From the IMG/VR virus record IMGVR_UViG_3300033553_000300, positions 1 through 44,702 of that record: 44,702 nucleotides of DNA; one strand, 5' to 3'. Below, in pieces: positions 1 to 44,702 of this stretch (position 1 is the stretch's first letter; every line of letters begins with the position of its first letter). The translations under genes and the position numbers were made by a program. The stretch is from a virus. The notes under the pieces were generated by a model. It was not told the DNA's origin. It did not search any database and saw only the letters and a list, made by a program, of their open reading frames with translations.

Positions 1-141
1 ATGCTGAAATATGTGATTTCCCCATATTTCGTGGGGGGGTGTCCCATATCCGGGGGTATGGCGTGACCTGGGTGGGGTTTTGTTTTGGGTAAGGTTTTGG
101 GTGTGTGTTTCTTAGTTTAAAAAAAAAAAAAAAAAAAAAAT
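1..141. repeat. Terminal direct repeat, left copy (assembly overlap)
   Basis: Bases 1-141 are identical to 44562-44702. The copy runs through a 22-A tract (119-140) and stops at the T after it. An exact 141-base overlap at both contig ends is what a de Bruijn assembler with k=141 leaves on a circular path. I read it as proof of a closed or circularly permuted 44,561-bp unit rather than a physical terminal repeat. Confidence 0.9.
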
Positions 142-236
142 AGAAACTAAGGGAGGAACACTATCACATAGGGCAGGGATATGGCATATCATACCGGCAT
201 ATGGATGGGACACCCCCTACCAAAATATGGGGAAAT
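16..236. repeat. Large nested imperfect inverted repeat around a poly-A centre
   Basis: ATTTCCCCATATTT (16-29) is matched in inverse by AAATATGGGGAAAT (223-236). GGGGGTGTCCCAT (35-47) is matched by ATGGGACACCCCC (205-217). CCATATCC...GGTATG (44-60) is matched imperfectly by CATACCGGCATATGG (190-204). An inner pair CTTAGTTT (111-118) and AAACTAAG (144-151) flanks the 22-A tract. All arms share an axis near base 126-131. No gene lies here. Replication origin, packaging or recognition site, or a structured leader are all possible; this is inference. Confidence 0.8.
111..151. repeat. Hairpin enclosing a 22-A homopolymer
   Basis: The 8-bp inverted pair CTTAGTTT and AAACTAAG encloses A22 (119-140) followed by TAG. 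It is the core of the larger inverted repeat. On the minus strand the tract reads as T22. The exact length is uncertain because long homopolymers are error-prone and the assembly closes here. Confidence 0.7.
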
Positions 237-309
237 GAGATATTTGAGGGTTACGCTGCGATAATATGGTGGGATATGGGGTAATGCGAGGGAATATGAG
301 AGAATATGG
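179..309 (+). repeat. Iteron-like ATATGG hexamer cluster
   Basis: ATATGG occurs on the plus strand at 179, 199, 225, 264, 274 and 304, with a variant ATATGA at 294. Its complement CCATAT occurs at 22 and 44 in the left arm of the inverted repeat. Start-to-start spacings are 20, 26, 39, 10 and 30 bases. Clustered short repeats in an A/T- and G-rich non-coding stretch resemble iterons or regulator-binding arrays; the protein that would bind them is not identified. Confidence 0.55.
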
Positions 310-350
310 TTTAATTGTATGGTTGCTGTTTTGGCAATCAACTAATTAAA
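310..350 (+). repeat. 41-bp palindromic element, copy 1
   Basis: This is a 41-bp imperfect palindrome with outer arms TTTAATT and AATTAAA, inner arms GGTTGCT and GGCAATC, and loop GTTTT. Pairing is nearly continuous over 18 bp, with mismatches at 318/342 and 319/341. It matches four other copies (9714, 18793, 26540, 37974) in length and sequence. The fixed G at position 13 and T at position 29 orient it on the plus strand. No gene starts directly downstream, unlike copies 2-4. Confidence 0.85.
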
Positions 351-370
351 TCGGTCGCGCCATCCTTGGC

Positions 371-406
371 TTCCGATACTGCTTCCGATACTGCTTCCGA
401 TACTGC
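371..406. repeat. Three perfect 12-bp tandem repeats
   Basis: TTCCGATACTGC is repeated three times without change (371-382, 383-394, 395-406). The array ends in the stop codon of the minus-strand gene at 406-702, so it lies just downstream of that gene. It is too short and lacks spacers, so it is not a CRISPR array. It may be a slippage product or a protein-binding array. Confidence 0.85.
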
Positions 407-702
407 TACCAGATTCTGATCCCTCCAATTGCGCTGGCTACCGCGAGGCGTACCGCGACGTAAACAGATTCCGCGTTGCATTCGTTAAGCCATAGATTCA
501 GGCTATCCTCGAAGTCACAGATCAGCTCCGCCATTCGGTACTGGGTGCGGACACCCTGGGCGGGGCGTTTCGTCACCTCCGTATGGGCTAGCCCGTCAGG
601 GAATTGCACTCCCAGCATGATGCGTCCGTCGCTTAGCCAGCCGGCGGATACGACAATCAGCTCCTGCGCTGCTTTCATTCGTTCAGTGTAGATTTGTTTC
701 AT
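406..702 (-). CDS. Hypothetical protein, 98 aa
   Basis: I do not recognise a family. The protein is soluble, with a lysine-rich start, a central part rich in Gly, Asp and aromatic residues (VSAGWLSDGRIMLGVQF) and an Ala/Val-rich C-terminus. AGGAG lies 8 bases before the ATG. It follows the terminator of the upstream gene at 769-1230, so it probably relies on read-through or an unseen promoter. On the circle it precedes the main minus-strand block across the structured region. Its stop codon abuts the 12-bp tandem repeats. Confidence 0.7.
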   Translation of the reverse strand: MKQIYTERMKAAQELIVVSAGWLSDGRIMLGVQFPDGLAHTEVTKRPAQGVRTQYRMAELICDFEDSLNLWLNECNAESVYVAVRLAVASAIGGIRIW

Positions 703-737
703 CTGGTTTCTCCTGAGATGCTGATCCGTGATGGGTT

Positions 738-762
738 AAAAGAACTGGCCCCGAAGGGCCAG
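738..762 (-). terminator. Rho-independent terminator with TTCG loop
   Basis: Read on the minus strand: CTGGCCC, loop TTCG, GGGCCAG, then TTCTTTT. The 7-bp perfect GC stem with a stable tetraloop sits just past the stop codon of the gene at 769-1230. The paralog at 38659-39147 has the same arrangement. Confidence 0.85.
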
Positions 763-768
763 CTTAGT

Positions 769-1230
769 TTAGATTAGATCTAACGCTTCATCGCCGTCGT
801 CGGATGGTTGCGCCCGCTCCGTCTTAATCGTTAAGATCATCGCCTTAACAGAATCCGCTTTCTTGAGCTGATCCACTTGCTGATCCGTGAGGGCGGCCAG
901 CTTGCTCCGCGCCTCGCTTTCGTCGATTTCTTTGATGCGGGCTATTGCTTCAATTAGCAACGTACCACCAGTTCCACCGCCGCGACGATTCCATTCTTTC
1001 TGGGTTAGCGCTTCGATGACGCCGCCAATTGATGCCTTGGCGTAATTCAAATCGCCCTTCGCGTTCGCGGCGCTATCACCCAGCTTCTGTTTAAACCCGT
1101 GATACATGCCCAGCTCTTTGATCTTATCATCTAACGCTTTCACGTCCAGCGTATCCTTCACGCCATCTGCATACGTTACGACGAGCTGATCCTTGATGGT
1201 TTCGATTGTAAACAGTTTTGCCTTTGCCAT
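769..1230 (-). CDS. Conserved phage protein, paralog of 38659-39147
   Basis: 153 aa. The last 70 residues match the protein at 38659-39147: both have a Gly-rich linker, then a helical part with EAIARIK and a KADSVKA/KADTVKA segment, and an acidic tail ending GDEALDLI or GDEALDLL. The N-terminal halves differ. Such an acidic tail with a hydrophobic tip resembles those of ssDNA-binding or partner-recruiting proteins, but no known family was recognised. I chose the start at 1230 because GGTGA precedes it and because it gives the MAKAK start comparable to the paralog; an upstream ATG at 1281 would add 17 unlikely residues. A possible extended -10 lies about 120 bp upstream and a strong terminator follows, so it is probably a well-expressed single-gene unit. 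Confidence 0.85.
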   Translation of the reverse strand: MAKAKLFTIETIKDQLVVTYADGVKDTLDVKALDDKIKELGMYHGFKQKLGDSAANAKGDLNYAKASIGGVIEALTQKEWNRRGGGTGGTLLIEAIARIKEIDESEARSKLAALTDQQVDQLKKADSVKAMILTIKTERAQPSDDGDEALDLI

Positions 1231-1349
1231 GATATTCACCATTTCGTTAGGGATTGCATAGGGATTGCTTAGGGATTGCATTGTGTACCCGTTCCAGCGC
1301 GTGGGCGGGGTGCCTCGCCAATTCGGGTCATTCCCGTGGCGGTAACTGC

Positions 1350-1358
1350 ATTATACCA
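1350..1358 (-). promoter_or_regulatory. Extended -10 promoter for 769-1230
   Basis: The minus strand reads TGGTATAAT, a perfect -10 hexamer with the TGn extension. A -35 is poor: TTACAG at 19-bp spacing is the best. It lies about 120 bp upstream of the ATG at 1230. Confidence 0.5.
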
Positions 1359-1591
1359 ATTCCCCGCACGAGAACTGTAATGATTTGTAACGCCCGTGTA
1401 ACCATTTGTTACGGAATGTGTCCGCCCCCTGATCGCATTCTCACACTGGGTGCGGGTGGGATACGGTGTCAGGTGCGGATCACTATCGAGGTGCGAACGA
1501 TTCCCAAATGCAGATTGCTTACCCCACGCTTACCCCCTTGGGGGCGGGTGGCCTCTTTTCCCTAGGACTACTTCCGTGACTGAGGTCAATT

Positions 1592-1610
1592 TATTAATTG
1601 TATAATTAAA
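1592..1610. repeat. Half-copy of the 41-bp element
   Basis: TATTAATTGTATAATTAAA carries both outer arms of the 41-bp palindrome but lacks the inner TTGCC/GGCAA core. It contains TATAAT on the plus strand (1601-1606) without a good -35. It lies 130 bp upstream of the small terminase gene. Confidence 0.5.
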
Positions 1611-1647
1611 CCACCCCCTCCTCCCCAACCCACCTCGCAGATCCGAC

Positions 1648-1676
1648 TTGCAGGGAGCCTCCCTCTATAGTAGAAT
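1648..1676 (+). promoter_or_regulatory. Possible promoter of the late plus-strand block
   Basis: TTGCAG (1648-1653), 17-bp spacer, TAGAAT (1671-1676). The -10 matches 5 of 6 positions and the -35 only 3 of 6. It is correctly placed 65 bp before the first late gene. Confidence 0.35.
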
Positions 1677-1741
1677 GGAAATACTAAAGACTGGCGCGCC
1701 CCTGCCATACAGCCGTCAGTTTTCCAAGGGGGTATGACGTT

Positions 1742-2284
1742 ATGAGTAAAGTCCAAGTGTTGCGGCTCAGCGAGAAGCACCAACAGATCTTGCAGCATAT
1801 GATCGCGAATCCAAACGATAAGCTCGGCAACGTAGCTGCGACTTTCGATGTTAGCCAGAGCTGGCTTTCCGTCCTGATTCACAGCGATACGTTTCAGGAG
1901 CAGCTGCGAAAAAAGCATGATGAGGTGTTCCATCCAGCCCAACTCTCCCTCCAAGAGCGTTTGACCGGTATGGCTCACCTCGCCCTTGACAAGCTTGGGG
2001 AAGAGATTGATAATGGGAAAGTAAGTGCGCCGGTTCTCCTCGAGACCACTAACAGCGTACTCGATCGCCTCGGGTATGGCTCCAAGCCAGCTGGCGGTAT
2101 GCCGGGAGCGCCAGTCCAGAATAACTACTATCTGGGCAGCGTCCCCTCCAATGTCTTGCACGAAGCAAGGGAAACTTTCGGCGGACGCGCTCGACGCGTA
2201 GACGAAGAGGAAGCAATAAATGTCGAAGCAGATCGGACTTTACCCGAGAAGCTCGAGACCGGCGGGGGTAGTTCTCAGGGCTGA
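1742..2284 (+). CDS. terS: Terminase small subunit
   Basis: 180 aa. Predicted to recognise the packaging site and recruit the large subunit. Residues 10-55 form a helix-turn-helix (NVAATFDVSQSWLSVLIHSD) typical of phage small terminases, followed by a helical oligomerisation region (70-115) and a disordered acidic tail. It lies two genes before the large terminase at the head of the late block. AAGGGGGT stands 8 bases before the ATG. The call rests on position plus the HTH, since small terminases are poorly conserved. Confidence 0.8.
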   Translation: MSKVQVLRLSEKHQQILQHMIANPNDKLGNVAATFDVSQSWLSVLIHSDTFQEQLRKKHDEVFHPAQLSLQERLTGMAHLALDKLGEEIDNGKVSAPVLLETTNSVLDRLGYGSKPAGGMPGAPVQNNYYLGSVPSNVLHEARETFGGRARRVDEEEAINVEADRTLPEKLETGGGSSQG

Positions 2285-2735
2285 GCCCACGGATACCCCG
2301 AGCTTTGCGCTGAATCGAGGGCGTATGACAGGGAAGCGGAGGGAGGGCTGCCGCTACGAGGACTCAGTGCAGGAGCACCTATCTGGGCTCTTTGGAGAGT
2401 GCTATCTCGCTTCCCCCTGGTTTATCTTTTGGTCTGCGCAGGAGGATCGTTCTAGGGTCTGTCAGCCGGATGGGCTCCTCTTTGATCCGATGCAGAAGAT
2501 AATCTGGATATGCGAGATTAAGCTAAAGCACACCACCGATGCCTGGTGGCAGCTCCGGCACCTGTATGCCCCCGTGGTCTCAGCTGTATTTTCTCCCCAG
2601 GTATGGGATATCCGTGTGTGCGAGATTGTCAGATGGTATGACTCTGCTATATCATTCCCCGAGAAAGTGGCGCTGGCCCCGCAAGTGATTGCGGTACAGT
2701 CAAACGATTTCGGGGTTCATATATGGAAAGCATAA
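2220..2735 (+). CDS. PD-(D/E)XK nuclease-like protein
   Basis: 171 aa from the ATG at 2220, or 136 aa from the ATG at 2325. The core holds QPDGLLFD, then WICEIKLK, the D...E-x-K arrangement of restriction-like (PD-(D/E)XK or VRR-NUC) nucleases, followed by a Trp-rich helix (TTDAWWQLRHLYAP). It overlaps the small terminase by 65 bp if the first start is used (AGAGG upstream) or follows it by 40 bp if the second is used (GAGG 4 bases upstream). The stop overlaps the large terminase start by 13 bp. Its place inside the packaging cassette suggests a role in DNA maturation or packaging, but this is inference. A catalytically dead scaffold of the same fold is possible. Confidence 0.65.
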   Translation: MSKQIGLYPRSSRPAGVVLRAEPTDTPSFALNRGRMTGKRREGCRYEDSVQEHLSGLFGECYLASPWFIFWSAQEDRSRVCQPDGLLFDPMQKIIWICEIKLKHTTDAWWQLRHLYAPVVSAVFSPQVWDIRVCEIVRWYDSAISFPEKVALAPQVIAVQSNDFGVHIWKA

Positions 2736-4282
2736 AACTGGAGGCTGACGAGAAACCGTCACCGCAGATTAAGATTTCGGCTGAAGAGGCTGTGAAGCTT
2801 GGGGCTGTCGATGGAAGCCTGTTCGGTCGCTTTTTCTTCCCGAGGGCGTTTAAGCAGGACAGCCCTCCCTGCCATAGAGAGATGGATGAGCTGCTTGATG
2901 ATCTGGATGCGCCCTTTGTTTCGTTCATGATCCCCCGTGGCTGGGCGAAAACGACGAAGACCCGCGTCTATATTGCGAGGCGGATTGCGTATGGAATCTC
3001 CCGCACGATCATGGTGGTGGGGAAGTCTCAGGATGCCGCGGTAAAGACCCTCGAATGGATCAAGAAAAGCGTTGAGCATAATCATCGCTATGCTGATACC
3101 TTCGGCTTACAGCCTGGATCGCGATGGTCAGGAAGCGATATCGAGATTATCCATAACCACTACCGAGATGAGAATGGAGGCCCGCTGAGGATTCGTCTCC
3201 TGGCGTATGGCATGACCGGCTCAGTGCGGGGTGTGAACATTGATGATGCTCGGCCAGACCTAATTGTAGTCGATGATCCCTGCGACGAAGAGAACACAGG
3301 CTCCGTCGAGCAACGTAAAAAGACTGCCGACCTATTTTTTGGTAGTATCCTGAATACCCTCGCCTCCGAAGCAGATACCCCCTATATTAAGATGGTTCTC
3401 CTGCAGACAGTTCTCAATCCGCAGGATCTCGTGTCGCTCTGCGATAAGGATCGTGAGTGGAAATCGCTGCGCATCTCTTGCTTCGATGAGGCTGGGAATA
3501 GCACGTGGCCTCAGCGTTGGCCTACGAAGAAACTCCTGGCCAAACGGCAGGGGTATGTTGATAGGAATCAGCTTGCTCTGTGGATGAGGGAGATGGAGAG
3601 CCGCTGCATCAATGATGATCTTGCGGCGTTCAATGAGAATCAGCTCCGGTATTGGGACGATGTAGTAGATGGGGTTGGCGGGACAATGCCCTTAGGAGGT
3701 TACACTTTCCTTTCGATTGATCCTGTCCCGCCGCCGAAGGATGAGATGAATGTTAAGATTACGAAGCGGCACGATAACGCTGTGATTAGTGCGATCCGGA
3801 TTGCGCATGGGGCTGCCTATATTGGGGAGCAGTACGCAGTGAAGAGTCCGGATACGCAGGAGTTCCTCAATCAGATTTTTCTTATGTCGAATATCTGGAA
3901 GACGAAGACAGTCGTTTGCGAGACTGTCCTGTTTCAGCGGGTGTTACGCTGGGCCATACAGCAGGAGATGGTGCGCCGGAGGGAATACATTACGGTGATC
4001 CCAATTGAGGATAAACGGCCGAAGCCTGCGCGTATCCGGCAAGAGATTTCTGCGTATGCGTCGAACCGGCAGCTCTACGTGAGCAGGGAGATGAAAGGAT
4101 TCCTTGATGAGTTTTGGGGGTACCCCTTCGTAGATCACGACGATCACCTTGATAGCGTAGCGATCGGCCTTATGCACATCAATCCGTACATGCTAGAGGC
4201 CAGCGTGATCGAGGGCGAGTATACTGTGGTGGAAGACGGCGAGTCTGATCACTTGTTAGAGAATTGGAGAGCTGACGTATGA
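2723..4282 (+). CDS. terL: Terminase large subunit
   Basis: 519 aa, normal length. This ATP-driven packaging motor has a C-terminal nuclease that cuts concatemers. The ATPase domain carries a divergent Walker A (PRGWAKTTK, 71-79) and Walker B with catalytic acidic residues (LIVVDDPCDEE, 180-190). The RNase H-like nuclease domain shows the first Asp in FLSIDPVP (D333), a second acidic residue near CET (E400) and the DHDDHLD cluster (471-477). The start overlaps the previous gene and the stop overlaps the portal start by 4 bp (ATGA), so translation is coupled. No intein or frameshift is seen. Confidence 0.95.
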   Translation: MESIKLEADEKPSPQIKISAEEAVKLGAVDGSLFGRFFFPRAFKQDSPPCHREMDELLDDLDAPFVSFMIPRGWAKTTKTRVYIARRIAYGISRTIMVVGKSQDAAVKTLEWIKKSVEHNHRYADTFGLQPGSRWSGSDIEIIHNHYRDENGGPLRIRLLAYGMTGSVRGVNIDDARPDLIVVDDPCDEENTGSVEQRKKTADLFFGSILNTLASEADTPYIKMVLLQTVLNPQDLVSLCDKDREWKSLRISCFDEAGNSTWPQRWPTKKLLAKRQGYVDRNQLALWMREMESRCINDDLAAFNENQLRYWDDVVDGVGGTMPLGGYTFLSIDPVPPPKDEMNVKITKRHDNAVISAIRIAHGAAYIGEQYAVKSPDTQEFLNQIFLMSNIWKTKTVVCETVLFQRVLRWAIQQEMVRRREYITVIPIEDKRPKPARIRQEISAYASNRQLYVSREMKGFLDEFWGYPFVDHDDHLDSVAIGLMHINPYMLEASVIEGEYTVVEDGESDHLLENWRADV

Positions 4283-6288
4283 ACACTATTAATGTGCCGA
4301 TGAAGAGCAAAATGCACAAGACCATCGTCGATGCTGTTAAGGCTCGCAAGGAAATGTCCGAGAACTATATGGCTGATGCGCAGAAGCAATGGAATCGCTC
4401 GGAGGAAGATTTCAAGGCGTACATTCCGACGAATGACGAAGACAAGAAAGAGAAGGTTGCGCGGGATGCCAGTGGGTCGCTGAACTACCAGAAGATTGTC
4501 GTTCCGTATGCCTACAGTATGCTGATGACAGCGCACACTTACTTTGCGAGTACCCTGCTGGGGCGCGATCCCATCTTCCAGTATGTCGGGGCGCACGGCG
4601 AACCAGAGCAGAATGTCCACGCAATCGAGGCGCTGACCGCGTACCAGATGCGGCACGGCTATAATACGGCTGTGCTTTTCTTGTGGCTGATGGATGCGGC
4701 GAAATACGGCATAGGGATTGTGTTCGATTACTGGTCGGAGGAGAGCCACTATATCACCACGCTCGAGGAGAGAGGGCAGGAGGTGATGGGAATGGAACTG
4801 CCGGGCAGGAAGAAAAAGCAGGTGCGGGTCACGAAGGAAATCCCAGGGTATGAGGGATCAAACATCTTCAATACGAGCCCGTATGATTATCTACCTGATA
4901 CGCGGGTTCCTCTAAGTCAGCCTAACCGCGGCGAGTTCGTCGGGCGGAAGATTAAGCTCAGCTATAATGAGGTCGTGCAGGAGAAGTTGCAGGGGAACTA
5001 CATCGAGGAGAATGCCGACGAAGTTCTGAAGAGGATGCGGAATGGCGTCACTGGCAACGGCGACGATAGTGGTCACTCGCATGTAACCTGGCGTCCCGGA
5101 GATGATTCCTTCATTTCGAACCTCGATCCGAAGACAGGGCTTAATGCGAAGATTCCCTGCGTTGAGATGGTGGTGGAGATTATTCCTAAGTTGTGGGGGA
5201 TTGGCGAACTCGAGGTTCCCACCAAGTGGGTCTTCACGATCACTGATGAGAAGACAGCGAACATCGTCCTGGGAGCGCGTCCCTATGGGATGGAGCACAA
5301 TCGGTTCCCTGCGCACGTTCTCGAGATCGAGATGGATGCGTACAATCTGATTAAGCGAGGGATGCTCGACATAGGGCGTCCGATGAATGACACCCTGACG
5401 TGGCTCTTCAACTCCCACTTCTATAATGTGGAGCGCTCGCTGAATGGGGAGCTGGTATTCGATCCGAGTAAAGTGCGGGCGGCAGATATTCTTGATCCGA
5501 AGCCGGGGAAGCGAATCCGCTTGCGGCCAGAAGCATATGGCACTGATGTTAGGACTGCGGTCTACTCGTTGCAGCCTGGAGCGGAATCAACGCAGACCAA
5601 CCTTCGGGATATGGGGGTAGTGACAGAGTTGCTGCAGCAGAGCCTCGGGGTTAATGAAGGGATGCTTGGGAATACCCCAGGCGGAAGAACCAGCGCTACC
5701 GCATCGCGGATTGCTACAACCGCGGCTACCTCCCGCCTCAAAACAGTGGTGGATTATTTCAGCTGTACAGGGTTCCAGACACTCTCTCTGAACATGCTGC
5801 AGAATGCACAGCAACTGTATGACGGGGTTCAGAAGTTTAAAGTCGCTGGAGATCTCCCGAACAGTGTTGACTCATTCGTCGAAGTCAGTGCGGCCAATAT
5901 TGCAGGGGGGTATGAGTATGTACCTGTCGATGGAAGTATGCCGGTTGATCGTGTTGCCTCCGTTAATATGTGGTCGCAACTGCTGAATCAGTTCCGTCAA
6001 TATCCCGCATTGGCAGAGAGATACGATGTAGGTAAAATTATCGGGTGGGTAATGCAGCAGGGCGGCATCCGCAACTTGAAACAATTCGAGGTGCAGTCGC
6101 AGTCTCCGGAAGTGATAGCTGCGAAAGTTGCCAAAGGCGAACTGAGAGAAGTGGGAGGAGATGATGGGAGTGTGGGCGGAGGAGGAGATAGATCAGCTGG
6201 AGCCGCGCGATCAACTGAAGACGCTAATCGAGCTGCGGCACAGGTTCCAAACCCTGGTCAATCAGGAGGTATGGGGCGAACTGTGTGA
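4279..6288 (+). CDS. Portal protein
   Basis: 669 aa, in the size range of podovirus portals. It should form the dodecameric ring through which DNA enters and leaves the head. Evidence is position directly after the large terminase and before the scaffold and capsid, plus portal-like features: an N-terminal stem region with YSMLMTAHTYF and DAAKYGIGIVFDYW, a mid-protein crown region, and a flexible Gly/Ser/Ala-rich C-terminus from about residue 615. That C-terminal tail is encoded in the 128 bp that also encode the start of the next gene in another frame. Confidence 0.9.
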   Translation: MNTINVPMKSKMHKTIVDAVKARKEMSENYMADAQKQWNRSEEDFKAYIPTNDEDKKEKVARDASGSLNYQKIVVPYAYSMLMTAHTYFASTLLGRDPIFQYVGAHGEPEQNVHAIEALTAYQMRHGYNTAVLFLWLMDAAKYGIGIVFDYWSEESHYITTLEERGQEVMGMELPGRKKKQVRVTKEIPGYEGSNIFNTSPYDYLPDTRVPLSQPNRGEFVGRKIKLSYNEVVQEKLQGNYIEENADEVLKRMRNGVTGNGDDSGHSHVTWRPGDDSFISNLDPKTGLNAKIPCVEMVVEIIPKLWGIGELEVPTKWVFTITDEKTANIVLGARPYGMEHNRFPAHVLEIEMDAYNLIKRGMLDIGRPMNDTLTWLFNSHFYNVERSLNGELVFDPSKVRAADILDPKPGKRIRLRPEAYGTDVRTAVYSLQPGAESTQTNLRDMGVVTELLQQSLGVNEGMLGNTPGGRTSATASRIATTAATSRLKTVVDYFSCTGFQTLSLNMLQNAQQLYDGVQKFKVAGDLPNSVDSFVEVSAANIAGGYEYVPVDGSMPVDRVASVNMWSQLLNQFRQYPALAERYDVGKIIGWVMQQGGIRNLKQFEVQSQSPEVIAAKVAKGELREVGGDDGSVGGGGDRSAGAARSTEDANRAAAQVPNPGQSGGMGRTV

Positions 6289-6493
6289 GATAGCCCGTGG
6301 GCAGGTGGCGAACTTGGAGAAGGAGGCCGACCAACAGGCATACGGCCTCGACTCCATGCTCCTGCGGGAAGCGGTCCGGGCGCAGGCCAAAGGGGTAGAG
6401 CAAGTTGTAAGAACCCCGCAAGGTTTTATTGATGACTTAACTGATACCATCGACGCATTGAATGAAGAGCTTAACGGCTCCGGGGAGAATTGA
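6161..6493 (+). CDS. Small helical protein overlapping portal gene
   Basis: About 110 aa, no recognised domain. The sequence is acidic and helical (QLKTLIELRHRFQTLV, then FIDDLTDTIDALNEEL), likely a coiled coil. The gene overlaps the 3' end of the portal gene by up to 128 bp in another frame. GGAGGAG (6154-6160) lies directly before the first ATG; the third in-frame start, GTG at 6170, has better spacing (9 bases), so the true start may be 6164 or 6170. It lies between portal and scaffold, so it is probably a minor head or assembly protein. Confidence 0.65.
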   Translation: MMGVWAEEEIDQLEPRDQLKTLIELRHRFQTLVNQEVWGELCEIARGQVANLEKEADQQAYGLDSMLLREAVRAQAKGVEQVVRTPQGFIDDLTDTIDALNEELNGSGEN

Positions 6494-6494
6494 T

Positions 6495-7484
6495 ATGAGA
6501 TTTCTTAACGGAAAGTGGGTATACCAAGCACCTGCAGAAGATGACGGCGCTGTTGATAGTGGCAGCCCTGCTGGCGAGGATGCTAGTTCAGATGAAGGCT
6601 CCGAATTTGAGGATATGGCTGAAAGCTTTGAATCAAGTTCTTATGACGACGAAGTTGAAGAAAGTACAGATGATGCTGATGTAACTGATGAAGCTGAAGA
6701 TGACTCCTCGCACCAAGATGATGGGGATGATTTCGGCGCCGAAGAAGAAACTGATGTTGATTCTGAAACTGACGAAGACACCGCCACGGACGATGATGCG
6801 GAAGAAAGTACTGAGGAAGAGCAGCCTGAAGATGATGCGGAAGAGGATGAGGTTGAAGAGAAGCCTGAGCCTATGACCGCAGAACAGATGGCGGAAGCTC
6901 GTAACCAGTACATCGACCAAATCGCAGAGCAGTTCACGATTAGCGATGAAGAAGCAGATCAGCTGCGGACGGAGCCTGAGAAGGTTCTCCCGAAGATGCT
7001 GGCGAGGGTGCAGACACAGGCGCTCGAGCAAGCAGTGCAGATAATGCGAAACAATCTTCCTCAGCTAGTTGGCTCACAGCTCACACAGCAAACAACTGCG
7101 AAGGATATCGAAGGGAAGTTCTTTGGAAAGTATCCTGAACTGAAGTCGAGCAAGGCACAGAAGGTCGCAACGCAGATGGCGAAAGCTTATCGTGATGCGA
7201 ATCCTGATGCCCCTATCGACGAGGTGATGGATAATGTGGCGTTCATGTCCTGGAAGAAGCTGGGGCTCCCGATGGATAAGCTGTCTACTCGTATGAGTGG
7301 GGAAGCTGGGGATGAAGAGTTCGCATCTGCGGGCAAGCCAAGGAAATCGAAGAATACCTATACTCCGGCGAACGCTGGCAAAACGAATAGTGGGAACGGT
7401 AAACCTGCTAGGAGACAGGCAGTGTCGGAGTTTGAAGAAATCGCAGACTCGTTGTTAAATGATGATATGTTTGAAACAGATTAA
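6495..7484 (+). CDS. Scaffolding protein
   Basis: 329 aa. Residues 15-125 are extremely acidic (runs of Asp, Glu and Ser), then a helical region (EQMAEARNQYIDQIAEQF) and a basic, Gly/Lys-rich C-terminus. An acidic helical protein directly upstream of the capsid gene is the usual mark of an internal scaffold that directs capsid assembly and leaves before packaging ends. GGGGAG lies 7 bases before the ATG at 6495, which I prefer to the ATG at 6462 that would overlap the previous gene. Confidence 0.85.
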   Translation: MRFLNGKWVYQAPAEDDGAVDSGSPAGEDASSDEGSEFEDMAESFESSSYDDEVEESTDDADVTDEAEDDSSHQDDGDDFGAEEETDVDSETDEDTATDDDAEESTEEEQPEDDAEEDEVEEKPEPMTAEQMAEARNQYIDQIAEQFTISDEEADQLRTEPEKVLPKMLARVQTQALEQAVQIMRNNLPQLVGSQLTQQTTAKDIEGKFFGKYPELKSSKAQKVATQMAKAYRDANPDAPIDEVMDNVAFMSWKKLGLPMDKLSTRMSGEAGDEEFASAGKPRKSKNTYTPANAGKTNSGNGKPARRQAVSEFEEIADSLLNDDMFETD

Positions 7485-7495
7485 GGAGTCTTCAT

Positions 7496-8707
7496 ATGGC
7501 TATTCTCGGCTTACGTGGTACAGGTGATTTTGGAACGGACGAACGTCCGAAGTCTTTTCGTGAATCAATCTTGTGGAGGGAGCCTAACGGCGAAGCCCCT
7601 CTGACTGCTCTGATGAGCAAAATGCGTAAGGGCAGTTTGACTGACCCTGAGCACAGCTGGTGGGAAGAAGATCTTGAAGTCACTCGGCTGCAGCTGAATG
7701 ATGCAACTGATATGACTGCAGGTGACACTGCTGTTGTCGTGGACGCCGGTGCGTATAACCTGGTTCCCGGCGATATCCTGATGGTGGAGAAGGAGTCAAC
7801 TGAAACTACTTCGTATACTGCGGAGCTGGTGAAGGTTGCTGCGAATCCTACGTCGGATACAGAGTTCACTATCGTGCGTGGCTACGCAGGAACAACTGCA
7901 GCCGCCATCACCGATGGGGATTATTTCCTGAAGATCAGTACTTCCTTCGCGGAAGGTTCAGGTAGTCCGAACTCCTCAACTCGTAACCCTACCAAGCTGT
8001 TCAACTATGCGCAGATTTGGAAGACCTCTTACGAGCTGACCAACACCGCCAAGAAAACCAAGTTCCGTACTGGCGATCCTCTGAAGAATGATAAGATTCG
8101 GAAGATGTTCGATCACTCAGTGACGTTGGAACTCAGTGCGCTCTTCGGTGTCCGCAATGAAACTACCGGCGCGAACGGCAAGCCTGAGCGGAGCATGGGT
8201 GGCCTGTTGTATATGCTGCAACAGTATCATGGAACCGGCGGCTTCAAGCGGTACACTGCAGCGGTGACGTACAATACCCTGTTGGATGATATCTATCAGG
8301 TATTTGATTACAACATCCGTGGAGCTGGAAGCGGTAACGAGCGTCTGGTACTCCTGGGTAATGGTGCGCTGAATGAGCTGAACAAGCTTATGACAGCCTC
8401 CGGTCAGGTGCAATTCAAGGAAGTCATCACCGTGTATGGGATGAATCTTACAAAGATCATTCTTCCGCAGGGTACGCTTTACTTGAAGACGCATCCGCTG
8501 TTGAACCGTCTTCCAGCGTTCACCAACTCTGCCTTCATCATCAATCCTCCTGGCCTGAACTGGCGTGCGCTTCGTGATACGAAGTCAGAAACCAACATTC
8601 AGCTCCCTGGAATGGATACCGAGAAGGGGCAGTGGCTGACTGAAGGTTTGATTGAGTTCAATCACCTGCAGACGTTTAAGTACCTGGGCAACATCTCCTC
8701 TACCTAA
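7496..8707 (+). CDS. Major capsid protein
   Basis: 403 aa. It forms the icosahedral shell. Position after the scaffold and before the terminator, and the sequence style (N-terminal WREPNGEAPLTALMSKM and SWWEEDLEVTRLQL, a mid-protein beta insertion, then TLELSALFGVRN and the QYHGTGGF loop) resemble the DUF5309/SU10-type capsid proteins with an HK97 fold. The family name is from memory and not verified. AGGAG lies 7 bases before the ATG. The rho-independent terminator 24 bp after the stop suggests a strong head-gene transcript ends here. Confidence 0.88.
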   Translation: MAILGLRGTGDFGTDERPKSFRESILWREPNGEAPLTALMSKMRKGSLTDPEHSWWEEDLEVTRLQLNDATDMTAGDTAVVVDAGAYNLVPGDILMVEKESTETTSYTAELVKVAANPTSDTEFTIVRGYAGTTAAAITDGDYFLKISTSFAEGSGSPNSSTRNPTKLFNYAQIWKTSYELTNTAKKTKFRTGDPLKNDKIRKMFDHSVTLELSALFGVRNETTGANGKPERSMGGLLYMLQQYHGTGGFKRYTAAVTYNTLLDDIYQVFDYNIRGAGSGNERLVLLGNGALNELNKLMTASGQVQFKEVITVYGMNLTKIILPQGTLYLKTHPLLNRLPAFTNSAFIINPPGLNWRALRDTKSETNIQLPGMDTEKGQWLTEGLIEFNHLQTFKYLGNISST

Positions 8708-8730
8708 GGGATGGGGTGACGCAAAAGGAG

Positions 8731-8771
8731 AAAAAGAAAAGGGAGTCCTTAACGGGGTTCCCTTTTTCTTT
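8731..8771 (+). terminator. Rho-independent terminator after capsid gene
   Basis: GGGAGTCC (8741-8748) pairs with GGGGTTCCC (8754-8762) with two wobble pairs. The stem is extended by AAAAAGAAAA against TTTTTCTTT, which also gives the U-tract. It separates the head genes from the lysis-type genes and tail genes. Confidence 0.85.
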
Positions 8772-8796
8772 ATCAGATTTGTGAAGGGGAAGTTGT

Positions 8797-9162
8797 ATGA
8801 CGCACCATGAGGATGTTAGATCAGACGAGGAAGTTGCGGGTGATTCTAATTTACACAAAAAGGTGGAGAAAGCTATCGAACTTACGGAGCGCGTACAAGC
8901 TGAACTATGCGCTTTGTCTAAGATGACGAACAGGCAAGCATCTATGATCTCGAAACAAGCTGAGATGCAGGAGAAGCAAGCTCAGATGATTGCTCAGATG
9001 TGGGATGATATAAAACCTGTTCTCACTTCGGCTCAGCAAAAAGAACGCCTCAAGCAGGAGATTATGCAGAAGATAATCTCTGGAGGAGTTTGGGGAACGG
9101 TGGTAGGGCTTTTCCTCCTGATATGGGAAGGGCTTAAATTTTATCTAAGAAAGGGTTCATGA
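8797..9162 (+). CDS. Coiled-coil membrane protein, XhlA-like lysis candidate
   Basis: 121 aa. Residues 18-90 form a charged, Gln- and Met-rich coiled coil; residues 95-112 (GGVWGTVVGLFLLIWEG) form one membrane segment, followed by the basic tail KFYLRKGS. This layout, a cytoplasmic coiled coil with a C-terminal anchor, is that of XhlA/DUF1515-type phage proteins that assist holins. It lies 1 bp upstream of the holin-like gene, with AAGGGGAAG upstream. A second holin or antiholin is an alternative. Confidence 0.6.
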   Translation: MTHHEDVRSDEEVAGDSNLHKKVEKAIELTERVQAELCALSKMTNRQASMISKQAEMQEKQAQMIAQMWDDIKPVLTSAQQKERLKQEIMQKIISGGVWGTVVGLFLLIWEGLKFYLRKGS

Positions 9163-9163
9163 C

Positions 9164-9718
9164 ATGGCTATACTGGCGACGATTGGCTTAGCGACTTCTA
9201 TCCTTAAGGCGACTGGCCTTGGGGAGAAGATTGGAAACTGGATCGGGGGGGACACCGGTGAACAGGCGGCTAAAAAGATTCTTGATACAGCGCAAGAAGT
9301 CACAAATGCAACGTCGCCGGAGACGGCTGCAGAAGTAATCTCGAAGGACCCAAAGCTGGCGGCAGAACTTAAGCAAGCTCTGATCTCTCAAGAGACAGAG
9401 ATTGTTAAGTTGCATCTTGCTGATGTGCAGGATGCGAGGGCGATGCAGATGCAGGCGATGACCTCGGATGACAAGTTCGTGCGAAGGTTTGTCCATTACC
9501 TAGCTGCCTGCTGGTCTGTTGCCGCGATCAGCTATATTTTCGCGATCTCGTTTCTTACTGTCCCGGAGGACTCATTGCGTTTCGTAGATACTGTTCTCGG
9601 GTTTATACTTGGGACAATTATAGCGCAGATCTTGAATTTCTTTTTTGGTAGCTCTAAAGGCAGTTCTGATAAAACGGCCATGATTAAAGACCAGATGAAT
9701 CAGATGATGCGGAAATAA
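9164..9718 (+). CDS. Holin of the 3TM type
   Basis: 184 aa. It resembles the GTA-type three-TM holin family, which permeabilises the inner membrane for endolysin release. It has an N-terminal amphipathic helix, a soluble helical part containing DPKLAAELKQAL and a DVQDARAMQM segment, then membrane segments at about 109-131 (FVHYLAACWSVAAISYIFAI) and 140-162 (LGFILGTIIAQILNFFFG), and a short charged tail. It is coupled to the preceding coiled-coil membrane protein. The endolysin is not adjacent but lies at 35733-36185 on the other strand. The stop codon lies within a 41-bp palindromic element. Confidence 0.75.
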   Translation: MAILATIGLATSILKATGLGEKIGNWIGGDTGEQAAKKILDTAQEVTNATSPETAAEVISKDPKLAAELKQALISQETEIVKLHLADVQDARAMQMQAMTSDDKFVRRFVHYLAACWSVAAISYIFAISFLTVPEDSLRFVDTVLGFILGTIIAQILNFFFGSSKGSSDKTAMIKDQMNQMMRK

Positions 9719-9754
9719 TTGTATAGTTGCCAAACTAGCAATTACACAATTAAA
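9714..9754 (+). repeat. 41-bp palindromic element, copy 2
   Basis: Outer arms TAATTGT (9716-9722) and ACAATTA (9746-9752), inner arms TTGC (9727-9730) and GCAA (9738-9741), loop CAAACTA. It covers the stop codon of the holin gene and ends immediately before GAGG, the Shine-Dalgarno site of the next gene. As RNA it would be a long hairpin just upstream of the ribosome-binding site. Confidence 0.85.
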
Positions 9755-9765
9755 GAGGATTAAAC

Positions 9766-10902
9766 ATGCCAGCTAATATCAAACTAAGTACCCTTTCCGT
9801 TAAGCCTATCCGTCTTCCTACAGGGCGACTAAACACGCAGATAGACTATAGGGATGGGGTTGCCCCCGGAGGCGGAACTCTCCCGGCAGGAAGCATCATC
9901 TTCGAAGATAACTTCGACTCGCAGCCGGATTGGACTGCCGACGAAATCATCCTGGCGCCGAACGTGTTTGATCCTACCGCCGTTCCTCCAGGGTGGTATT
10001 ACGGCAACTCGCGTCCTTTGTGGTCTCCAGCAAAGACTGGCGAATTGGACAAGCACCCTGTAAGTGAAATCTTGGCAGTCAACTCGGGGAAAGCGAAGGG
10101 CAAGACTGGGAAGTCGTTTGTGAAGTGGCGGGAGTCCAGCACAAATGGTCAGTACAACTCTGACGGCATTCTGCTTAAATATTTTCCTGAAGGTCACGAC
10201 GAAATCTACGTTGAGTTTGAGATTATGCTTTCAGAGCTGATCTTTGACTTGGCTACTGGTGGTACGGCTGGTGCCACTAAAGTATTCCGGTGCTACTACT
10301 ACGACGAGACGACAGGAGAGCCTACTAATTATTTCAGCTCCAATACTCCGTTCCATGTCTGGGACTTGGCGCTTGATGATCAGTCCGCCTTCGGCTGCCG
10401 CAATTTCCAGAATTTCCGGGCACGTGGCGCGGCCCTCATTAAGGATTCCATACAGGCGGAGCTTGGCCGTGCGATGAATGGCGGGGATGTTTCCTTGGGA
10501 TACGCTGCAGCGTCTATGACTGGGAGGGCGGTAGGTGGCGGCGACCCAGAGCTAACAGATAGGCTTAATGGAGGCATCATTGGGGCAAGCCCAGTCCTCG
10601 CAAGACAGATATTCGGGGCGGAAGACGAATGGGTAAAGGTAGCATTCTACTACAAGATGAACTCCGCGCCCGGCGTGGAAGATGGTTTATTCATGCAATG
10701 GATAGACGACAAGCGTGTCGTCCTTGTAACAAAAGCGGCTTGGGTAGGCGCTGATGCTAGTATGGTTAAGTGGAACATGATCGGCATAGGTGGCAACAGT
10801 AAGGTTGACCGGTACTCGGAGGCTGTGCAGTACGAGGACTGGTTTTCTATTGATAACATTGCAGTTTATAATGGAATCCCCCCTAATAGAGGACTTGTCT
10901 AA
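9766..10902 (+). CDS. Putative lectin-fold virion protein
   Basis: 378 aa. I see FEDNFDSQPDW near residue 45, then alternating strands with many aromatic residues (IYVEFEIMLSE; WVKVAFYYKM; GLFMQWIDDK), as in concanavalin/LamG-type or polysaccharide-lyase-like beta-sandwiches. This is fold resemblance only. Position in the virion block, coupled by TAATG to the next Ig-like protein, suggests a decoration or host-surface-binding protein. It is the first gene after palindromic element copy 2 and has GAGG 8 bases upstream. Confidence 0.55.
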   Translation: MPANIKLSTLSVKPIRLPTGRLNTQIDYRDGVAPGGGTLPAGSIIFEDNFDSQPDWTADEIILAPNVFDPTAVPPGWYYGNSRPLWSPAKTGELDKHPVSEILAVNSGKAKGKTGKSFVKWRESSTNGQYNSDGILLKYFPEGHDEIYVEFEIMLSELIFDLATGGTAGATKVFRCYYYDETTGEPTNYFSSNTPFHVWDLALDDQSAFGCRNFQNFRARGAALIKDSIQAELGRAMNGGDVSLGYAAASMTGRAVGGGDPELTDRLNGGIIGASPVLARQIFGAEDEWVKVAFYYKMNSAPGVEDGLFMQWIDDKRVVLVTKAAWVGADASMVKWNMIGIGGNSKVDRYSEAVQYEDWFSIDNIAVYNGIPPNRGLV

Positions 10903-11675
10903 TGCCTTTAGAACTCAGAGTAAACCTCGCCCACGGCCCAAGCGTAGCGAACGACGCCAATTGGGTGCACCAAAACGTAAACGCTGATACCTTGGACGTT
11001 GTGGATTTCAACACCGGGCTCGCTACTGGCGTTGACATAATCCTTGGGACAATTTTCCAGAGCGCGGTAACGAGTGTCGGCGCTGGCGGTTCTGCTTGCT
11101 CGGGTGATGCGGCATGGGCTGGAAGCACCGCCAACCTCGGAGGGTGGGTACTAACCGCTTCTTGGAGTGACGTAGAGTACCAGAACTTAGACCCGGCTAA
11201 AAAGTACTGTGTTGAGTTTTACGGGCTGTCCTCCAGTGGCGGGCCAAAACCAATTGATACCAGAGTTAATGGTGGGGCTGTAGTAACTCTTCCAGATGTA
11301 GTACAAAATTTTACTGATGTAGCGCAGCATTTGGATATATCCCCTGATGTATCTGGAACGATAAAAGTAGAGTTTCAGGACGGCGGCGGCAGCGGTGTTA
11401 TATCAGCCATGCGCCTATATGAAGTTGCAGGACCTACGGTAACTCTCAATCAAACTGAACTTACCCCTGGCGGAACTATTTCAGGAACCTACAGCAATTT
11501 CTCAAGTACTCCGACTAGCCCGCTAACTCTCACAGATAGCAATGGCAACACAATCTCTGTCCCTGTGACAGTGGATAGCGGAGCCAAAACTTGGACTGGA
11601 ACAATGCCAGCACTTCCTACTTCCGGTAGCATTGCTGGATTGCTCTTCGGAAATATTGATGTGGAGCTGAGCTAA
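10902..11675 (+). CDS. Putative carbohydrate-binding/Ig-like virion protein
   Basis: 257 aa. Residues 1-175 look like a jelly-roll module (GGWVLTASWSDVEYQNLDP, then YCVEFYGLSSSG and TIKVEFQDGGG), similar in style to galactose-binding or CBM folds. Residues 178-257 look like an Ig-like domain (VTLNQTELTPGGTISGTYS). The family is not verified. Start and stop both overlap neighbours by TAATG, so it is translated together with the Ig-adaptor fusion. A surface or neck appendage role is inferred. Confidence 0.55.
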   Translation: MPLELRVNLAHGPSVANDANWVHQNVNADTLDVVDFNTGLATGVDIILGTIFQSAVTSVGAGGSACSGDAAWAGSTANLGGWVLTASWSDVEYQNLDPAKKYCVEFYGLSSSGGPKPIDTRVNGGAVVTLPDVVQNFTDVAQHLDISPDVSGTIKVEFQDGGGSGVISAMRLYEVAGPTVTLNQTELTPGGTISGTYSNFSSTPTSPLTLTDSNGNTISVPVTVDSGAKTWTGTMPALPTSGSIAGLLFGNIDVELS

Positions 11676-14641
11676 TGGCTACTCAAACTGTTCCCTACGT
11701 CGCGGCAGCGGGGAGAGCCTACACGACTTTAACTAGTTGGGCGGGCACTCTCTCCTTCTCCGTAACTCCGGTCTCTGGTGACCAGCTTGAACACTCTTCT
11801 GCCCTAACAGTAGCTGCTGATGGAACTTACACAGGGCCTGTTGGGACTTACGTATTTCACTTAATTACAGCCGCCGGCACTACCTATACTGCGGCTGCTA
11901 CTATCTCCGGGGCAGATACAATTGCTCCAGTGTTATCTGCGGCTTCCGCAGTGGCAACCTCCGCCACCACAGCGAGAGGACAAGTAACAACTGATGAAAT
12001 AGCTGGCACACTCTGGGGATATATTAGTGCAAACTCTTCTGAGTCCGAAGCCACTATTAAGGCAAATGGGGCCAGTAAAACTGTAGTAACAGCTACCACC
12101 TATTTTGATTTTACTACACTGACAGAGCGGGCCTCCTATTACGTACACTTTGTGCAGGATGATGCGGCAGGAACCCCGAACACCTCGAATGTGGTTCGCT
12201 CTTCCCTTTTCTCGACGCCGCAGAGTGGGGAGTTCGCTGCAACAACAATTCCCCTAGTGGCTCCAGCGGGGAAGACGCTCACTACCCTTGTAGCAGGATT
12301 TGATCCTTACATCTTTGAGCAGTGGCCTACCGGAGAGCCAGCTGCTGGCTGGAATCTTTTAACAAATACTGCTGACATGACAATTTCCGAACTTGGGAAT
12401 TTGCAAGATTTTGGTGAGGGGATTTTTCCGGTTTGGGTTGTCGATTTAAACGGCATTACTTACTACCAGACAATTGATACAACTGAGTTAGTTGGGGCTA
12501 ACGGCGCTACGATCTCAGCACTAGCTGTTCCTGCGGATGGCGTATATGAAACAGCTGATACTCTAACTTTCACTGCCACTTTCTCTCTTGTGATTACTGT
12601 TACAGGAACCCCTAGACTTGCCCTGGATATTGGTGGGACTGTTCGGTACGCGGATTATGTCTCAGGAACAGGTACCACAGATCTTGTCTTTACGCATACT
12701 GTACTGTCGGGGGATAATGATCTCGACGGTATAGCTGTGACAGGGCTGGGATTGAATGGAGGCACTCTTCTTGACAGTAACGGGAATCTGGCTCAACTAA
12801 CACTGCCAGCGGTAACTACGTCAGGAATTACTGTTGATACGTTGGCGCCAGCAGGGACAGTGGACTCGCTAACTACTAATGCGAGTCAGCCAGCAATAAC
12901 TGGCACCATTGATGATCCTGCGGCTACGATCGTAGTAAGTCCTGGCTCTGTCTCAGCAACTAACAATCAGGACGGAACGTGGTCACTCGCTGCTGGGCAG
13001 ATCACCGCTCTGTCCGCAGGCAACAACACAGTAACTGCAGTCTTTACTGACGCCTTTGCCCGGGTAAGTTCTGCCTCAGCGATAGTGATCCTTAATGTGA
13101 CAGCCCCGGTTGTTACTATTAATGCTCTATCCACAAGCGACAATACCCCGTTGGTAACTGGTACGTGTAACGTCAGCAATGCGTTGATTGAAGTCCTGGT
13201 TGAGGGGTTCACCTATACCACTGGAGTATCAAATGGTAACTGGTCTGTAGTAGTCACTAATGAGCTTTCAGTTGGGAGTAGAACGGCTACGGTGACTGCT
13301 ACTGATCCGGCCGGGAACAGCTCTCAAGATACTGCCACGTTAGAGATCACAGACGTACTTGGGCCCAACGCAACAGGAATTAGTATTCCTGCTCCAGGCA
13401 TTTACGCCGACGGAGTTGCGTTGGAGATAGCAGTAACTTTCGATGAAATAACTATTGTCACTGGCGCGCCAAGCATCGCGGTTCAGGTTGGGACGACTAC
13501 CAGAAATTGGGTCTATCAGTCTGGTTCTGGATTAACGCAGCTAGTATTCTCGTACACCACAGTCGTTGGTGATAACGCAACGCAAGGCCTAACCCTTGGC
13601 TCTCTACAGCTAAACGGCGGTACGATCAGGGATCAGTCTGGCAATGATGCTGGGCTTACTCTTCCAGCAGTTGATGCAAGCAACATTCTCATCGACACGG
13701 AAGCAGCTGTTATTACTGTCAATGCTCAGACAACGATTAACTCTGCGCCCGTTATTACAGGTACCTCAAGTGAGCAGACTGCCCAACTAACTCTGGTTGT
13801 TGCAGGAACTACCTATCATCCAGTTGTTTCAGCTGACGGAAGTTGGCAACAGCAGATTGGTAGTGTCGGAGTAGGCCAATGGGCAATGACGCTCGATGCG
13901 GTTGACTCTGCTGGCTATGTTTCCGTACAGGATACAGCGACTCTTCTCATTGAGGTTCCTGAAGAGCTAAGCGATCCCAACGAGCCAGACAGGCTGAGTC
14001 AGGCACTGCTTCTCTTGAAGAGAAGACTTGGACGGTATACGGCGAATCCGACTGAGCTGGATGATTTCATTCTTGATGAGTTGATTGCGGCGCAGACAAG
14101 ACTCGAGAATAAAGCGGTACTTCCTTGGTTCCTGAAAGCACGGATTAGTAACATTCAAACTACCCCAGGGCAAGAACATATAGTTCTCCCTTATGATTGG
14201 GTGCGGCTACGGGAGGACTGGGAAAAGCCGGTGCAACTCAACTATCAAGGGAAGTGGGCAAATCTAAACGTATACAGCTATGAGATGCTTTGGGAGAATA
14301 CCTCTTCCGAAAGCTCTGTTCCGACAGGCTGTGCCCAAGATGGAAGAACCATCGTGATGGGGCCTCCGCCGAATGCAGTTTACCAAATTAAGCTTGCCTA
14401 CTACAAGAGGGAGTACACGCTGAAACTGCAGAAGGTCACATCGAATGCTTGGTTGAAATACGCCTTCGATTTGATTGTGTCAGAAGCAGGTTTCATCTTG
14501 GCTAATAACTATCTGAAGAATCAAGAGGCGGCAGGGCAATTTGCTGCAGAAGTTAAACGCGCGGATCAAGACCTTCGTATGACAACTATTGCTTACGAAG
14601 TGGCCGCAATGGAAAGTTGGGAGCTAGCTAATGGCCGTTGA
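11675..14641 (+). CDS. Ig-like repeat protein fused to head-tail adaptor
   Basis: 988 aa in one open frame. Residues about 80-185 resemble a fibronectin-III-like domain. About 283-395 and 565-675 form a repeated pair, each with an ADGV/ADTL-type start and LQLNGGT-like strands. About 392-475, 478-562 and 679-760 resemble bacterial Ig domains with NNTVTAVFTD and TATVTATDPAGN strands. From about 766 the style changes to a helical protein (RLSQALLLLKRRLGRY, FILDELIAAQTRLENKA) with a beta insertion, resembling the P22 gp4-type adaptor that docks on the portal. Such adaptors are usually about 170-220 aa and stand alone. No start codon with a Shine-Dalgarno site was seen at the junction, so a true fusion is likely. 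Twelve adaptor copies would place twelve Ig arms around the neck (inference). Confidence 0.75.
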   Translation: MATQTVPYVAAAGRAYTTLTSWAGTLSFSVTPVSGDQLEHSSALTVAADGTYTGPVGTYVFHLITAAGTTYTAAATISGADTIAPVLSAASAVATSATTARGQVTTDEIAGTLWGYISANSSESEATIKANGASKTVVTATTYFDFTTLTERASYYVHFVQDDAAGTPNTSNVVRSSLFSTPQSGEFAATTIPLVAPAGKTLTTLVAGFDPYIFEQWPTGEPAAGWNLLTNTADMTISELGNLQDFGEGIFPVWVVDLNGITYYQTIDTTELVGANGATISALAVPADGVYETADTLTFTATFSLVITVTGTPRLALDIGGTVRYADYVSGTGTTDLVFTHTVLSGDNDLDGIAVTGLGLNGGTLLDSNGNLAQLTLPAVTTSGITVDTLAPAGTVDSLTTNASQPAITGTIDDPAATIVVSPGSVSATNNQDGTWSLAAGQITALSAGNNTVTAVFTDAFARVSSASAIVILNVTAPVVTINALSTSDNTPLVTGTCNVSNALIEVLVEGFTYTTGVSNGNWSVVVTNELSVGSRTATVTATDPAGNSSQDTATLEITDVLGPNATGISIPAPGIYADGVALEIAVTFDEITIVTGAPSIAVQVGTTTRNWVYQSGSGLTQLVFSYTTVVGDNATQGLTLGSLQLNGGTIRDQSGNDAGLTLPAVDASNILIDTEAAVITVNAQTTINSAPVITGTSSEQTAQLTLVVAGTTYHPVVSADGSWQQQIGSVGVGQWAMTLDAVDSAGYVSVQDTATLLIEVPEELSDPNEPDRLSQALLLLKRRLGRYTANPTELDDFILDELIAAQTRLENKAVLPWFLKARISNIQTTPGQEHIVLPYDWVRLREDWEKPVQLNYQGKWANLNVYSYEMLWENTSSESSVPTGCAQDGRTIVMGPPPNAVYQIKLAYYKREYTLKLQKVTSNAWLKYAFDLIVSEAGFILANNYLKNQEAAGQFAAEVKRADQDLRMTTIAYEVAAMESWELANGR

Positions 14642-15734
14642 AAACGCAACCACACCAGATGGGCTTGATGCGAATCTACCATCAGGATCAGACTTCAAAA
14701 GCGAAGGTGATAATCATCTTCGCCTACTGAAGGGCGTCATCAAAAATGTTTTGCAGGGGATCACCGGGAGAGCAACCTCCGGAGAAGCAGCTGACATAGC
14801 TACCCCAGTGAATACGAAGATCATGACCCCGCTTAGAGTCTTCGAGCAGGTCTCTGCGAGGGTGGCTACACAGGTAATAGCGGAGGGGGGAACTGATGAT
14901 TCTCGTGGGATGACGTCCCTTCGGACGAAGCAGTATGTCGACGCAAGGTTGGTGAGTAAAACTGTAGTAGAAGCTGGAGCCGATAATACAAAGCTCACTA
15001 CGGCTCTTCGCCTCAAGGAGTATATTGATGCGCGGATACCAAGTGAAACGGTAGCTGCAGCGGGCACTGACAATGTGGGGCTGCTTACTCCTCTCCGTGG
15101 CGCACAGCTTGCGCAAGCAAAGTTTGCCTTAAACTATACCGCGAAGATAGCTTCGCAGACGGTTTCCAACGACGGAACAGCCGATAATGTTACTGTGACC
15201 CCGCTGAAGGCTCGGGTAACCAGTGATGCTCGGTATCTGCGCTTGGCTCAGACTACCACCTTTACCCGGTCGATTCTGGATGATGCCGATGCCGCTGCTG
15301 TAAGGACAACTCTCGGGCTAAGCGCAGCCGCTACAGCGGTTGTGAGTTCTTCGGTTATCTCCACCAGTTCCGTAACTCTGGCTAATAGTTTGGCAGTGAA
15401 AACTGTTAGGGATTTGACTGTAGCAGCGCAAGCTACTGCTGAGGCTTCGGCAAGCCAAACCCAAGAAACGTTTGGAGCGCATAACGCTATGGTTATGGCC
15501 ATAGCCTTAGTAACTGTAAATTCTGGGGCTACCGTAAGTGGGGCTAATCTGCGTCCTGCCAGTATAGGTATTACTGCCAACAGTACACCTGAAGGTTCAA
15601 CTTACAGTGTTCAACAGCCCGCCGTAGGGAGTGCTCTCACTGGAACCTGGAGGAATCTTGGCGCCACCGTTCAGGCTTCCGGACTCAACAGTACCAGTGA
15701 CAGGTATGTTAGCTTGTTTATAAGGATCTCATAA
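14631..15734 (+). CDS. Tail fibre protein with 30-residue repeats
   Basis: 367 aa. After an N-terminal attachment region (1-48) come about five repeats of 28-32 residues at roughly 50-77, 78-106, 107-135, 136-168 and 172-203. Each carries a V-hydrophobic start, a GTD or GAD turn, a TPL/TSL/TAL-R segment and a YVDAR/YIDAR-like end. Residues 214-232 (ILDDADAAAVRTTLGLS) match the motif often found before fibre tips, and the rest is a beta-rich tip. Repeats of this kind form trimeric phage tail-fibre shafts. The gene overlaps the Ig-adaptor gene by 11 bp and the nozzle gene by 1 bp. Confidence 0.75.
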   Translation: MAVENATTPDGLDANLPSGSDFKSEGDNHLRLLKGVIKNVLQGITGRATSGEAADIATPVNTKIMTPLRVFEQVSARVATQVIAEGGTDDSRGMTSLRTKQYVDARLVSKTVVEAGADNTKLTTALRLKEYIDARIPSETVAAAGTDNVGLLTPLRGAQLAQAKFALNYTAKIASQTVSNDGTADNVTVTPLKARVTSDARYLRLAQTTTFTRSILDDADAAAVRTTLGLSAAATAVVSSSVISTSSVTLANSLAVKTVRDLTVAAQATAEASASQTQETFGAHNAMVMAIALVTVNSGATVSGANLRPASIGITANSTPEGSTYSVQQPAVGSALTGTWRNLGATVQASGLNSTSDRYVSLFIRIS

Positions 15735-17329
15735 TGCCTATCATTAAGCTCCGCACACTAGGCTCGGTCGGAGTAAACACGGACATAGCTCCGGAGAGCC
15801 TTAACCCACTGGCCATGACGAATGTCCAGAATATGAGCTTCTACAACAAGGCTCCGCAAAAAGCGCTGGGGTATGTGAGTGGGGCTTTTAGTGCGCTGCC
15901 GATAGTTCCCTATGGCGTAATGCCTGCGCAGGGGCCGTCGGATTATACCTGGGTTATTCTGGGCCTAACGAAGGTGTACGCTTTCTATAACGGAGCCCTA
16001 GTTGATATAACTCGTGTGGCTTCCGATTATACAGGATCGACGTTCATTCCCTGGACTGGCGCGTGGGTAAGTGGAATCACGCTGGTTAATAATGGGGTAG
16101 ATGTTCCTCAGTTCACAAGCACCATCGACGGCTCAGCAAAACTTGCAGACCTCACAAACTGGCCTGCGAGTACTTCCTGCCGGGTGTTGAGGGCGTTTAA
16201 GAATTTCGTTATAGCGATGGATGTTACTAAATCTGGCGTTCGTTATCCAACCCTCTTTAAGTGGTCACACCCCGCAGATCCGGGGGGTATTCCTCCTAGC
16301 TGGGATGAAACTGATGCGACGTATCTTGCCGGCGAGTTTCCTCTCTCCGCTACCCCAGGGAGATTGATTGACGGCCTAGCCATGAAGAATAGCTTCATCG
16401 TGTATAAAAGCGATGGGATTATAGCTGTTCGAGAAACTAGTGATAACGACGTATTTCGCTTTGATACTATCTCCACCACCACAGGGGTTCCGGCGATTAA
16501 CTGCGTGACTGAGTTTAAACCCGGCCTTCATGCCTTCATCTCCCAGACTGGAGACCTGATGGTAAACAATGGCCAAGGGATAACTAGCATCGCATCGAAC
16601 AGGGTGAGGAAACTTCTCGCAGCTTCTGTCGATAATAATCAGTTGGATCGCAGCTTCTGCTTTACCGATGTGCGGAATACTGAGGTGGTTTTCTGCTTCG
16701 CAATCGAAGGAAGCGAGTGGCCGAACTTTGGCCTTACCTGGAATTGGGAGGAGGATACTTTCGGAACAAGGAGGTTTGCTCCCATCTCTGCAGTAGGGTC
16801 AGGAAAATATAACATCGTTGTTTCCAGTGGAGAGACTTGGGATAGTGATGACACTGCATGGGATAGCGACAATGAAAGCTGGGATGGTGTATCGGTAAAC
16901 GTTATCTCGAATCGTATCCTCGGGGTGAGTCCTGTGGCGACGGAGTCGTATCTGCTTGGGAGAGGATATACAGCCGATGGGGAGGCGACACGGAGCTTTG
17001 TGGAGAGGCGGACACTTCCTGTGGCTGGGCAAGACCTCTCCGGGAATCTGACTCTTGATCCGCGCTTGGTGAAACTTGTTACGAGGGTGTGGCCAATCAT
17101 AGAGGTAGATAATGATGAGCCCTTCACCGTCAGGATCGGAATGCAGGATAGTGCCTCGGCGCCTATCACCTGGCAGACTATCAACGACTTCAAGCCGAAG
17201 ACAGATGAGTATCTGGAATTTTTCTGTGAGGGGCGGTATCTGAGCTACTACATAGAGAATCTAGGCAGCTCCAACTGGAAACTCATTGGGTTCGATATTG
17301 AGCTTGTTCTGAATGGGGAGAGGTTCTAA
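15734..17329 (+). CDS. Tail nozzle protein (P22 gp10-like)
   Basis: 531 aa. It probably forms the hexameric nozzle below the adaptor that seals packaged DNA. The N-terminal region (LRTLGSVGVNTDIAPESLNP, then NVQNMSFYNKAPQKALGY) is typical of this family. The body is beta-propeller-like, with repeated short strands such as TWVILGLTKVYAFYNG, FIVYKSDGIIAVRETS and the WDSDDTAWDSDNESWDG segment. Its size and its place after the adaptor and fibre genes fit. Family assignment is by style and position. Confidence 0.75.
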   Translation: MPIIKLRTLGSVGVNTDIAPESLNPLAMTNVQNMSFYNKAPQKALGYVSGAFSALPIVPYGVMPAQGPSDYTWVILGLTKVYAFYNGALVDITRVASDYTGSTFIPWTGAWVSGITLVNNGVDVPQFTSTIDGSAKLADLTNWPASTSCRVLRAFKNFVIAMDVTKSGVRYPTLFKWSHPADPGGIPPSWDETDATYLAGEFPLSATPGRLIDGLAMKNSFIVYKSDGIIAVRETSDNDVFRFDTISTTTGVPAINCVTEFKPGLHAFISQTGDLMVNNGQGITSIASNRVRKLLAASVDNNQLDRSFCFTDVRNTEVVFCFAIEGSEWPNFGLTWNWEEDTFGTRRFAPISAVGSGKYNIVVSSGETWDSDDTAWDSDNESWDGVSVNVISNRILGVSPVATESYLLGRGYTADGEATRSFVERRTLPVAGQDLSGNLTLDPRLVKLVTRVWPIIEVDNDEPFTVRIGMQDSASAPITWQTINDFKPKTDEYLEFFCEGRYLSYYIENLGSSNWKLIGFDIELVLNGERF

Positions 17330-17568
17330 TGTACCAATCACCAGACCTTGGGCAAGACTACACCCAAGAAGAGTTTGAACTGTTAGTGCTTGAGCAATTT
17401 CGTGAGATTGCAAAAGAGTTTCTGTCGGCAAGGCCGAGGGCATTCACTGCTGAGCCTCCGAAGCCGTATGATGGGCTGATTGTTATTGCAGATGGAACCG
17501 AGTGGAATCCTGGCAGTGGTGTAGGGTACTATGGGTTTTACAACGGTTCTTGGCGTTTCTTAGGTTAA
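17329..17568 (+). CDS. Small virion-associated protein, 79 aa
   Basis: The N-terminal half is helical and acidic. The C-terminal half carries IVIADGTEWNPGSGVGYYGF and ends with a Trp-Arg-Phe segment, a short beta motif seen in many small proteins of phage tail clusters. It is coupled to the nozzle gene by TAATG and precedes the ejection proteins by 12 bp. Function is unknown; a minor tail or fibre-associated role is likely. Confidence 0.65.
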   Translation: MYQSPDLGQDYTQEEFELLVLEQFREIAKEFLSARPRAFTAEPPKPYDGLIVIADGTEWNPGSGVGYYGFYNGSWRFLG

Positions 17569-17580
17569 GGGGTATACGAT

Positions 17581-18783
17581 ATGGTATGGGGAGCGATTGC
17601 AGGTGGTCTTGCTTCATCACTTCTTCCTAGCTTGCTAGGCGGTGGCGGTGATAGCGGGCAGCAGACAACTACGAATACGCCTTGGAATTCCCAACAGCTC
17701 CAAGAGCTAATGACGATGGGTAAGGACCGCTATGAGGCGGGGCCTAACACGTATTATCCAGGCAGCACAGTAGCTGACATGGACCCAAGGCTGCAACAGA
17801 CTCTCAATCAGATGATGGGGTTTGGCAGTTCAGGTCTTCCAGCTGCGGGCAGTGATGCGCTGTCACAAGCAATGCAGGGGACACAATCCCTCGGCGGGCA
17901 GGTGGGGCAGGAGCAGGTCTCTGGAACGGGGGATTATGCGAAGTTTCTGATGAACCAAGCGCAGGGCGGGCAGCCAGGAAACGCAGGACAAATCGCAGCT
18001 AATGCTGATCCTACTGCGGCGTTCCAGCAATTCCTCGGAGGCAGCGCTACAAATCCTTACGTCGATCAGTTGGTTGGGAATGTTACATCTGATATCTCAA
18101 GAAATCTCAACGAGAATATCATGCCGAGGATTGACCAAGGCTCCCTCGCTAACAACGCGTATGGAGGGTCGAGGCAGGGCGTCGCTCAAGCCGGCGCTAT
18201 AGATAGTGCGAATCGACAAGCTGGTAATGCTGCCACCTCTATCAGAGCGAATGCGTATGAGTCTGATCAAGGCCGGAAGCTTAGCGCTGCGAACAGTATG
18301 CTGGGTGCGGCAGGCTCAGGGGATGCGTACCAGCAATCGCTCCAGCAAATGGGGTTATCTGGCGCGAACCTTGGAAGAGGTCTATTCCAGGATCTGGCCG
18401 GCATCACTTCGCAGCAAGCGAGTATGGCCCCACTCATGCAGGCTTACGAAGGGATGAATCTGAGTACGCAAGCACAAGGTGGCCAAGCTCAGCAGCAATA
18501 TCTGCAGTCGCTGCTTAGTGATAAGGTTAATGCGTATAATTTCAACCAGCAAGCGGATGATCAGAATTTCCAGAACTATGCGAATCTACTCCTTAATGCG
18601 AGCGGTAGTGGCGGAACGACTACGCAGAATACTCCTCAGGCTTCTATCGGGGAAAGACTGCTTGGCGGGGTATCATCAGGTATTGGTGTGGCAGGTCAAC
18701 TGCAGAATCTATTCGGTCAGCAGGCGCAGCAACCGCAGCAGACACAACCTCAACTAAGTTCGGTTCAGGCGTCTAGGATGTAA
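17581..18783 (+). CDS. Probable DNA ejection (internal virion) protein
   Basis: 400 aa, rich in Gly, Gln, Ala and Ser. A hydrophobic Gly-rich N-terminus (GAIAGGLASSLLPSLLGGGG) is followed by TPWNSQQLQELMTMGKDRYE and YYPGSTVADMDP, a pattern common in podovirus internal virion or minor tail proteins located after the nozzle gene. The middle is helical with many Asn and Gln, and the C-terminus is poly-Gln-like. It should be packaged in the head and ejected with DNA. No enzymatic motif is seen. Confidence 0.65.
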   Translation: MVWGAIAGGLASSLLPSLLGGGGDSGQQTTTNTPWNSQQLQELMTMGKDRYEAGPNTYYPGSTVADMDPRLQQTLNQMMGFGSSGLPAAGSDALSQAMQGTQSLGGQVGQEQVSGTGDYAKFLMNQAQGGQPGNAGQIAANADPTAAFQQFLGGSATNPYVDQLVGNVTSDISRNLNENIMPRIDQGSLANNAYGGSRQGVAQAGAIDSANRQAGNAATSIRANAYESDQGRKLSAANSMLGAAGSGDAYQQSLQQMGLSGANLGRGLFQDLAGITSQQASMAPLMQAYEGMNLSTQAQGGQAQQQYLQSLLSDKVNAYNFNQQADDQNFQNYANLLLNASGSGGTTTQNTPQASIGERLLGGVSSGIGVAGQLQNLFGQQAQQPQQTQPQLSSVQASRM

Positions 18784-18792
18784 GAGTTTGGA

Positions 18793-18833
18793 TTTAATTA
18801 TGATGTTGCTACTTTGGCAATCATACAATTAAA
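18793..18833 (+). repeat. 41-bp palindromic element, copy 3
   Basis: Outer arms TTTAATT (18793-18799) and AATTAAA (18827-18833), inner arms GTTGC and GGCAAT, with mismatches in between. It fills the gap between two virion genes and ends exactly at GAGG, the Shine-Dalgarno site of the gene at 18846. Confidence 0.85.
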
Positions 18834-18845
18834 GAGGTACAGATC

Positions 18846-19868
18846 ATGGCACTTGGAGACGCATTAAGGGGGCAACAGCAGCAGCCAATTCAGCCTGCCC
18901 TCGTACAGTCTATGCAACCGTCTTCGGTGGCGTCGCAAGCGCAACCGCAGGCAAATGGCGGCATTGGGGCACTGATGCAAAGATTGCAAGAGAATCCGGC
19001 AGCGATACAAATGCTGCTACAGACAGGGGCTCAGCTCCTAAACCCAACCACCTTTCAGAGCCCAAGCGGTCGGGTAGCGCAAGCTATCAGTGATGGCAAT
19101 GCTGGTTACAGCGGGATGGTGTCGGCGGCTGAGGATAAGGCCTACCAGAAGAGTATGATGGGCAAGGAGAATGCTCGCGAGAACCGGAAGGTTGATCTCA
19201 CCGAGCAACAACTTAATCAGCAGGGGGAACAGTTCCAGCAAGAGATGGGTCTTAAGGAATCTCAGCTGGATAGCGAGAATAATCAGTTCCTACAGCAGTA
19301 TGGTCTTGACGCGTCTCAGCTCGCAGCGCAGAAAGATCTGTGGGCGGCGCAAGCGGAAAGATATCGTGCTGATGCAACGCGTCTGGCGGCGAAAGCGAAA
19401 GCTGGCAATGCTGCTGACCTCACAGGGCCAGAGCGCATCCAGAACAACATCGCGAAGATTCTGTCTAATGCTGGTATGGGTGAAGGGCAGGCCTACATGA
19501 CCGCCTTCGATATCTACAACAAGTCTGGCGAAGCTCGCGCGAACGCAGTTGCAGGGACATATGAGAGCCTCGGTATGTTGGGGAATACTCCGAAAGGTAA
19601 GGAGCTTCTCAACGGTATTGTGGAGCAGATTGATGCGGTGTTTAAGTCAGGTGCAAGTATCCTGGAAGAAACCCAACGGGCTAATCCTCAAGCTGGGCAA
19701 GGCGGACAAGAGGTAGCCCCTAATGTCACGCAACAGGATATTCAAGCTGCTATCGACGCAACGAATAAGAATAGTGGTACTAACTATTCTTGGGATCAAT
19801 TGAATCGGGTTCAACAAGATCAGTTGATTAAGCAGATTCAGAACTATAAGGGGAATGCCGGTGGCTGA
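18846..19868 (+). CDS. Helical internal virion protein
   Basis: 340 aa. The N-terminus is Gln-rich; residues about 95-190 form a long coiled coil (LTEQQLNQQGEQFQQEMG, then AAQKDLWAAQAERYRADATR); the rest is helical and ends in a Tyr-Asn-rich segment. It lies between a Gly/Gln-rich ejection protein and the 1705-aa protein, the usual place of a second ejection protein. The stop lies 14 bp inside the next gene. It is the first gene after palindromic element copy 3. Confidence 0.65.
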   Translation: MALGDALRGQQQQPIQPALVQSMQPSSVASQAQPQANGGIGALMQRLQENPAAIQMLLQTGAQLLNPTTFQSPSGRVAQAISDGNAGYSGMVSAAEDKAYQKSMMGKENARENRKVDLTEQQLNQQGEQFQQEMGLKESQLDSENNQFLQQYGLDASQLAAQKDLWAAQAERYRADATRLAAKAKAGNAADLTGPERIQNNIAKILSNAGMGEGQAYMTAFDIYNKSGEARANAVAGTYESLGMLGNTPKGKELLNGIVEQIDAVFKSGASILEETQRANPQAGQGGQEVAPNVTQQDIQAAIDATNKNSGTNYSWDQLNRVQQDQLIKQIQNYKGNAGG

Positions 19869-22800
19869 TTTTAGCGGATTTACTTTCAAGCCGGAAACTC
19901 AAGAAGCTGAGCCGGAGAAAAAGGATGCGCAAGGAGGCCCCGATTTTTCGGGGTTTTCCTTTAAGGACGTAACTCCTGCGGAAGCCCAAGTAGCGGAGGT
20001 GCCAGAGCCTAGCGTCCAAACTACTCCTATGCCTCAGCAAGAGGGATTCAATCCTGTCAATGCAGGACGCACCTTCCCTCCTGCGCCAACACCGACAGTA
20101 GGCGATCTCGATGTAGATTCCGAGGGGGTTCTCGGCTACCTCAAGCGGAGAGGCGGGGATATCTTTGAGTCCAGCCTTGTCTCGAGCTTAGCCTCAGTTC
20201 AATCTGAGGCTGGTCGTGTGCTCCAGCAGAAAGGCACGATGGAAGATGTTATCGCTGGAAGTGGAGAGGATGCAGGCTATTTCGATAAGATCAAGGCCGG
20301 GCTGGCCCTAGCGAATCCCCTCAACACGCTGATCACAGTGATGACTGGCGATCCGTTGGGGTTTGCTGAAACCGGGGCAAAGACTGAGCAGCAGGGTACC
20401 GATGTTCGGGCGGAAGCTCAAAAGGATCTCCAGATCTACGGAGAGGAAGCTGATACCACTGGGAAGCAGATCGCTTTCGATGTGGTTAATAGCGCAGGCG
20501 CAACTGCCCCCGCAATCGCTACCGCTCCGTTGGCTCTGCCGAGCCTCACCCTGTCGGCAATGGGTGCCACGGCGTACTTCGATACCACGCAGGAAGCCTA
20601 CGAGAAAACTCAGAGCGTTCGGAGAGCGCGAGTCGCTGGCTTTGTTGATGGCTTTGTTGAAGCTGGGACAGAGATGATCCCAATCAGGACTCTCTTCAAT
20701 CTAGGGAAAGGGAAGAGCCTCCTTAAGGATGCAATAAAATTCCTCGCCCAAGAAGAGGGTTCTGAGCTTGCAGCGACAGCGTTGCAGGATCTGAATGCGA
20801 AGCTTCTGTACGAGCCTGATATGACTCTCTCGCAAGCGATGGAGAATCTCGGACGGACTGCGATGAGTACCCCCTTCAGTGCTGGCCTCCAAGCGGGCGC
20901 TATGAGGAGTGTGCAGAAGCTGGACGAGGTGGTTCAAGGTAAGCTGGATAAACGCCGGGATATGAAGCGGCCTGTTCAGTTCACCCCGCTCAGTGACGAG
21001 GTTCTTCAAAGTGCAAATCTCTCCGAGGAGAAGCGGAAAGAAGTCGAGGGGATGCAAGCTGAACTCTCCGGAATCATGGCGGAGATTCAGCAAGAAGCTG
21101 CAAACACCACCTCAAGTGAAAGCGTTACTGAGAGTGCGAGTACGTTCGGATTCTCCAGGGGAAGTTTTACTTCGCCGATCCGCCTAAACGATGCGGAGAC
21201 TGTGTACGAGGAAATTCGCGTGAATGGGCTGAAGCCGCTTCGTCAGGGAAAGGTGATTGAGCCTGAGGCCATACAGCCGGGAGAGGTGGTGACGGTAGAG
21301 ACTCCTCGATTCTACGACACCGCAATGCGTACTTACAAGATGATGCAGGAAAGCGCTGAGTACGAAAAGAGTCACTCGAAGAGTGGCACGATAAGTAAGG
21401 AGACTCAGCGTAGCTTAGACCTCGCGAAGGAGGCGGTGCAGAAAGCTCGAACTTTGGATCGACAGTATGCGTCGAAGCTTGGTCGTGCACGGGACTTAAT
21501 CGACACCTGGGTGAAGAAGTACGCTCCCGATATGAAGGTTATGGTAGCGCCGAGCTACACTCCTAAGGTGAATGGCGCAGCAATGTCAAACGCTGAGGGA
21601 GTTCCCTTTGTTATCTATCTTGGGATCGAGACGGCAAACGCCAACGCTCGCGACGAGGCTAAGAAGGGTAAAGCTGTCCCGAATCTTGTAGCCCCAGGAA
21701 ATGGGTTCAATGAAACTATAGCGCACGAGTTTGGTCACGCACTGATTGGGCATGTGTTCAAAGCTCAGCCGGTGGAGGTTCGAGAGGCTATCCAGAATGA
21801 TTGGTTGCGTTTTCTGGAAGCGTACAGAACAAGCTCTCTTGGGGAGTTGGGGCCGGACTTACAGCCGAGCCATGCGAACTCACTGCGATCAGCTCCTGGC
21901 CTACCAATGGCTGATGTGATGGAGAATAATCCGAAAATGTTTCGGGATTATATCCCTTCCTTTACGGAGTTCCTTGCGCACCGGATGGCTCGGAAGGAAG
22001 GGAATAGTGAAACTACTCAGAAGTTTTTTCCTAACGCCAGGAAGACGGTAGAGAAATACTGGAAAGGTCTGCCGAAATCTCAGCGCTTCGATAAGAGCTT
22101 TGAGTTGTTTTTGGATAAGCTGGCGAAAGAGACTCAATTGAATCGGGCTCAAGCTGAGTATGAGGGGCGGGTGCGCCGGTATCGTGCGGCACTAGCGGCA
22201 ATGCGCGCCATGGATGCACAACCATACACAACGGTGTTTTCCACGGGGGGTGGTGCCATAGTACCGCCCACAAATGGTGCCCATTGGGGCGGGCGTGACG
22301 GACGCTCAAAACGTATCAATGCTAGTATCGACAAATTCAATAAGATGATTGGTCTAACCGCAGGCCTCACTCACCTCTCGGAACTCAACAAACATATCCC
22401 AGGGGTGGGAGCGTACCTCACCTCAGCGAAGGCTATGTGGCAGGACAAAATGCGCTGGACTAGTCGGGCAGCAGATGTTCTGCGGGAGTGGGCTACCGGG
22501 GATCTGGTATCTTCCACAGCTGAGCGAGAGCAACTAAGCAAGTTTCTCTTCGAGGCTGACCGCAGAAGTGAAGTGCAGGGGCGGATGCTGGATCAGGACG
22601 AAATGGCGGAACTTCGCGAAGAGTTCGGGATTAGTAACTCCATGTACCAAATGGCAGAACAGATCTGGAACACTTTCAGTGAAGCCCTCCAGGAGGTTGA
22701 AGATGCAGTTCTCGCTGATCTGCAGGCGCAACTTCTCGAGGGGAATACGGTGGAAGTTACGCAGGCTATCCGTGATGTGCAACGGGATTTCGCTGCAATG

Positions 22801-24972
22801 CGGAACCGCAACTATATGCCGCACTCGCGCTTCGGCACTTACACTGTAACGGGGTATGCTCAGGAAACTATGACGCTTGACGATCGCGAGTACAAGCGAG
22901 GGCAGATCATTCACTTCAGCAGTTTTGCCTCCGAGAGCGAGGCGCTGCAGGGAAGGAAGGATCTCGAGAAGGAGTATGGTTCCGGGGTTCGCTTCGGGGT
23001 CGGCATCATCTCCGACAGCGTGAGGGAGCTAATCGACTTGCCCCCTGCGTTGGCGAGGTTACTTGAGAATAAGCTGAATCTTGATCCGACGCAGCAAAAG
23101 GAACTGACGGAGCTGAGAGCTATCCTCGCGCCTGGACAAAGCTTCAGGAAACGCTTCGTGCAACGAGATAGTATCGCTGGGTACAGTGACGACGCGATCC
23201 GAGTCTTTGCGGATTACATGCAAAAGTTTGCTGGGCACCTATCTCGCATTAAGCATGTGCCGAAGCTGCAAGAGTCCATACAGCTGATGAAAGACTCAGC
23301 AATGGGTATCCGTCAGCAGGGCGGGAATAGCGTAAAGCGGGAGAAGATTATCAACTGGTATGAGAAGCATCTAGATTACTACCTCGATCCAGGCAATGAA
23401 CTAGCCTCCCTGAGAGCGATTGGCTTCTTGTGGTATCTCGGCTTCAATGTTAAGAGCGCTGTGGTTAACGCTACGCAAGTGCCGATGGTTACGTACCCGT
23501 ACCTCGCGCAGGAGTTCAACGACATCTCTGCCAGTGCAGCGATCAGCTCCGCGATGTACCAAGTAACGAAGGCGCAGTTTACTGAAAAGGGAATGGATCC
23601 TGATGCAGCACGGATGGTTGAAGAGCTGGCAGAGAGGGGTATCATCGACGAGTCTCTTGCTACGGAACTAGCAGCCCTGGCGGAGGGGGGATTCTTGGCA
23701 CGAGCTCCAGGTAAGATCGGATCGAAGCTAGGACTTGAGAAACCTGAGAATGTTCTGAAGGTTCAAAAGTTCTTCGAGTATGGGGCGTTGATGTTCCAAG
23801 CTATGGAGAAGATGAACCGGAGGATCACCGCGGTAGCTGCGTATCAACTCTCGAGGAAGTCAGGGCGGACTCACGAAGAAGCTGTAGACTTTGCGCACAA
23901 AGCGGTAGAGCAGACGCAGTACGAGTATGCGAGATTCAACCGACCTGAGATGATGCGAGGAAAACTGGGATCGAACGTCTTCATGTTCTGGCAGTACATC
24001 ACGAATACGCTCTGGTTCCTTGGGCAGAACAAGCAGGCAGCGGCGCGGTACATGGCTATCATGTTCCTGATGGGTGGGCTCGAGGGTATCCCAGGTATGG
24101 GCAACCTACTCGATCTGCTTGACTTCGGCATCAAAAAGCTCAAGGAAGCTACCGGCTGGAGTGATCCGAAGAAAGGTGCAAGGGAGTACTTGTGGGAGTA
24201 CACAAGCAAGCTGGATGATGATCCGTTCCTAGGGGATGTGATTAACAGCCACACGCTGATGAATGGATACAGCAGCAGAATGATGGGTATGTATGACCTG
24301 TCTGCTAGTGTCCAGATGGGGCAAATCCTTCCCTTGACGCAGTACCTTGCAACTGACATGGACCCGCGCTCGGAGGTGACGGGGGGTATGGCAGACCTTG
24401 CCGGCGCGGTGGTGAACATTCCGATCGCTGTAGGGCAGGCAGTCTTCAGCGATGAGCCCGACCTGTGGAAGCGTTACGAAAGGGGTATGCCGAGTGCCGC
24501 GAAAGGGCTAAGCCAAGCTATCAGATTCGGGGTGCGTGGCGAGGAAGATGATCGCAGGGGGGCACAGGTGGCTGAGTTCAACTGGCCCAACGATGTGAGG
24601 AGCTGGGCGGAACTAACGGGTAGAGCGGCGGGTTTCCAACTGACTCGTATCACCGAGGAGAAGGATCGGCGCTTCGCGAGTTTCGACGCAATCCAGTATT
24701 ATGCGAAGAGGCATACCTCGCTGACGCAGATGATGAACTACGCTCAAGATAAAGGGGATGAGGATAAAATTGAGGAGGCGTATGTTCGGATCAATCGCTT
24801 CAATGGGCAGGTTCCCTACCCTGAGATGATGATCCAACTGCCCTCGTTGGTGCAGTCAATTAAGCAAGCTCAGAAGAAACGCACTATGAGGGAGATCGGT
24901 ATTGCGGAACAGCAGAAGTATATTCGTTTGCAGCAAGGAGTAGAAAGCAGAAGAACTGGCGGGGAGGAGTAA
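19855..24972 (+). CDS. Large polyvalent ejection protein with zinc protease motif
   Basis: 1705 aa, the largest gene. The N-terminus carries two copies of DFSGF(T/S)FK. A metalloprotease-like region is centred on ETIAHEFGHALIGH (H624, E625, H628, possibly H633), the HExxH zinc-binding signature. The mid-region is helical with TSRAADVLREWATGD. A hydrophobic stretch near 1399-1420 (MAIMFLMGGLEGIPGMGN) could insert in membrane. The C-terminus is helical and basic. Position and length match the large internal proteins of podoviruses that are ejected into the cell and bring enzymatic domains with them. The protease may act on periplasmic or host proteins, or on its own precursor; its target is unknown. 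Confidence 0.8.
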   Translation: MPVADFSGFTFKPETQEAEPEKKDAQGGPDFSGFSFKDVTPAEAQVAEVPEPSVQTTPMPQQEGFNPVNAGRTFPPAPTPTVGDLDVDSEGVLGYLKRRGGDIFESSLVSSLASVQSEAGRVLQQKGTMEDVIAGSGEDAGYFDKIKAGLALANPLNTLITVMTGDPLGFAETGAKTEQQGTDVRAEAQKDLQIYGEEADTTGKQIAFDVVNSAGATAPAIATAPLALPSLTLSAMGATAYFDTTQEAYEKTQSVRRARVAGFVDGFVEAGTEMIPIRTLFNLGKGKSLLKDAIKFLAQEEGSELAATALQDLNAKLLYEPDMTLSQAMENLGRTAMSTPFSAGLQAGAMRSVQKLDEVVQGKLDKRRDMKRPVQFTPLSDEVLQSANLSEEKRKEVEGMQAELSGIMAEIQQEAANTTSSESVTESASTFGFSRGSFTSPIRLNDAETVYEEIRVNGLKPLRQGKVIEPEAIQPGEVVTVETPRFYDTAMRTYKMMQESAEYEKSHSKSGTISKETQRSLDLAKEAVQKARTLDRQYASKLGRARDLIDTWVKKYAPDMKVMVAPSYTPKVNGAAMSNAEGVPFVIYLGIETANANARDEAKKGKAVPNLVAPGNGFNETIAHEFGHALIGHVFKAQPVEVREAIQNDWLRFLEAYRTSSLGELGPDLQPSHANSLRSAPGLPMADVMENNPKMFRDYIPSFTEFLAHRMARKEGNSETTQKFFPNARKTVEKYWKGLPKSQRFDKSFELFLDKLAKETQLNRAQAEYEGRVRRYRAALAAMRAMDAQPYTTVFSTGGGAIVPPTNGAHWGGRDGRSKRINASIDKFNKMIGLTAGLTHLSELNKHIPGVGAYLTSAKAMWQDKMRWTSRAADVLREWATGDLVSSTAEREQLSKFLFEADRRSEVQGRMLDQDEMAELREEFGISNSMYQMAEQIWNTFSEALQEVEDAVLADLQAQLLEGNTVEVTQAIRDVQRDFAAMRNRNYMPHSRFGTYTVTGYAQETMTLDDREYKRGQIIHFSSFASESEALQGRKDLEKEYGSGVRFGVGIISDSVRELIDLPPALARLLENKLNLDPTQQKELTELRAILAPGQSFRKRFVQRDSIAGYSDDAIRVFADYMQKFAGHLSRIKHVPKLQESIQLMKDSAMGIRQQGGNSVKREKIINWYEKHLDYYLDPGNELASLRAIGFLWYLGFNVKSAVVNATQVPMVTYPYLAQEFNDISASAAISSAMYQVTKAQFTEKGMDPDAARMVEELAERGIIDESLATELAALAEGGFLARAPGKIGSKLGLEKPENVLKVQKFFEYGALMFQAMEKMNRRITAVAAYQLSRKSGRTHEEAVDFAHKAVEQTQYEYARFNRPEMMRGKLGSNVFMFWQYITNTLWFLGQNKQAAARYMAIMFLMGGLEGIPGMGNLLDLLDFGIKKLKEATGWSDPKKGAREYLWEYTSKLDDDPFLGDVINSHTLMNGYSSRMMGMYDLSASVQMGQILPLTQYLATDMDPRSEVTGGMADLAGAVVNIPIAVGQAVFSDEPDLWKRYERGMPSAAKGLSQAIRFGVRGEEDDRRGAQVAEFNWPNDVRSWAELTGRAAGFQLTRITEEKDRRFASFDAIQYYAKRHTSLTQMMNYAQDKGDEDKIEEAYVRINRFNGQVPYPEMMIQLPSLVQSIKQAQKKRTMREIGIAEQQKYIRLQQGVESRRTGGEE

Positions 24973-24980
24973 CCCTCCCC
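24961..24980. terminator. GC hairpin between convergent operons
   Basis: GGGGAGG (24961-24967) pairs perfectly with CCTCCCC (24974-24980). The loop contains the stop codon of the large ejection gene. The two operons end only 12 bp apart here. The T-tract is weak (TGCTTTAGG), so it may be a modest bidirectional terminator. Confidence 0.45.
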
Positions 24981-24984
24981 TGCT

Positions 24985-26181
24985 TTAGGCAACCTCGGAG
25001 ATGGTAGGGATAAGCAGTACCTTACCATCTTCCACCTTCCTCGTAACTAGCTGCGCCTTCACGGCGGATTCTAGTCCCTCCTTGAATTGGTTGAAACTCA
25101 TATTATAGAATAATTTTGAATAGGCTTGGTCAGGAGTAAGCGGCCCGTTCGCTCGTAGAAGGTTAACAATGTTATTGGCCTTCTGGACAGAGTCGTCTCC
25201 AATCTTTTCAAAGACTTTCGGGAGGAATTTTTCGTTCTCCGAGAGAATGGCGTCGGCAGCCTGAAGGTGCTCCTTCTCAATGATAAGAGAGTTTGACTGC
25301 GCGACTGTGAGTATGATGGCCAGCTTATGCATATGGGTCTGTTTGCGTGCAAGATAAGAAGCGACCCGTTCACTTGCAAGTTCCGGAGGACGCTCAGTGT
25401 AAAGCCGTTCGTACCAATCCGTCCCCCAGGCTTTGGCCTCCGCAGAAAGTTTAACTTCGCCCTTACAGTTCTTGGCCATATCACGAAGGTCGTGCACAAG
25501 ATCTGCTTGGCGCTGCTTGAATCCCTTGGGGATTGCGTCGTCAAGGTACGCACAAAAATGCCGTTTCTTGTCGCCATAAACAAAGATTGTACGGGAGACA
25601 AAGCCACCTCCTATCATATATTCCGGGAAGTTATCTGCTATCCAGTGTGGAGTTGTGCAGGCAACTATGTTGATCCAGGGGTTGACGATTGCATCTTCCC
25701 CGCAAGTTTTAGTTCTCTTCTCAAAGGTTCCCACCTGACCGTCCCACAAATCAACAAGCACGTCTACCATCTCGCGATCCTGTGGATTCAGGAAGGTTCC
25801 GAACTCCGAAGAGAGGATTGTTATTGGGCTCATTGGGACTAGCTGGTTGTTGATGTTGACGGTGATCTGCGCCTCGGCGAGACTGGTTACGAGACTCTGC
25901 CAAGTGATTATGTTTGGGCCGAACGTTACTCCTTGCACCTGCTTCAGTAAGTCCATCCCTATCTTCGCGGTAGTGGACTTTGATATGATACCGGCTGGTG
26001 CGACAAATACAATGTAAAAGTTTGGAGTCCATTGAAAGTGATATTGATCTATCCAGACCTGTCGACGGAGAGCACCTGCGATTGTGCTGACTGCCGTCCA
26101 GAAGTGGAAGCGATCGGGAGCTTCACTATGCTTTGAATACTCCATGTAAGCTTTTATGAAGTCGCTATGTTTACGAGCCAT
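24985..26181 (-). CDS. DUF3987-like replication ATPase/helicase
   Basis: 398 aa. A RecA-fold ATPase of the DUF3987 type is likely: YIVFVAPAGIISKSTTA is a Walker A-like loop (P-x-G-x-x-SKST) near residues 58-68, ILSSEFGTFL a Walker B-like strand, and IVACTTPHWI a sensor strand. The C-terminus looks like a winged helix (NGPLTPDQAYSKLFYNMSF). Such proteins act as replicative helicase or the helicase half of primase-helicases. No separate primase or DnaB-type helicase was recognised, so this is the best helicase candidate. Its start overlaps the DUF1937 gene end by 1 bp. Confidence 0.7.
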   Translation of the reverse strand: MARKHSDFIKAYMEYSKHSEAPDRFHFWTAVSTIAGALRRQVWIDQYHFQWTPNFYIVFVAPAGIISKSTTAKIGMDLLKQVQGVTFGPNIITWQSLVTSLAEAQITVNINNQLVPMSPITILSSEFGTFLNPQDREMVDVLVDLWDGQVGTFEKRTKTCGEDAIVNPWINIVACTTPHWIADNFPEYMIGGGFVSRTIFVYGDKKRHFCAYLDDAIPKGFKQRQADLVHDLRDMAKNCKGEVKLSAEAKAWGTDWYERLYTERPPELASERVASYLARKQTHMHKLAIILTVAQSNSLIIEKEHLQAADAILSENEKFLPKVFEKIGDDSVQKANNIVNLLRANGPLTPDQAYSKLFYNMSFNQFKEGLESAVKAQLVTRKVEDGKVLLIPTISEVA

Positions 26182-26528
26182 TATTTGAACCTTAACCTGA
26201 GGGCGTCTTCCTCCAAGTAGGTGGGCTGGAGGTTGAGCCTCGCTGCCTCACGAATCTCAGCGCGGAGGCCAAGACTTTTCTCCCAGCCTTCGAGTGGTAG
26301 AATCCATATTTCAGAACATCTCGAGAGAGCTCTGAAGTTAAGTTCGCGCCAGAAAGTGAAATCGCCTGGCAGGTGGAACCGAACTGCAATATTATGGTAA
26401 TGCACAATAGGGGAGTAGATAAGGAATCCGAGCTTGGTATAGTCAGCTGTAACTCGTAAGGCCGCGTCATAGCGTGACTCCCTCACTCGGGTATCTGGAT
26501 CTGTGTATGGTTGGGCAAGGTAGATCAT
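26181..26528 (-). CDS. DUF1937 family protein
   Basis: 115 aa, full length for the family. MIYLAQPYTDPD, then RYDAALRVTADYTKLGFLIY, SPIVHYHNIA, and IWILPLEGWEKSLGLRAEI match the DUF1937 pattern, a Rossmann-like fold related to nucleoside 2-deoxyribosyltransferases. A role in nucleotide metabolism is possible; the enzyme activity of the family is not established. GGAG lies 6 bases before the ATG, directly after palindromic element copy 4. It is coupled to the DUF3987-like gene downstream. Confidence 0.85.
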   Translation of the reverse strand: MIYLAQPYTDPDTRVRESRYDAALRVTADYTKLGFLIYSPIVHYHNIAVRFHLPGDFTFWRELNFRALSRCSEIWILPLEGWEKSLGLRAEIREAARLNLQPTYLEEDALRLRFK

Positions 26529-26539
26529 GGGTACTCCGA

Positions 26540-26580
26540 TTTAAAAGTATAATTGCCAACATAGCAACAATATAATTAAA
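26540..26580 (-). repeat. 41-bp palindromic element, copy 4
   Basis: Read on the minus strand it begins TTTAATTATATTGTTGC and ends GGCAATTATACTTTTAAA. The right outer arm carries two mismatches. It fills the gap between the polymerase stop (26582) and the DUF1937 start, and ends 2-3 bases before the CGGAG Shine-Dalgarno site. Confidence 0.85.
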
Positions 26581-26581
26581 C

Positions 26582-29098
26582 TCACGCCACAAGCGCCCCC
26601 TTATCGAAATCCCATTCTGCACAGTCGCCCCAGCTTTTATCACTGATCTTTGCGCCTACGGGAATAAGCAAAGGGTCATCATATGGTACAACAATTTCCA
26701 TCTCCTTACGGATTTTTCTCAAACACTCGACGCGACGATCTGCCGGATATTCAAACACCCCCGAGTCGTGAACCTGCAGCAACGGATAGCATTCATCTTG
26801 GACGAGATTCTCGTCTACGTTAACTATCCCTTTGTCGATAACGATCGCGACGGTGGACTGGGGAATCCATGCCAACGCTTCAGGCAGGAGACCTTCAACC
26901 CTATCGAAATAGTATCGACGGAAGCCGAACTTATTGTAGACGCAGCGCTCAACCATCAGCTGTCTCTCAATGCGATTCTGCCAATCGCGGATACCTGGGT
27001 AGGTAGAGAACCACTTCGATTGGGCAGCTTCCGATTCCATAATAGTGCAGTGTGCAACGATTGCCATGGTGCGAGCGGAACCGCCGTAGTTGGTGCCGTG
27101 TACGAAAGCCTTTGCGAAGTCCCTATGAGCTTTGTATTTCTCCTTAATCCGTGCAAGAAGAACCGGATCACGCAGGTCATCGACGGAGTATGGAAGATCG
27201 AAGAGAACCTGTGCGTTAGCGAGGTGAAGATCAATCCCCTCCTTCAGGAGGAGCTTAAGTCGATCTTCGTCTGCTTCCCACACCACGACTTGAAGGTCAG
27301 CTCGGTCGAGGTCGAAGTCTGCGATCTCGAATCCCTCGTCAGGAATGAACATTCGCTTAACGTTGGGTGCCTGAAATCTTTCGGCTCCTTTAGATTTTTC
27401 AGGGTTGGGTATATTCTGCAGGTTCCCTCCGGAGTTGAAAGCATTTTCTGAACTGCTATACCGATACGTTTCTGTGCCAGCGATGTTGTAACTGCAGCGC
27501 AGTCGTCCATCCATATCTGTTCGCATTTGTACGAAGGTGCTGGATAAGACTCCGATGCTGCGATAATCAAGGATCGCGTTACATACCGGCTTAAGAAGGG
27601 GTGTCCGTTTGCCAATCTTTGTAAGAGCATCATCGTTTGTAGTAGGGCGTTTTGTCTTGCGATCGACGATAATCGGCTGTCCCAGCTCTTCATAGAATAG
27701 TTCAGCCATTTGCTTGGGAGACTTAGGGTTGACGTCCCTTCCAATGAATTTATGGACTGCAGCAAGGCGCTCATTTGCGGCATTGTTAAGAATCCAAAAT
27801 AGGTAGTCCTGTGCTTTGTCATCACGGCGTACTCCTCGCAGCATCATACGTATGGTAGTGCGGAGGTTGTGTTTTTGCTGGAACTCATTCTGCTCAGTCA
27901 GGTTGAACTTATCGACCATCCCTCTCAGCACTGTTGCACACTCGTAAGTGACTACGCAATCCTTACAGTTGTACTCCCACAGTCTGCGCTCGTCGTGATG
28001 TTCAAGGTCGAAGTGTTTCCCATCATCCTTCCAGTACTGGTGGAATCGACAGTACATGCTCGAGATAAAGTCCAGGGATTTTTTGAGTCCTGCCCAGCAG
28101 ACGTGGTGCGCCACCATCGTATCAAAGTCCGGCAGTGCATCACAGTTCCACCATCTGAACCAGTACTGAACATCGTAGCTACCATTTTGAGTCTCAATCA
28201 AAGCGTTCGGGTGGGAGAAAAGATCCTTGAGAGCGAGGATGATATTGCGTTCCTGCAGGAAAGACCAGTACCCCTCCGGGCGCCGGGCCTTCATCAGTGG
28301 GATGCAAATAGCATCGACATTGCTCCAACCAATCCCACAGCAAGCAGTATGTCCACTACGTGTTTCGAGATCCACGGCCAACCGTGTAGGTTGTGTTTCC
28401 ACGCGGAGACGTAGCTTGCGAATAGTAGACATAACTGTCGCGTAGTCAGGAGCCACAATAAAATTATACTCAGGAAGAATCCAAGCGTCATCATTGAGCG
28501 CCCTCCGCAGGTCGTGCTTAATGAAGTAGGTATCGGAAAAGTTTCTGCGTGCTGTCGCCGGACTAACGATCGGCATAAGGCGAGCGGTTGTTCCGTCCTC
28601 ATAGGTGTAGAAGAGCTGACTGCCCCGCCACTTTGTTATGCCAGCTTCTCCGGTCAACGCGTAGAGAGCTACGTTACCGGCGGCGATGATGATCTTTGGG
28701 CGAACCTCTTCAAGAAGCTTCTTCAGGTTAGCGAAGTGCTTATCTACTCCGAGTGCTAGTTTGACATTCTTCCCACTCTTCTTAACGTATTGGGATGGGT
28801 CGCCCCTCGGAGCAGGACGACAGATTGCATACGTCTTGCTGCAGGCAGCGAAGTCGATCCCCCCATCGGCGAAGAGCGACTTAACGAATCGGCTGTAGTT
28901 TCCGCTGAAGGGGCGCTGGTTGTTTACGTCATCCTGCGTGGGGCATTCCCCGACGACAAGAATCTCAGAGCCGTTTATCTCCGGCAGAATTGTAGGATGG
29001 CCGACACTGATCTGTGCGGCTTTCGCTTTGGCTGGTTTCTTGGCAGGAGCTTTCGCTCCCTCCTGCACAAGATCATCCAGTAAAGATGATGCTGTCAT
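26582..29098 (-). CDS. Family A DNA polymerase with N-terminal UDG-like domain
   Basis: 838 aa. Residues about 45-200 resemble family 4 uracil-DNA glycosylase: VVGECP (48-53), PFSGNYSRF, ICRPAP, IIAAGNVALYALTG and a RGSQL turn. The motif-2 His-Pro-Ala is Ser-Pro-Ala (IVSPATARR, S179), and most iron-sulphur cysteines are missing. The 3'-5' exonuclease follows: DLE (D243, E245), NGSYD (305-309), YNCKD (376-380). The polymerase motifs are A (DFDLDRADLQ, 594-603), B (RDFAKAFVHGTNYGG, 659-673) and C (VHDS, H777 D778). I chose the start at 29098 because AGAGGAT lies 8 bases upstream; upstream in-frame codons overlap the 88-aa gene. SPO1-type phage polymerases have a comparable UDG-like N-terminus. 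It is the replicative polymerase. Confidence 0.92.
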   Translation of the reverse strand: MTASSLLDDLVQEGAKAPAKKPAKAKAAQISVGHPTILPEINGSEILVVGECPTQDDVNNQRPFSGNYSRFVKSLFADGGIDFAACSKTYAICRPAPRGDPSQYVKKSGKNVKLALGVDKHFANLKKLLEEVRPKIIIAAGNVALYALTGEAGITKWRGSQLFYTYEDGTTARLMPIVSPATARRNFSDTYFIKHDLRRALNDDAWILPEYNFIVAPDYATVMSTIRKLRLRVETQPTRLAVDLETRSGHTACCGIGWSNVDAICIPLMKARRPEGYWSFLQERNIILALKDLFSHPNALIETQNGSYDVQYWFRWWNCDALPDFDTMVAHHVCWAGLKKSLDFISSMYCRFHQYWKDDGKHFDLEHHDERRLWEYNCKDCVVTYECATVLRGMVDKFNLTEQNEFQQKHNLRTTIRMMLRGVRRDDKAQDYLFWILNNAANERLAAVHKFIGRDVNPKSPKQMAELFYEELGQPIIVDRKTKRPTTNDDALTKIGKRTPLLKPVCNAILDYRSIGVLSSTFVQMRTDMDGRLRCSYNIAGTETYRYSSSENAFNSGGNLQNIPNPEKSKGAERFQAPNVKRMFIPDEGFEIADFDLDRADLQVVVWEADEDRLKLLLKEGIDLHLANAQVLFDLPYSVDDLRDPVLLARIKEKYKAHRDFAKAFVHGTNYGGSARTMAIVAHCTIMESEAAQSKWFSTYPGIRDWQNRIERQLMVERCVYNKFGFRRYYFDRVEGLLPEALAWIPQSTVAIVIDKGIVNVDENLVQDECYPLLQVHDSGVFEYPADRRVECLRKIRKEMEIVVPYDDPLLIPVGAKISDKSWGDCAEWDFDKGALVA

Positions 29099-29339
29099 TG
29101 TCGCGATCCTCTTTGTTTTCTTCCTCGTGAACCCCTCCGATCTGCTGCACGTACGGCTTGATCGTATCATCGAAGAGGAGTTCGATCTCTGAATCCGATT
29201 CGAGGATGAACTTCCCCCGCTCACCACTCTTTGCTGGGTAGGCGGGAACGCAGTACTCCCTATCCTCATCCACGATGAAGTACTGGCCGACGCGCCAGAC
29301 TGGGTTCTGCATAATCACTATGTAGGTGTGACGTTTCAT
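29073..29339 (-). CDS. Hypothetical acidic protein, 88 aa
   Basis: No family recognised. It begins MKRHTYIVIMQNPVWRVGQY and has strand-rich character (YFIVDEDREYCVPAYPAK), then an acidic C-terminal tail (GGVHEEENKEDRDND). It overlaps the polymerase start by 26 bp and begins in a TAATG overlap with the zinc-finger minigene, so it is translated as part of the replication operon. It may be a small KOW/SH3-like or regulatory protein, which is a guess. Confidence 0.75.
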   Translation of the reverse strand: MKRHTYIVIMQNPVWRVGQYFIVDEDREYCVPAYPAKSGERGKFILESDSEIELLFDDTIKPYVQQIGGVHEEENKEDRDNDSIIFTG

Positions 29340-29503
29340 TATAAGGTACCTGAAGCGATGTAGTAAATTTTTCCTGTAGCATTACACATAACGCACCGAC
29401 CCTCTCCCCGCCCTCCTTGCCCGAAGCACCAAGGGCATTGGGCTTTCTTCAATCCAATAAGTTTGCCCAACTTTACCTTAAAGTAGTGGGATACTTTGCT
29501 CAT
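29339..29503 (-). CDS. DnaJ-type zinc-finger minigene, 54 aa
   Basis: 54 aa. The sequence CPWCFGQGGRGEGRCVMCNA holds two CxxC knuckles with the CxxCxGxG spacing of the DnaJ central zinc finger, after a basic helix (VKLGKLIGLKK). It binds one zinc in all likelihood. The start overlaps the methyltransferase stop (ATGA) and the stop overlaps the next start (TAATG), which supports real translation. Its function is unknown; a DNA- or protein-binding accessory is possible. Confidence 0.75.
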   Translation of the reverse strand: MSKVSHYFKVKLGKLIGLKKAQCPWCFGQGGRGEGRCVMCNATGKIYYIASGTL

Positions 29504-30816
29504 TCGATCTCCTCCTCAGCATAGCTTGCGTAGATGAAGTCTACTTTCTCTTTGTTAAGCTCGATCCCTGTAGCGGTAAGCGAAAGCGTACCTGCGGCTC
29601 GGAAGACTGGCCCGGCTCCGCAGAATGGGTCCAGCACCTTATCTCCTGGATCACAAGACCTGGAAAGTAGTTCCTCAAATAATGAGACAGGTTTCTGAGC
29701 GCCGAAGGTGGGGCGGGCGAGTGCTTGGACTGACAGTACATCAGGTCCAACACACCTGGTCTTGCGTCCTCCACGACGGCAATACACAATTGCTTCGTAT
29801 GTGTTTCGAGGGCCATACTCAGGGGCTGGGAGCATTCCGGCGTTGTTCCCTTTAAACCAAAAGAGAGGACGATACCAAACAGTCCATCCGGATGCTTCGA
29901 ATATATCTCTGATTTCTGCGAAGAGTCCAATGTCGCAGAAGGTGTAGAGGTGGGCACTGTCTTTGCACACTCGCGCGCCTTGCTCAGCAAGTATTTTGTA
30001 GAGGGAAAGTGCATAATCTTTTGAATCCTCGTATGCGTGGTTTGCTTTTGCTTGTTCGCCGAAAGAATCTGCATCGACCCCGTAAGGGGGATCAGTTATG
30101 ATGCAGTCAAAGGTATCATCAGGAAGGTTCTCGATTATGGTTTCCATCCTGCCACAGCGTAGATCGTGCGGGAAAGCTGAGGTGTTTATCTGCGCCCCAA
30201 ACTCTTCCGCGAGGCGAGCCCTGTGCGCTGCCTGCCGCTTCTTGCCGATGATCTTCAGAGCTTCCTTCTGAGTTTTTGCGCCAGCTACATCATCATCATG
30301 CAGATACTCATTGAGAACCCGAGCCTCTCGAACTTCCTTCTGGGCTGTGCCAGAGTCGGTAACGGGCACCCCCAGGATTTCGGCAGCAACATCCCGCTGA
30401 CTATAACGTTCCCCTCGAGCCTGAGCCTGCTGCTTGCGGAGGGTTTCAAGGCGGGAGATTGCGGCTGCCCGATCTTGCCAGGAGAGTTCTTCTCTGTGAA
30501 TGTTCTCATCGAGTTCCGCCTCTTCAAGTTCTTCCTGAGTTAGCTCACCGAGTTTCATCACGGGGATATGCCCGTCAGGTACGGCGTCGCCCCCGTAGGT
30601 GAAGCGCTTTTCATTCTCATACAACTGGAGGACTGCCCGCAGTCTGCACTCTCCCGCGACGAGGGTCTTGCCGTCATCGCGCAGAACGATAGGATGCAGG
30701 AGACCCTTCGCTCCGCAGAAGCTGTCCTCGAGATCGTTGAGGTGTTGTGGGTTGATCCGCTTTCGCTGGCGGTCTTCAGGAACTACGATTGATTTAGCTG
30801 GGACGTAAGTTGTCAT
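29500..30816 (-). CDS. ParB-like/N6-adenine DNA methyltransferase fusion
   Basis: 438 aa. Residues about 1-130 are a ParB/sulfiredoxin-like domain (LLHPIVLRDDGKTLVAGECR, 39-58; then LDENIHREELSW). Residues 135-200 are a helical HTH-like region (YSQRDVAAEILGVPVT). The MTase domain has the catalytic DPPY (242-245) before the SAM-binding LDPFCGAG (395-402), the beta-type order of N6-adenine or N4-cytosine methylases. No partner restriction enzyme is nearby, so it is an orphan methylase that may protect phage DNA or mark replication sites. It is coupled by TAATG to the dUTPase gene upstream. Confidence 0.88.
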   Translation of the reverse strand: MTTYVPAKSIVVPEDRQRKRINPQHLNDLEDSFCGAKGLLHPIVLRDDGKTLVAGECRLRAVLQLYENEKRFTYGGDAVPDGHIPVMKLGELTQEELEEAELDENIHREELSWQDRAAAISRLETLRKQQAQARGERYSQRDVAAEILGVPVTDSGTAQKEVREARVLNEYLHDDDVAGAKTQKEALKIIGKKRQAAHRARLAEEFGAQINTSAFPHDLRCGRMETIIENLPDDTFDCIITDPPYGVDADSFGEQAKANHAYEDSKDYALSLYKILAEQGARVCKDSAHLYTFCDIGLFAEIRDIFEASGWTVWYRPLFWFKGNNAGMLPAPEYGPRNTYEAIVYCRRGGRKTRCVGPDVLSVQALARPTFGAQKPVSLFEELLSRSCDPGDKVLDPFCGAGPVFRAAGTLSLTATGIELNKEKVDFIYASYAEEEIE

Positions 30817-31250
30817 TACGAAACTCCTGTGCTGCCAGCGCCACCGGTACGTGGTTCAAGGCGTAAACTGTAGTGGCCCTCAATAGGGATGCCGGGGACG
30901 CAGATGAGTTGGGCGATGCGATCACCTGGTTTGATTGTGATGCTGGAGCCGAGGCAGAAGAGGGTAACGAAAATCTCCTCGTCGTAATCAGGATCGATCA
31001 AGCCTGGGGCATTCGTAATAGTGAGGTAGTGCGGCGCCCCGCCTAGTCCACTCCGGGGGAGGACGAAGCAGCAGAAGCCTCTTGAGATACGAACCCTTAC
31101 GCCTGTTCCGACGCGAGCGCCAGTGCCCTTCAGGATTTTAAGGGGCTCTTCGAGATTCGCCCGCAGGTCTATCCCGGCAGAATCAATGGTAGCTTTAAGT
31201 GGAAGGAGATTGTTTTCTGTGTCAGGGAGGAGTGCTATTTTAGCTGTCAT
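30816..31250 (-). CDS. dut: dUTP diphosphatase
   Basis: 144 aa, the usual length of a trimeric dUTPase, which hydrolyses dUTP to dUMP and pyrophosphate. All five motifs are visible: DSAGIDLRA (23-31), PRSGLG (65-70), GLIDPDY (83-89), GDRIAQL (109-115) and RTGGAGSTG (134-142). The Phe that stacks on uracil in motif 5 is Ala here. I chose ATG 31250 because AAAAAGGAA precedes it; the codons up to 31283 run into the terminator. With the UDG-like polymerase domain it points to uracil exclusion from phage DNA. Confidence 0.93.
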   Translation of the reverse strand: MTAKIALLPDTENNLLPLKATIDSAGIDLRANLEEPLKILKGTGARVGTGVRVRISRGFCCFVLPRSGLGGAPHYLTITNAPGLIDPDYDEEIFVTLFCLGSSITIKPGDRIAQLICVPGIPIEGHYSLRLEPRTGGAGSTGVS

Positions 31251-31270
31251 GTGGATTCCTTTTTCGGCAG

Positions 31271-31302
31271 AAAAGAGGGGCAACCGAAGCCACCCCTTTT
31301 TT
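31271..31302 (-). terminator. Rho-independent terminator after ssDNA-binding gene
   Basis: Read on the minus strand: GGGGTGGC, TTCG loop, GTTGCCCC (perfect with G-U pairs), preceded by AAAAAA and followed by TCTTTTCTG. On the plus strand the wobble pairs become A-C mismatches, so it works for minus-strand transcripts. It lies between the ssDNA-binding gene and dUTPase. Confidence 0.8.
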
Positions 31303-31331
31303 AGTACTACATAGTTACTTCGCCGGCTCGA

Positions 31332-31799
31332 TTAACCTTCGTAGGCTGCTACAGCAGTTACGTTGTTCATCTCGTCGTGTGACTGCGGGTGTGTACCGAT
31401 AGTCACGTTGGCTTCAACCATCTGGCCAATCAACATTGCAGGTGACCAAGGGGAGCCATCGTTCTGGCCAACGGCAGCGCGAAGCTTTCCGAGGGCTACG
31501 TTCCGGCCTTTCCGCAGGTCAATCTGATCGTTATCATCCAGATCAAGGAAAACTTGATAGGATACGAAGACACGATCCTGATGCATTTCTTCTTTCACAG
31601 CGTCATCCATCACTTCAAGTGTCAGACCGAGTGCGCGCCAGGGCTTGCCGATGTTATCGCCTTTGCCAATGGTGCCGCCTTTCGGGGTGACTTTAAAGAT
31701 CTGGGTAACGTACTGGCCGGAAGGAACTACAGGACGTTTGGTATCCAGTTCGCCTTCGACTGTAACATTCATAAACTCTTCGGGATCAAAATCGCTCAT
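31332..31799 (-). CDS. DUF669-like single-stranded DNA-binding protein
   Basis: 155 aa. The layout GELDTKRPVVPSGQYVTQIF, a Gly-rich middle, then GLTLEVMDD, NVALGKLRAAVG and MVEANVTIGTHP resembles DUF669-type phage ssDNA-binding proteins (OB fold). It sits next to a Sak4-like ATPase, a frequent pairing in phage recombination cassettes. ATG 31799 is chosen because AGAGAG precedes it. It has its own sigma70-like promoter and a terminator, as expected for a protein needed in large amounts. The family match is from sequence style, not a search. Confidence 0.65.
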   Translation of the reverse strand: MSDFDPEEFMNVTVEGELDTKRPVVPSGQYVTQIFKVTPKGGTIGKGDNIGKPWRALGLTLEVMDDAVKEEMHQDRVFVSYQVFLDLDDNDQIDLRKGRNVALGKLRAAVGQNDGSPWSPAMLIGQMVEANVTIGTHPQSHDEMNNVTAVAAYEG

Positions 31800-31839
31800 G
31801 GTTATTTCTCTCTTTTCCGTTACGGTTAACTGCATTACG

Positions 31840-31867
31840 CAAGATCGGATTACCCGACCGGATTACC
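31840..31867 (-). promoter_or_regulatory. Direct repeat near promoter start, possible operator
   Basis: CGGATTACC appears twice close together (about 31846-31854 and 31859-31867), just downstream of the -10 at 31868-31873. That is where a repressor or activator would bind. The binding protein is not known. Confidence 0.4.
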
Positions 31868-31896
31868 ATTATCGTTTACTCGCCCGCAGGACACAA
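31868..31896 (-). promoter_or_regulatory. Sigma70-like promoter of ssDNA-binding gene
   Basis: Minus strand: TTGTGT (31896-31891), 17-bp spacer, GATAAT (31873-31868). The -10 matches 5 of 6 positions and the spacing is optimal. It lies in the 99-bp gap upstream of the gene at 31332-31799. Confidence 0.6.
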
Positions 31897-31898
31897 CA

Positions 31899-32738
31899 TT
31901 AATTTGCAGCGGGTGTTACCACACCTCCTTTCTTTTCCCAACCTGCGCGGATCAGCGCAAAGTCTGGTTCCAGCTTAGATTCCCGAGGCAGGTAACGATT
32001 CTTCAGATCGACGTTACCCTCCGTGGTTGACCAGTAGAAAGAGTCGCCGCTGGATTTCGTCATAACGACCTCGTCGAAATACCGCGGCAGCAACGGAGGG
32101 AGCTTCTTGCCGAGCGTCGAGAGCATCAGCTTCATTGCGCCGGTAACCTGATCTGTTTCGCGCTCGGGGTGAGCGGTCATCAGCATGTGGCACTGGAGGT
32201 CGGTGCAAAGCTTGATGATGAAGCGTTCAAGGTTATCCATTGCCATACCCCAGTCCTTCATGTCCTTGACTGGTTTGCTACCTGCAACGAGGTTCATCGC
32301 CATGATGTTAAGGCCAGACAACGAGTCAATCACTAGGCAGCGGTCTGTCCCCCAATGGCTGACGTTACCGAACTCCTCGCCTGTGCGGGCACAGATGAAG
32401 TTGGCGCAGGCCTCGATCACCTTGAGCCACTGGTTGTATTTGTTCCGGTTAAAGCCGGGCATAGAGGTGAGGGCTTTGAAATCCAGGGTGTTGATCTTGT
32501 TTGCTGAGTCCCGCATGAGAGACCAGTCTTCACTCGCGGGCTTGACATACATCCAGTGGCAGGACTCTGCTGGTATGTCGCCGAGGATCCCCATGCCGTT
32601 CTCTGTGAAGATGATGAAGGGGGTGATGCCTGCCTCGACGAGGGTTCTGATCGAGTGAGTTTTCCCGGTACCGACTGGTCCGAGGAGACAGACTTTAAAG
32701 CCTGGGATTGGGGATGCAATTTCTGTTACGTCAGTCAT
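31899..32738 (-). CDS. Sak4-like RecA-fold ATPase
   Basis: 279 aa. Walker A GPVGTGKTH (20-28) and Walker B CLVIDSLSG (D138) define a RecA-core ATPase. LMTAHPERETD is a sensor-like strand and the C-terminus is short. Length and gene context (DUF669-like partner, Cas4-like nuclease) fit Sak4-type proteins that promote strand annealing or recombination in phage DNA replication. I chose ATG 32738; the upstream 19 residues overlap the next gene and look non-coding. An alternative is a packaging-unrelated DNA-repair ATPase. Confidence 0.8.
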   Translation of the reverse strand: MTDVTEIASPIPGFKVCLLGPVGTGKTHSIRTLVEAGITPFIIFTENGMGILGDIPAESCHWMYVKPASEDWSLMRDSANKINTLDFKALTSMPGFNRNKYNQWLKVIEACANFICARTGEEFGNVSHWGTDRCLVIDSLSGLNIMAMNLVAGSKPVKDMKDWGMAMDNLERFIIKLCTDLQCHMLMTAHPERETDQVTGAMKLMLSTLGKKLPPLLPRYFDEVVMTKSSGDSFYWSTTEGNVDLKNRYLPRESKLEPDFALIRAGWEKKGGVVTPAAN

Positions 32739-33090
32739 AATAGTTTTTCCATTGGAGGACGAGTTCACCGAAGTCCAGCTCCGGGTTGCGTTCAAGGTGT
32801 GCTGCGATTAGCCTGAGTTCACGAATTAGAACCTCTCTTGGGTAGTGTGTCCACATGGTTCCGAAACTTCTCTGGAAGAGTCCCGAGCCGTGGGTGAAAC
32901 AGAAGCGGCGCTCCATCGTGTAGTCTTGCTTGTCGCTGACTACGATCCTCCCCCATACCTCGCCGCAAGCTGGACAGAAGTACGCTGCGTTGTGCGGGCG
33001 TTCCTCGTGTCCGAGCTTAACAGGAAGGCGCGGGACGAGTGGGCCGCTCCCGATTAGCTGATTACCTACTATGAAGTTAGCTGTTATCAT
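32731..33090 (-). CDS. Hypothetical zinc-ribbon protein, 119 aa
   Basis: Contains CPAC (39-42) and CFTH (64-67), a Cys4/Cys3His zinc-binding set in the middle, with a C-terminal helix (LIRELRLIAAHLERNPELDF). No family recognised. It overlaps the ATPase start by 8 bp, so it is in the same operon. Confidence 0.75.
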   Translation of the reverse strand: MITANFIVGNQLIGSGPLVPRLPVKLGHEERPHNAAYFCPACGEVWGRIVVSDKQDYTMERRFCFTHGSGLFQRSFGTMWTHYPREVLIRELRLIAAHLERNPELDFGELVLQWKNYYD

Positions 33091-33097
33091 ATGGTTA

Positions 33098-33211
33098 TTA
33101 TACGGTTGGTGGGGCGCCTGCGCAAGAAGCTATTGTAGCTAGCACAGTCATGAGGATTAGGAGAAGCGTCAGCCAGACAAAGGCTTTCTTATCGTGTGGG
33201 TTAAGGCGCAT
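33098..33211 (-). CDS. Small lipoprotein, 37 aa
   Basis: 37 aa. Lys-rich N-terminus, hydrophobic stretch (AFVWLTLLLILMTVLATIA), then the lipobox-like IASC before CAGAPPTV. It would be exported, lipid-modified at Cys30 and leave an 8-residue lipopeptide. An outer-membrane spanin subunit is conceivable but the mature part is shorter than normal. It overlaps the preceding 40-aa gene by 11 bp. Confidence 0.5.
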   Translation of the reverse strand: MRLNPHDKKAFVWLTLLLILMTVLATIASCAGAPPTV

Positions 33212-33323
33212 CAGATTTCTCCCCCCTCCTCGCCACCGTTCTCCTGCCTTTGAACCTTTGAACGTTTTGCTGCTGTATTAGTGTTCGCTTTACGTCTGCT
33301 ATTCTCTCTTTTGAAAGTTTCAT
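33201..33323 (-). CDS. Small basic protein, 40 aa
   Basis: 40 aa: begins MKLSKERIADVKRTLIQQQN and ends with many Arg and Lys (FKGRRTVARRGEKSD). Start overlaps the stop of the coiled-coil gene (TAATG). Basic, so possibly nucleic-acid-binding. The reading is supported by coupling, not by homology. Confidence 0.45.
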   Translation of the reverse strand: MKLSKERIADVKRTLIQQQNVQRFKGRRTVARRGEKSDAP

Positions 33324-33553
33324 TATCTCTTCCCGGCTTTATAGGCAGATTTACCCAGGCTTTGCTCGCAGTAGTTGACCCACCCCCATAGCTTTGCGTT
33401 CTCTGCCTCAAGCATCGCCACCCGCGCCTGAAGCTCGTCAACCTCACTTCCGAGTTCCCCTTCATTACGGAATGACTCTACCAGTAAGTCTGAAAGCTCC
33501 TTGGCAGAGTACATTTCAAGCAAATTCTCACTGACCTGTTTTAGATCACTCAT
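33323..33553 (-). CDS. Coiled-coil protein, 76 aa
   Basis: Acidic helical protein with a leucine-rich coiled coil (EVDELQARVAMLEAENAKLW). ATG 33553 overlaps the stop of the upstream gene (TGATG); a GTG one codon earlier is also possible. No function is recognised. Confidence 0.65.
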   Translation of the reverse strand: MSDLKQVSENLLEMYSAKELSDLLVESFRNEGELGSEVDELQARVAMLEAENAKLWGWVNYCEQSLGKSAYKAGKR

Positions 33554-34101
33554 CACTCACCCCCTGTTGGCCGGGCTTTCAAATTCGATTCTAGGCACTC
33601 ATTTCCACATTTAGGGCAAAAGCGCTGGCCGCACTCGGATGGAGTTCCGTCCTCATAAAAAAGAGAAAACCCGCACTCACTACTCCACATGCCATCATCC
33701 TCATCCCATCTGCATGTTCCGGGTTCCTTTTTATGCGTATCCGCTACGTATAGTTTTGTACCAACTGGAACTTTGTCTTTTCTAAAACAAGCCTCTGTCA
33801 ACACGTCATAGTCGGACTTACATGCAACTCCCACCGGCTCCTGCCCTTGCGCGGGCTGTTGTAGGGCTGCGTATAGCGGGATAATTTCACCCCCGTATTT
33901 TCTCTGTGCGGCTACTGCATCGGCTTCGGTGTAGTGGTAAGGGGAAGTCATTTTCTTGCCGCCCTCAAAGTCCATCCAGATACTCCAAACCATAGGCACA
34001 GCCCCGACATCGGACTTGGCCTCCAGCTCCGATACCCGCGCCTGAAGCTCGTGAGTCTTACGTTCCAGCCATTGGTGGAACTCACCTGCAACTTTACTCA
34101 T
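33553..34101 (-). CDS. Ea22-like hypothetical protein with zinc-ribbon tail
   Basis: 182 aa. A coiled-coil start (KTHELQARVSELEAKS) shares the LQARV(S/A)xLEA segment with the next gene. The middle has EIIPLYAALQQPAQGQEP, a phrase common to Ea22-type and related phage proteins. The C-terminus has CRWDEDDGMWSSECG and FCPKCGNEC, a zinc-ribbon-like module. AAGGAGAG lies 5 bases before ATG 34101, which sets the start. These proteins are widespread in phages but their function is unknown. Confidence 0.7.
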   Translation of the reverse strand: MSKVAGEFHQWLERKTHELQARVSELEAKSDVGAVPMVWSIWMDFEGGKKMTSPYHYTEADAVAAQRKYGGEIIPLYAALQQPAQGQEPVGVACKSDYDVLTEACFRKDKVPVGTKLYVADTHKKEPGTCRWDEDDGMWSSECGFSLFYEDGTPSECGQRFCPKCGNECLESNLKARPTGGE

Positions 34102-34140
34102 GAGAGCTCTCCTTAGTGATGCCATCCCTGGCAGGTTCAT

Positions 34141-34497
34141 TTAGGGCTTGGTTAACTTCTTTGTTGCTGCATCAGTCTGAACTCGTAGGTCAGCTACCGC
34201 GGCAGAGACTTCCGCTGGAAGCTTTGCCTCCGCAACGAAGGCTTGCTCTGCCTCTTCCAAAGCATTCTGCAGGTCAGAGATGATAGCCGGAATAGAAGAG
34301 CGAGCATAACTGAGAACTCGCTTGCGAAGAATGGCGCTCAGTCCTCTCGGCAGTTCATGGTTTCTCCCATCAATAGCTACATACACATCTAGTTCAACTG
34401 AGAGCTGACTGTTGTCCGTACTCTCAAGCCAATTAAGAACTTCTTGTACAGCCTTCTCCTGTTCTTTGTAGGTTTCGTAAAGTTTAAGTAGAGACAT
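34141..34497 (-). CDS. Helical hypothetical protein, 118 aa
   Basis: Begins MSLLKLYETYKEQEKAVQEV; three or four long helices, ending with DLRVQTDAATKKLTKP. Acidic and soluble. The start at 34497 overlaps the Cas4-like gene by 14 bp; upstream residues to 34563 would overlap it further and look non-coding. Function unknown. Confidence 0.7.
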   Translation of the reverse strand: MSLLKLYETYKEQEKAVQEVLNWLESTDNSQLSVELDVYVAIDGRNHELPRGLSAILRKRVLSYARSSIPAIISDLQNALEEAEQAFVAEAKLPAEVSAAVADLRVQTDAATKKLTKP

Positions 34498-35485
34498 TTT
34501 CCAACTCCTTAATCTGTTGTGTGATATCGGTCGGTTCATGGATTGTCCGTAGCTTATCGTCAAGGGTTCCCTCTCCGGTCACAGGATTCCACAGGTTATC
34601 TACGAAGTTTACATCGAGCCACTTCGCGGGGTTTTTCGCGCCGCATACGATCTGGTAAGGGCAACCGCCGTACGCAGAGCAGCCTTCGGCAAAGTCGTAG
34701 CTCCAATCGCCGGACATATAATCCCGGCTGATATTGAAGCAATCTCGCTGAAGCTCCACGAGGTAGCGGTCGATCACATGAGGGGGGATCATGATTGGCA
34801 CTTCGGCGAAACCAATCTGGCCTGTCTTCGTGATCTTGCAGCCTCGGACGATTGCGCCTGGGACTGCATAACCGTAGGCCTGAGCGGCCCAGCAGTAACC
34901 GATGAACTGGCCTCGGAGAGTCCACTGCGATCCCCACTTCGGGCCGAGCTGGCCGGTGGTCTTCTCGTCCGTCGGCCAAAGGTATTTCATATTCTCCCCT
35001 CGGTGTGCAAGCATATCGAGCCTGCCTACGTAGAGGAATGGTTCGCCTGTAATGGGGTGCTTCGTCCCAGGGATTGGGATGGCGAAGGAGAACTCAACGG
35101 CAGGCTTCCCGCAATCTCTCACGAAGGGGAGGACGTCGCTGCCTGCCATGTCGTACTCCTCGAAGTAAGCCCGGAGCAAGTGTAACATTGTCGGTAAGGT
35201 CTTCCCAGACTCCTGCGGATCGGGCTCTTCATCAGCGCCGTGGAGGTACGCCCGGTAGAGGGCGACCTCGCCGACCTCGATTGCCTGCTCCCATGGGAGG
35301 TTGTGGAGGTAGCGGGCGATGCGGACTTCCTCGCAACCTTTGGCGAAAGCTTTACCTGCGGTGAGGTGGATGGAGCTGTGCGCGGATACCTTACGCAGGA
35401 CGTACGCGTTGTAGAACTTTTGTGGACAGGTGCGGTACGTGCTGCGCATAGTTCCATCTATGTAGATTGGGAGTTCTGGTTTCAT
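34484..35485 (-). CDS. Cas4-like PD-(D/E)XK nuclease with Fe-S cysteines
   Basis: 333 aa. RecB/Cas4-type exonuclease fold: YRTCPQKFYNAYV at the N-terminus (C20), GRLDM (D157), TDEKTT (D173-x-K175) and QFIGY (193-197) supply the nuclease motifs. Three cysteines near the C-terminus (C269, C275, C281) together with C20 match the four-cysteine iron-sulphur cluster of Cas4/AddB-type nucleases. In phages this class processes DNA ends for recombination next to Sak4 and ssDNA-binding proteins, all within 4 kb here. No CRISPR array is present. Confidence 0.87.
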   Translation of the reverse strand: MKPELPIYIDGTMRSTYRTCPQKFYNAYVLRKVSAHSSIHLTAGKAFAKGCEEVRIARYLHNLPWEQAIEVGEVALYRAYLHGADEEPDPQESGKTLPTMLHLLRAYFEEYDMAGSDVLPFVRDCGKPAVEFSFAIPIPGTKHPITGEPFLYVGRLDMLAHRGENMKYLWPTDEKTTGQLGPKWGSQWTLRGQFIGYCWAAQAYGYAVPGAIVRGCKITKTGQIGFAEVPIMIPPHVIDRYLVELQRDCFNISRDYMSGDWSYDFAEGCSAYGGCPYQIVCGAKNPAKWLDVNFVDNLWNPVTGEGTLDDKLRTIHEPTDITQQIKELENVST

Positions 35486-35733
35486 GCTGTAAACTCCTTA
35501 AAGAAAGATTCCACTGCGGTCTCCAGATCGTCGTACTGCGACCTTGAAAGGAAGTCGAGAAGCTCTTCCTCGGTTAGTGAAATGATGCGTTTCTGCGAGA
35601 GCTGAATGAACTCACTCAGTGGAGCTATATGACACAGCGGGCAGACAAACTCGTCAAGCGGAGTTATCACCCGAGTCACGGTAATTTCCGCTGAGCAAGA
35701 GGGGCATTTAAGTCTTCCTGTTTTAGTTGTCAT
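35482..35733 (-). CDS. Zinc-ribbon protein, 83 aa
   Basis: CPSC (10-13) and CPLC (31-34) form a rubredoxin-like zinc ribbon, followed by an acidic helix (LTEEELLDFLSRSQYDDLET). ATGA overlap with the Cas4-like gene downstream and TAATG-type overlap with the endolysin upstream. It could be a DNA-binding or adaptor protein for the nuclease; this is inference. Confidence 0.75.
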   Translation of the reverse strand: MTTKTGRLKCPSCSAEITVTRVITPLDEFVCPLCHIAPLSEFIQLSQKRIISLTEEELLDFLSRSQYDDLETAVESFFKEFTA

Positions 35734-36185
35734 TACGTTTTTTTCTCCGAAGCGACGATTGCTCTCCAGTCGGCAATCTCGAAATGAACGAGGTCATCGA
35801 ATCCGTTATCCGAAACCTCGGTGTCTGAGTTCCAGTCCCCTCCCCACACGAGGAGGTGCTTGGTTACTCCGAGGGCGTAGAGGATGTTCGCGGTTTGGAT
35901 GACGTGGCCAGCGAAGTAGGTAATCCTCTCCCGATCCTGCCAGTCTATGTTGCGACTGACTACATCGTATGGGCCTGCGTCCGCCGCGAAGCCGAAGTTG
36001 TGAGGGGACTCACCGAAGTGGGCTTTGCTGTGCCCCTTGGCGAAAGCTTTCTCTTGGGCTTCTCTCCCCCGCACTCCGCAGATTATGGTGCAGTCGAAGT
36101 TCAGGATTACTTGCTCGAAGATCAACTGCAAATCCTCGTGGACGGTGGCGAGTCGGTTCTCGCTGGCTCGGCTAAACTTTGGCAT
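35733..36185 (-). CDS. Endolysin, M15 peptidase (L-alanyl-D-glutamate type)
   Basis: 150 aa, full length. SPHNFGFAAD gives the family motif SxHxxGxAxD with zinc ligands H62 and D69, and DLVHFE gives D131 and H134. FDCTIICGVRGREAQEKAFA is the usual N-terminal strand-helix. It cuts peptidoglycan stem peptides. No signal peptide or cell-wall-binding domain is seen, so release needs the holin at 9164-9718. It lies in the early/replication block among zinc-ribbon genes, far from the holin on the opposite strand, an unusual separation. Confidence 0.9.
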   Translation of the reverse strand: MPKFSRASENRLATVHEDLQLIFEQVILNFDCTIICGVRGREAQEKAFAKGHSKAHFGESPHNFGFAADAGPYDVVSRNIDWQDRERITYFAGHVIQTANILYALGVTKHLLVWGGDWNSDTEVSDNGFDDLVHFEIADWRAIVASEKKT

Positions 36186-36200
36186 TGTCTTTAGTTCCCC

Positions 36201-36407
36201 TTAGATCAGATTGTTGAGTATATCTTCGCCTTTGCTGGCTTCCGCTTTCTTTGCGGTGTCTGCAGCTTTCTTGACCTGAGTCTTTTCAGCTCGCATGTCT
36301 CGCATAGTGCGGATACCCTCGATGACTTCCTCGTCGGTCACTTCCTCCTTGTTGAGGAGACGACGGTTAAGATCTGCGATTACCATTTGCGGTGTTTTTG
36401 CTGTCAT
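36201..36407 (-). CDS. Small helical protein, 68 aa
   Basis: Charged, all-helical (DLNRRLLNKEEVTDEEVIEG, then AADTAKKAEASK). The start is preceded by the leader GTGAGGTTCTACTA, which also occurs before the gene at 37012-37278. ATG overlaps the stop of the upstream 43-aa gene. Function unknown. Confidence 0.7.
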   Translation of the reverse strand: MTAKTPQMVIADLNRRLLNKEEVTDEEVIEGIRTMRDMRAEKTQVKKAADTAKKAEASKGEDILNNLI

Positions 36408-36538
36408 TAGTAGAACCTCACAGTTACAGGGAATAGGTTGATGACTCGGGATAAGCGGGCTTTGAAGCTCTCCTCCCGAAGCATCAGTCGGTTGATGGAA
36501 CAGCGCCGGCGTAACGCACGACGGGCCTCGTCGCTCAT
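36407..36538 (-). CDS. Small basic protein, 43 aa
   Basis: Arg-rich: starts MSDEARRALRRRCSINRLML. The start overlaps the stop of the zinc-ribbon gene (ATGA) and the stop overlaps the next start (TAATG). Its last codons run through the conserved leader of the next gene. Basic charge suggests nucleic-acid binding; no family recognised. Confidence 0.6.
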   Translation of the reverse strand: MSDEARRALRRRCSINRLMLREESFKARLSRVINLFPVTVRFY

Positions 36539-36777
36539 GGCAGGGTTACTCCTTTCTTCGGCGAGGTTGGGGTCACTGGGATTGCATGCCCTGGCTCCAT
36601 TCCCAGCGTCACGTAAGCGTAGCCGATTGGGATATAGACTGAGTGATCGCATCCCACGCAATGGTACCTTACACCCCGTGAGTAATCCACAGGGCAGTTG
36701 TTGTGCTGGTAGGCGAGGACTTCGGTAGCTCCCTGCCTCGGCATTTCGGTTAAGCAATCAGCGCATATTGGGTTCAT
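36535..36777 (-). CDS. Zinc-ribbon protein, 80 aa
   Basis: CADC (5-8) and a second pair CVGC (40-43) form a zinc ribbon. It ends Lys/Thr-rich. Two bases separate it from the gene upstream. Function unknown. Confidence 0.7.
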   Translation of the reverse strand: MNPICADCLTEMPRQGATEVLAYQHNNCPVDYSRGVRYHCVGCDHSVYIPIGYAYVTLGMEPGHAIPVTPTSPKKGVTLP

Positions 36778-36779
36778 AC

Positions 36780-37049
36780 TTAGCTCTCCCAGGTCTTGTC
36801 ATGTATGCTCCCGAAGAAGCAGTATCTATCTACGAGCTGCGGCAGCTGCATCCGGCGGCGAGCCCAGTAGGGGCCGGTACCTGTTGTGATGAAGCCGCCT
36901 AGCTCTACTATGGCGAGGTCTGCCCTGTGCTGGTTGCCGTAGATGTGGACGACCTGCCACAACACATCAAGCCGTATGTCGTACCATAGGCTCCCCAGCA
37001 AGAGGGGGCAGTCACTCCTCTTGAGTCTCGCTGCTTCGGTTGCCAGCAT
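36780..37049 (-). CDS. Hypothetical protein, 89 aa
   Basis: Begins MLATEAARLKRSDCPLLLGS and contains YDIRLDVLWQVVHIYGNQHR, with an amphipathic strand-rich core. I chose ATG 37049, which overlaps the previous gene by 38 bp; the frame is open further upstream but that part is antisense-like and Ser/Arg-rich. A Shine-Dalgarno site is weak (GGGCGG). Function unknown. Confidence 0.55.
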   Translation of the reverse strand: MLATEAARLKRSDCPLLLGSLWYDIRLDVLWQVVHIYGNQHRADLAIVELGGFITTGTGPYWARRRMQLPQLVDRYCFFGSIHDKTWES

Positions 37050-37278
37050 ACCGCCCAAGATCTGGAGTAAATGGTTCCGCCTCCGATCCCGCAGAGATTT
37101 GCTCCTCGAGCCATCGGCGGAGGATTTTCTCGATGAGTTGTGATCGCGCTCCATATTTAATCTTCCCTGTCATAGGGTTGAGAAGAAGAAGGTCAATCTT
37201 TGCGGCGAGCCCTTCCGGGATCAATGCGTTGTAAGGAACCTTCTGTTCGTCTTGCGCCTTGCGTCCACGCTTAGCCAT
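37012..37278 (-). CDS. Ribbon-helix-helix-like small regulator, 88 aa
   Basis: A basic N-terminus (MAKRGRKAQ) is followed by LIPEGLAAKIDLLLLNPMTG and SQLIEKILRRWLEEQI, a pattern like small CopG/Arc-type DNA-binding proteins. It is preceded by GTGAGGTACTACTA, nearly identical to the leader before 36201-36407. It may control phage transcription. The family call is tentative. Confidence 0.6.
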   Translation of the reverse strand: MAKRGRKAQDEQKVPYNALIPEGLAAKIDLLLLNPMTGKIKYGARSQLIEKILRRWLEEQISAGSEAEPFTPDLGRYAGNRSSETQEE

Positions 37279-37889
37279 TAGTAGTACCTCACTTGCTTAG
37301 CTGCTGGTTTGTTCGGCTCGGAGGGCAGAGATGATATGTTCATAGGTCTCGAGGTTTTGCCTAATGTGTCTGACCAGAGCGTCTGAAATGACGGTATTGC
37401 CCATGCCTGAGGCACGCAAGGGAGTGAGGGATAAGGCGATGATTCTTGGGTCTGCGTTAGCTGAAGGTCTAGGCATAAGGATTCCTGATTTGAGAGAAAG
37501 CATTGGTGACAGTAAAGGGATTCAACGTATCGCGTCTCGACCTTCCGGGGGAGGGCTTCCACTTCCTTGCGTGGGAGCAGGTTGAAGTTGTGGGCTTCAA
37601 CGAGGTGCCGGCCATGGCGTCTGTGATAGCGCTCGATGAAGATCGAAGGGTTGGGGGCTTCGCTAGAAGAGCCGCAGCATGTGCATGTTGTGTGGACTGT
37701 GATGAGGGTTACGGAGAGGGCTCGCCACTCGAGTTGCTGGTAGACGTCTCGACGGATCGGAGGGCCATCTTCAAGGGGTTGCTTCGACTTGGTTTCTTCG
37801 ACCTTCTTTGCAGCTTTTTTAATTGTCGCTGCGCGGGAGGCTTTCTTACCTTCTTCAAGGAGGTCTGCGAGGATGTCTAATTCAGCCAT
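37278..37889 (-). CDS. Zinc-ribbon hypothetical protein with doubtful C-terminus
   Basis: 203 aa. A charged helical N-terminus (MAELDILADLLEEGKKASR, then a Lys-rich run) is followed by a zinc-ribbon-like pair, TCTCC (C69, C71, C72) and CHQC (127-130). After residue 130 the sequence loses protein-like character, while a second frame (37297-37503) that starts inside CHQC looks well formed. A frameshift or sequence error may separate them. AGGAG lies 7 bases before ATG 37889. First gene of a minus-strand transcript that starts near 37943. Confidence 0.65.
   Translation of the reverse strand: MAELDILADLLEEGKKASRAATIKKAAKKVEETKSKQPLEDGPPIRRDVYQQLEWRALSVTLITVHTTCTCCGSSSEAPNPSIFIERYHRRHGRHLVEAHNFNLLPRKEVEALPRKVETRYVESLYCHQCFLSNQESLCLDLQLTQTQESSPYPSLPCVPQAWAIPSFQTLWSDTLGKTSRPMNISSLPSEPNKPAAKQVRYY
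37297..37503 (-). CDS. Overlapping frame: hypothetical 68-aa protein
   Basis: Begins MLSLKSGILMPRPSANADPR and continues IIALSLTPLRASGMGNTVIS, then RHIRQNLETYEHIISALRAE. This is more protein-like than the longer frame over the same bases. Either it is a separate overlapping gene, or it is the true C-terminus of the gene at 37278-37889 joined by a +1 shift near 37503. No Shine-Dalgarno site is clear. Confidence 0.5.
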   Translation of the reverse strand: MLSLKSGILMPRPSANADPRIIALSLTPLRASGMGNTVISDALVRHIRQNLETYEHIISALRAEQTSS

Positions 37890-37942
37890 TTCTTTTCTCC
37901 TGCTGGGTGCCCTGGGCATGGGCGGTTTTTCATTGTTATTTA

Positions 37943-37971
37943 ATTGTATAATAGGAGAACGGAGGTTGCAA
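37943..37971 (-). promoter_or_regulatory. Sigma70-like promoter of zinc-ribbon operon
   Basis: Minus strand: TTGCAA (37971-37966), 17-bp spacer, TACAAT (37948-37943). The -10 lies in a half-copy of the 41-bp element. It drives the minus-strand genes from 37889 down. Confidence 0.5.
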
Positions 37972-37973
37972 CA

Positions 37974-38014
37974 TTTAATTGTAGGATTGCCGTTTTGGCA
38001 ACTACACAATTAAA
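37974..38014 (-). repeat. 41-bp palindromic element, copy 5
   Basis: Outer arms TTTAATTGT and ACAATTAAA are perfect over 9 bp; inner arms TTGCC and GGCAA flank a 5-base loop. It lies between the terminator of one transcription unit and the promoter of the next. Confidence 0.85.
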
Positions 38015-38036
38015 AAACCCCCTCACTGGGAGGGGG
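38012..38036 (-). terminator. Rho-independent terminator
   Basis: Minus strand: CCCCCTC, loop CCAGT, GAGGGGG, then TTTTTT. A perfect 7-bp GC stem. It lies just after the 58-aa gene; the T-tract merges into element copy 5. Confidence 0.92.
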
Positions 38037-38068
38037 AAAGGACAAGCAGACTGCACTACTTGTCGGCC

Positions 38069-38245
38069 CTAACGAAGGTGGAATGGGGTGCGGAGATTTC
38101 CTTTGCCGTCGTACTTACTGTAGTCGCCGTAGTGTCGGGCGAGCATCTTTTTGTACGCCCTGACAGCGCGGGCTTGATCCTCGAGTGGGAGGATCGAAAG
38201 ATGGTTGTGGAGCTTCTGGCGGTAGGTGTCACTGTTGATGTGCAT
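38069..38245 (-). CDS. Small hypothetical protein, 58 aa
   Basis: 58 aa. Begins MHINSDTYRQKLHNHLSILP and continues LEDQARAVRAYKKMLARHYG, helical and basic, ending TPFHLR. AGGAG lies 6 bases before the ATG. It ends just before a strong terminator, which supports it as a true last gene of its operon. No family recognised. Confidence 0.75.
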   Translation of the reverse strand: MHINSDTYRQKLHNHLSILPLEDQARAVRAYKKMLARHYGDYSKYDGKGNLRTPFHLR

Positions 38246-38253
38246 ACAGACTC

Positions 38254-38595
38254 CTAAAGCTTCCGGTAGATCGCTGGGAGGATTGACTCAATGTCTACGG
38301 CAATCTCTTCAATACTGTGCAGTTGATACAGAATGTATGGGAGCTTCCCGCTGACTTTCTCCTCCGGAGAGCAGCCGCTAGTTTCAGGATCGAAGTACTG
38401 GTGGCCGAAGAGATTGTTGTGGATTTCGTTAAGCCCGAGGCGAAACTCCAGAAGGCTATCTTCGAGTACATTTAACTTATCGGTTATCAGTTGGGGGTAG
38501 CTTTCTTCCTCGGGCAGCGGTGACTGTCGAGGTCTATCTATCTGCTCGTTGCTTTCATCGGCGTAAGGCATTGCTTCTTTCGTTCTGTTTGACAT
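38254..38595 (-). CDS. Hypothetical acidic protein, 113 aa
   Basis: Acidic and helical (DKLNVLEDSLLEFRLGLNEI, then LHSIEEIAVDIESILPAIYR). AAGAGG lies 7 bases before the ATG. It follows the terminator of the paralog gene, so it depends on read-through. It shares an operon with the 58-aa gene. Function unknown. Confidence 0.7.
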   Translation of the reverse strand: MSNRTKEAMPYADESNEQIDRPRQSPLPEEESYPQLITDKLNVLEDSLLEFRLGLNEIHNNLFGHQYFDPETSGCSPEEKVSGKLPYILYQLHSIEEIAVDIESILPAIYRKL

Positions 38596-38610
38596 GGGGC
38601 TGTCCTCTTA

Positions 38611-38640
38611 GAAAGAATGCCCTCCCCGAAGGGAAGGCAT
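38611..38640 (-). terminator. TTCG-loop terminator after paralog gene
   Basis: Minus strand: ATGCCTTCCC, TTCG, GGGAGGGCAT, then TCTTTCT. The stem is perfect with one wobble. It has the same placement and loop as the terminator after 769-1230. Confidence 0.85.
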
Positions 38641-38658
38641 ACTGCGTACCGGGGTCTG

Positions 38659-39147
38659 TTAAAGCAGGTCGAGGGCTTCGTCGCCTTCGCTGCCTTCGGT
38701 ACGTTGTGCGGCCAGCTTCTCTTGCCTGATCTGCATGATGGTGGCCTTGACGGTATCCGCCTTGTTGAGCGCTTTCTTCTGGTCGTCGGTCAGCGCGTCG
38801 ACAGCGGCTTTGGCATCTTCGATGCTGATATCCTTGATACGTGCGATAGCTTCGACCAACTGCGTGACACGGCCTGTGCCACCGCCGCCGGCGCCTGATC
38901 CACGCACTGTCCAGTCCCCTGCCTGCAAGGCGCTGATAACGCCACGTACACGCTCTTCCGATTCTTCAACAGTCTTACCTGCCGTTGCATCGGTGGCTTT
39001 CTGGGACAGCCCGTGGAGGGCGAGCTGATGCACGATTTCTTCAGGGAAATCAGACATCTTCACTTCCATCGCTTCGCCGGAAGGGAAGCCGAGGGTAAGC
39101 AAGCCATTTTCTACGTCGATGGATTTTTCAAGTTTACGTGCGGCCAT
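38659..39147 (-). CDS. Conserved phage protein, paralog of 769-1230
   Basis: 162 aa. N-terminal half is beta-rich (ENGLLTLGFPSGEAMEVKM), then a Gly-rich linker (GSGAGGGGTGR) and a helical C-terminal domain sharing VEAIARIK, DALTDDQK and KADTVKATI with its paralog, and the tail GDEALDLL. It has an excellent promoter (TTGACC-17-GATAAT with TG extension) and a dedicated terminator, so it is probably made early and in large amounts. I do not recognise the family. An ssDNA-binding, DNA-compacting or host-takeover role is possible. Confidence 0.85.
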   Translation of the reverse strand: MAARKLEKSIDVENGLLTLGFPSGEAMEVKMSDFPEEIVHQLALHGLSQKATDATAGKTVEESEERVRGVISALQAGDWTVRGSGAGGGGTGRVTQLVEAIARIKDISIEDAKAAVDALTDDQKKALNKADTVKATIMQIRQEKLAAQRTEGSEGDEALDLL

Positions 39148-39311
39148 GTGGCAGCTCCTTAGGTTTGGTTTGATTCGAATAAGGTTTTGTATTTACTGCT
39201 AACAATTTCATTATCGCAATTTAGTGTGAGTGGGTCAACCTCTTTTGTAGTGGGTTTGTGGGCGGCGTGACTTGACATTGCCAAACCGCCCCGTTGGTGG
39301 AAGGAGTCAGC
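39148..39311. other. Intergenic region with promoter
   Basis: 164 bp. It holds the promoter of the paralog gene and a non-coding stretch between it and the end of the 301-aa gene. A fragment ATTGCCAAACCG near 39278 resembles one inner arm of the 41-bp element, but no palindrome is formed. Confidence 0.5.
39210..39238 (-). promoter_or_regulatory. Strong sigma70 promoter of paralog gene
   Basis: Minus strand: TTGACC (39238-39233), 17-bp spacer, GATAAT (39215-39210), with TGC before the -10 (extended). Ten of 12 consensus positions match. It is the best promoter found in the window. Confidence 0.82.
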
Positions 39312-40217
39312 TTACTCGGCTTTCTCCTCGTCGGAAGCTACGGAAATCCCTTCGAAAAGGTTGGGAGTACCCTCAGGGAAGACGTTTTCCATAGCGATGC
39401 TTAGTTCTGCGGCCATCGGGCCTGTGAAGGCGGGGCCATCAACAGAGCAGAACCAGTCGAATGCTCCCTCTCTGTCGGAGCAGAGTCCGGCTAAAGAAAG
39501 AATGTTCGCCATACGCAGTCGGTGTAGCTCAACAAGGGCGTTGCCGAGGTCAGTGTAGGCGCGCTCCTCCCGGACCTTCTTGGTTAGGGCTGCCTTGCCG
39601 GCTTCCATGTTGCCCTCTTTCGCCAGGCGGGCAATCATCTCCATGGAGCCCTCGCCGGTTTGACTCTTCTTGAGGCGAGACACGAGCTGAGCGACAGGAA
39701 CCATGACAGCTTTGAGGGCATTCTCTGCGAAGAAGCCCTGCACGAGGTTCTGCTCGTAGTTATCGGAGTGCGCTTCGCGCATCGTCTCCAGGAAGTAGCC
39801 ATCTTTCCCCGAGGCGAAGAGGGCGTTCTGCCCGAGGCCATACCCCCGGAGGGAAGGGACTAAGGGTATTTCTTTCTTCGTGCTTAGCTCGAAGGCGGAG
39901 AACTCGAGGAGCACCCCGTATTTGCCGGTGTCTTCCTCGCGTTCGGGGTAGCCGAGCATGACACCGCATTCTTCCTTTTCGTGGAGGAGGAAGTGGGCGA
40001 GGGATTGCGCGTGTTGAGTGAAGTAGAGTTGCTCCTTGGCAAGGTGGTTGGTGAGCCAGACGAGGTTCTCATCCCACTCCAGAGTGTTCATGAAGTCGAT
40101 GAAGCGTTCGAGTGGAAAGAGTTCGACCTCAGCTCGCACAACCCCTGCGTCGAGGAGTGAGCGCCAGGACTGCCAGCTTGCATCATAGTAACGTGGGCGT
40201 GAGTAGACTTGGTTCAT
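39312..40217 (-). CDS. Hypothetical protein, 301 aa
   Basis: Starts MNQVYSRPRYYDASWQSWRS; mixed alpha/beta with no recognised motif. Repeated hydrophobic helices include LTNHLAKEQLYFTQHAQSLA and VMVPVAQLVSRLKKS; the C-terminus is acidic. It is the largest unrecognised early gene. ATGA overlap with the 53-aa gene upstream shows coupling. No TM segment or signal peptide is seen. Confidence 0.75.
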   Translation of the reverse strand: MNQVYSRPRYYDASWQSWRSLLDAGVVRAEVELFPLERFIDFMNTLEWDENLVWLTNHLAKEQLYFTQHAQSLAHFLLHEKEECGVMLGYPEREEDTGKYGVLLEFSAFELSTKKEIPLVPSLRGYGLGQNALFASGKDGYFLETMREAHSDNYEQNLVQGFFAENALKAVMVPVAQLVSRLKKSQTGEGSMEMIARLAKEGNMEAGKAALTKKVREERAYTDLGNALVELHRLRMANILSLAGLCSDREGAFDWFCSVDGPAFTGPMAAELSIAMENVFPEGTPNLFEGISVASDEEKAE

Positions 40218-40375
40218 TGTTTGGTTCCTTCTTTCTTGCGTGAGATTGAGCGCAGGAAATTCTGCGTACCCATGATGATACGGAGGGAGCCTAAGCTAAG
40301 CTCCTCCGCATGTTTTAAGGTGCCGAGCTTACGCTCTAGATCGAGCGCGGCCCGGCGTTCTTCGTCGCTTAGCAT
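40214..40375 (-). CDS. Small helical protein, 53 aa
   Basis: 53 aa. Begins MLSDEERRAALDLERKLGTL and ends basic (SISRKKEGTKQ). Overlaps both neighbours (ATGA at the end, 7 bp at the start). Helical, no family recognised. Confidence 0.65.
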   Translation of the reverse strand: MLSDEERRAALDLERKLGTLKHAEELSLGSLRIIMGTQNFLRSISRKKEGTKQ

Positions 40376-40626
40376 AGATAGCCTCCCCCTATGTCGAAGC
40401 CAATTGCGCGAGCAACAATGCGGGCAGCGGCGAGTTCTTTCGCTGCCTTGGCTCGTGCCGGGGCTTCGTCGTAGTACTGCTTGCCCTCGGCGGCATTGTG
40501 GTAAGACATGTTGAGTGCCGCTCGGTGGAGGTTCATTATGATCTCCCCCTCTTCGACGGTGAGTTTCCGCGCCTGGGTCGGGTGGTCAGGCGCGCGTTCG
40601 GCTTCCTTAGAAGGGGATGCTGTCAT
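40369..40626 (-). CDS. Hypothetical protein, 85 aa
   Basis: Ala- and Glu-rich helical protein (MNLHRAALNMSYHNAAEGKQ, then AKAAKELAAARIVARAIGFD). It overlaps the upstream gene by 20 bp. GGAG sites near the start are weak. Function unknown. Confidence 0.6.
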   Translation of the reverse strand: MTASPSKEAERAPDHPTQARKLTVEEGEIIMNLHRAALNMSYHNAAEGKQYYDEAPARAKAAKELAAARIVARAIGFDIGGGYLC

Positions 40627-41326
40627 CGGTTAGCTCCTTTCGTGTTTCAGCGATTGCGAGTTCAACTGTGTCTCTGATGACGCGGTTGCTGTATGAATAG
40701 TCTGAGATTGTTTCATCCCAGGCGTTACCCCAAACTAGCTGGAGGGTGCAGCGAGTGTTGTCGGCCCAAGCAAATTTAACTGCTTCAATATCGCATTGGT
40801 GCAGCATGGGGAAGATTGACTGGTCTGTCGCGGGGGAGTGGAGGTACTTATCGTCCTCTTCGTCGATGTAATATACCCAGTCGGGTTGGTGTTTGAGGAG
40901 CTTCTTGATTACAGTTTCAACGAAAAGCTCCTCCGTTTGGAGGTTTATCGTAGCAAAGACAGGTTCTGGCTCTGGTTCCGGCTCGTGTGTGATTGCGAGG
41001 ACTTTCGAGATGCGATCCTCCAGGTCATCGAGAGCCTCCGCCATCTGCTTCCGCATGTGATCTTTCTCAGTGTGGAGGGAGCGAACCAAACTGTTCTGCG
41101 CTTCGCCAAGACTCACGCGGATTGTGACTGGGGCGCAGGCGCAGTGAACAACTGCAAAGGCTTCCCGCGTGTTGTCTAGCCATTTTTGGGCATCCTCTTC
41201 GGTTTCTTTTACCTCGGCCATTTCGCTGACGTACGTCCCCCAGGACTGTTGGTTAAGATAAAGAACCGTCGCGAGAAAGACTTGCTTGTTGGCAAGCTCC
41301 CGCATGTCGTTGAGTGAGATTGTCAT
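40607..41326 (-). CDS. Hypothetical protein, 239 aa
   Basis: Starts MTISLNDMRELANKQVFLAT; N-terminal helical part (KWLDNTREAFAVVHCACAP), a linker EPEPEPEP near residue 120, and a C-terminal alpha/beta domain (WVYYIDEEDDKYLHSPATD). AAGGAG precedes ATG 41326. The open frame extends to 41440 but that part overlaps the preceding gene. Function unknown. Confidence 0.7.
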   Translation of the reverse strand: MTISLNDMRELANKQVFLATVLYLNQQSWGTYVSEMAEVKETEEDAQKWLDNTREAFAVVHCACAPVTIRVSLGEAQNSLVRSLHTEKDHMRKQMAEALDDLEDRISKVLAITHEPEPEPEPVFATINLQTEELFVETVIKKLLKHQPDWVYYIDEEDDKYLHSPATDQSIFPMLHQCDIEAVKFAWADNTRCTLQLVWGNAWDETISDYSYSNRVIRDTVELAIAETRKELTDDSIPF

Positions 41327-41336
41327 TTCTTTCTCC

Positions 41337-41783
41337 TTAGAGCTGATTGTCGCCGTCGCCTGTGTCGGGCGTAGCTTTATCAAATGTGAGTGAGGATACG
41401 CCGAACTGCGCTGCGACCTGCGCCCGTAGGTTCTGCACACGGCGCCTGTCGAGGAGTTTCGCGCTGTTCCGCACTCCTTCTCGGAGGCGGTAGAACTCAG
41501 CGGTGCGTACCTTCTGGATTGCTAAGCTGTATTCGAATGTCGCATCGAGGTCGATCTGCGCGTCGTCATGGACTTCCTCGACCAGTACTAACTGGAACAG
41601 ATCTCTGGATTCGACAACGACGATATCTCCTGGGACGAGAATCTTTGCCAAGGCGTGAGTGCAGAACCAGCCGTATGTCTGGGACACTGATTCATATTCT
41701 CCGTCAACCTTGAGCTTTGCAAAGCGCCCAGCGATGGTGGTTAGGTCTTGGTTAAGCAGTGCAGCTGCGTTGAATGTGTTCAT
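41337..41783 (-). CDS. Hypothetical protein, 148 aa
   Basis: Beta-rich middle (GDIVVVESRDLFQLVLVEEV) followed by helices (LDRRRVQNLRAQVAAQFGVS). It could be a small SH3-like or OB-like protein. First gene after a good promoter (41829-41857) and a terminator, so it begins a new transcription unit. Function unknown. Confidence 0.7.
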   Translation of the reverse strand: MNTFNAAALLNQDLTTIAGRFAKLKVDGEYESVSQTYGWFCTHALAKILVPGDIVVVESRDLFQLVLVEEVHDDAQIDLDATFEYSLAIQKVRTAEFYRLREGVRNSAKLLDRRRVQNLRAQVAAQFGVSSLTFDKATPDTGDGDNQL

Positions 41784-41828
41784 TTAAGGGCTTCCTTCTG
41801 TTTGTCGGTTTCTTTTACTTACACGGGC

Positions 41829-41857
41829 ATTATATGCGCCGGGAAGCAGGTGTGCAA
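41829..41857 (-). promoter_or_regulatory. Sigma70-like promoter with perfect -10
   Basis: Minus strand: TTGCAC (41857-41852), 17-bp spacer, TATAAT (41834-41829). It drives the genes from 41783 down and follows directly after the terminator at 41879-41903. Confidence 0.72.
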
Positions 41858-41878
41858 CAACTTATTTTACCTGCCGAT

Positions 41879-41903
41879 AAAAAAGCCCCGCCGAAGCAGG
41901 GCT
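41879..41903 (-). terminator. Rho-independent terminator with TTCG loop
   Basis: Minus strand: AGCCCTGC, TTCG, GCGGGGCT, then a T-run (TTTTTT, overlapping the stem end). One wobble in the stem. It ends the unit that includes 41921-42280. Confidence 0.9.
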
Positions 41904-41920
41904 CTAAGTTGCTGGGTTGG

Positions 41921-42280
41921 TTAGACCAGTGGATCGTCGCGATCGGCTGAGTCTGGAGCTTGCGATTCTTTCTTTGCTTCGTGGTGGGTTGGCGATTTCC
42001 CGCTGATGCGTCCTGTCTTGGTGCCAGCGACTGTCAGCTTTTCGGGTTCCTGCGGCGGCTCCTCGACTGAGACTAGCTTCCAGCCTTTTCTGGTGTCCTC
42101 TCGGGGCGCGATGAAGCACTTGATTCCTTTCCCGCCGTATGCCCTGCACAGCGCCTGTGTGTTGAGGGCCGCGACTGCGTTATCGCGATCCTGGAAGACT
42201 TCGCCGACGAGATCATTCTCGATTGCGGTGAGGGTCTCAGGCGAGAGGCGGGCGAGGAATGACTTCTCTGTTTCGTCCAT
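41921..42280 (-). CDS. Hypothetical protein, 119 aa
   Basis: Helical N-terminus (FLARLSPETLTAIENDLVGE), a small core with RAYGGKGIKCFIAPRED, and a disordered C-terminus (SGKSPTHHEAKKESQAPDSA). GGAGAAACCA precedes the ATG. It is followed by a terminator. Function unknown. Confidence 0.72.
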   Translation of the reverse strand: MDETEKSFLARLSPETLTAIENDLVGEVFQDRDNAVAALNTQALCRAYGGKGIKCFIAPREDTRKGWKLVSVEEPPQEPEKLTVAGTKTGRISGKSPTHHEAKKESQAPDSADRDDPLV

Positions 42281-42291
42281 TGGTTTCTCCG

Positions 42292-42585
42292 TTAACTGGT
42301 TAAGGTTTCAAATAGAAGCGCTGCGTCGAAGTGATCCATCTTGCAGCGGGTTCTGACATACCACGTTGATCCGCTTGTAGAGCGTTGGGTGATTCCCTCC
42401 TGGGTTGTGATACCGGCGGAGCTGTATAGCCGGTTCAGGTTGGTTACGGCATCTATCGCAGCTGCCTCGTTTGGGTACGATCCCTGGAGGAGGTCAGTGA
42501 TCTCCTTCATGAGAGCGGGGTCGATGTGCTTCGAGTGGGTGCGTCCGCTGACGCCTCCCTTCTTCTCGTAGCGCTTAGTTTTCAT
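42292..42585 (-). CDS. Small basic hypothetical protein, 97 aa
   Basis: Begins with a basic stretch (MKTKRYEKKGGVSGRTHSKH), then helices (ALMKEITDLLQGSYPNEAAA) and a strand-rich end. It overlaps the upstream gene by 11 bp. Function unknown; nucleic-acid binding is possible from charge. Confidence 0.7.
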   Translation of the reverse strand: MKTKRYEKKGGVSGRTHSKHIDPALMKEITDLLQGSYPNEAAAIDAVTNLNRLYSSAGITTQEGITQRSTSGSTWYVRTRCKMDHFDAALLFETLTS

Positions 42586-42949
42586 CGTGGATCTGCTTCG
42601 CGGTGGCGAGGAACTCAGGATTGATTATCACCACCGGAGCCATCTCGTGGCCGGCCTGTCTGTGCTGACCGGTTGGCTGTATGATGTTTTCCTTGAGGAG
42701 CCATTCGAAGATCCCCTCGTTTTCAGACCAGGTTTTGATTATTGTGCAGCCTTCGGGGATGGGCTCATCGGGGAGGTTTGTTGTGGCTATTGTGATGGCT
42801 TCGCCGGGGTATACGTCCTGATCCGCGTTGTGCTTTGTGTCAGCGGCTACTAGGAGAAGGGCTGGTCTCGCGGCTTCGTCTGCGTAACGGTGCAGAATGA
42901 TATGGCAGTCCCAGCGGCGGAAGCGGTAGATTTTCTGCTTGGTTTTCAT
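42575..42949 (-). CDS. Hypothetical protein, 124 aa
   Basis: Starts MKTKQKIYRFRRWDCHIILH; alpha/beta with ALLLVAADTKHNADQDVYPG and FEWLLKENIIQPTGQHRQAG. GAGAA lies upstream. The shared MKTK start with the next gene comes from similar start regions, not from a clear duplication. Function unknown. Confidence 0.7.
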   Translation of the reverse strand: MKTKQKIYRFRRWDCHIILHRYADEAARPALLLVAADTKHNADQDVYPGEAITIATTNLPDEPIPEGCTIIKTWSENEGIFEWLLKENIIQPTGQHRQAGHEMAPVVIINPEFLATAKQIHDEN

Positions 42950-42996
42950 TGTGAGTTCTCCTGAGGGAGGGCGCGTCCTTGCGCCGTGGAATTAAT

Positions 42997-43230
42997 TTAC
43001 TGGATGAAGAAATACATTTCGTTATCTTCGTCTTTTACATATTCTGTTTTAAAGACGAGCTTTGTGCCTTTGGATAACTGGCGGATCACTTCTATCGCGT
43101 CCAGTATTTGCTTTTCTGTCCCGTAAAAGGATTCCAATAAATCTCTGGCGTACAGGATTCGTGTATCATCACACAAGAGTTTAAGTCCTGGAACGCGGAG
43201 GTTTGGGTAGACTTGCTTGGCGGTTGTCAT
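42997..43230 (-). CDS. Hypothetical protein, 77 aa
   Basis: Small alpha/beta protein (ARDLLESFYGTEKQILDAIE, then KLVFKTEYVKDEDNEMYFFI). AAAGG lies 10 bases upstream of the ATG. It has its own promoter at 43285-43313. Function unknown. Confidence 0.7.
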   Translation of the reverse strand: MTTAKQVYPNLRVPGLKLLCDDTRILYARDLLESFYGTEKQILDAIEVIRQLSKGTKLVFKTEYVKDEDNEMYFFIQ

Positions 43231-43284
43231 AAGGGCTTTCCTTTTTTATGGCTTACGATGGGTCGATTCCCAATTGTAACGCTA

Positions 43285-43313
43285 ATTGTATCGCATCGCG
43301 GGTAAGGTTTCAA
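43285..43313 (-). promoter_or_regulatory. Sigma70-like promoter
   Basis: Minus strand: TTGAAA (43313-43308), 17-bp spacer, TACAAT (43290-43285). It lies in the 101-bp gap before the gene at 42997-43230. Confidence 0.55.
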
Positions 43314-43331
43314 TGACTTTTTTGGGCTTGG

Positions 43332-43661
43332 TTAGAGCTGCGCCCCCTCGGGGTTTGCGTCGTCGCCGACATAGCTGAGACTACTCCACCGATGGGAGAT
43401 TGAGATGGGGAGGTCGGGCCAGCCTGGCTGTCGAAGCTTGGCCCCGACGTCGAAGGTGTGACAACGGAGGGCGATTCCCAGCGGTACGTTGAAAGATTGG
43501 TGAGCGGCGTGTGTTAGTTCCTCCTTGGCCCGTTGGTGTGCGCGGATAGCCTGGAAGCAATCCTCGGGGGTTGAGAAGCATTCCTCGGCGGTGACGAAGG
43601 GCTGGCCCGCTTGCCGCAGGCGGTTGATTAAGGTGAGGAGGGTTTCTGCTTCAGTGCTCAT
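43332..43661 (-). CDS. Hypothetical protein, 109 aa
   Basis: Starts MSTEAETLLTLINRLRQAGQ; helical N-terminal half with AEECFSTPEDCFQAIRAHQR, then a strand-rich half. Start at 43661 is set by the ATGA overlap with the upstream gene's stop; the longer open frame lies within that gene. Function unknown. Confidence 0.7.
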   Translation of the reverse strand: MSTEAETLLTLINRLRQAGQPFVTAEECFSTPEDCFQAIRAHQRAKEELTHAAHQSFNVPLGIALRCHTFDVGAKLRQPGWPDLPISISHRWSSLSYVGDDANPEGAQL

Positions 43662-43999
43662 TTGGTTTCGCTCTTGAAATTGGTTGATGTGAGCTGTAAA
43701 AGAATAACCAGCTCGTCGTCTATTACCCGACTGCCGTGGAAGTCGATGTGCCAAGATATGAAGGTGAACATCCTGCCGTATGGTTGGCCAAAGCGTATTC
43801 CGGCGGACGCAATCTCCTCTATGGATTTTCTAACAAGATCCATCGGCTCAAAGCGCGGATCATTAGGGAGGTGGATTTGGAATACTGGTTCGCTGCTTGG
43901 GCAGCCACGAAGGGCGGAAAGGCTGTATGATAGTATATCCGCCGTAAGCATCGCGGTTAGAGCTTTCTTGGGCTGATTCTTCTTTCCTATGGCTGGCAT
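43658..43999 (-). CDS. Hypothetical protein, 113 aa
   Basis: Basic N-terminus (MPAIGKKNQPKKALTAML), then alpha/beta (PVFQIHLPNDPRFEPMDLVR; MFTFISWHIDFHGS). Coupled to the downstream gene. Function unknown. Confidence 0.7.
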   Translation of the reverse strand: MPAIGKKNQPKKALTAMLTADILSYSLSALRGCPSSEPVFQIHLPNDPRFEPMDLVRKSIEEIASAGIRFGQPYGRMFTFISWHIDFHGSRVIDDELVILLQLTSTNFKSETK

Positions 44000-44002
44000 G
44001 GG

Positions 44003-44470
44003 TTATTCCTCGCCGCTTAGTTTGAAGTATTTATCGAATACGCTGGAGTCGCTGTCTTGAGCTTCTCGCAGCATCTTCGCGTTGAACTCTTCCATCTCTT
44101 CGCTGCTGACCGTTGGCGCAGTGTGTTTCGATGCTCCAGCTGTGCTGAGAACTTCTTCCGCGGCGTCCATGATCTCGCTGGAGAATGGGGTGTGCTGGCT
44201 GTAAAGGGTAAGGTCGGCACCCCCATCGCTGCGTTGCGTTAGGCGGATTCCCACGGTGAAGAATTTCTCAGATAGGAGTTCGTTTCCGCTCTCGTGGGCG
44301 GCGTCTGCGAGCAAGCGGCGAAGTTGATACATCTTGGCGCGTTCGCGAGTTGCGACTTTTGGATTGCTGAAGGGAATTGTTTTCTCGATTGTGTCCTCAG
44401 TCTGCGCGAACATATAGAATAAGCTGCGCACACTGTGGGGGTAGGCTTGGATTTTCTTGCTGAGTGACAT
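44003..44470 (-). CDS. Hypothetical protein, 155 aa
   Basis: First gene of the main minus-strand block. Helical (YQLRRLLADAAHESGNELLS), ending acidic (SSEEMEEFNAKMLREAQDSD). A possible promoter lies at 44518-44547. First-gene position suggests an early takeover or regulatory protein, but no family is recognised. Confidence 0.72.
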   Translation of the reverse strand: MSLSKKIQAYPHSVRSLFYMFAQTEDTIEKTIPFSNPKVATRERAKMYQLRRLLADAAHESGNELLSEKFFTVGIRLTQRSDGGADLTLYSQHTPFSSEIMDAAEEVLSTAGASKHTAPTVSSEEMEEFNAKMLREAQDSDSSVFDKYFKLSGEE

Positions 44471-44517
44471 TTTGGTGTCCTTGGTGGTTGGTCGGGGTAT
44501 TGTGGTATTTTGCTACA

Positions 44518-44547
44518 TTTATACCAGATTTGGAAGTATTTTTTGAA
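44518..44547 (-). promoter_or_regulatory. Candidate early promoter for the minus block
   Basis: Minus strand: TTCAAA (44547-44542), 18-bp spacer, TATAAA (44523-44518), with TGG before the -10 (extended). It lies 48 bp upstream of the first gene and next to the structured region. Confidence 0.6.
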
Positions 44548-44561
44548 GTTTGGCGGTATTG

Positions 44562-44702
44562 ATGCTGAAATATGTGATTTCCCCATATTTCGTGGGGGGG
44601 TGTCCCATATCCGGGGGTATGGCGTGACCTGGGTGGGGTTTTGTTTTGGGTAAGGTTTTGGGTGTGTGTTTCTTAGTTTAAAAAAAAAAAAAAAAAAAAA
44701 AT
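44562..44702. repeat. Terminal direct repeat, right copy (assembly overlap)
   Basis: Exact copy of bases 1-141; see the left copy. The unit length without it is 44,561 bp. Confidence 0.9.

Follow-up and report, generated by a model that had tools for sequence, protein, structure and literature searches.

The window, meaning the whole 44,702-nt stretch of viral DNA analysed here (IMG/VR record IMGVR_UViG_3300033553_000300), carries five 41-bp elements that are likely operators, i.e. double-stranded sites at which a phage-encoded, probably dimeric regulator controls the starts of transcription units. Distant relatives have elements of similar build at matching places but in other letters, which suggests, from comparison of the sequences, a shared gene-control system whose code has been rewritten in each phage. 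A sequence-only reading had proposed RNase III-type hairpins, operators or mobile promoter cassettes; of these three, operators alone gained support, from the paired units, the single units, the homologous positions and the absence of support for arm pairing.

Results

All five copies described from the sequence (310–350, 9714–9754, 18793–18833, 26540–26580 and 37974–38014) were borne out on re-checking, each 41 bp long with 17-bp arms and a 7-bp spacer. When a PWM was trained on four copies, each left out in turn, the remaining copy scored 44.8–54.1 bits, compared with ≤2.8 bits for the best score elsewhere in the window. The core GTTGC-N7-GCAAT has exactly five matches in the window, all at the copies (0.07 expected from dinucleotide shuffles) and in the strand order +,+,+,−,−. 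In agreement with the claim that G13 and T29 are fixed, both bases are constant across the copies and provide an orientation mark. This orientation equals gene direction for copies 9714, 18793 and 26540, which lie directly before starts, and for copy 37974, whose downstream gene starts ∼45–54 nt further on (the choice of start codon is tentative); copy 310 has no nearby gene start. The description of the copies as intergenic holds for four, which overlap no gene in our own gene list, and not strictly for the fifth, which overlaps by 5 bases; by the same list, coding bases are as scarce as in the copies (≤5) in just 4.9% of 41-bp windows. Three copies were said to end at a Shine–Dalgarno (SD) site in gene orientation, and the element-to-ATG gaps of 11, 12 and 11 nt at 9714, 18793 and 26540 do contain an SD-like stretch, although copy 18793 no longer passes under a stricter SD rule.

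Element 1 (310–350, + by G13/T29) contains a weak promoter-like match, TTGATT-16-TACAAT, on the − strand (341–314). Elements 2 and 3 (both +) precede the genes at 9766–10902 and 18846–19868, respectively, and are located in the structural gene block. Element 4 (−) has PolA (26582–29269) on one side and a nucleoside 2-deoxyribosyltransferase-like gene (26181–26528, −) downstream on the other. Element 5 (−) is upstream of a gene ending at 37278 and follows directly on a terminator-like hairpin with a T run (38018–38036, −), which adjoins its upstream side. The two ends of the record share a 141-bp direct repeat, so it is circular or terminally redundant.

Within the copies, columns 3–7, 13–17, 25–29 and 37–41 are invariant, and the starts of these blocks are spaced by 10, 12 and 12 bp, i.e. 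about one helical turn, which fits contacts on one face of the DNA. Each arm contains a near-palindromic unit, AATTGTATAATT, which also occurs singly in the window. One single unit (1593–1609) has the exact sequence TTAATTGTATAATT at 1594–1607, inside the divergent region 1281/1742 that precedes the small-terminase-like gene; the other (37940–37953, within 37939–37955) holds the −10-like TACAAT of a − strand promoter-like match, TTGCAA-17-TACAAT (37971–37943). The unit has 10 matches in the window compared with 0.13 for shuffled patterns, and 7 in the distant Vibrio phage VS-ABTNL-3 compared with 0.75 (maximum 4), where the units form pairs 23–24 bp apart. The relative G033 has a pair of units (26991/27014) in direct repeat, 23 bp apart, so a hairpin is impossible there. 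With one mismatch allowed, the unit pattern matched 13/41 relatives, hardly above the reversed control, G022 excepted.

By capsid, 479 relatives were confirmed and further ones matched. Families of 30–42-bp elements, spelled differently and some with just 2–3 copies, were found in 18 of the 27 genomes examined, which are a biased sample. The 27 genomes contain 76 intergenic repeat pairs compared with 1.3 in shuffles; not all of the 76 are elements, and 7 come from genomes in which no family was accepted. Across the 18 genomes, 25/79 elements have an SD-preceded start 4–25 nt away, compared with 445/5336 random intergenic windows, and some of the model matches lie inside ORFs and may be false. 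The sequence-only reading was to fail if relatives had no copies at equivalent boundaries; elements do occur there in many of the relatives, in different spelling. An element lies upstream of the small-terminase-like HTH gene (FAM11; 1742–2284, + in the window) in 11 of 18 genomes (mean 1.26 and maximum 5 over 400 random runs), of the deoxyribosyltransferase-like gene in 4 of 8 (mean 0.27, maximum 2) and of Sak4 in 4 of 13 (mean 0.49, maximum 3). Ten other gene families had an upstream element in 0–2 genomes, no more than random placement gives.

None of G001, G008, G013, G019, G025, G031, L007, L008 and L010 gave a recognisable element family in a non-exhaustive look, nor did PaMx41 or Tiera. 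A whole-element pattern scan of viral contigs returned 0 matches, and a polymerase scan found a single distant locus. The paired-unit pattern occurred in 4 viral contigs, which we attribute to chance, as they are AT-rich and BLAST links them neither to the window nor to VS-ABTNL-3; one of them equals the window in length, which we regard as coincidence. A home-made EM motif search was set aside as too noisy, its top motif being recognisable as the element just in the window and G004. The Rfam scan gave no match at the gathering threshold, no tRNAs were found, and the portions of the literature available to us held no description of such elements in this phage group.

It is unlikely, though the best of the alternatives, that the elements are complete promoters, i.e. 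start signals for the host polymerase (perhaps with a phage factor) from which transcripts begin in or just after the element. TATAAT or TACAAT lies inside several units, and in relatives sigma70-like promoters coincide with some elements close to the start point. At G004:5753(−), the −10 of TTGACA-18-TATAAT falls within the left arm; at both G020:22384 and G014:25049, a TTGACA-17-TATAAA/G match stops at the element, and G005:18652 and 21237 have TTGACA-17-AATAAT/CATAAT. Promoter-like matches overlap four of the five window elements, at 9/12 at best. In the accessible parts of the published work, SigA-like hexamers are reported within the extended start-associated sequences (ESAS) of Adephagia (PMC11373665), and intergenic repeats of halovirus HF2 showed promoter activity (PMC8707807). 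However, two of the four window matches are on the strand opposite to the gene, and a start just past the window elements would lie merely 11–12 nt 5′ of the ATG. A promoter-like score ≥10 was reached at just 11/156 element orientations, although the comparison with 39/2104 counts in favour of operators, and the G034 units (CCCCGGGGAATA) have no TATAAT-like hexamer.

Mobile cassettes had also been suggested by analogy with T4-type promoter stem-loops (PeSLs), mobile units in which a sigma70 promoter is followed by a stem-loop. With weak promoter matches, two of them against the gene, and letters that change at homologous junctions, a fit with this type is doubtful, and homologous instead of scattered positions argue against mobility.

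A regulator was sought among the window proteins, 16 protein sets and the small proteins of five relatives, and was not found. Operator similarity tracked identity in none of the 16 sets. No clear HTH match was present among the 29 minus-strand window proteins scanned. Two sub-cut-off matches were seen in the window, one HU-like (38659–39147; E 0.005) and one to a zinc ribbon (35482–35733; E 1e-5). Among 94 small proteins of the five relatives, each listed HTH family matched one protein only. A zinc-ribbon family, fam20, was also considered as a candidate. FAM8, which has HMM matches in 25/27 genomes, a model with mean pLDDT 87, no PDB match at E ≤ 0.001 and four viral matches, was set aside as the regulator because OP947158 has nine palindrome copies and no FAM8 match.

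We consider it improbable that the elements serve another DNA transaction, e.g. packaging (through the small terminase), replication or partition. HMM matches to the small-terminase-like HTH gene occur in 26/27 genomes, an element often precedes this gene, and G020, G014 and G007 are similar both in spelling and in the terminase recognition helix. Against this, several copies are dispersed at gene starts on both strands, and the window and VS-ABTNL-3 have an operator similarity of 0.74, among the highest pairs, with just 19% identity of the terminase HTH. Co-variation with the operators likewise gives no support for the small terminase as regulator (TerS HTH; rho 0.09, p 0.21).

The elements are read best as protein-binding DNA sites, and not as RNA hairpins. 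The single strands of the window copies do fold (z −1.95 to −5.25), and the three that end 11–12 nt before an ATG are placed as RNase III sites or 5′ stabilisers just 5′ of SD sequences might be. Three paired-unit elements of VS-ABTNL-3, in contrast, fold no better than shuffles (z −0.50, 0.31 and −0.11). In four of five phages (4–7 elements each), arm complementarity within elements was below that between elements, and in the fifth the two were equal (window, 12.6 vs 13.6 of 17; G004, 11.4 vs 13.0; G032, 11.25 vs 12.5; G020, 11.5 vs 13.0; G034, 11.25 vs 11.25 of 13). Variation between columns 8–12 and 30–34 of the window copies is mostly uncompensated, with 12/25 cells Watson–Crick, 3 G-T and 4 A-C; at column pair 12/30, one copy has G-C and another A-T. 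A wider test had the same direction (392 pairs within vs 514.6 expected from cross pairs, 60 elements) and was kept out of the evidence, since many of its elements are not centred. The upkeep of pairing expected of an RNase III-type hairpin was found neither in the arm tests nor in the window columns. With no excess of arm pairing within elements in 5/5 phages, three elements without a fold, a direct-repeat pair in G033 and units occurring singly, RNA hairpins are very improbable.

Discussion

Returning to operators, we infer that a protein binds the elements, that it is of phage origin and that it acts on transcription. The regulator, probably a dimer, would bind the two near-palindromic units of each element and, once bound, would control transcription at the starts of transcription units. 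A phage-encoded protein is proposed because the elements are AT-rich in some phages and GC-rich in others, and we lean towards repression or timing control over activation. Several results weigh against operators: their similarity follows the identity of none of the 16 protein sets, no clear promoter reads towards the gene at elements 9714 and 18793 in the structural operon, where one would leave almost no 5′ leader, and the window copies do fold as RNA. In addition, a start with a strict SD is missing within 25 nt of 54/79 elements, certain families number just 2–3 copies, and ten other gene families are at the random level for upstream elements.

The closest known system is the ESAS of Cluster K mycobacteriophages. 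As described in the parts of the papers available to us, ESAS are 17-bp inverted repeats, imperfect and separated by a short spacer, that lie directly 5′ of some start codons (Pope 2011, PMC3203893); their consensus varies between subclusters, RNA pairing is not supported, the left repeat is nearer the consensus, and the repeats of TM4 and Pixie are each symmetric in themselves (PMC3203893, PMC11373665). The window elements are similarly ∼17-bp imperfect inverted repeat pairs with a 7-bp spacer, immediately 5′ of starts (11–12 nt for 3/5 copies). In both systems the arms show no RNA covariation and the spelling differs among relatives, as the ESAS consensus does among subclusters. SigA-like −35/−10 hexamers inside the element are strong in some relatives and weak in the window. 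The window differs in having no linked 13-bp SAS, GGGATAGGAGCCC, at the SD: two 2-mismatch matches occur (1.14 expected), neither at an element. ESAS also occur only in the non-structural half of the genome, whereas copies 9714 and 18793 are in the structural block. Furthermore, this phage group changes the whole spelling and spacing between relatives, in one case to direct repeats, and its named members infect Vibrio, Microcystis and Caulobacter, not actinobacteria.

Other dispersed phage repeats, again as described in the available parts of the sources, share some of these properties. The stoperators of Cluster A mycobacteriophages are scattered sites for a phage repressor, and specificities diverge among relatives, as the code of the elements does (PMC9283540, PMC6550527). 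Stoperators, though, are 13-bp asymmetric sites of a monomeric repressor, whereas the window elements are paired, near-symmetric and tied to gene starts, and our search yielded no repressor for them. Cluster O mycobacteriophages have dispersed symmetric 17-bp dyad repeats, many of them intergenic like the elements, but the 34 near-identical copies in Corndog are single dyads with no tie to starts (PMC4351075). HF2 resembles the window in its repeated intergenic elements at positions conserved among relatives; in contrast, these are archaeal virus promoters whose sequence is strongly conserved within the genus (PMC8707807).

Tentatively, this podovirus-like group may follow one plan, in which paired operators at homologous operon boundaries are kept and their code is rewritten repeatedly, independently of the core genes, for a regulator from an unrecognised DNA-binding family. 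If so, letters, spacing and even unit orientation have changed, and related phages would be insulated from each other's regulator. A fixed position with a replaced spelling clearly marks an operator set in co-evolution with its protein. This would bear on the function of ESAS in mycobacteriophages and would open the question of how the code of a multi-site regulon can change all at once. Uncultured phages would gain a readable regulatory map, for which VS-ABTNL-3 provides a cultured test case.

Paired near-palindromic units in the window

The sequence-only reading described five 41-bp copies of one element, and all five were present as stated (at 310, 9714, 18793, 26540 and 37974). When a symmetric position weight matrix was trained on four copies, the left-out copy scored 44.8–54.1 bits, compared with a maximum of 2.8 bits away from the copies in the whole 44,702-base record. 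The claimed fixed orientation was borne out, as the oriented core GTTGC-N7-GCAAT matched five times (0.07 expected), always at the copies, on strands +, +, +, − and −. Three copies end 11, 12 and 11 nt ahead of an ATG with a Shine–Dalgarno (SD)-like stretch between, as proposed. The copy at 310 has no start nearby, element 4 (26540–26580, −) lies at the junction of the PolA gene and a deoxyribosyltransferase-like gene, and element 5 (37974–38014, −) lies just after a terminator-like hairpin, upstream of a gene ending at 37278.

Each arm is more than half of a hairpin, since it contains a near-palindromic 12-mer, AATTGTATAATT. The 14-mer TTAATTGTATAATT (≤2 mismatches) matched ten times in the window (mean of 0.13 for shuffled patterns), and an exact lone unit at 1594 and a second lone unit at 37940 lie outside the five elements. 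In Vibrio phage VS-ABTNL-3 (MF497422), with a capsid protein 47–49% identical to that of the window, the 14-mer matched seven times (0.75 for shuffled patterns; shuffled maximum 4). These units are mostly paired, 23–24 bp apart, and three of the elements end 8, 9 and 15 nt ahead of a start codon. Among the best 30 of 80 other capsid-protein relatives listed, mostly partial contigs, the count never exceeded the shuffled-pattern maximum.

Other features of the window include a 44-nt inverted repeat (4–47/205–248; 84% complementary, 157 nt apart) that flanks a run of 22 A close to the terminal repeat, and a 988-aa protein (11675–14641, +) in which bacterial Ig-like domains (three stretches) precede an SU10-type adaptor domain. 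The DNA polymerase A (26582–29269, −) carries uracil-DNA-glycosylase-superfamily and 3′–5′ exonuclease domains in the same protein, and a DNA methyltransferase (29500–30816, −) has a ParB-like domain at its N terminus (below the cut-off in Pfam, supported by PHROGs).

Relatives carry differently spelled families

Self-comparison of intergenic DNA revealed that relatives carry their own element families. Across 27 genomes, 76 repeat pairs (26–49 nt, >1.5 kb apart), some of which are not elements, were found, compared with 1.3 after shuffling (three shuffles per genome). In 15 genomes, models trained on the sites of the genome in question found 66 sites scoring higher than any of ten shuffles; one of the window's six model sites overlaps element 5. 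With 13 sites placed by hand from unit matches in VS-ABTNL-3, G022 and G033, the combined set held 79 sites in 18 genomes; the genome sample was biased to contigs where repeats were spotted first. Some model sites inside ORFs may be false (e.g. G034:12326, G007:20172 and G017:38162), and in six families (G014, G007, G002, G026, G027 and G028) the copy number is just two or three.

Spellings include TGTATGGCGGGGTAATG (G004), GACTATATGGTGTGYAA (G032), AATTATTGYATCTT (G020), GCCCCGGGGAATA (G034) and TAAGTGTGTCG (G033). Unit spacing is near-constant inside one phage and different among phages (17-mer offset of 24 in the window, 20–21 in G004, 18 in G032 and G020, and 16 in G034), and G033 has a pair of units, 23 apart, in direct orientation. 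A palindrome resembling CTATGTCCCAAATTGGGACATAG occurs nine times (≤4 mismatches) in Desulfofustis phage OP947158, in several cases some tens of nt ahead of an ATG. Its palindromes (245–42973) are long and near-perfect, among the most regular families seen.

Elements often lie ahead of particular genes

In 11/18 genomes (random mean 1.26, maximum 5), the centre of an element falls no more than 160 bp upstream of the small-terminase-like gene. This count leaves out the window's lone unit at 1594, which is upstream of the gene. The same holds for the deoxyribosyltransferase-like gene in 4/8 genomes (random 0.27, maximum 2) and for Sak4 in 4/13 (random 0.49, maximum 3), where the control was random intergenic placement (400 runs) and the genomes are related to one another, so that counts are not independent trials. 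For ten other gene families, elements were upstream in 0 to 2 genomes, inside the random-placement range. With relatives' genes called within this analysis, an SD-preceded start lay 4–25 nt from the edge of 25/79 elements, compared with 445/5336 random intergenic windows. In G004, the element at 17852–17889 ends 16 nt ahead of the start of the capsid gene, which is absent from our gene calls.

Probable DNA sites rather than RNA hairpins

The elements are best read as DNA sites, because the two arms of an element show no stronger pairing than arms combined across elements, and three VS-ABTNL-3 elements do not fold. In the five phages with elements in register, permutation P values for better pairing within than across elements were 0.98 (window), 0.999 (G004), 1 (G032), 1 (G020) and 0.75 (G034). 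Same-element arms in fact match worse than arms combined across elements, as if, in most elements, one arm lay nearer the consensus than its partner. Window columns 8–12 and 30–34 vary freely (12/25 cells Watson–Crick, 3 G–T and 4 A–C), and pair 12/30 is the one showing both G–C and A–T. The suggestion of RNase III-type processing hairpins thus lost ground: the window copies do fold as RNA (z −1.95 to −5.25), but arm pairing is not maintained, and three VS-ABTNL-3 elements gave no fold signal (z −0.50, 0.31 and −0.11).

The operator reading, also proposed from the sequence, fared better; in some relatives, sigma70-like promoters overlap elements. Sigma70-like scores of at least 10 were reached by 11/156 element orientations compared with 39/2104 control windows, and scores of at least 9 by 33/156 compared with 127/2104. 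The clearest matches are G004:5753 (−), TTGACA-18-TATAAT with the −10 within the element, two sites in G005, and G020:22384 and G014:25049, where a near-consensus promoter ends at the element. In G014 and G020 (L104:5019–5084 and L102:2350–2420), near-consensus TTGACA-17-TATAAG/A promoters have a −10 that stops exactly at an element. These overlaps fit an operator covering the start point. In the window, promoter-like matches overlap four of the five elements but are weak (9/12), and two of the four are oriented against the gene; therefore, an operator over the start point would apply to the window elements only by analogy.

Comparison with known elements and search for a regulator

The closest described elements are the extended start-associated sequences (ESAS) of Cluster K mycobacteriophages, 17-bp imperfect inverted repeats ahead of starts with a subcluster-specific consensus (PMC3203893). 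One ESAS arm is likewise reported nearer the consensus, units are dyad in TM4 and Pixie, RNA pairing was not supported and the authors favoured DNA-binding proteins as likelier (PMC3203893). A 2024 paper describes SigA-like hexamers within ESAS and regards their role as still unclear (PMC11373665). The present elements resemble ESAS but are not classed as such, because the linked 13-bp start-associated sequence was absent when looked for in the window, structural genes are included, and spelling is rewritten far more deeply among this phage group. Episomal persistence without recognised lysogeny genes is reported for phage Shea (PaMx41/PaP2 group); because PaMx41 itself yielded no elements, we draw no link between this persistence and the elements.

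A regulator was not found by protein-set co-variation, Pfam scans or inspection of small proteins of five relatives. No clear helix-turn-helix (HTH) match occurred among the 29 minus-strand window proteins scanned with Pfam, and among 94 small proteins from the five relatives each listed HTH family matched a single protein. FAM8, a conserved protein family, was set aside and the small terminase was unsupported. Separately, an 83-aa protein (35482–35733, −) with sub-cut-off zinc-ribbon matches may be a small DNA-binding protein. Two paralogues (38659–39147, − and 769–1281, −) belong to a conserved early family with HMM matches in 25/27 genomes, confidently predicted to have a three-strand/two-helix part and a helical part; this model had no PDB match at E ≤ 0.001. 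Because operator similarity tracks none of 16 protein sets in 17 genomes (rho −0.14 to 0.13), operator turnover in these phages appears independent of the core genes.

Follow-up and report, generated by a model that had tools for sequence, protein, structure and literature searches.

An Ig-like repeat array and an SU10/VP1-type head-tail adaptor encoded as a single chain in a phage genome

Few parts of a phage virion are as constrained as the head-tail adaptor, and a gene that joins one to a long array of Ig-like domains raises the questions of whether the fusion is real and what such a chain would do in the particle. We analysed such a gene in the window, that is the entire IMG/VR virus record of 44,702 bases, which comes from an uncultured short-tailed phage. 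Its reading frame is open throughout, from ATG to stop (988 codons), and the SD energy of its ATG (-5.6) is comparable to those of the neighbouring genes. The gene and its parts are as follows:

11675..14641, + strand: fused gene, Ig-like repeats and head-tail adaptor, 988 aa (single ORF)
11675..12502, + strand: residues 1-276, probably beta-rich (no Pfam match, no confident model)
12503..13108, + strand: residues 277-478, Ig-like module copy 1 (identity to copy 2, module HMM)
13133..13345, + strand: residues 487-557, Big_13 Ig-like domain (best Pfam PF19077 stretch)
13352..13960, + strand: residues 560-762, Ig-like module copy 2 (PS6/PS3 identity, module HMM, AlphaFold)
13961..13990, + strand: residues 763-772, short linker (hinge) from Ig array to adaptor (pLDDT dip, sequence)
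13991..14641, + strand: residues 773-988, SU10/VP1-type head-tail adaptor (PF24175, 8zkk, pLDDT 92)

The preliminary description took the C-terminal part for an adaptor of the P22 gp4 type. It is an adaptor, but by Pfam and fold its type is SU10/VP1. The Pfam family SU10_adaptor (PF24175) matches residues 781-965 (E = 1.1e-10, 42.7 bits against a gathering cut-off of 27), and phmmer finds gp12 of phage VP1, an adaptor of solved structure (8zkk, E = 5.5e-7). AlphaFold models the last 228 residues with a mean pLDDT of 92 and a pTM of 0.85, and the model has the expected N-terminal helices, beta domain and long C-terminal helix. The best PDB fold match is again 8zkk (E = 2e-13, TM 0.71/0.79); SU10 7z47 matches with a TM of 0.62-0.65, and the other top matches are phage portal-tail adaptor-type chains, from cyanophage A4, SU10 and Pa223. 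No P22 chain is among the PDB matches listed for this half, and SU10/VP1-type chains match far better. Because the C-terminal part adopts an adaptor fold, the first ground on which the preliminary description might have failed, that this part would not fold so, falls away.

The adaptor half is full-length from the first helix onward and retains all four invariant positions of the family. It shares family, fold and gene position with SU10 gp11 and VP1 gp12 over its last ~215 residues, including a fibre gene that directly follows, but those known members are separate proteins of ~200-230 aa, whereas here 772 residues precede the domain. At 988 aa the chain thus departs from the separate ~200-260-aa protein that is typical of, though not required by, the fold. 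Another long chain, the 1308-aa viral protein A0A516LKR8 in BFVD, also matches the adaptor fold.

Upstream of the adaptor, Pfam Big_13 matches three stretches of the protein (whole-protein E = 7.7e-14, 52.5 bits against a gathering score of 27). A module of ~200 residues occurs twice, at residues 277-478 and 560-762 (39% identity between the copies; 279 and 311 bits, respectively, with the module HMM), and an extra Big_13 domain lies in between. Each copy shares ~40% identity with the last 200 residues of proteins from the Marinobacter phages PS3 and PS6; copy 2, modelled by AlphaFold at a pLDDT of about 90, is 42% identical to PS6 and 40% to PS3. As a whole-chain alignment (A9) put Ig homologues onto the adaptor, trimmed modules were used instead. 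An Ig-like character, proposed together with Fn3-like repeats for the first ~760 residues, is established only for about 277-762. Residues 1-276 gave nothing in Pfam even at E ≤ 10, and AlphaFold assigns them a pLDDT below 50, with the alignment empty in that stretch.

Whole-chain structure prediction, a check suggested in the preliminary description, gave a confident Ig block, a drop to pLDDT below 50 at residues 764-766 and then a confident adaptor. The hinge between the two blocks reads PEELSDPNEP and is acidic and proline-containing. Reading frame, Pfam and fold together confirm that an Ig-like N-terminal array and a C-terminal adaptor are encoded as a single chain.

The portal, capsid, fibre and structural protein genes around the fusion point to the type of phage that the SU10-type adaptor comes from, and the order portal, capsid, adaptor, fibre, structural protein is as expected for SU10/VP1-type phages:

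4279..6288, + strand: portal protein (Pfam SU10_portal, E = 1e-10; 37% identity to the ABTNL-3 and Mel-JY34 homologues)
7496..8707, + strand: major capsid protein (Pfam SU10_MCP, E = 9e-34)
9766..10902, + strand: 378-aa neighbour, no significant family match (TAATG stop/start overlap with the next gene)
10902..11675, + strand: 257-aa neighbour (TAATG stop/start overlap with the fused gene)
14631..15734, + strand: tail fibre-like gene with a conserved N-terminal anchor (phrog_6465 tail protein; Mel-JY34 similarity)
15734..17329, + strand: virion structural protein, probable nozzle by position (phrog_3287, E = 7e-83; homologues in Mel-JY34 and ABTNL-3)

The product of the fibre-like gene is 52% identical over 48 residues to a fibre-annotated gene of Mel-JY34. 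The two genes directly preceding the fusion had been described as lectin- or Ig-like; neither has a significant family match, nor significant homology to the lectin-like or Ig-associated genes of PS3 and of two IMG/VR contigs, L101 and L302. The 257-aa protein weakly matches a chain of a human Ig-family protein (E = 4e-4), but this was discounted because the query is compositionally biased. Elsewhere in the window, the 895-aa DNA polymerase A product at 26582-29269 (- strand) also matches uracil-DNA glycosylase at residues 100-246.

The two ends of the window are identical over 141 bases, so the genome is probably complete and closed, at about 44.6 kb. The length of this exact terminal repeat (1-141 and 44562-44702) suggests a k-mer overlap left by the assembler in a circular contig. 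Three HMMs run against all six frames of the closed genome found no second adaptor. Every adaptor subunit should therefore carry an arm, unless the chain is processed.

Were the chain cut in this way at the hinge, or were translation from an internal start to yield a shorter adaptor as well, some or none of the subunits would carry arms. This is the strongest of the alternatives, though we regard it as unlikely. The low-confidence hinge at 764-766 speaks for this reading, and partial display has a precedent in the T3 capsid protein, which bears Ig domains on a fraction of its copies (described in PMC13320782). The best internal candidate, ATG 13886 (residue 738), would yield a 251-aa product, near the natural length of adaptors, and its SD energy is -6.1 when spacing is left free, like that of real genes. 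With normal spacing, however, the value drops to -2.9, which 33% of all ATGs reach, while nearly all neighbouring genes lie between -4.5 and -8.7 (the exception being 19855, at -0.3). Moreover, the product would start within the last Ig domain, the position of the adaptor's own start is no longer a start codon, and no protease is among the proteins identified here. By the SD energies of in-frame starts, no convincing internal start lies near the junction; as for the internal start that the preliminary description named as one way to two proteins, the candidate at 13886 was judged weak.

To place the fusion among known adaptors, we surveyed related viral contigs. An alignment of portal proteins yielded 80 related contigs, and further scans added to the adaptor counts; a 23-sequence adaptor alignment was too divergent for scanning and smaller sets were used. 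Single-sequence scans of viral contigs returned no close relatives of the window. The 84 distinct SU10-type adaptors have a median length of 215 aa, and an N-terminal extension of more than 60 residues occurs solely in that of the window, so that the description of adaptors as normally separate and small proteins holds for the other 83. Three of 88 distinct Pam1-type adaptors have such an extension (L101, L118 and L213). In L118 (phage 023Pt_psg01) and L213 it is a different domain of ~115 residues without a Pfam match; this domain (L118:4129-5226, L213:1256-2260) ends in CT.HS.MG, a motif reminiscent of the copper site of cupredoxins. The Pam1-type adaptor of Pelagibacter phage HTVC027P (L115:4492-5430) has an insertion of ~80 residues, which lies within the adaptor domain and not at an end.

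All four adaptor fusions are thus N-terminal. Among the surveyed adaptors there is no comparable C-terminal fusion; the sole C-terminal excess among SU10-type matches, in L189, belongs to a weak partial match. In SU10 the C-terminal embracing loop of the adaptor binds the portal (PMC9509320), and we attribute the N-terminal placement of added domains to this use of the C-terminus.

The remaining fusion is that of L101 (IMGVR_UViG_3300031953_000088), a 936-aa protein in which the same Ig module occurs three times N-terminal to an adaptor. As in the window, it lies between capsid and tail genes, after two ORFs without known fold. It differs in that its adaptor is of the Pam1 type, with C-terminal relatives annotated as adaptors in CRP-901, DSL-LC04 ('Pam1 adaptor protein') and Pag-Yong1, and in that an SU10-type adaptor-like gene is present separately on the same contig. 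The proteins upstream of the two fusion genes have no detectable homology to each other. The bases before the two starts (11655-11683 and L101:4478-4506) are nearly identical (GTGGAGCTGA.CTAATGGCT). Ig-adaptor fusion is rare and, judging from these sequences, also arose separately in another phage lineage.

Free-standing relatives of the Ig array suggest where it came from. The PS3 and PS6 proteins (phrog_30287), of 731-732 aa, carry the closest phage relatives of the module near their C-termini but end in a short basic tail where the window has its adaptor. Their gene is preceded by an ORF with the same 1-nt stop/start overlap as in the window, where TAATG overlaps join the genes at 9766, 10902 and 11675; the Ig genes of L101 and L302 overlap the preceding gene in the same way. 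L302 has the cassette of L101 with the third gene unfused, and free-standing Ig-module proteins also occur in the IMG/VR contigs L089-L100 and L102. In bacterial genomes the module is found in long, cell-surface-type ORFs, and the adaptor fusion is absent from those genomes.

The place in which the array sits is variable. Capsid and adaptor genes of the relatives are separated by an interval that ranges from about 0.4 to over 5 kb and whose genes differ from one relative to the next: the 855-aa protein of L031 overlaps the start of the adaptor gene by 4 nt without being fused to it, and Mel-JY34 has an 864-aa protein that ends directly ahead of the adaptor gene. The latter (L005:9793-12384, - strand, in Microcystis phage Mel-JY34) looks glycoside hydrolase-like by eye, with no Pfam match. 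Repeat-rich, surface-type proteins of unrelated sequence occupy the same interval at L031:13032-15599 and L044:14307-15368. In the simplest history, a cassette with an Ig-repeat gene would have arrived beside the adaptor gene in this variable spot, and loss of the upstream gene's stop and of the adaptor gene's start would then have produced a single fused chain.

Two characterised systems resemble this arrangement in part. In the adaptor of roseophage R4C, which is a dodecamer, a flexible segment connects the adaptor part to an N-terminal Ig-like domain, and this domain is peripheral and outside the capsid (PMC10276861); the protein is described there as unlike other known adaptors, RcGTA-style naming aside. 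The flexible joining of N-terminal Ig-like domains to an adaptor is as in the window, but R4C is a siphophage, and it has one Ig-like domain of ~106 residues, from another Ig family, where the window has at least five. The neck passage structure of the 936 lactococcal phages is a neck-anchored collar with carbohydrate-binding modules (PMC6669499). It is, however, a separate protein around the connector, with its modules on trimeric coiled coils and no fusion to the adaptor.

We consider it probable that the gene is a genuine fusion of a cassette-borne Ig-repeat protein with the phage's sole SU10/VP1-type adaptor, and that it provides accessory adhesion arms anchored at the neck. The adaptor half would keep its normal job as a ring under the portal, its C-terminal helix gripping the portal. 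As the SU10 adaptor is a dodecamer (PMC9509320), homology suggests twelve copies here. The Ig array would exit the ring via the short hinge and project outside, since twelve arms of 770 residues could hardly fit in the channel. If the full chain survives, the neck would bear about twelve arms, each with at least five Ig-like domains. We hypothesize that the arms bind surface glycans with low affinity, in an accessory role, and so retain the virion close to cells until the separate tail fibre takes hold; as the fibre is encoded by its own gene, which has a conserved anchor, the arms would supplement it. In phage Douge, Ig-like domains in isolated form do bind mycobacterial cells (PMC13033339).

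Alternatively, the array could be structural, lying against the capsid or neck and stabilising the head-tail joint rather than binding cells. Contact of the R4C Ig-like domain with the capsid has been interpreted as stabilising (PMC10276861). Yet relatives that share the portal and capsid type have none of these domains, the array is far longer than local contact needs, and the same module is free-standing in siphophages, all of which make this reading improbable. Accessory adhesion appears likelier than stabilisation because the array is long, its module occurs in bacterial surface-type proteins and it is absent from close relatives.

Finally, an error could have joined two adjacent genes. 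In the other two frames, no ATG, GTG or TTG between 13940 and 14020 reads into the adaptor, and nearby other-frame ATG and TTG codons run into a TAA at the junction; a single-base indel therefore does not restore a separate adaptor, and a frameshift artefact was rejected. Although the exact SU10-type fusion is carried by one contig only and neighbours in relatives such as L031 overlap by so few bases that a small error could fuse their frames, an assembly or sequencing artefact is very improbable given these frames, the independent presence of the same type of fusion in L101 and the closure of the contig by its 141-bp repeat.

A single known structure, that of R4C, shows an adaptor with N-terminal Ig decoration; the literature searched holds no description of a multi-domain array on an SU10-type adaptor, nor of the Pam1-type parallel. 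More tentatively, adaptors may be a recurrent N-terminal docking platform for exchangeable surface-binding domains, with the ring serving as a twelve-armed, fibre-independent adsorption organelle. That all four fusions are N-terminal agrees with the known role of the C-terminus in holding the portal. Should the ring accommodate twelve arms of about 770 residues each, the neck would be a usable display site, and receptor contacts would not be confined to fibres, spikes and capsid decorations. The finding also opens a simple way to test whether adhesion domains are anchored to the connector in phages, and accounts for how cassettes adjoining the adaptor gene could become a permanent part of virions.
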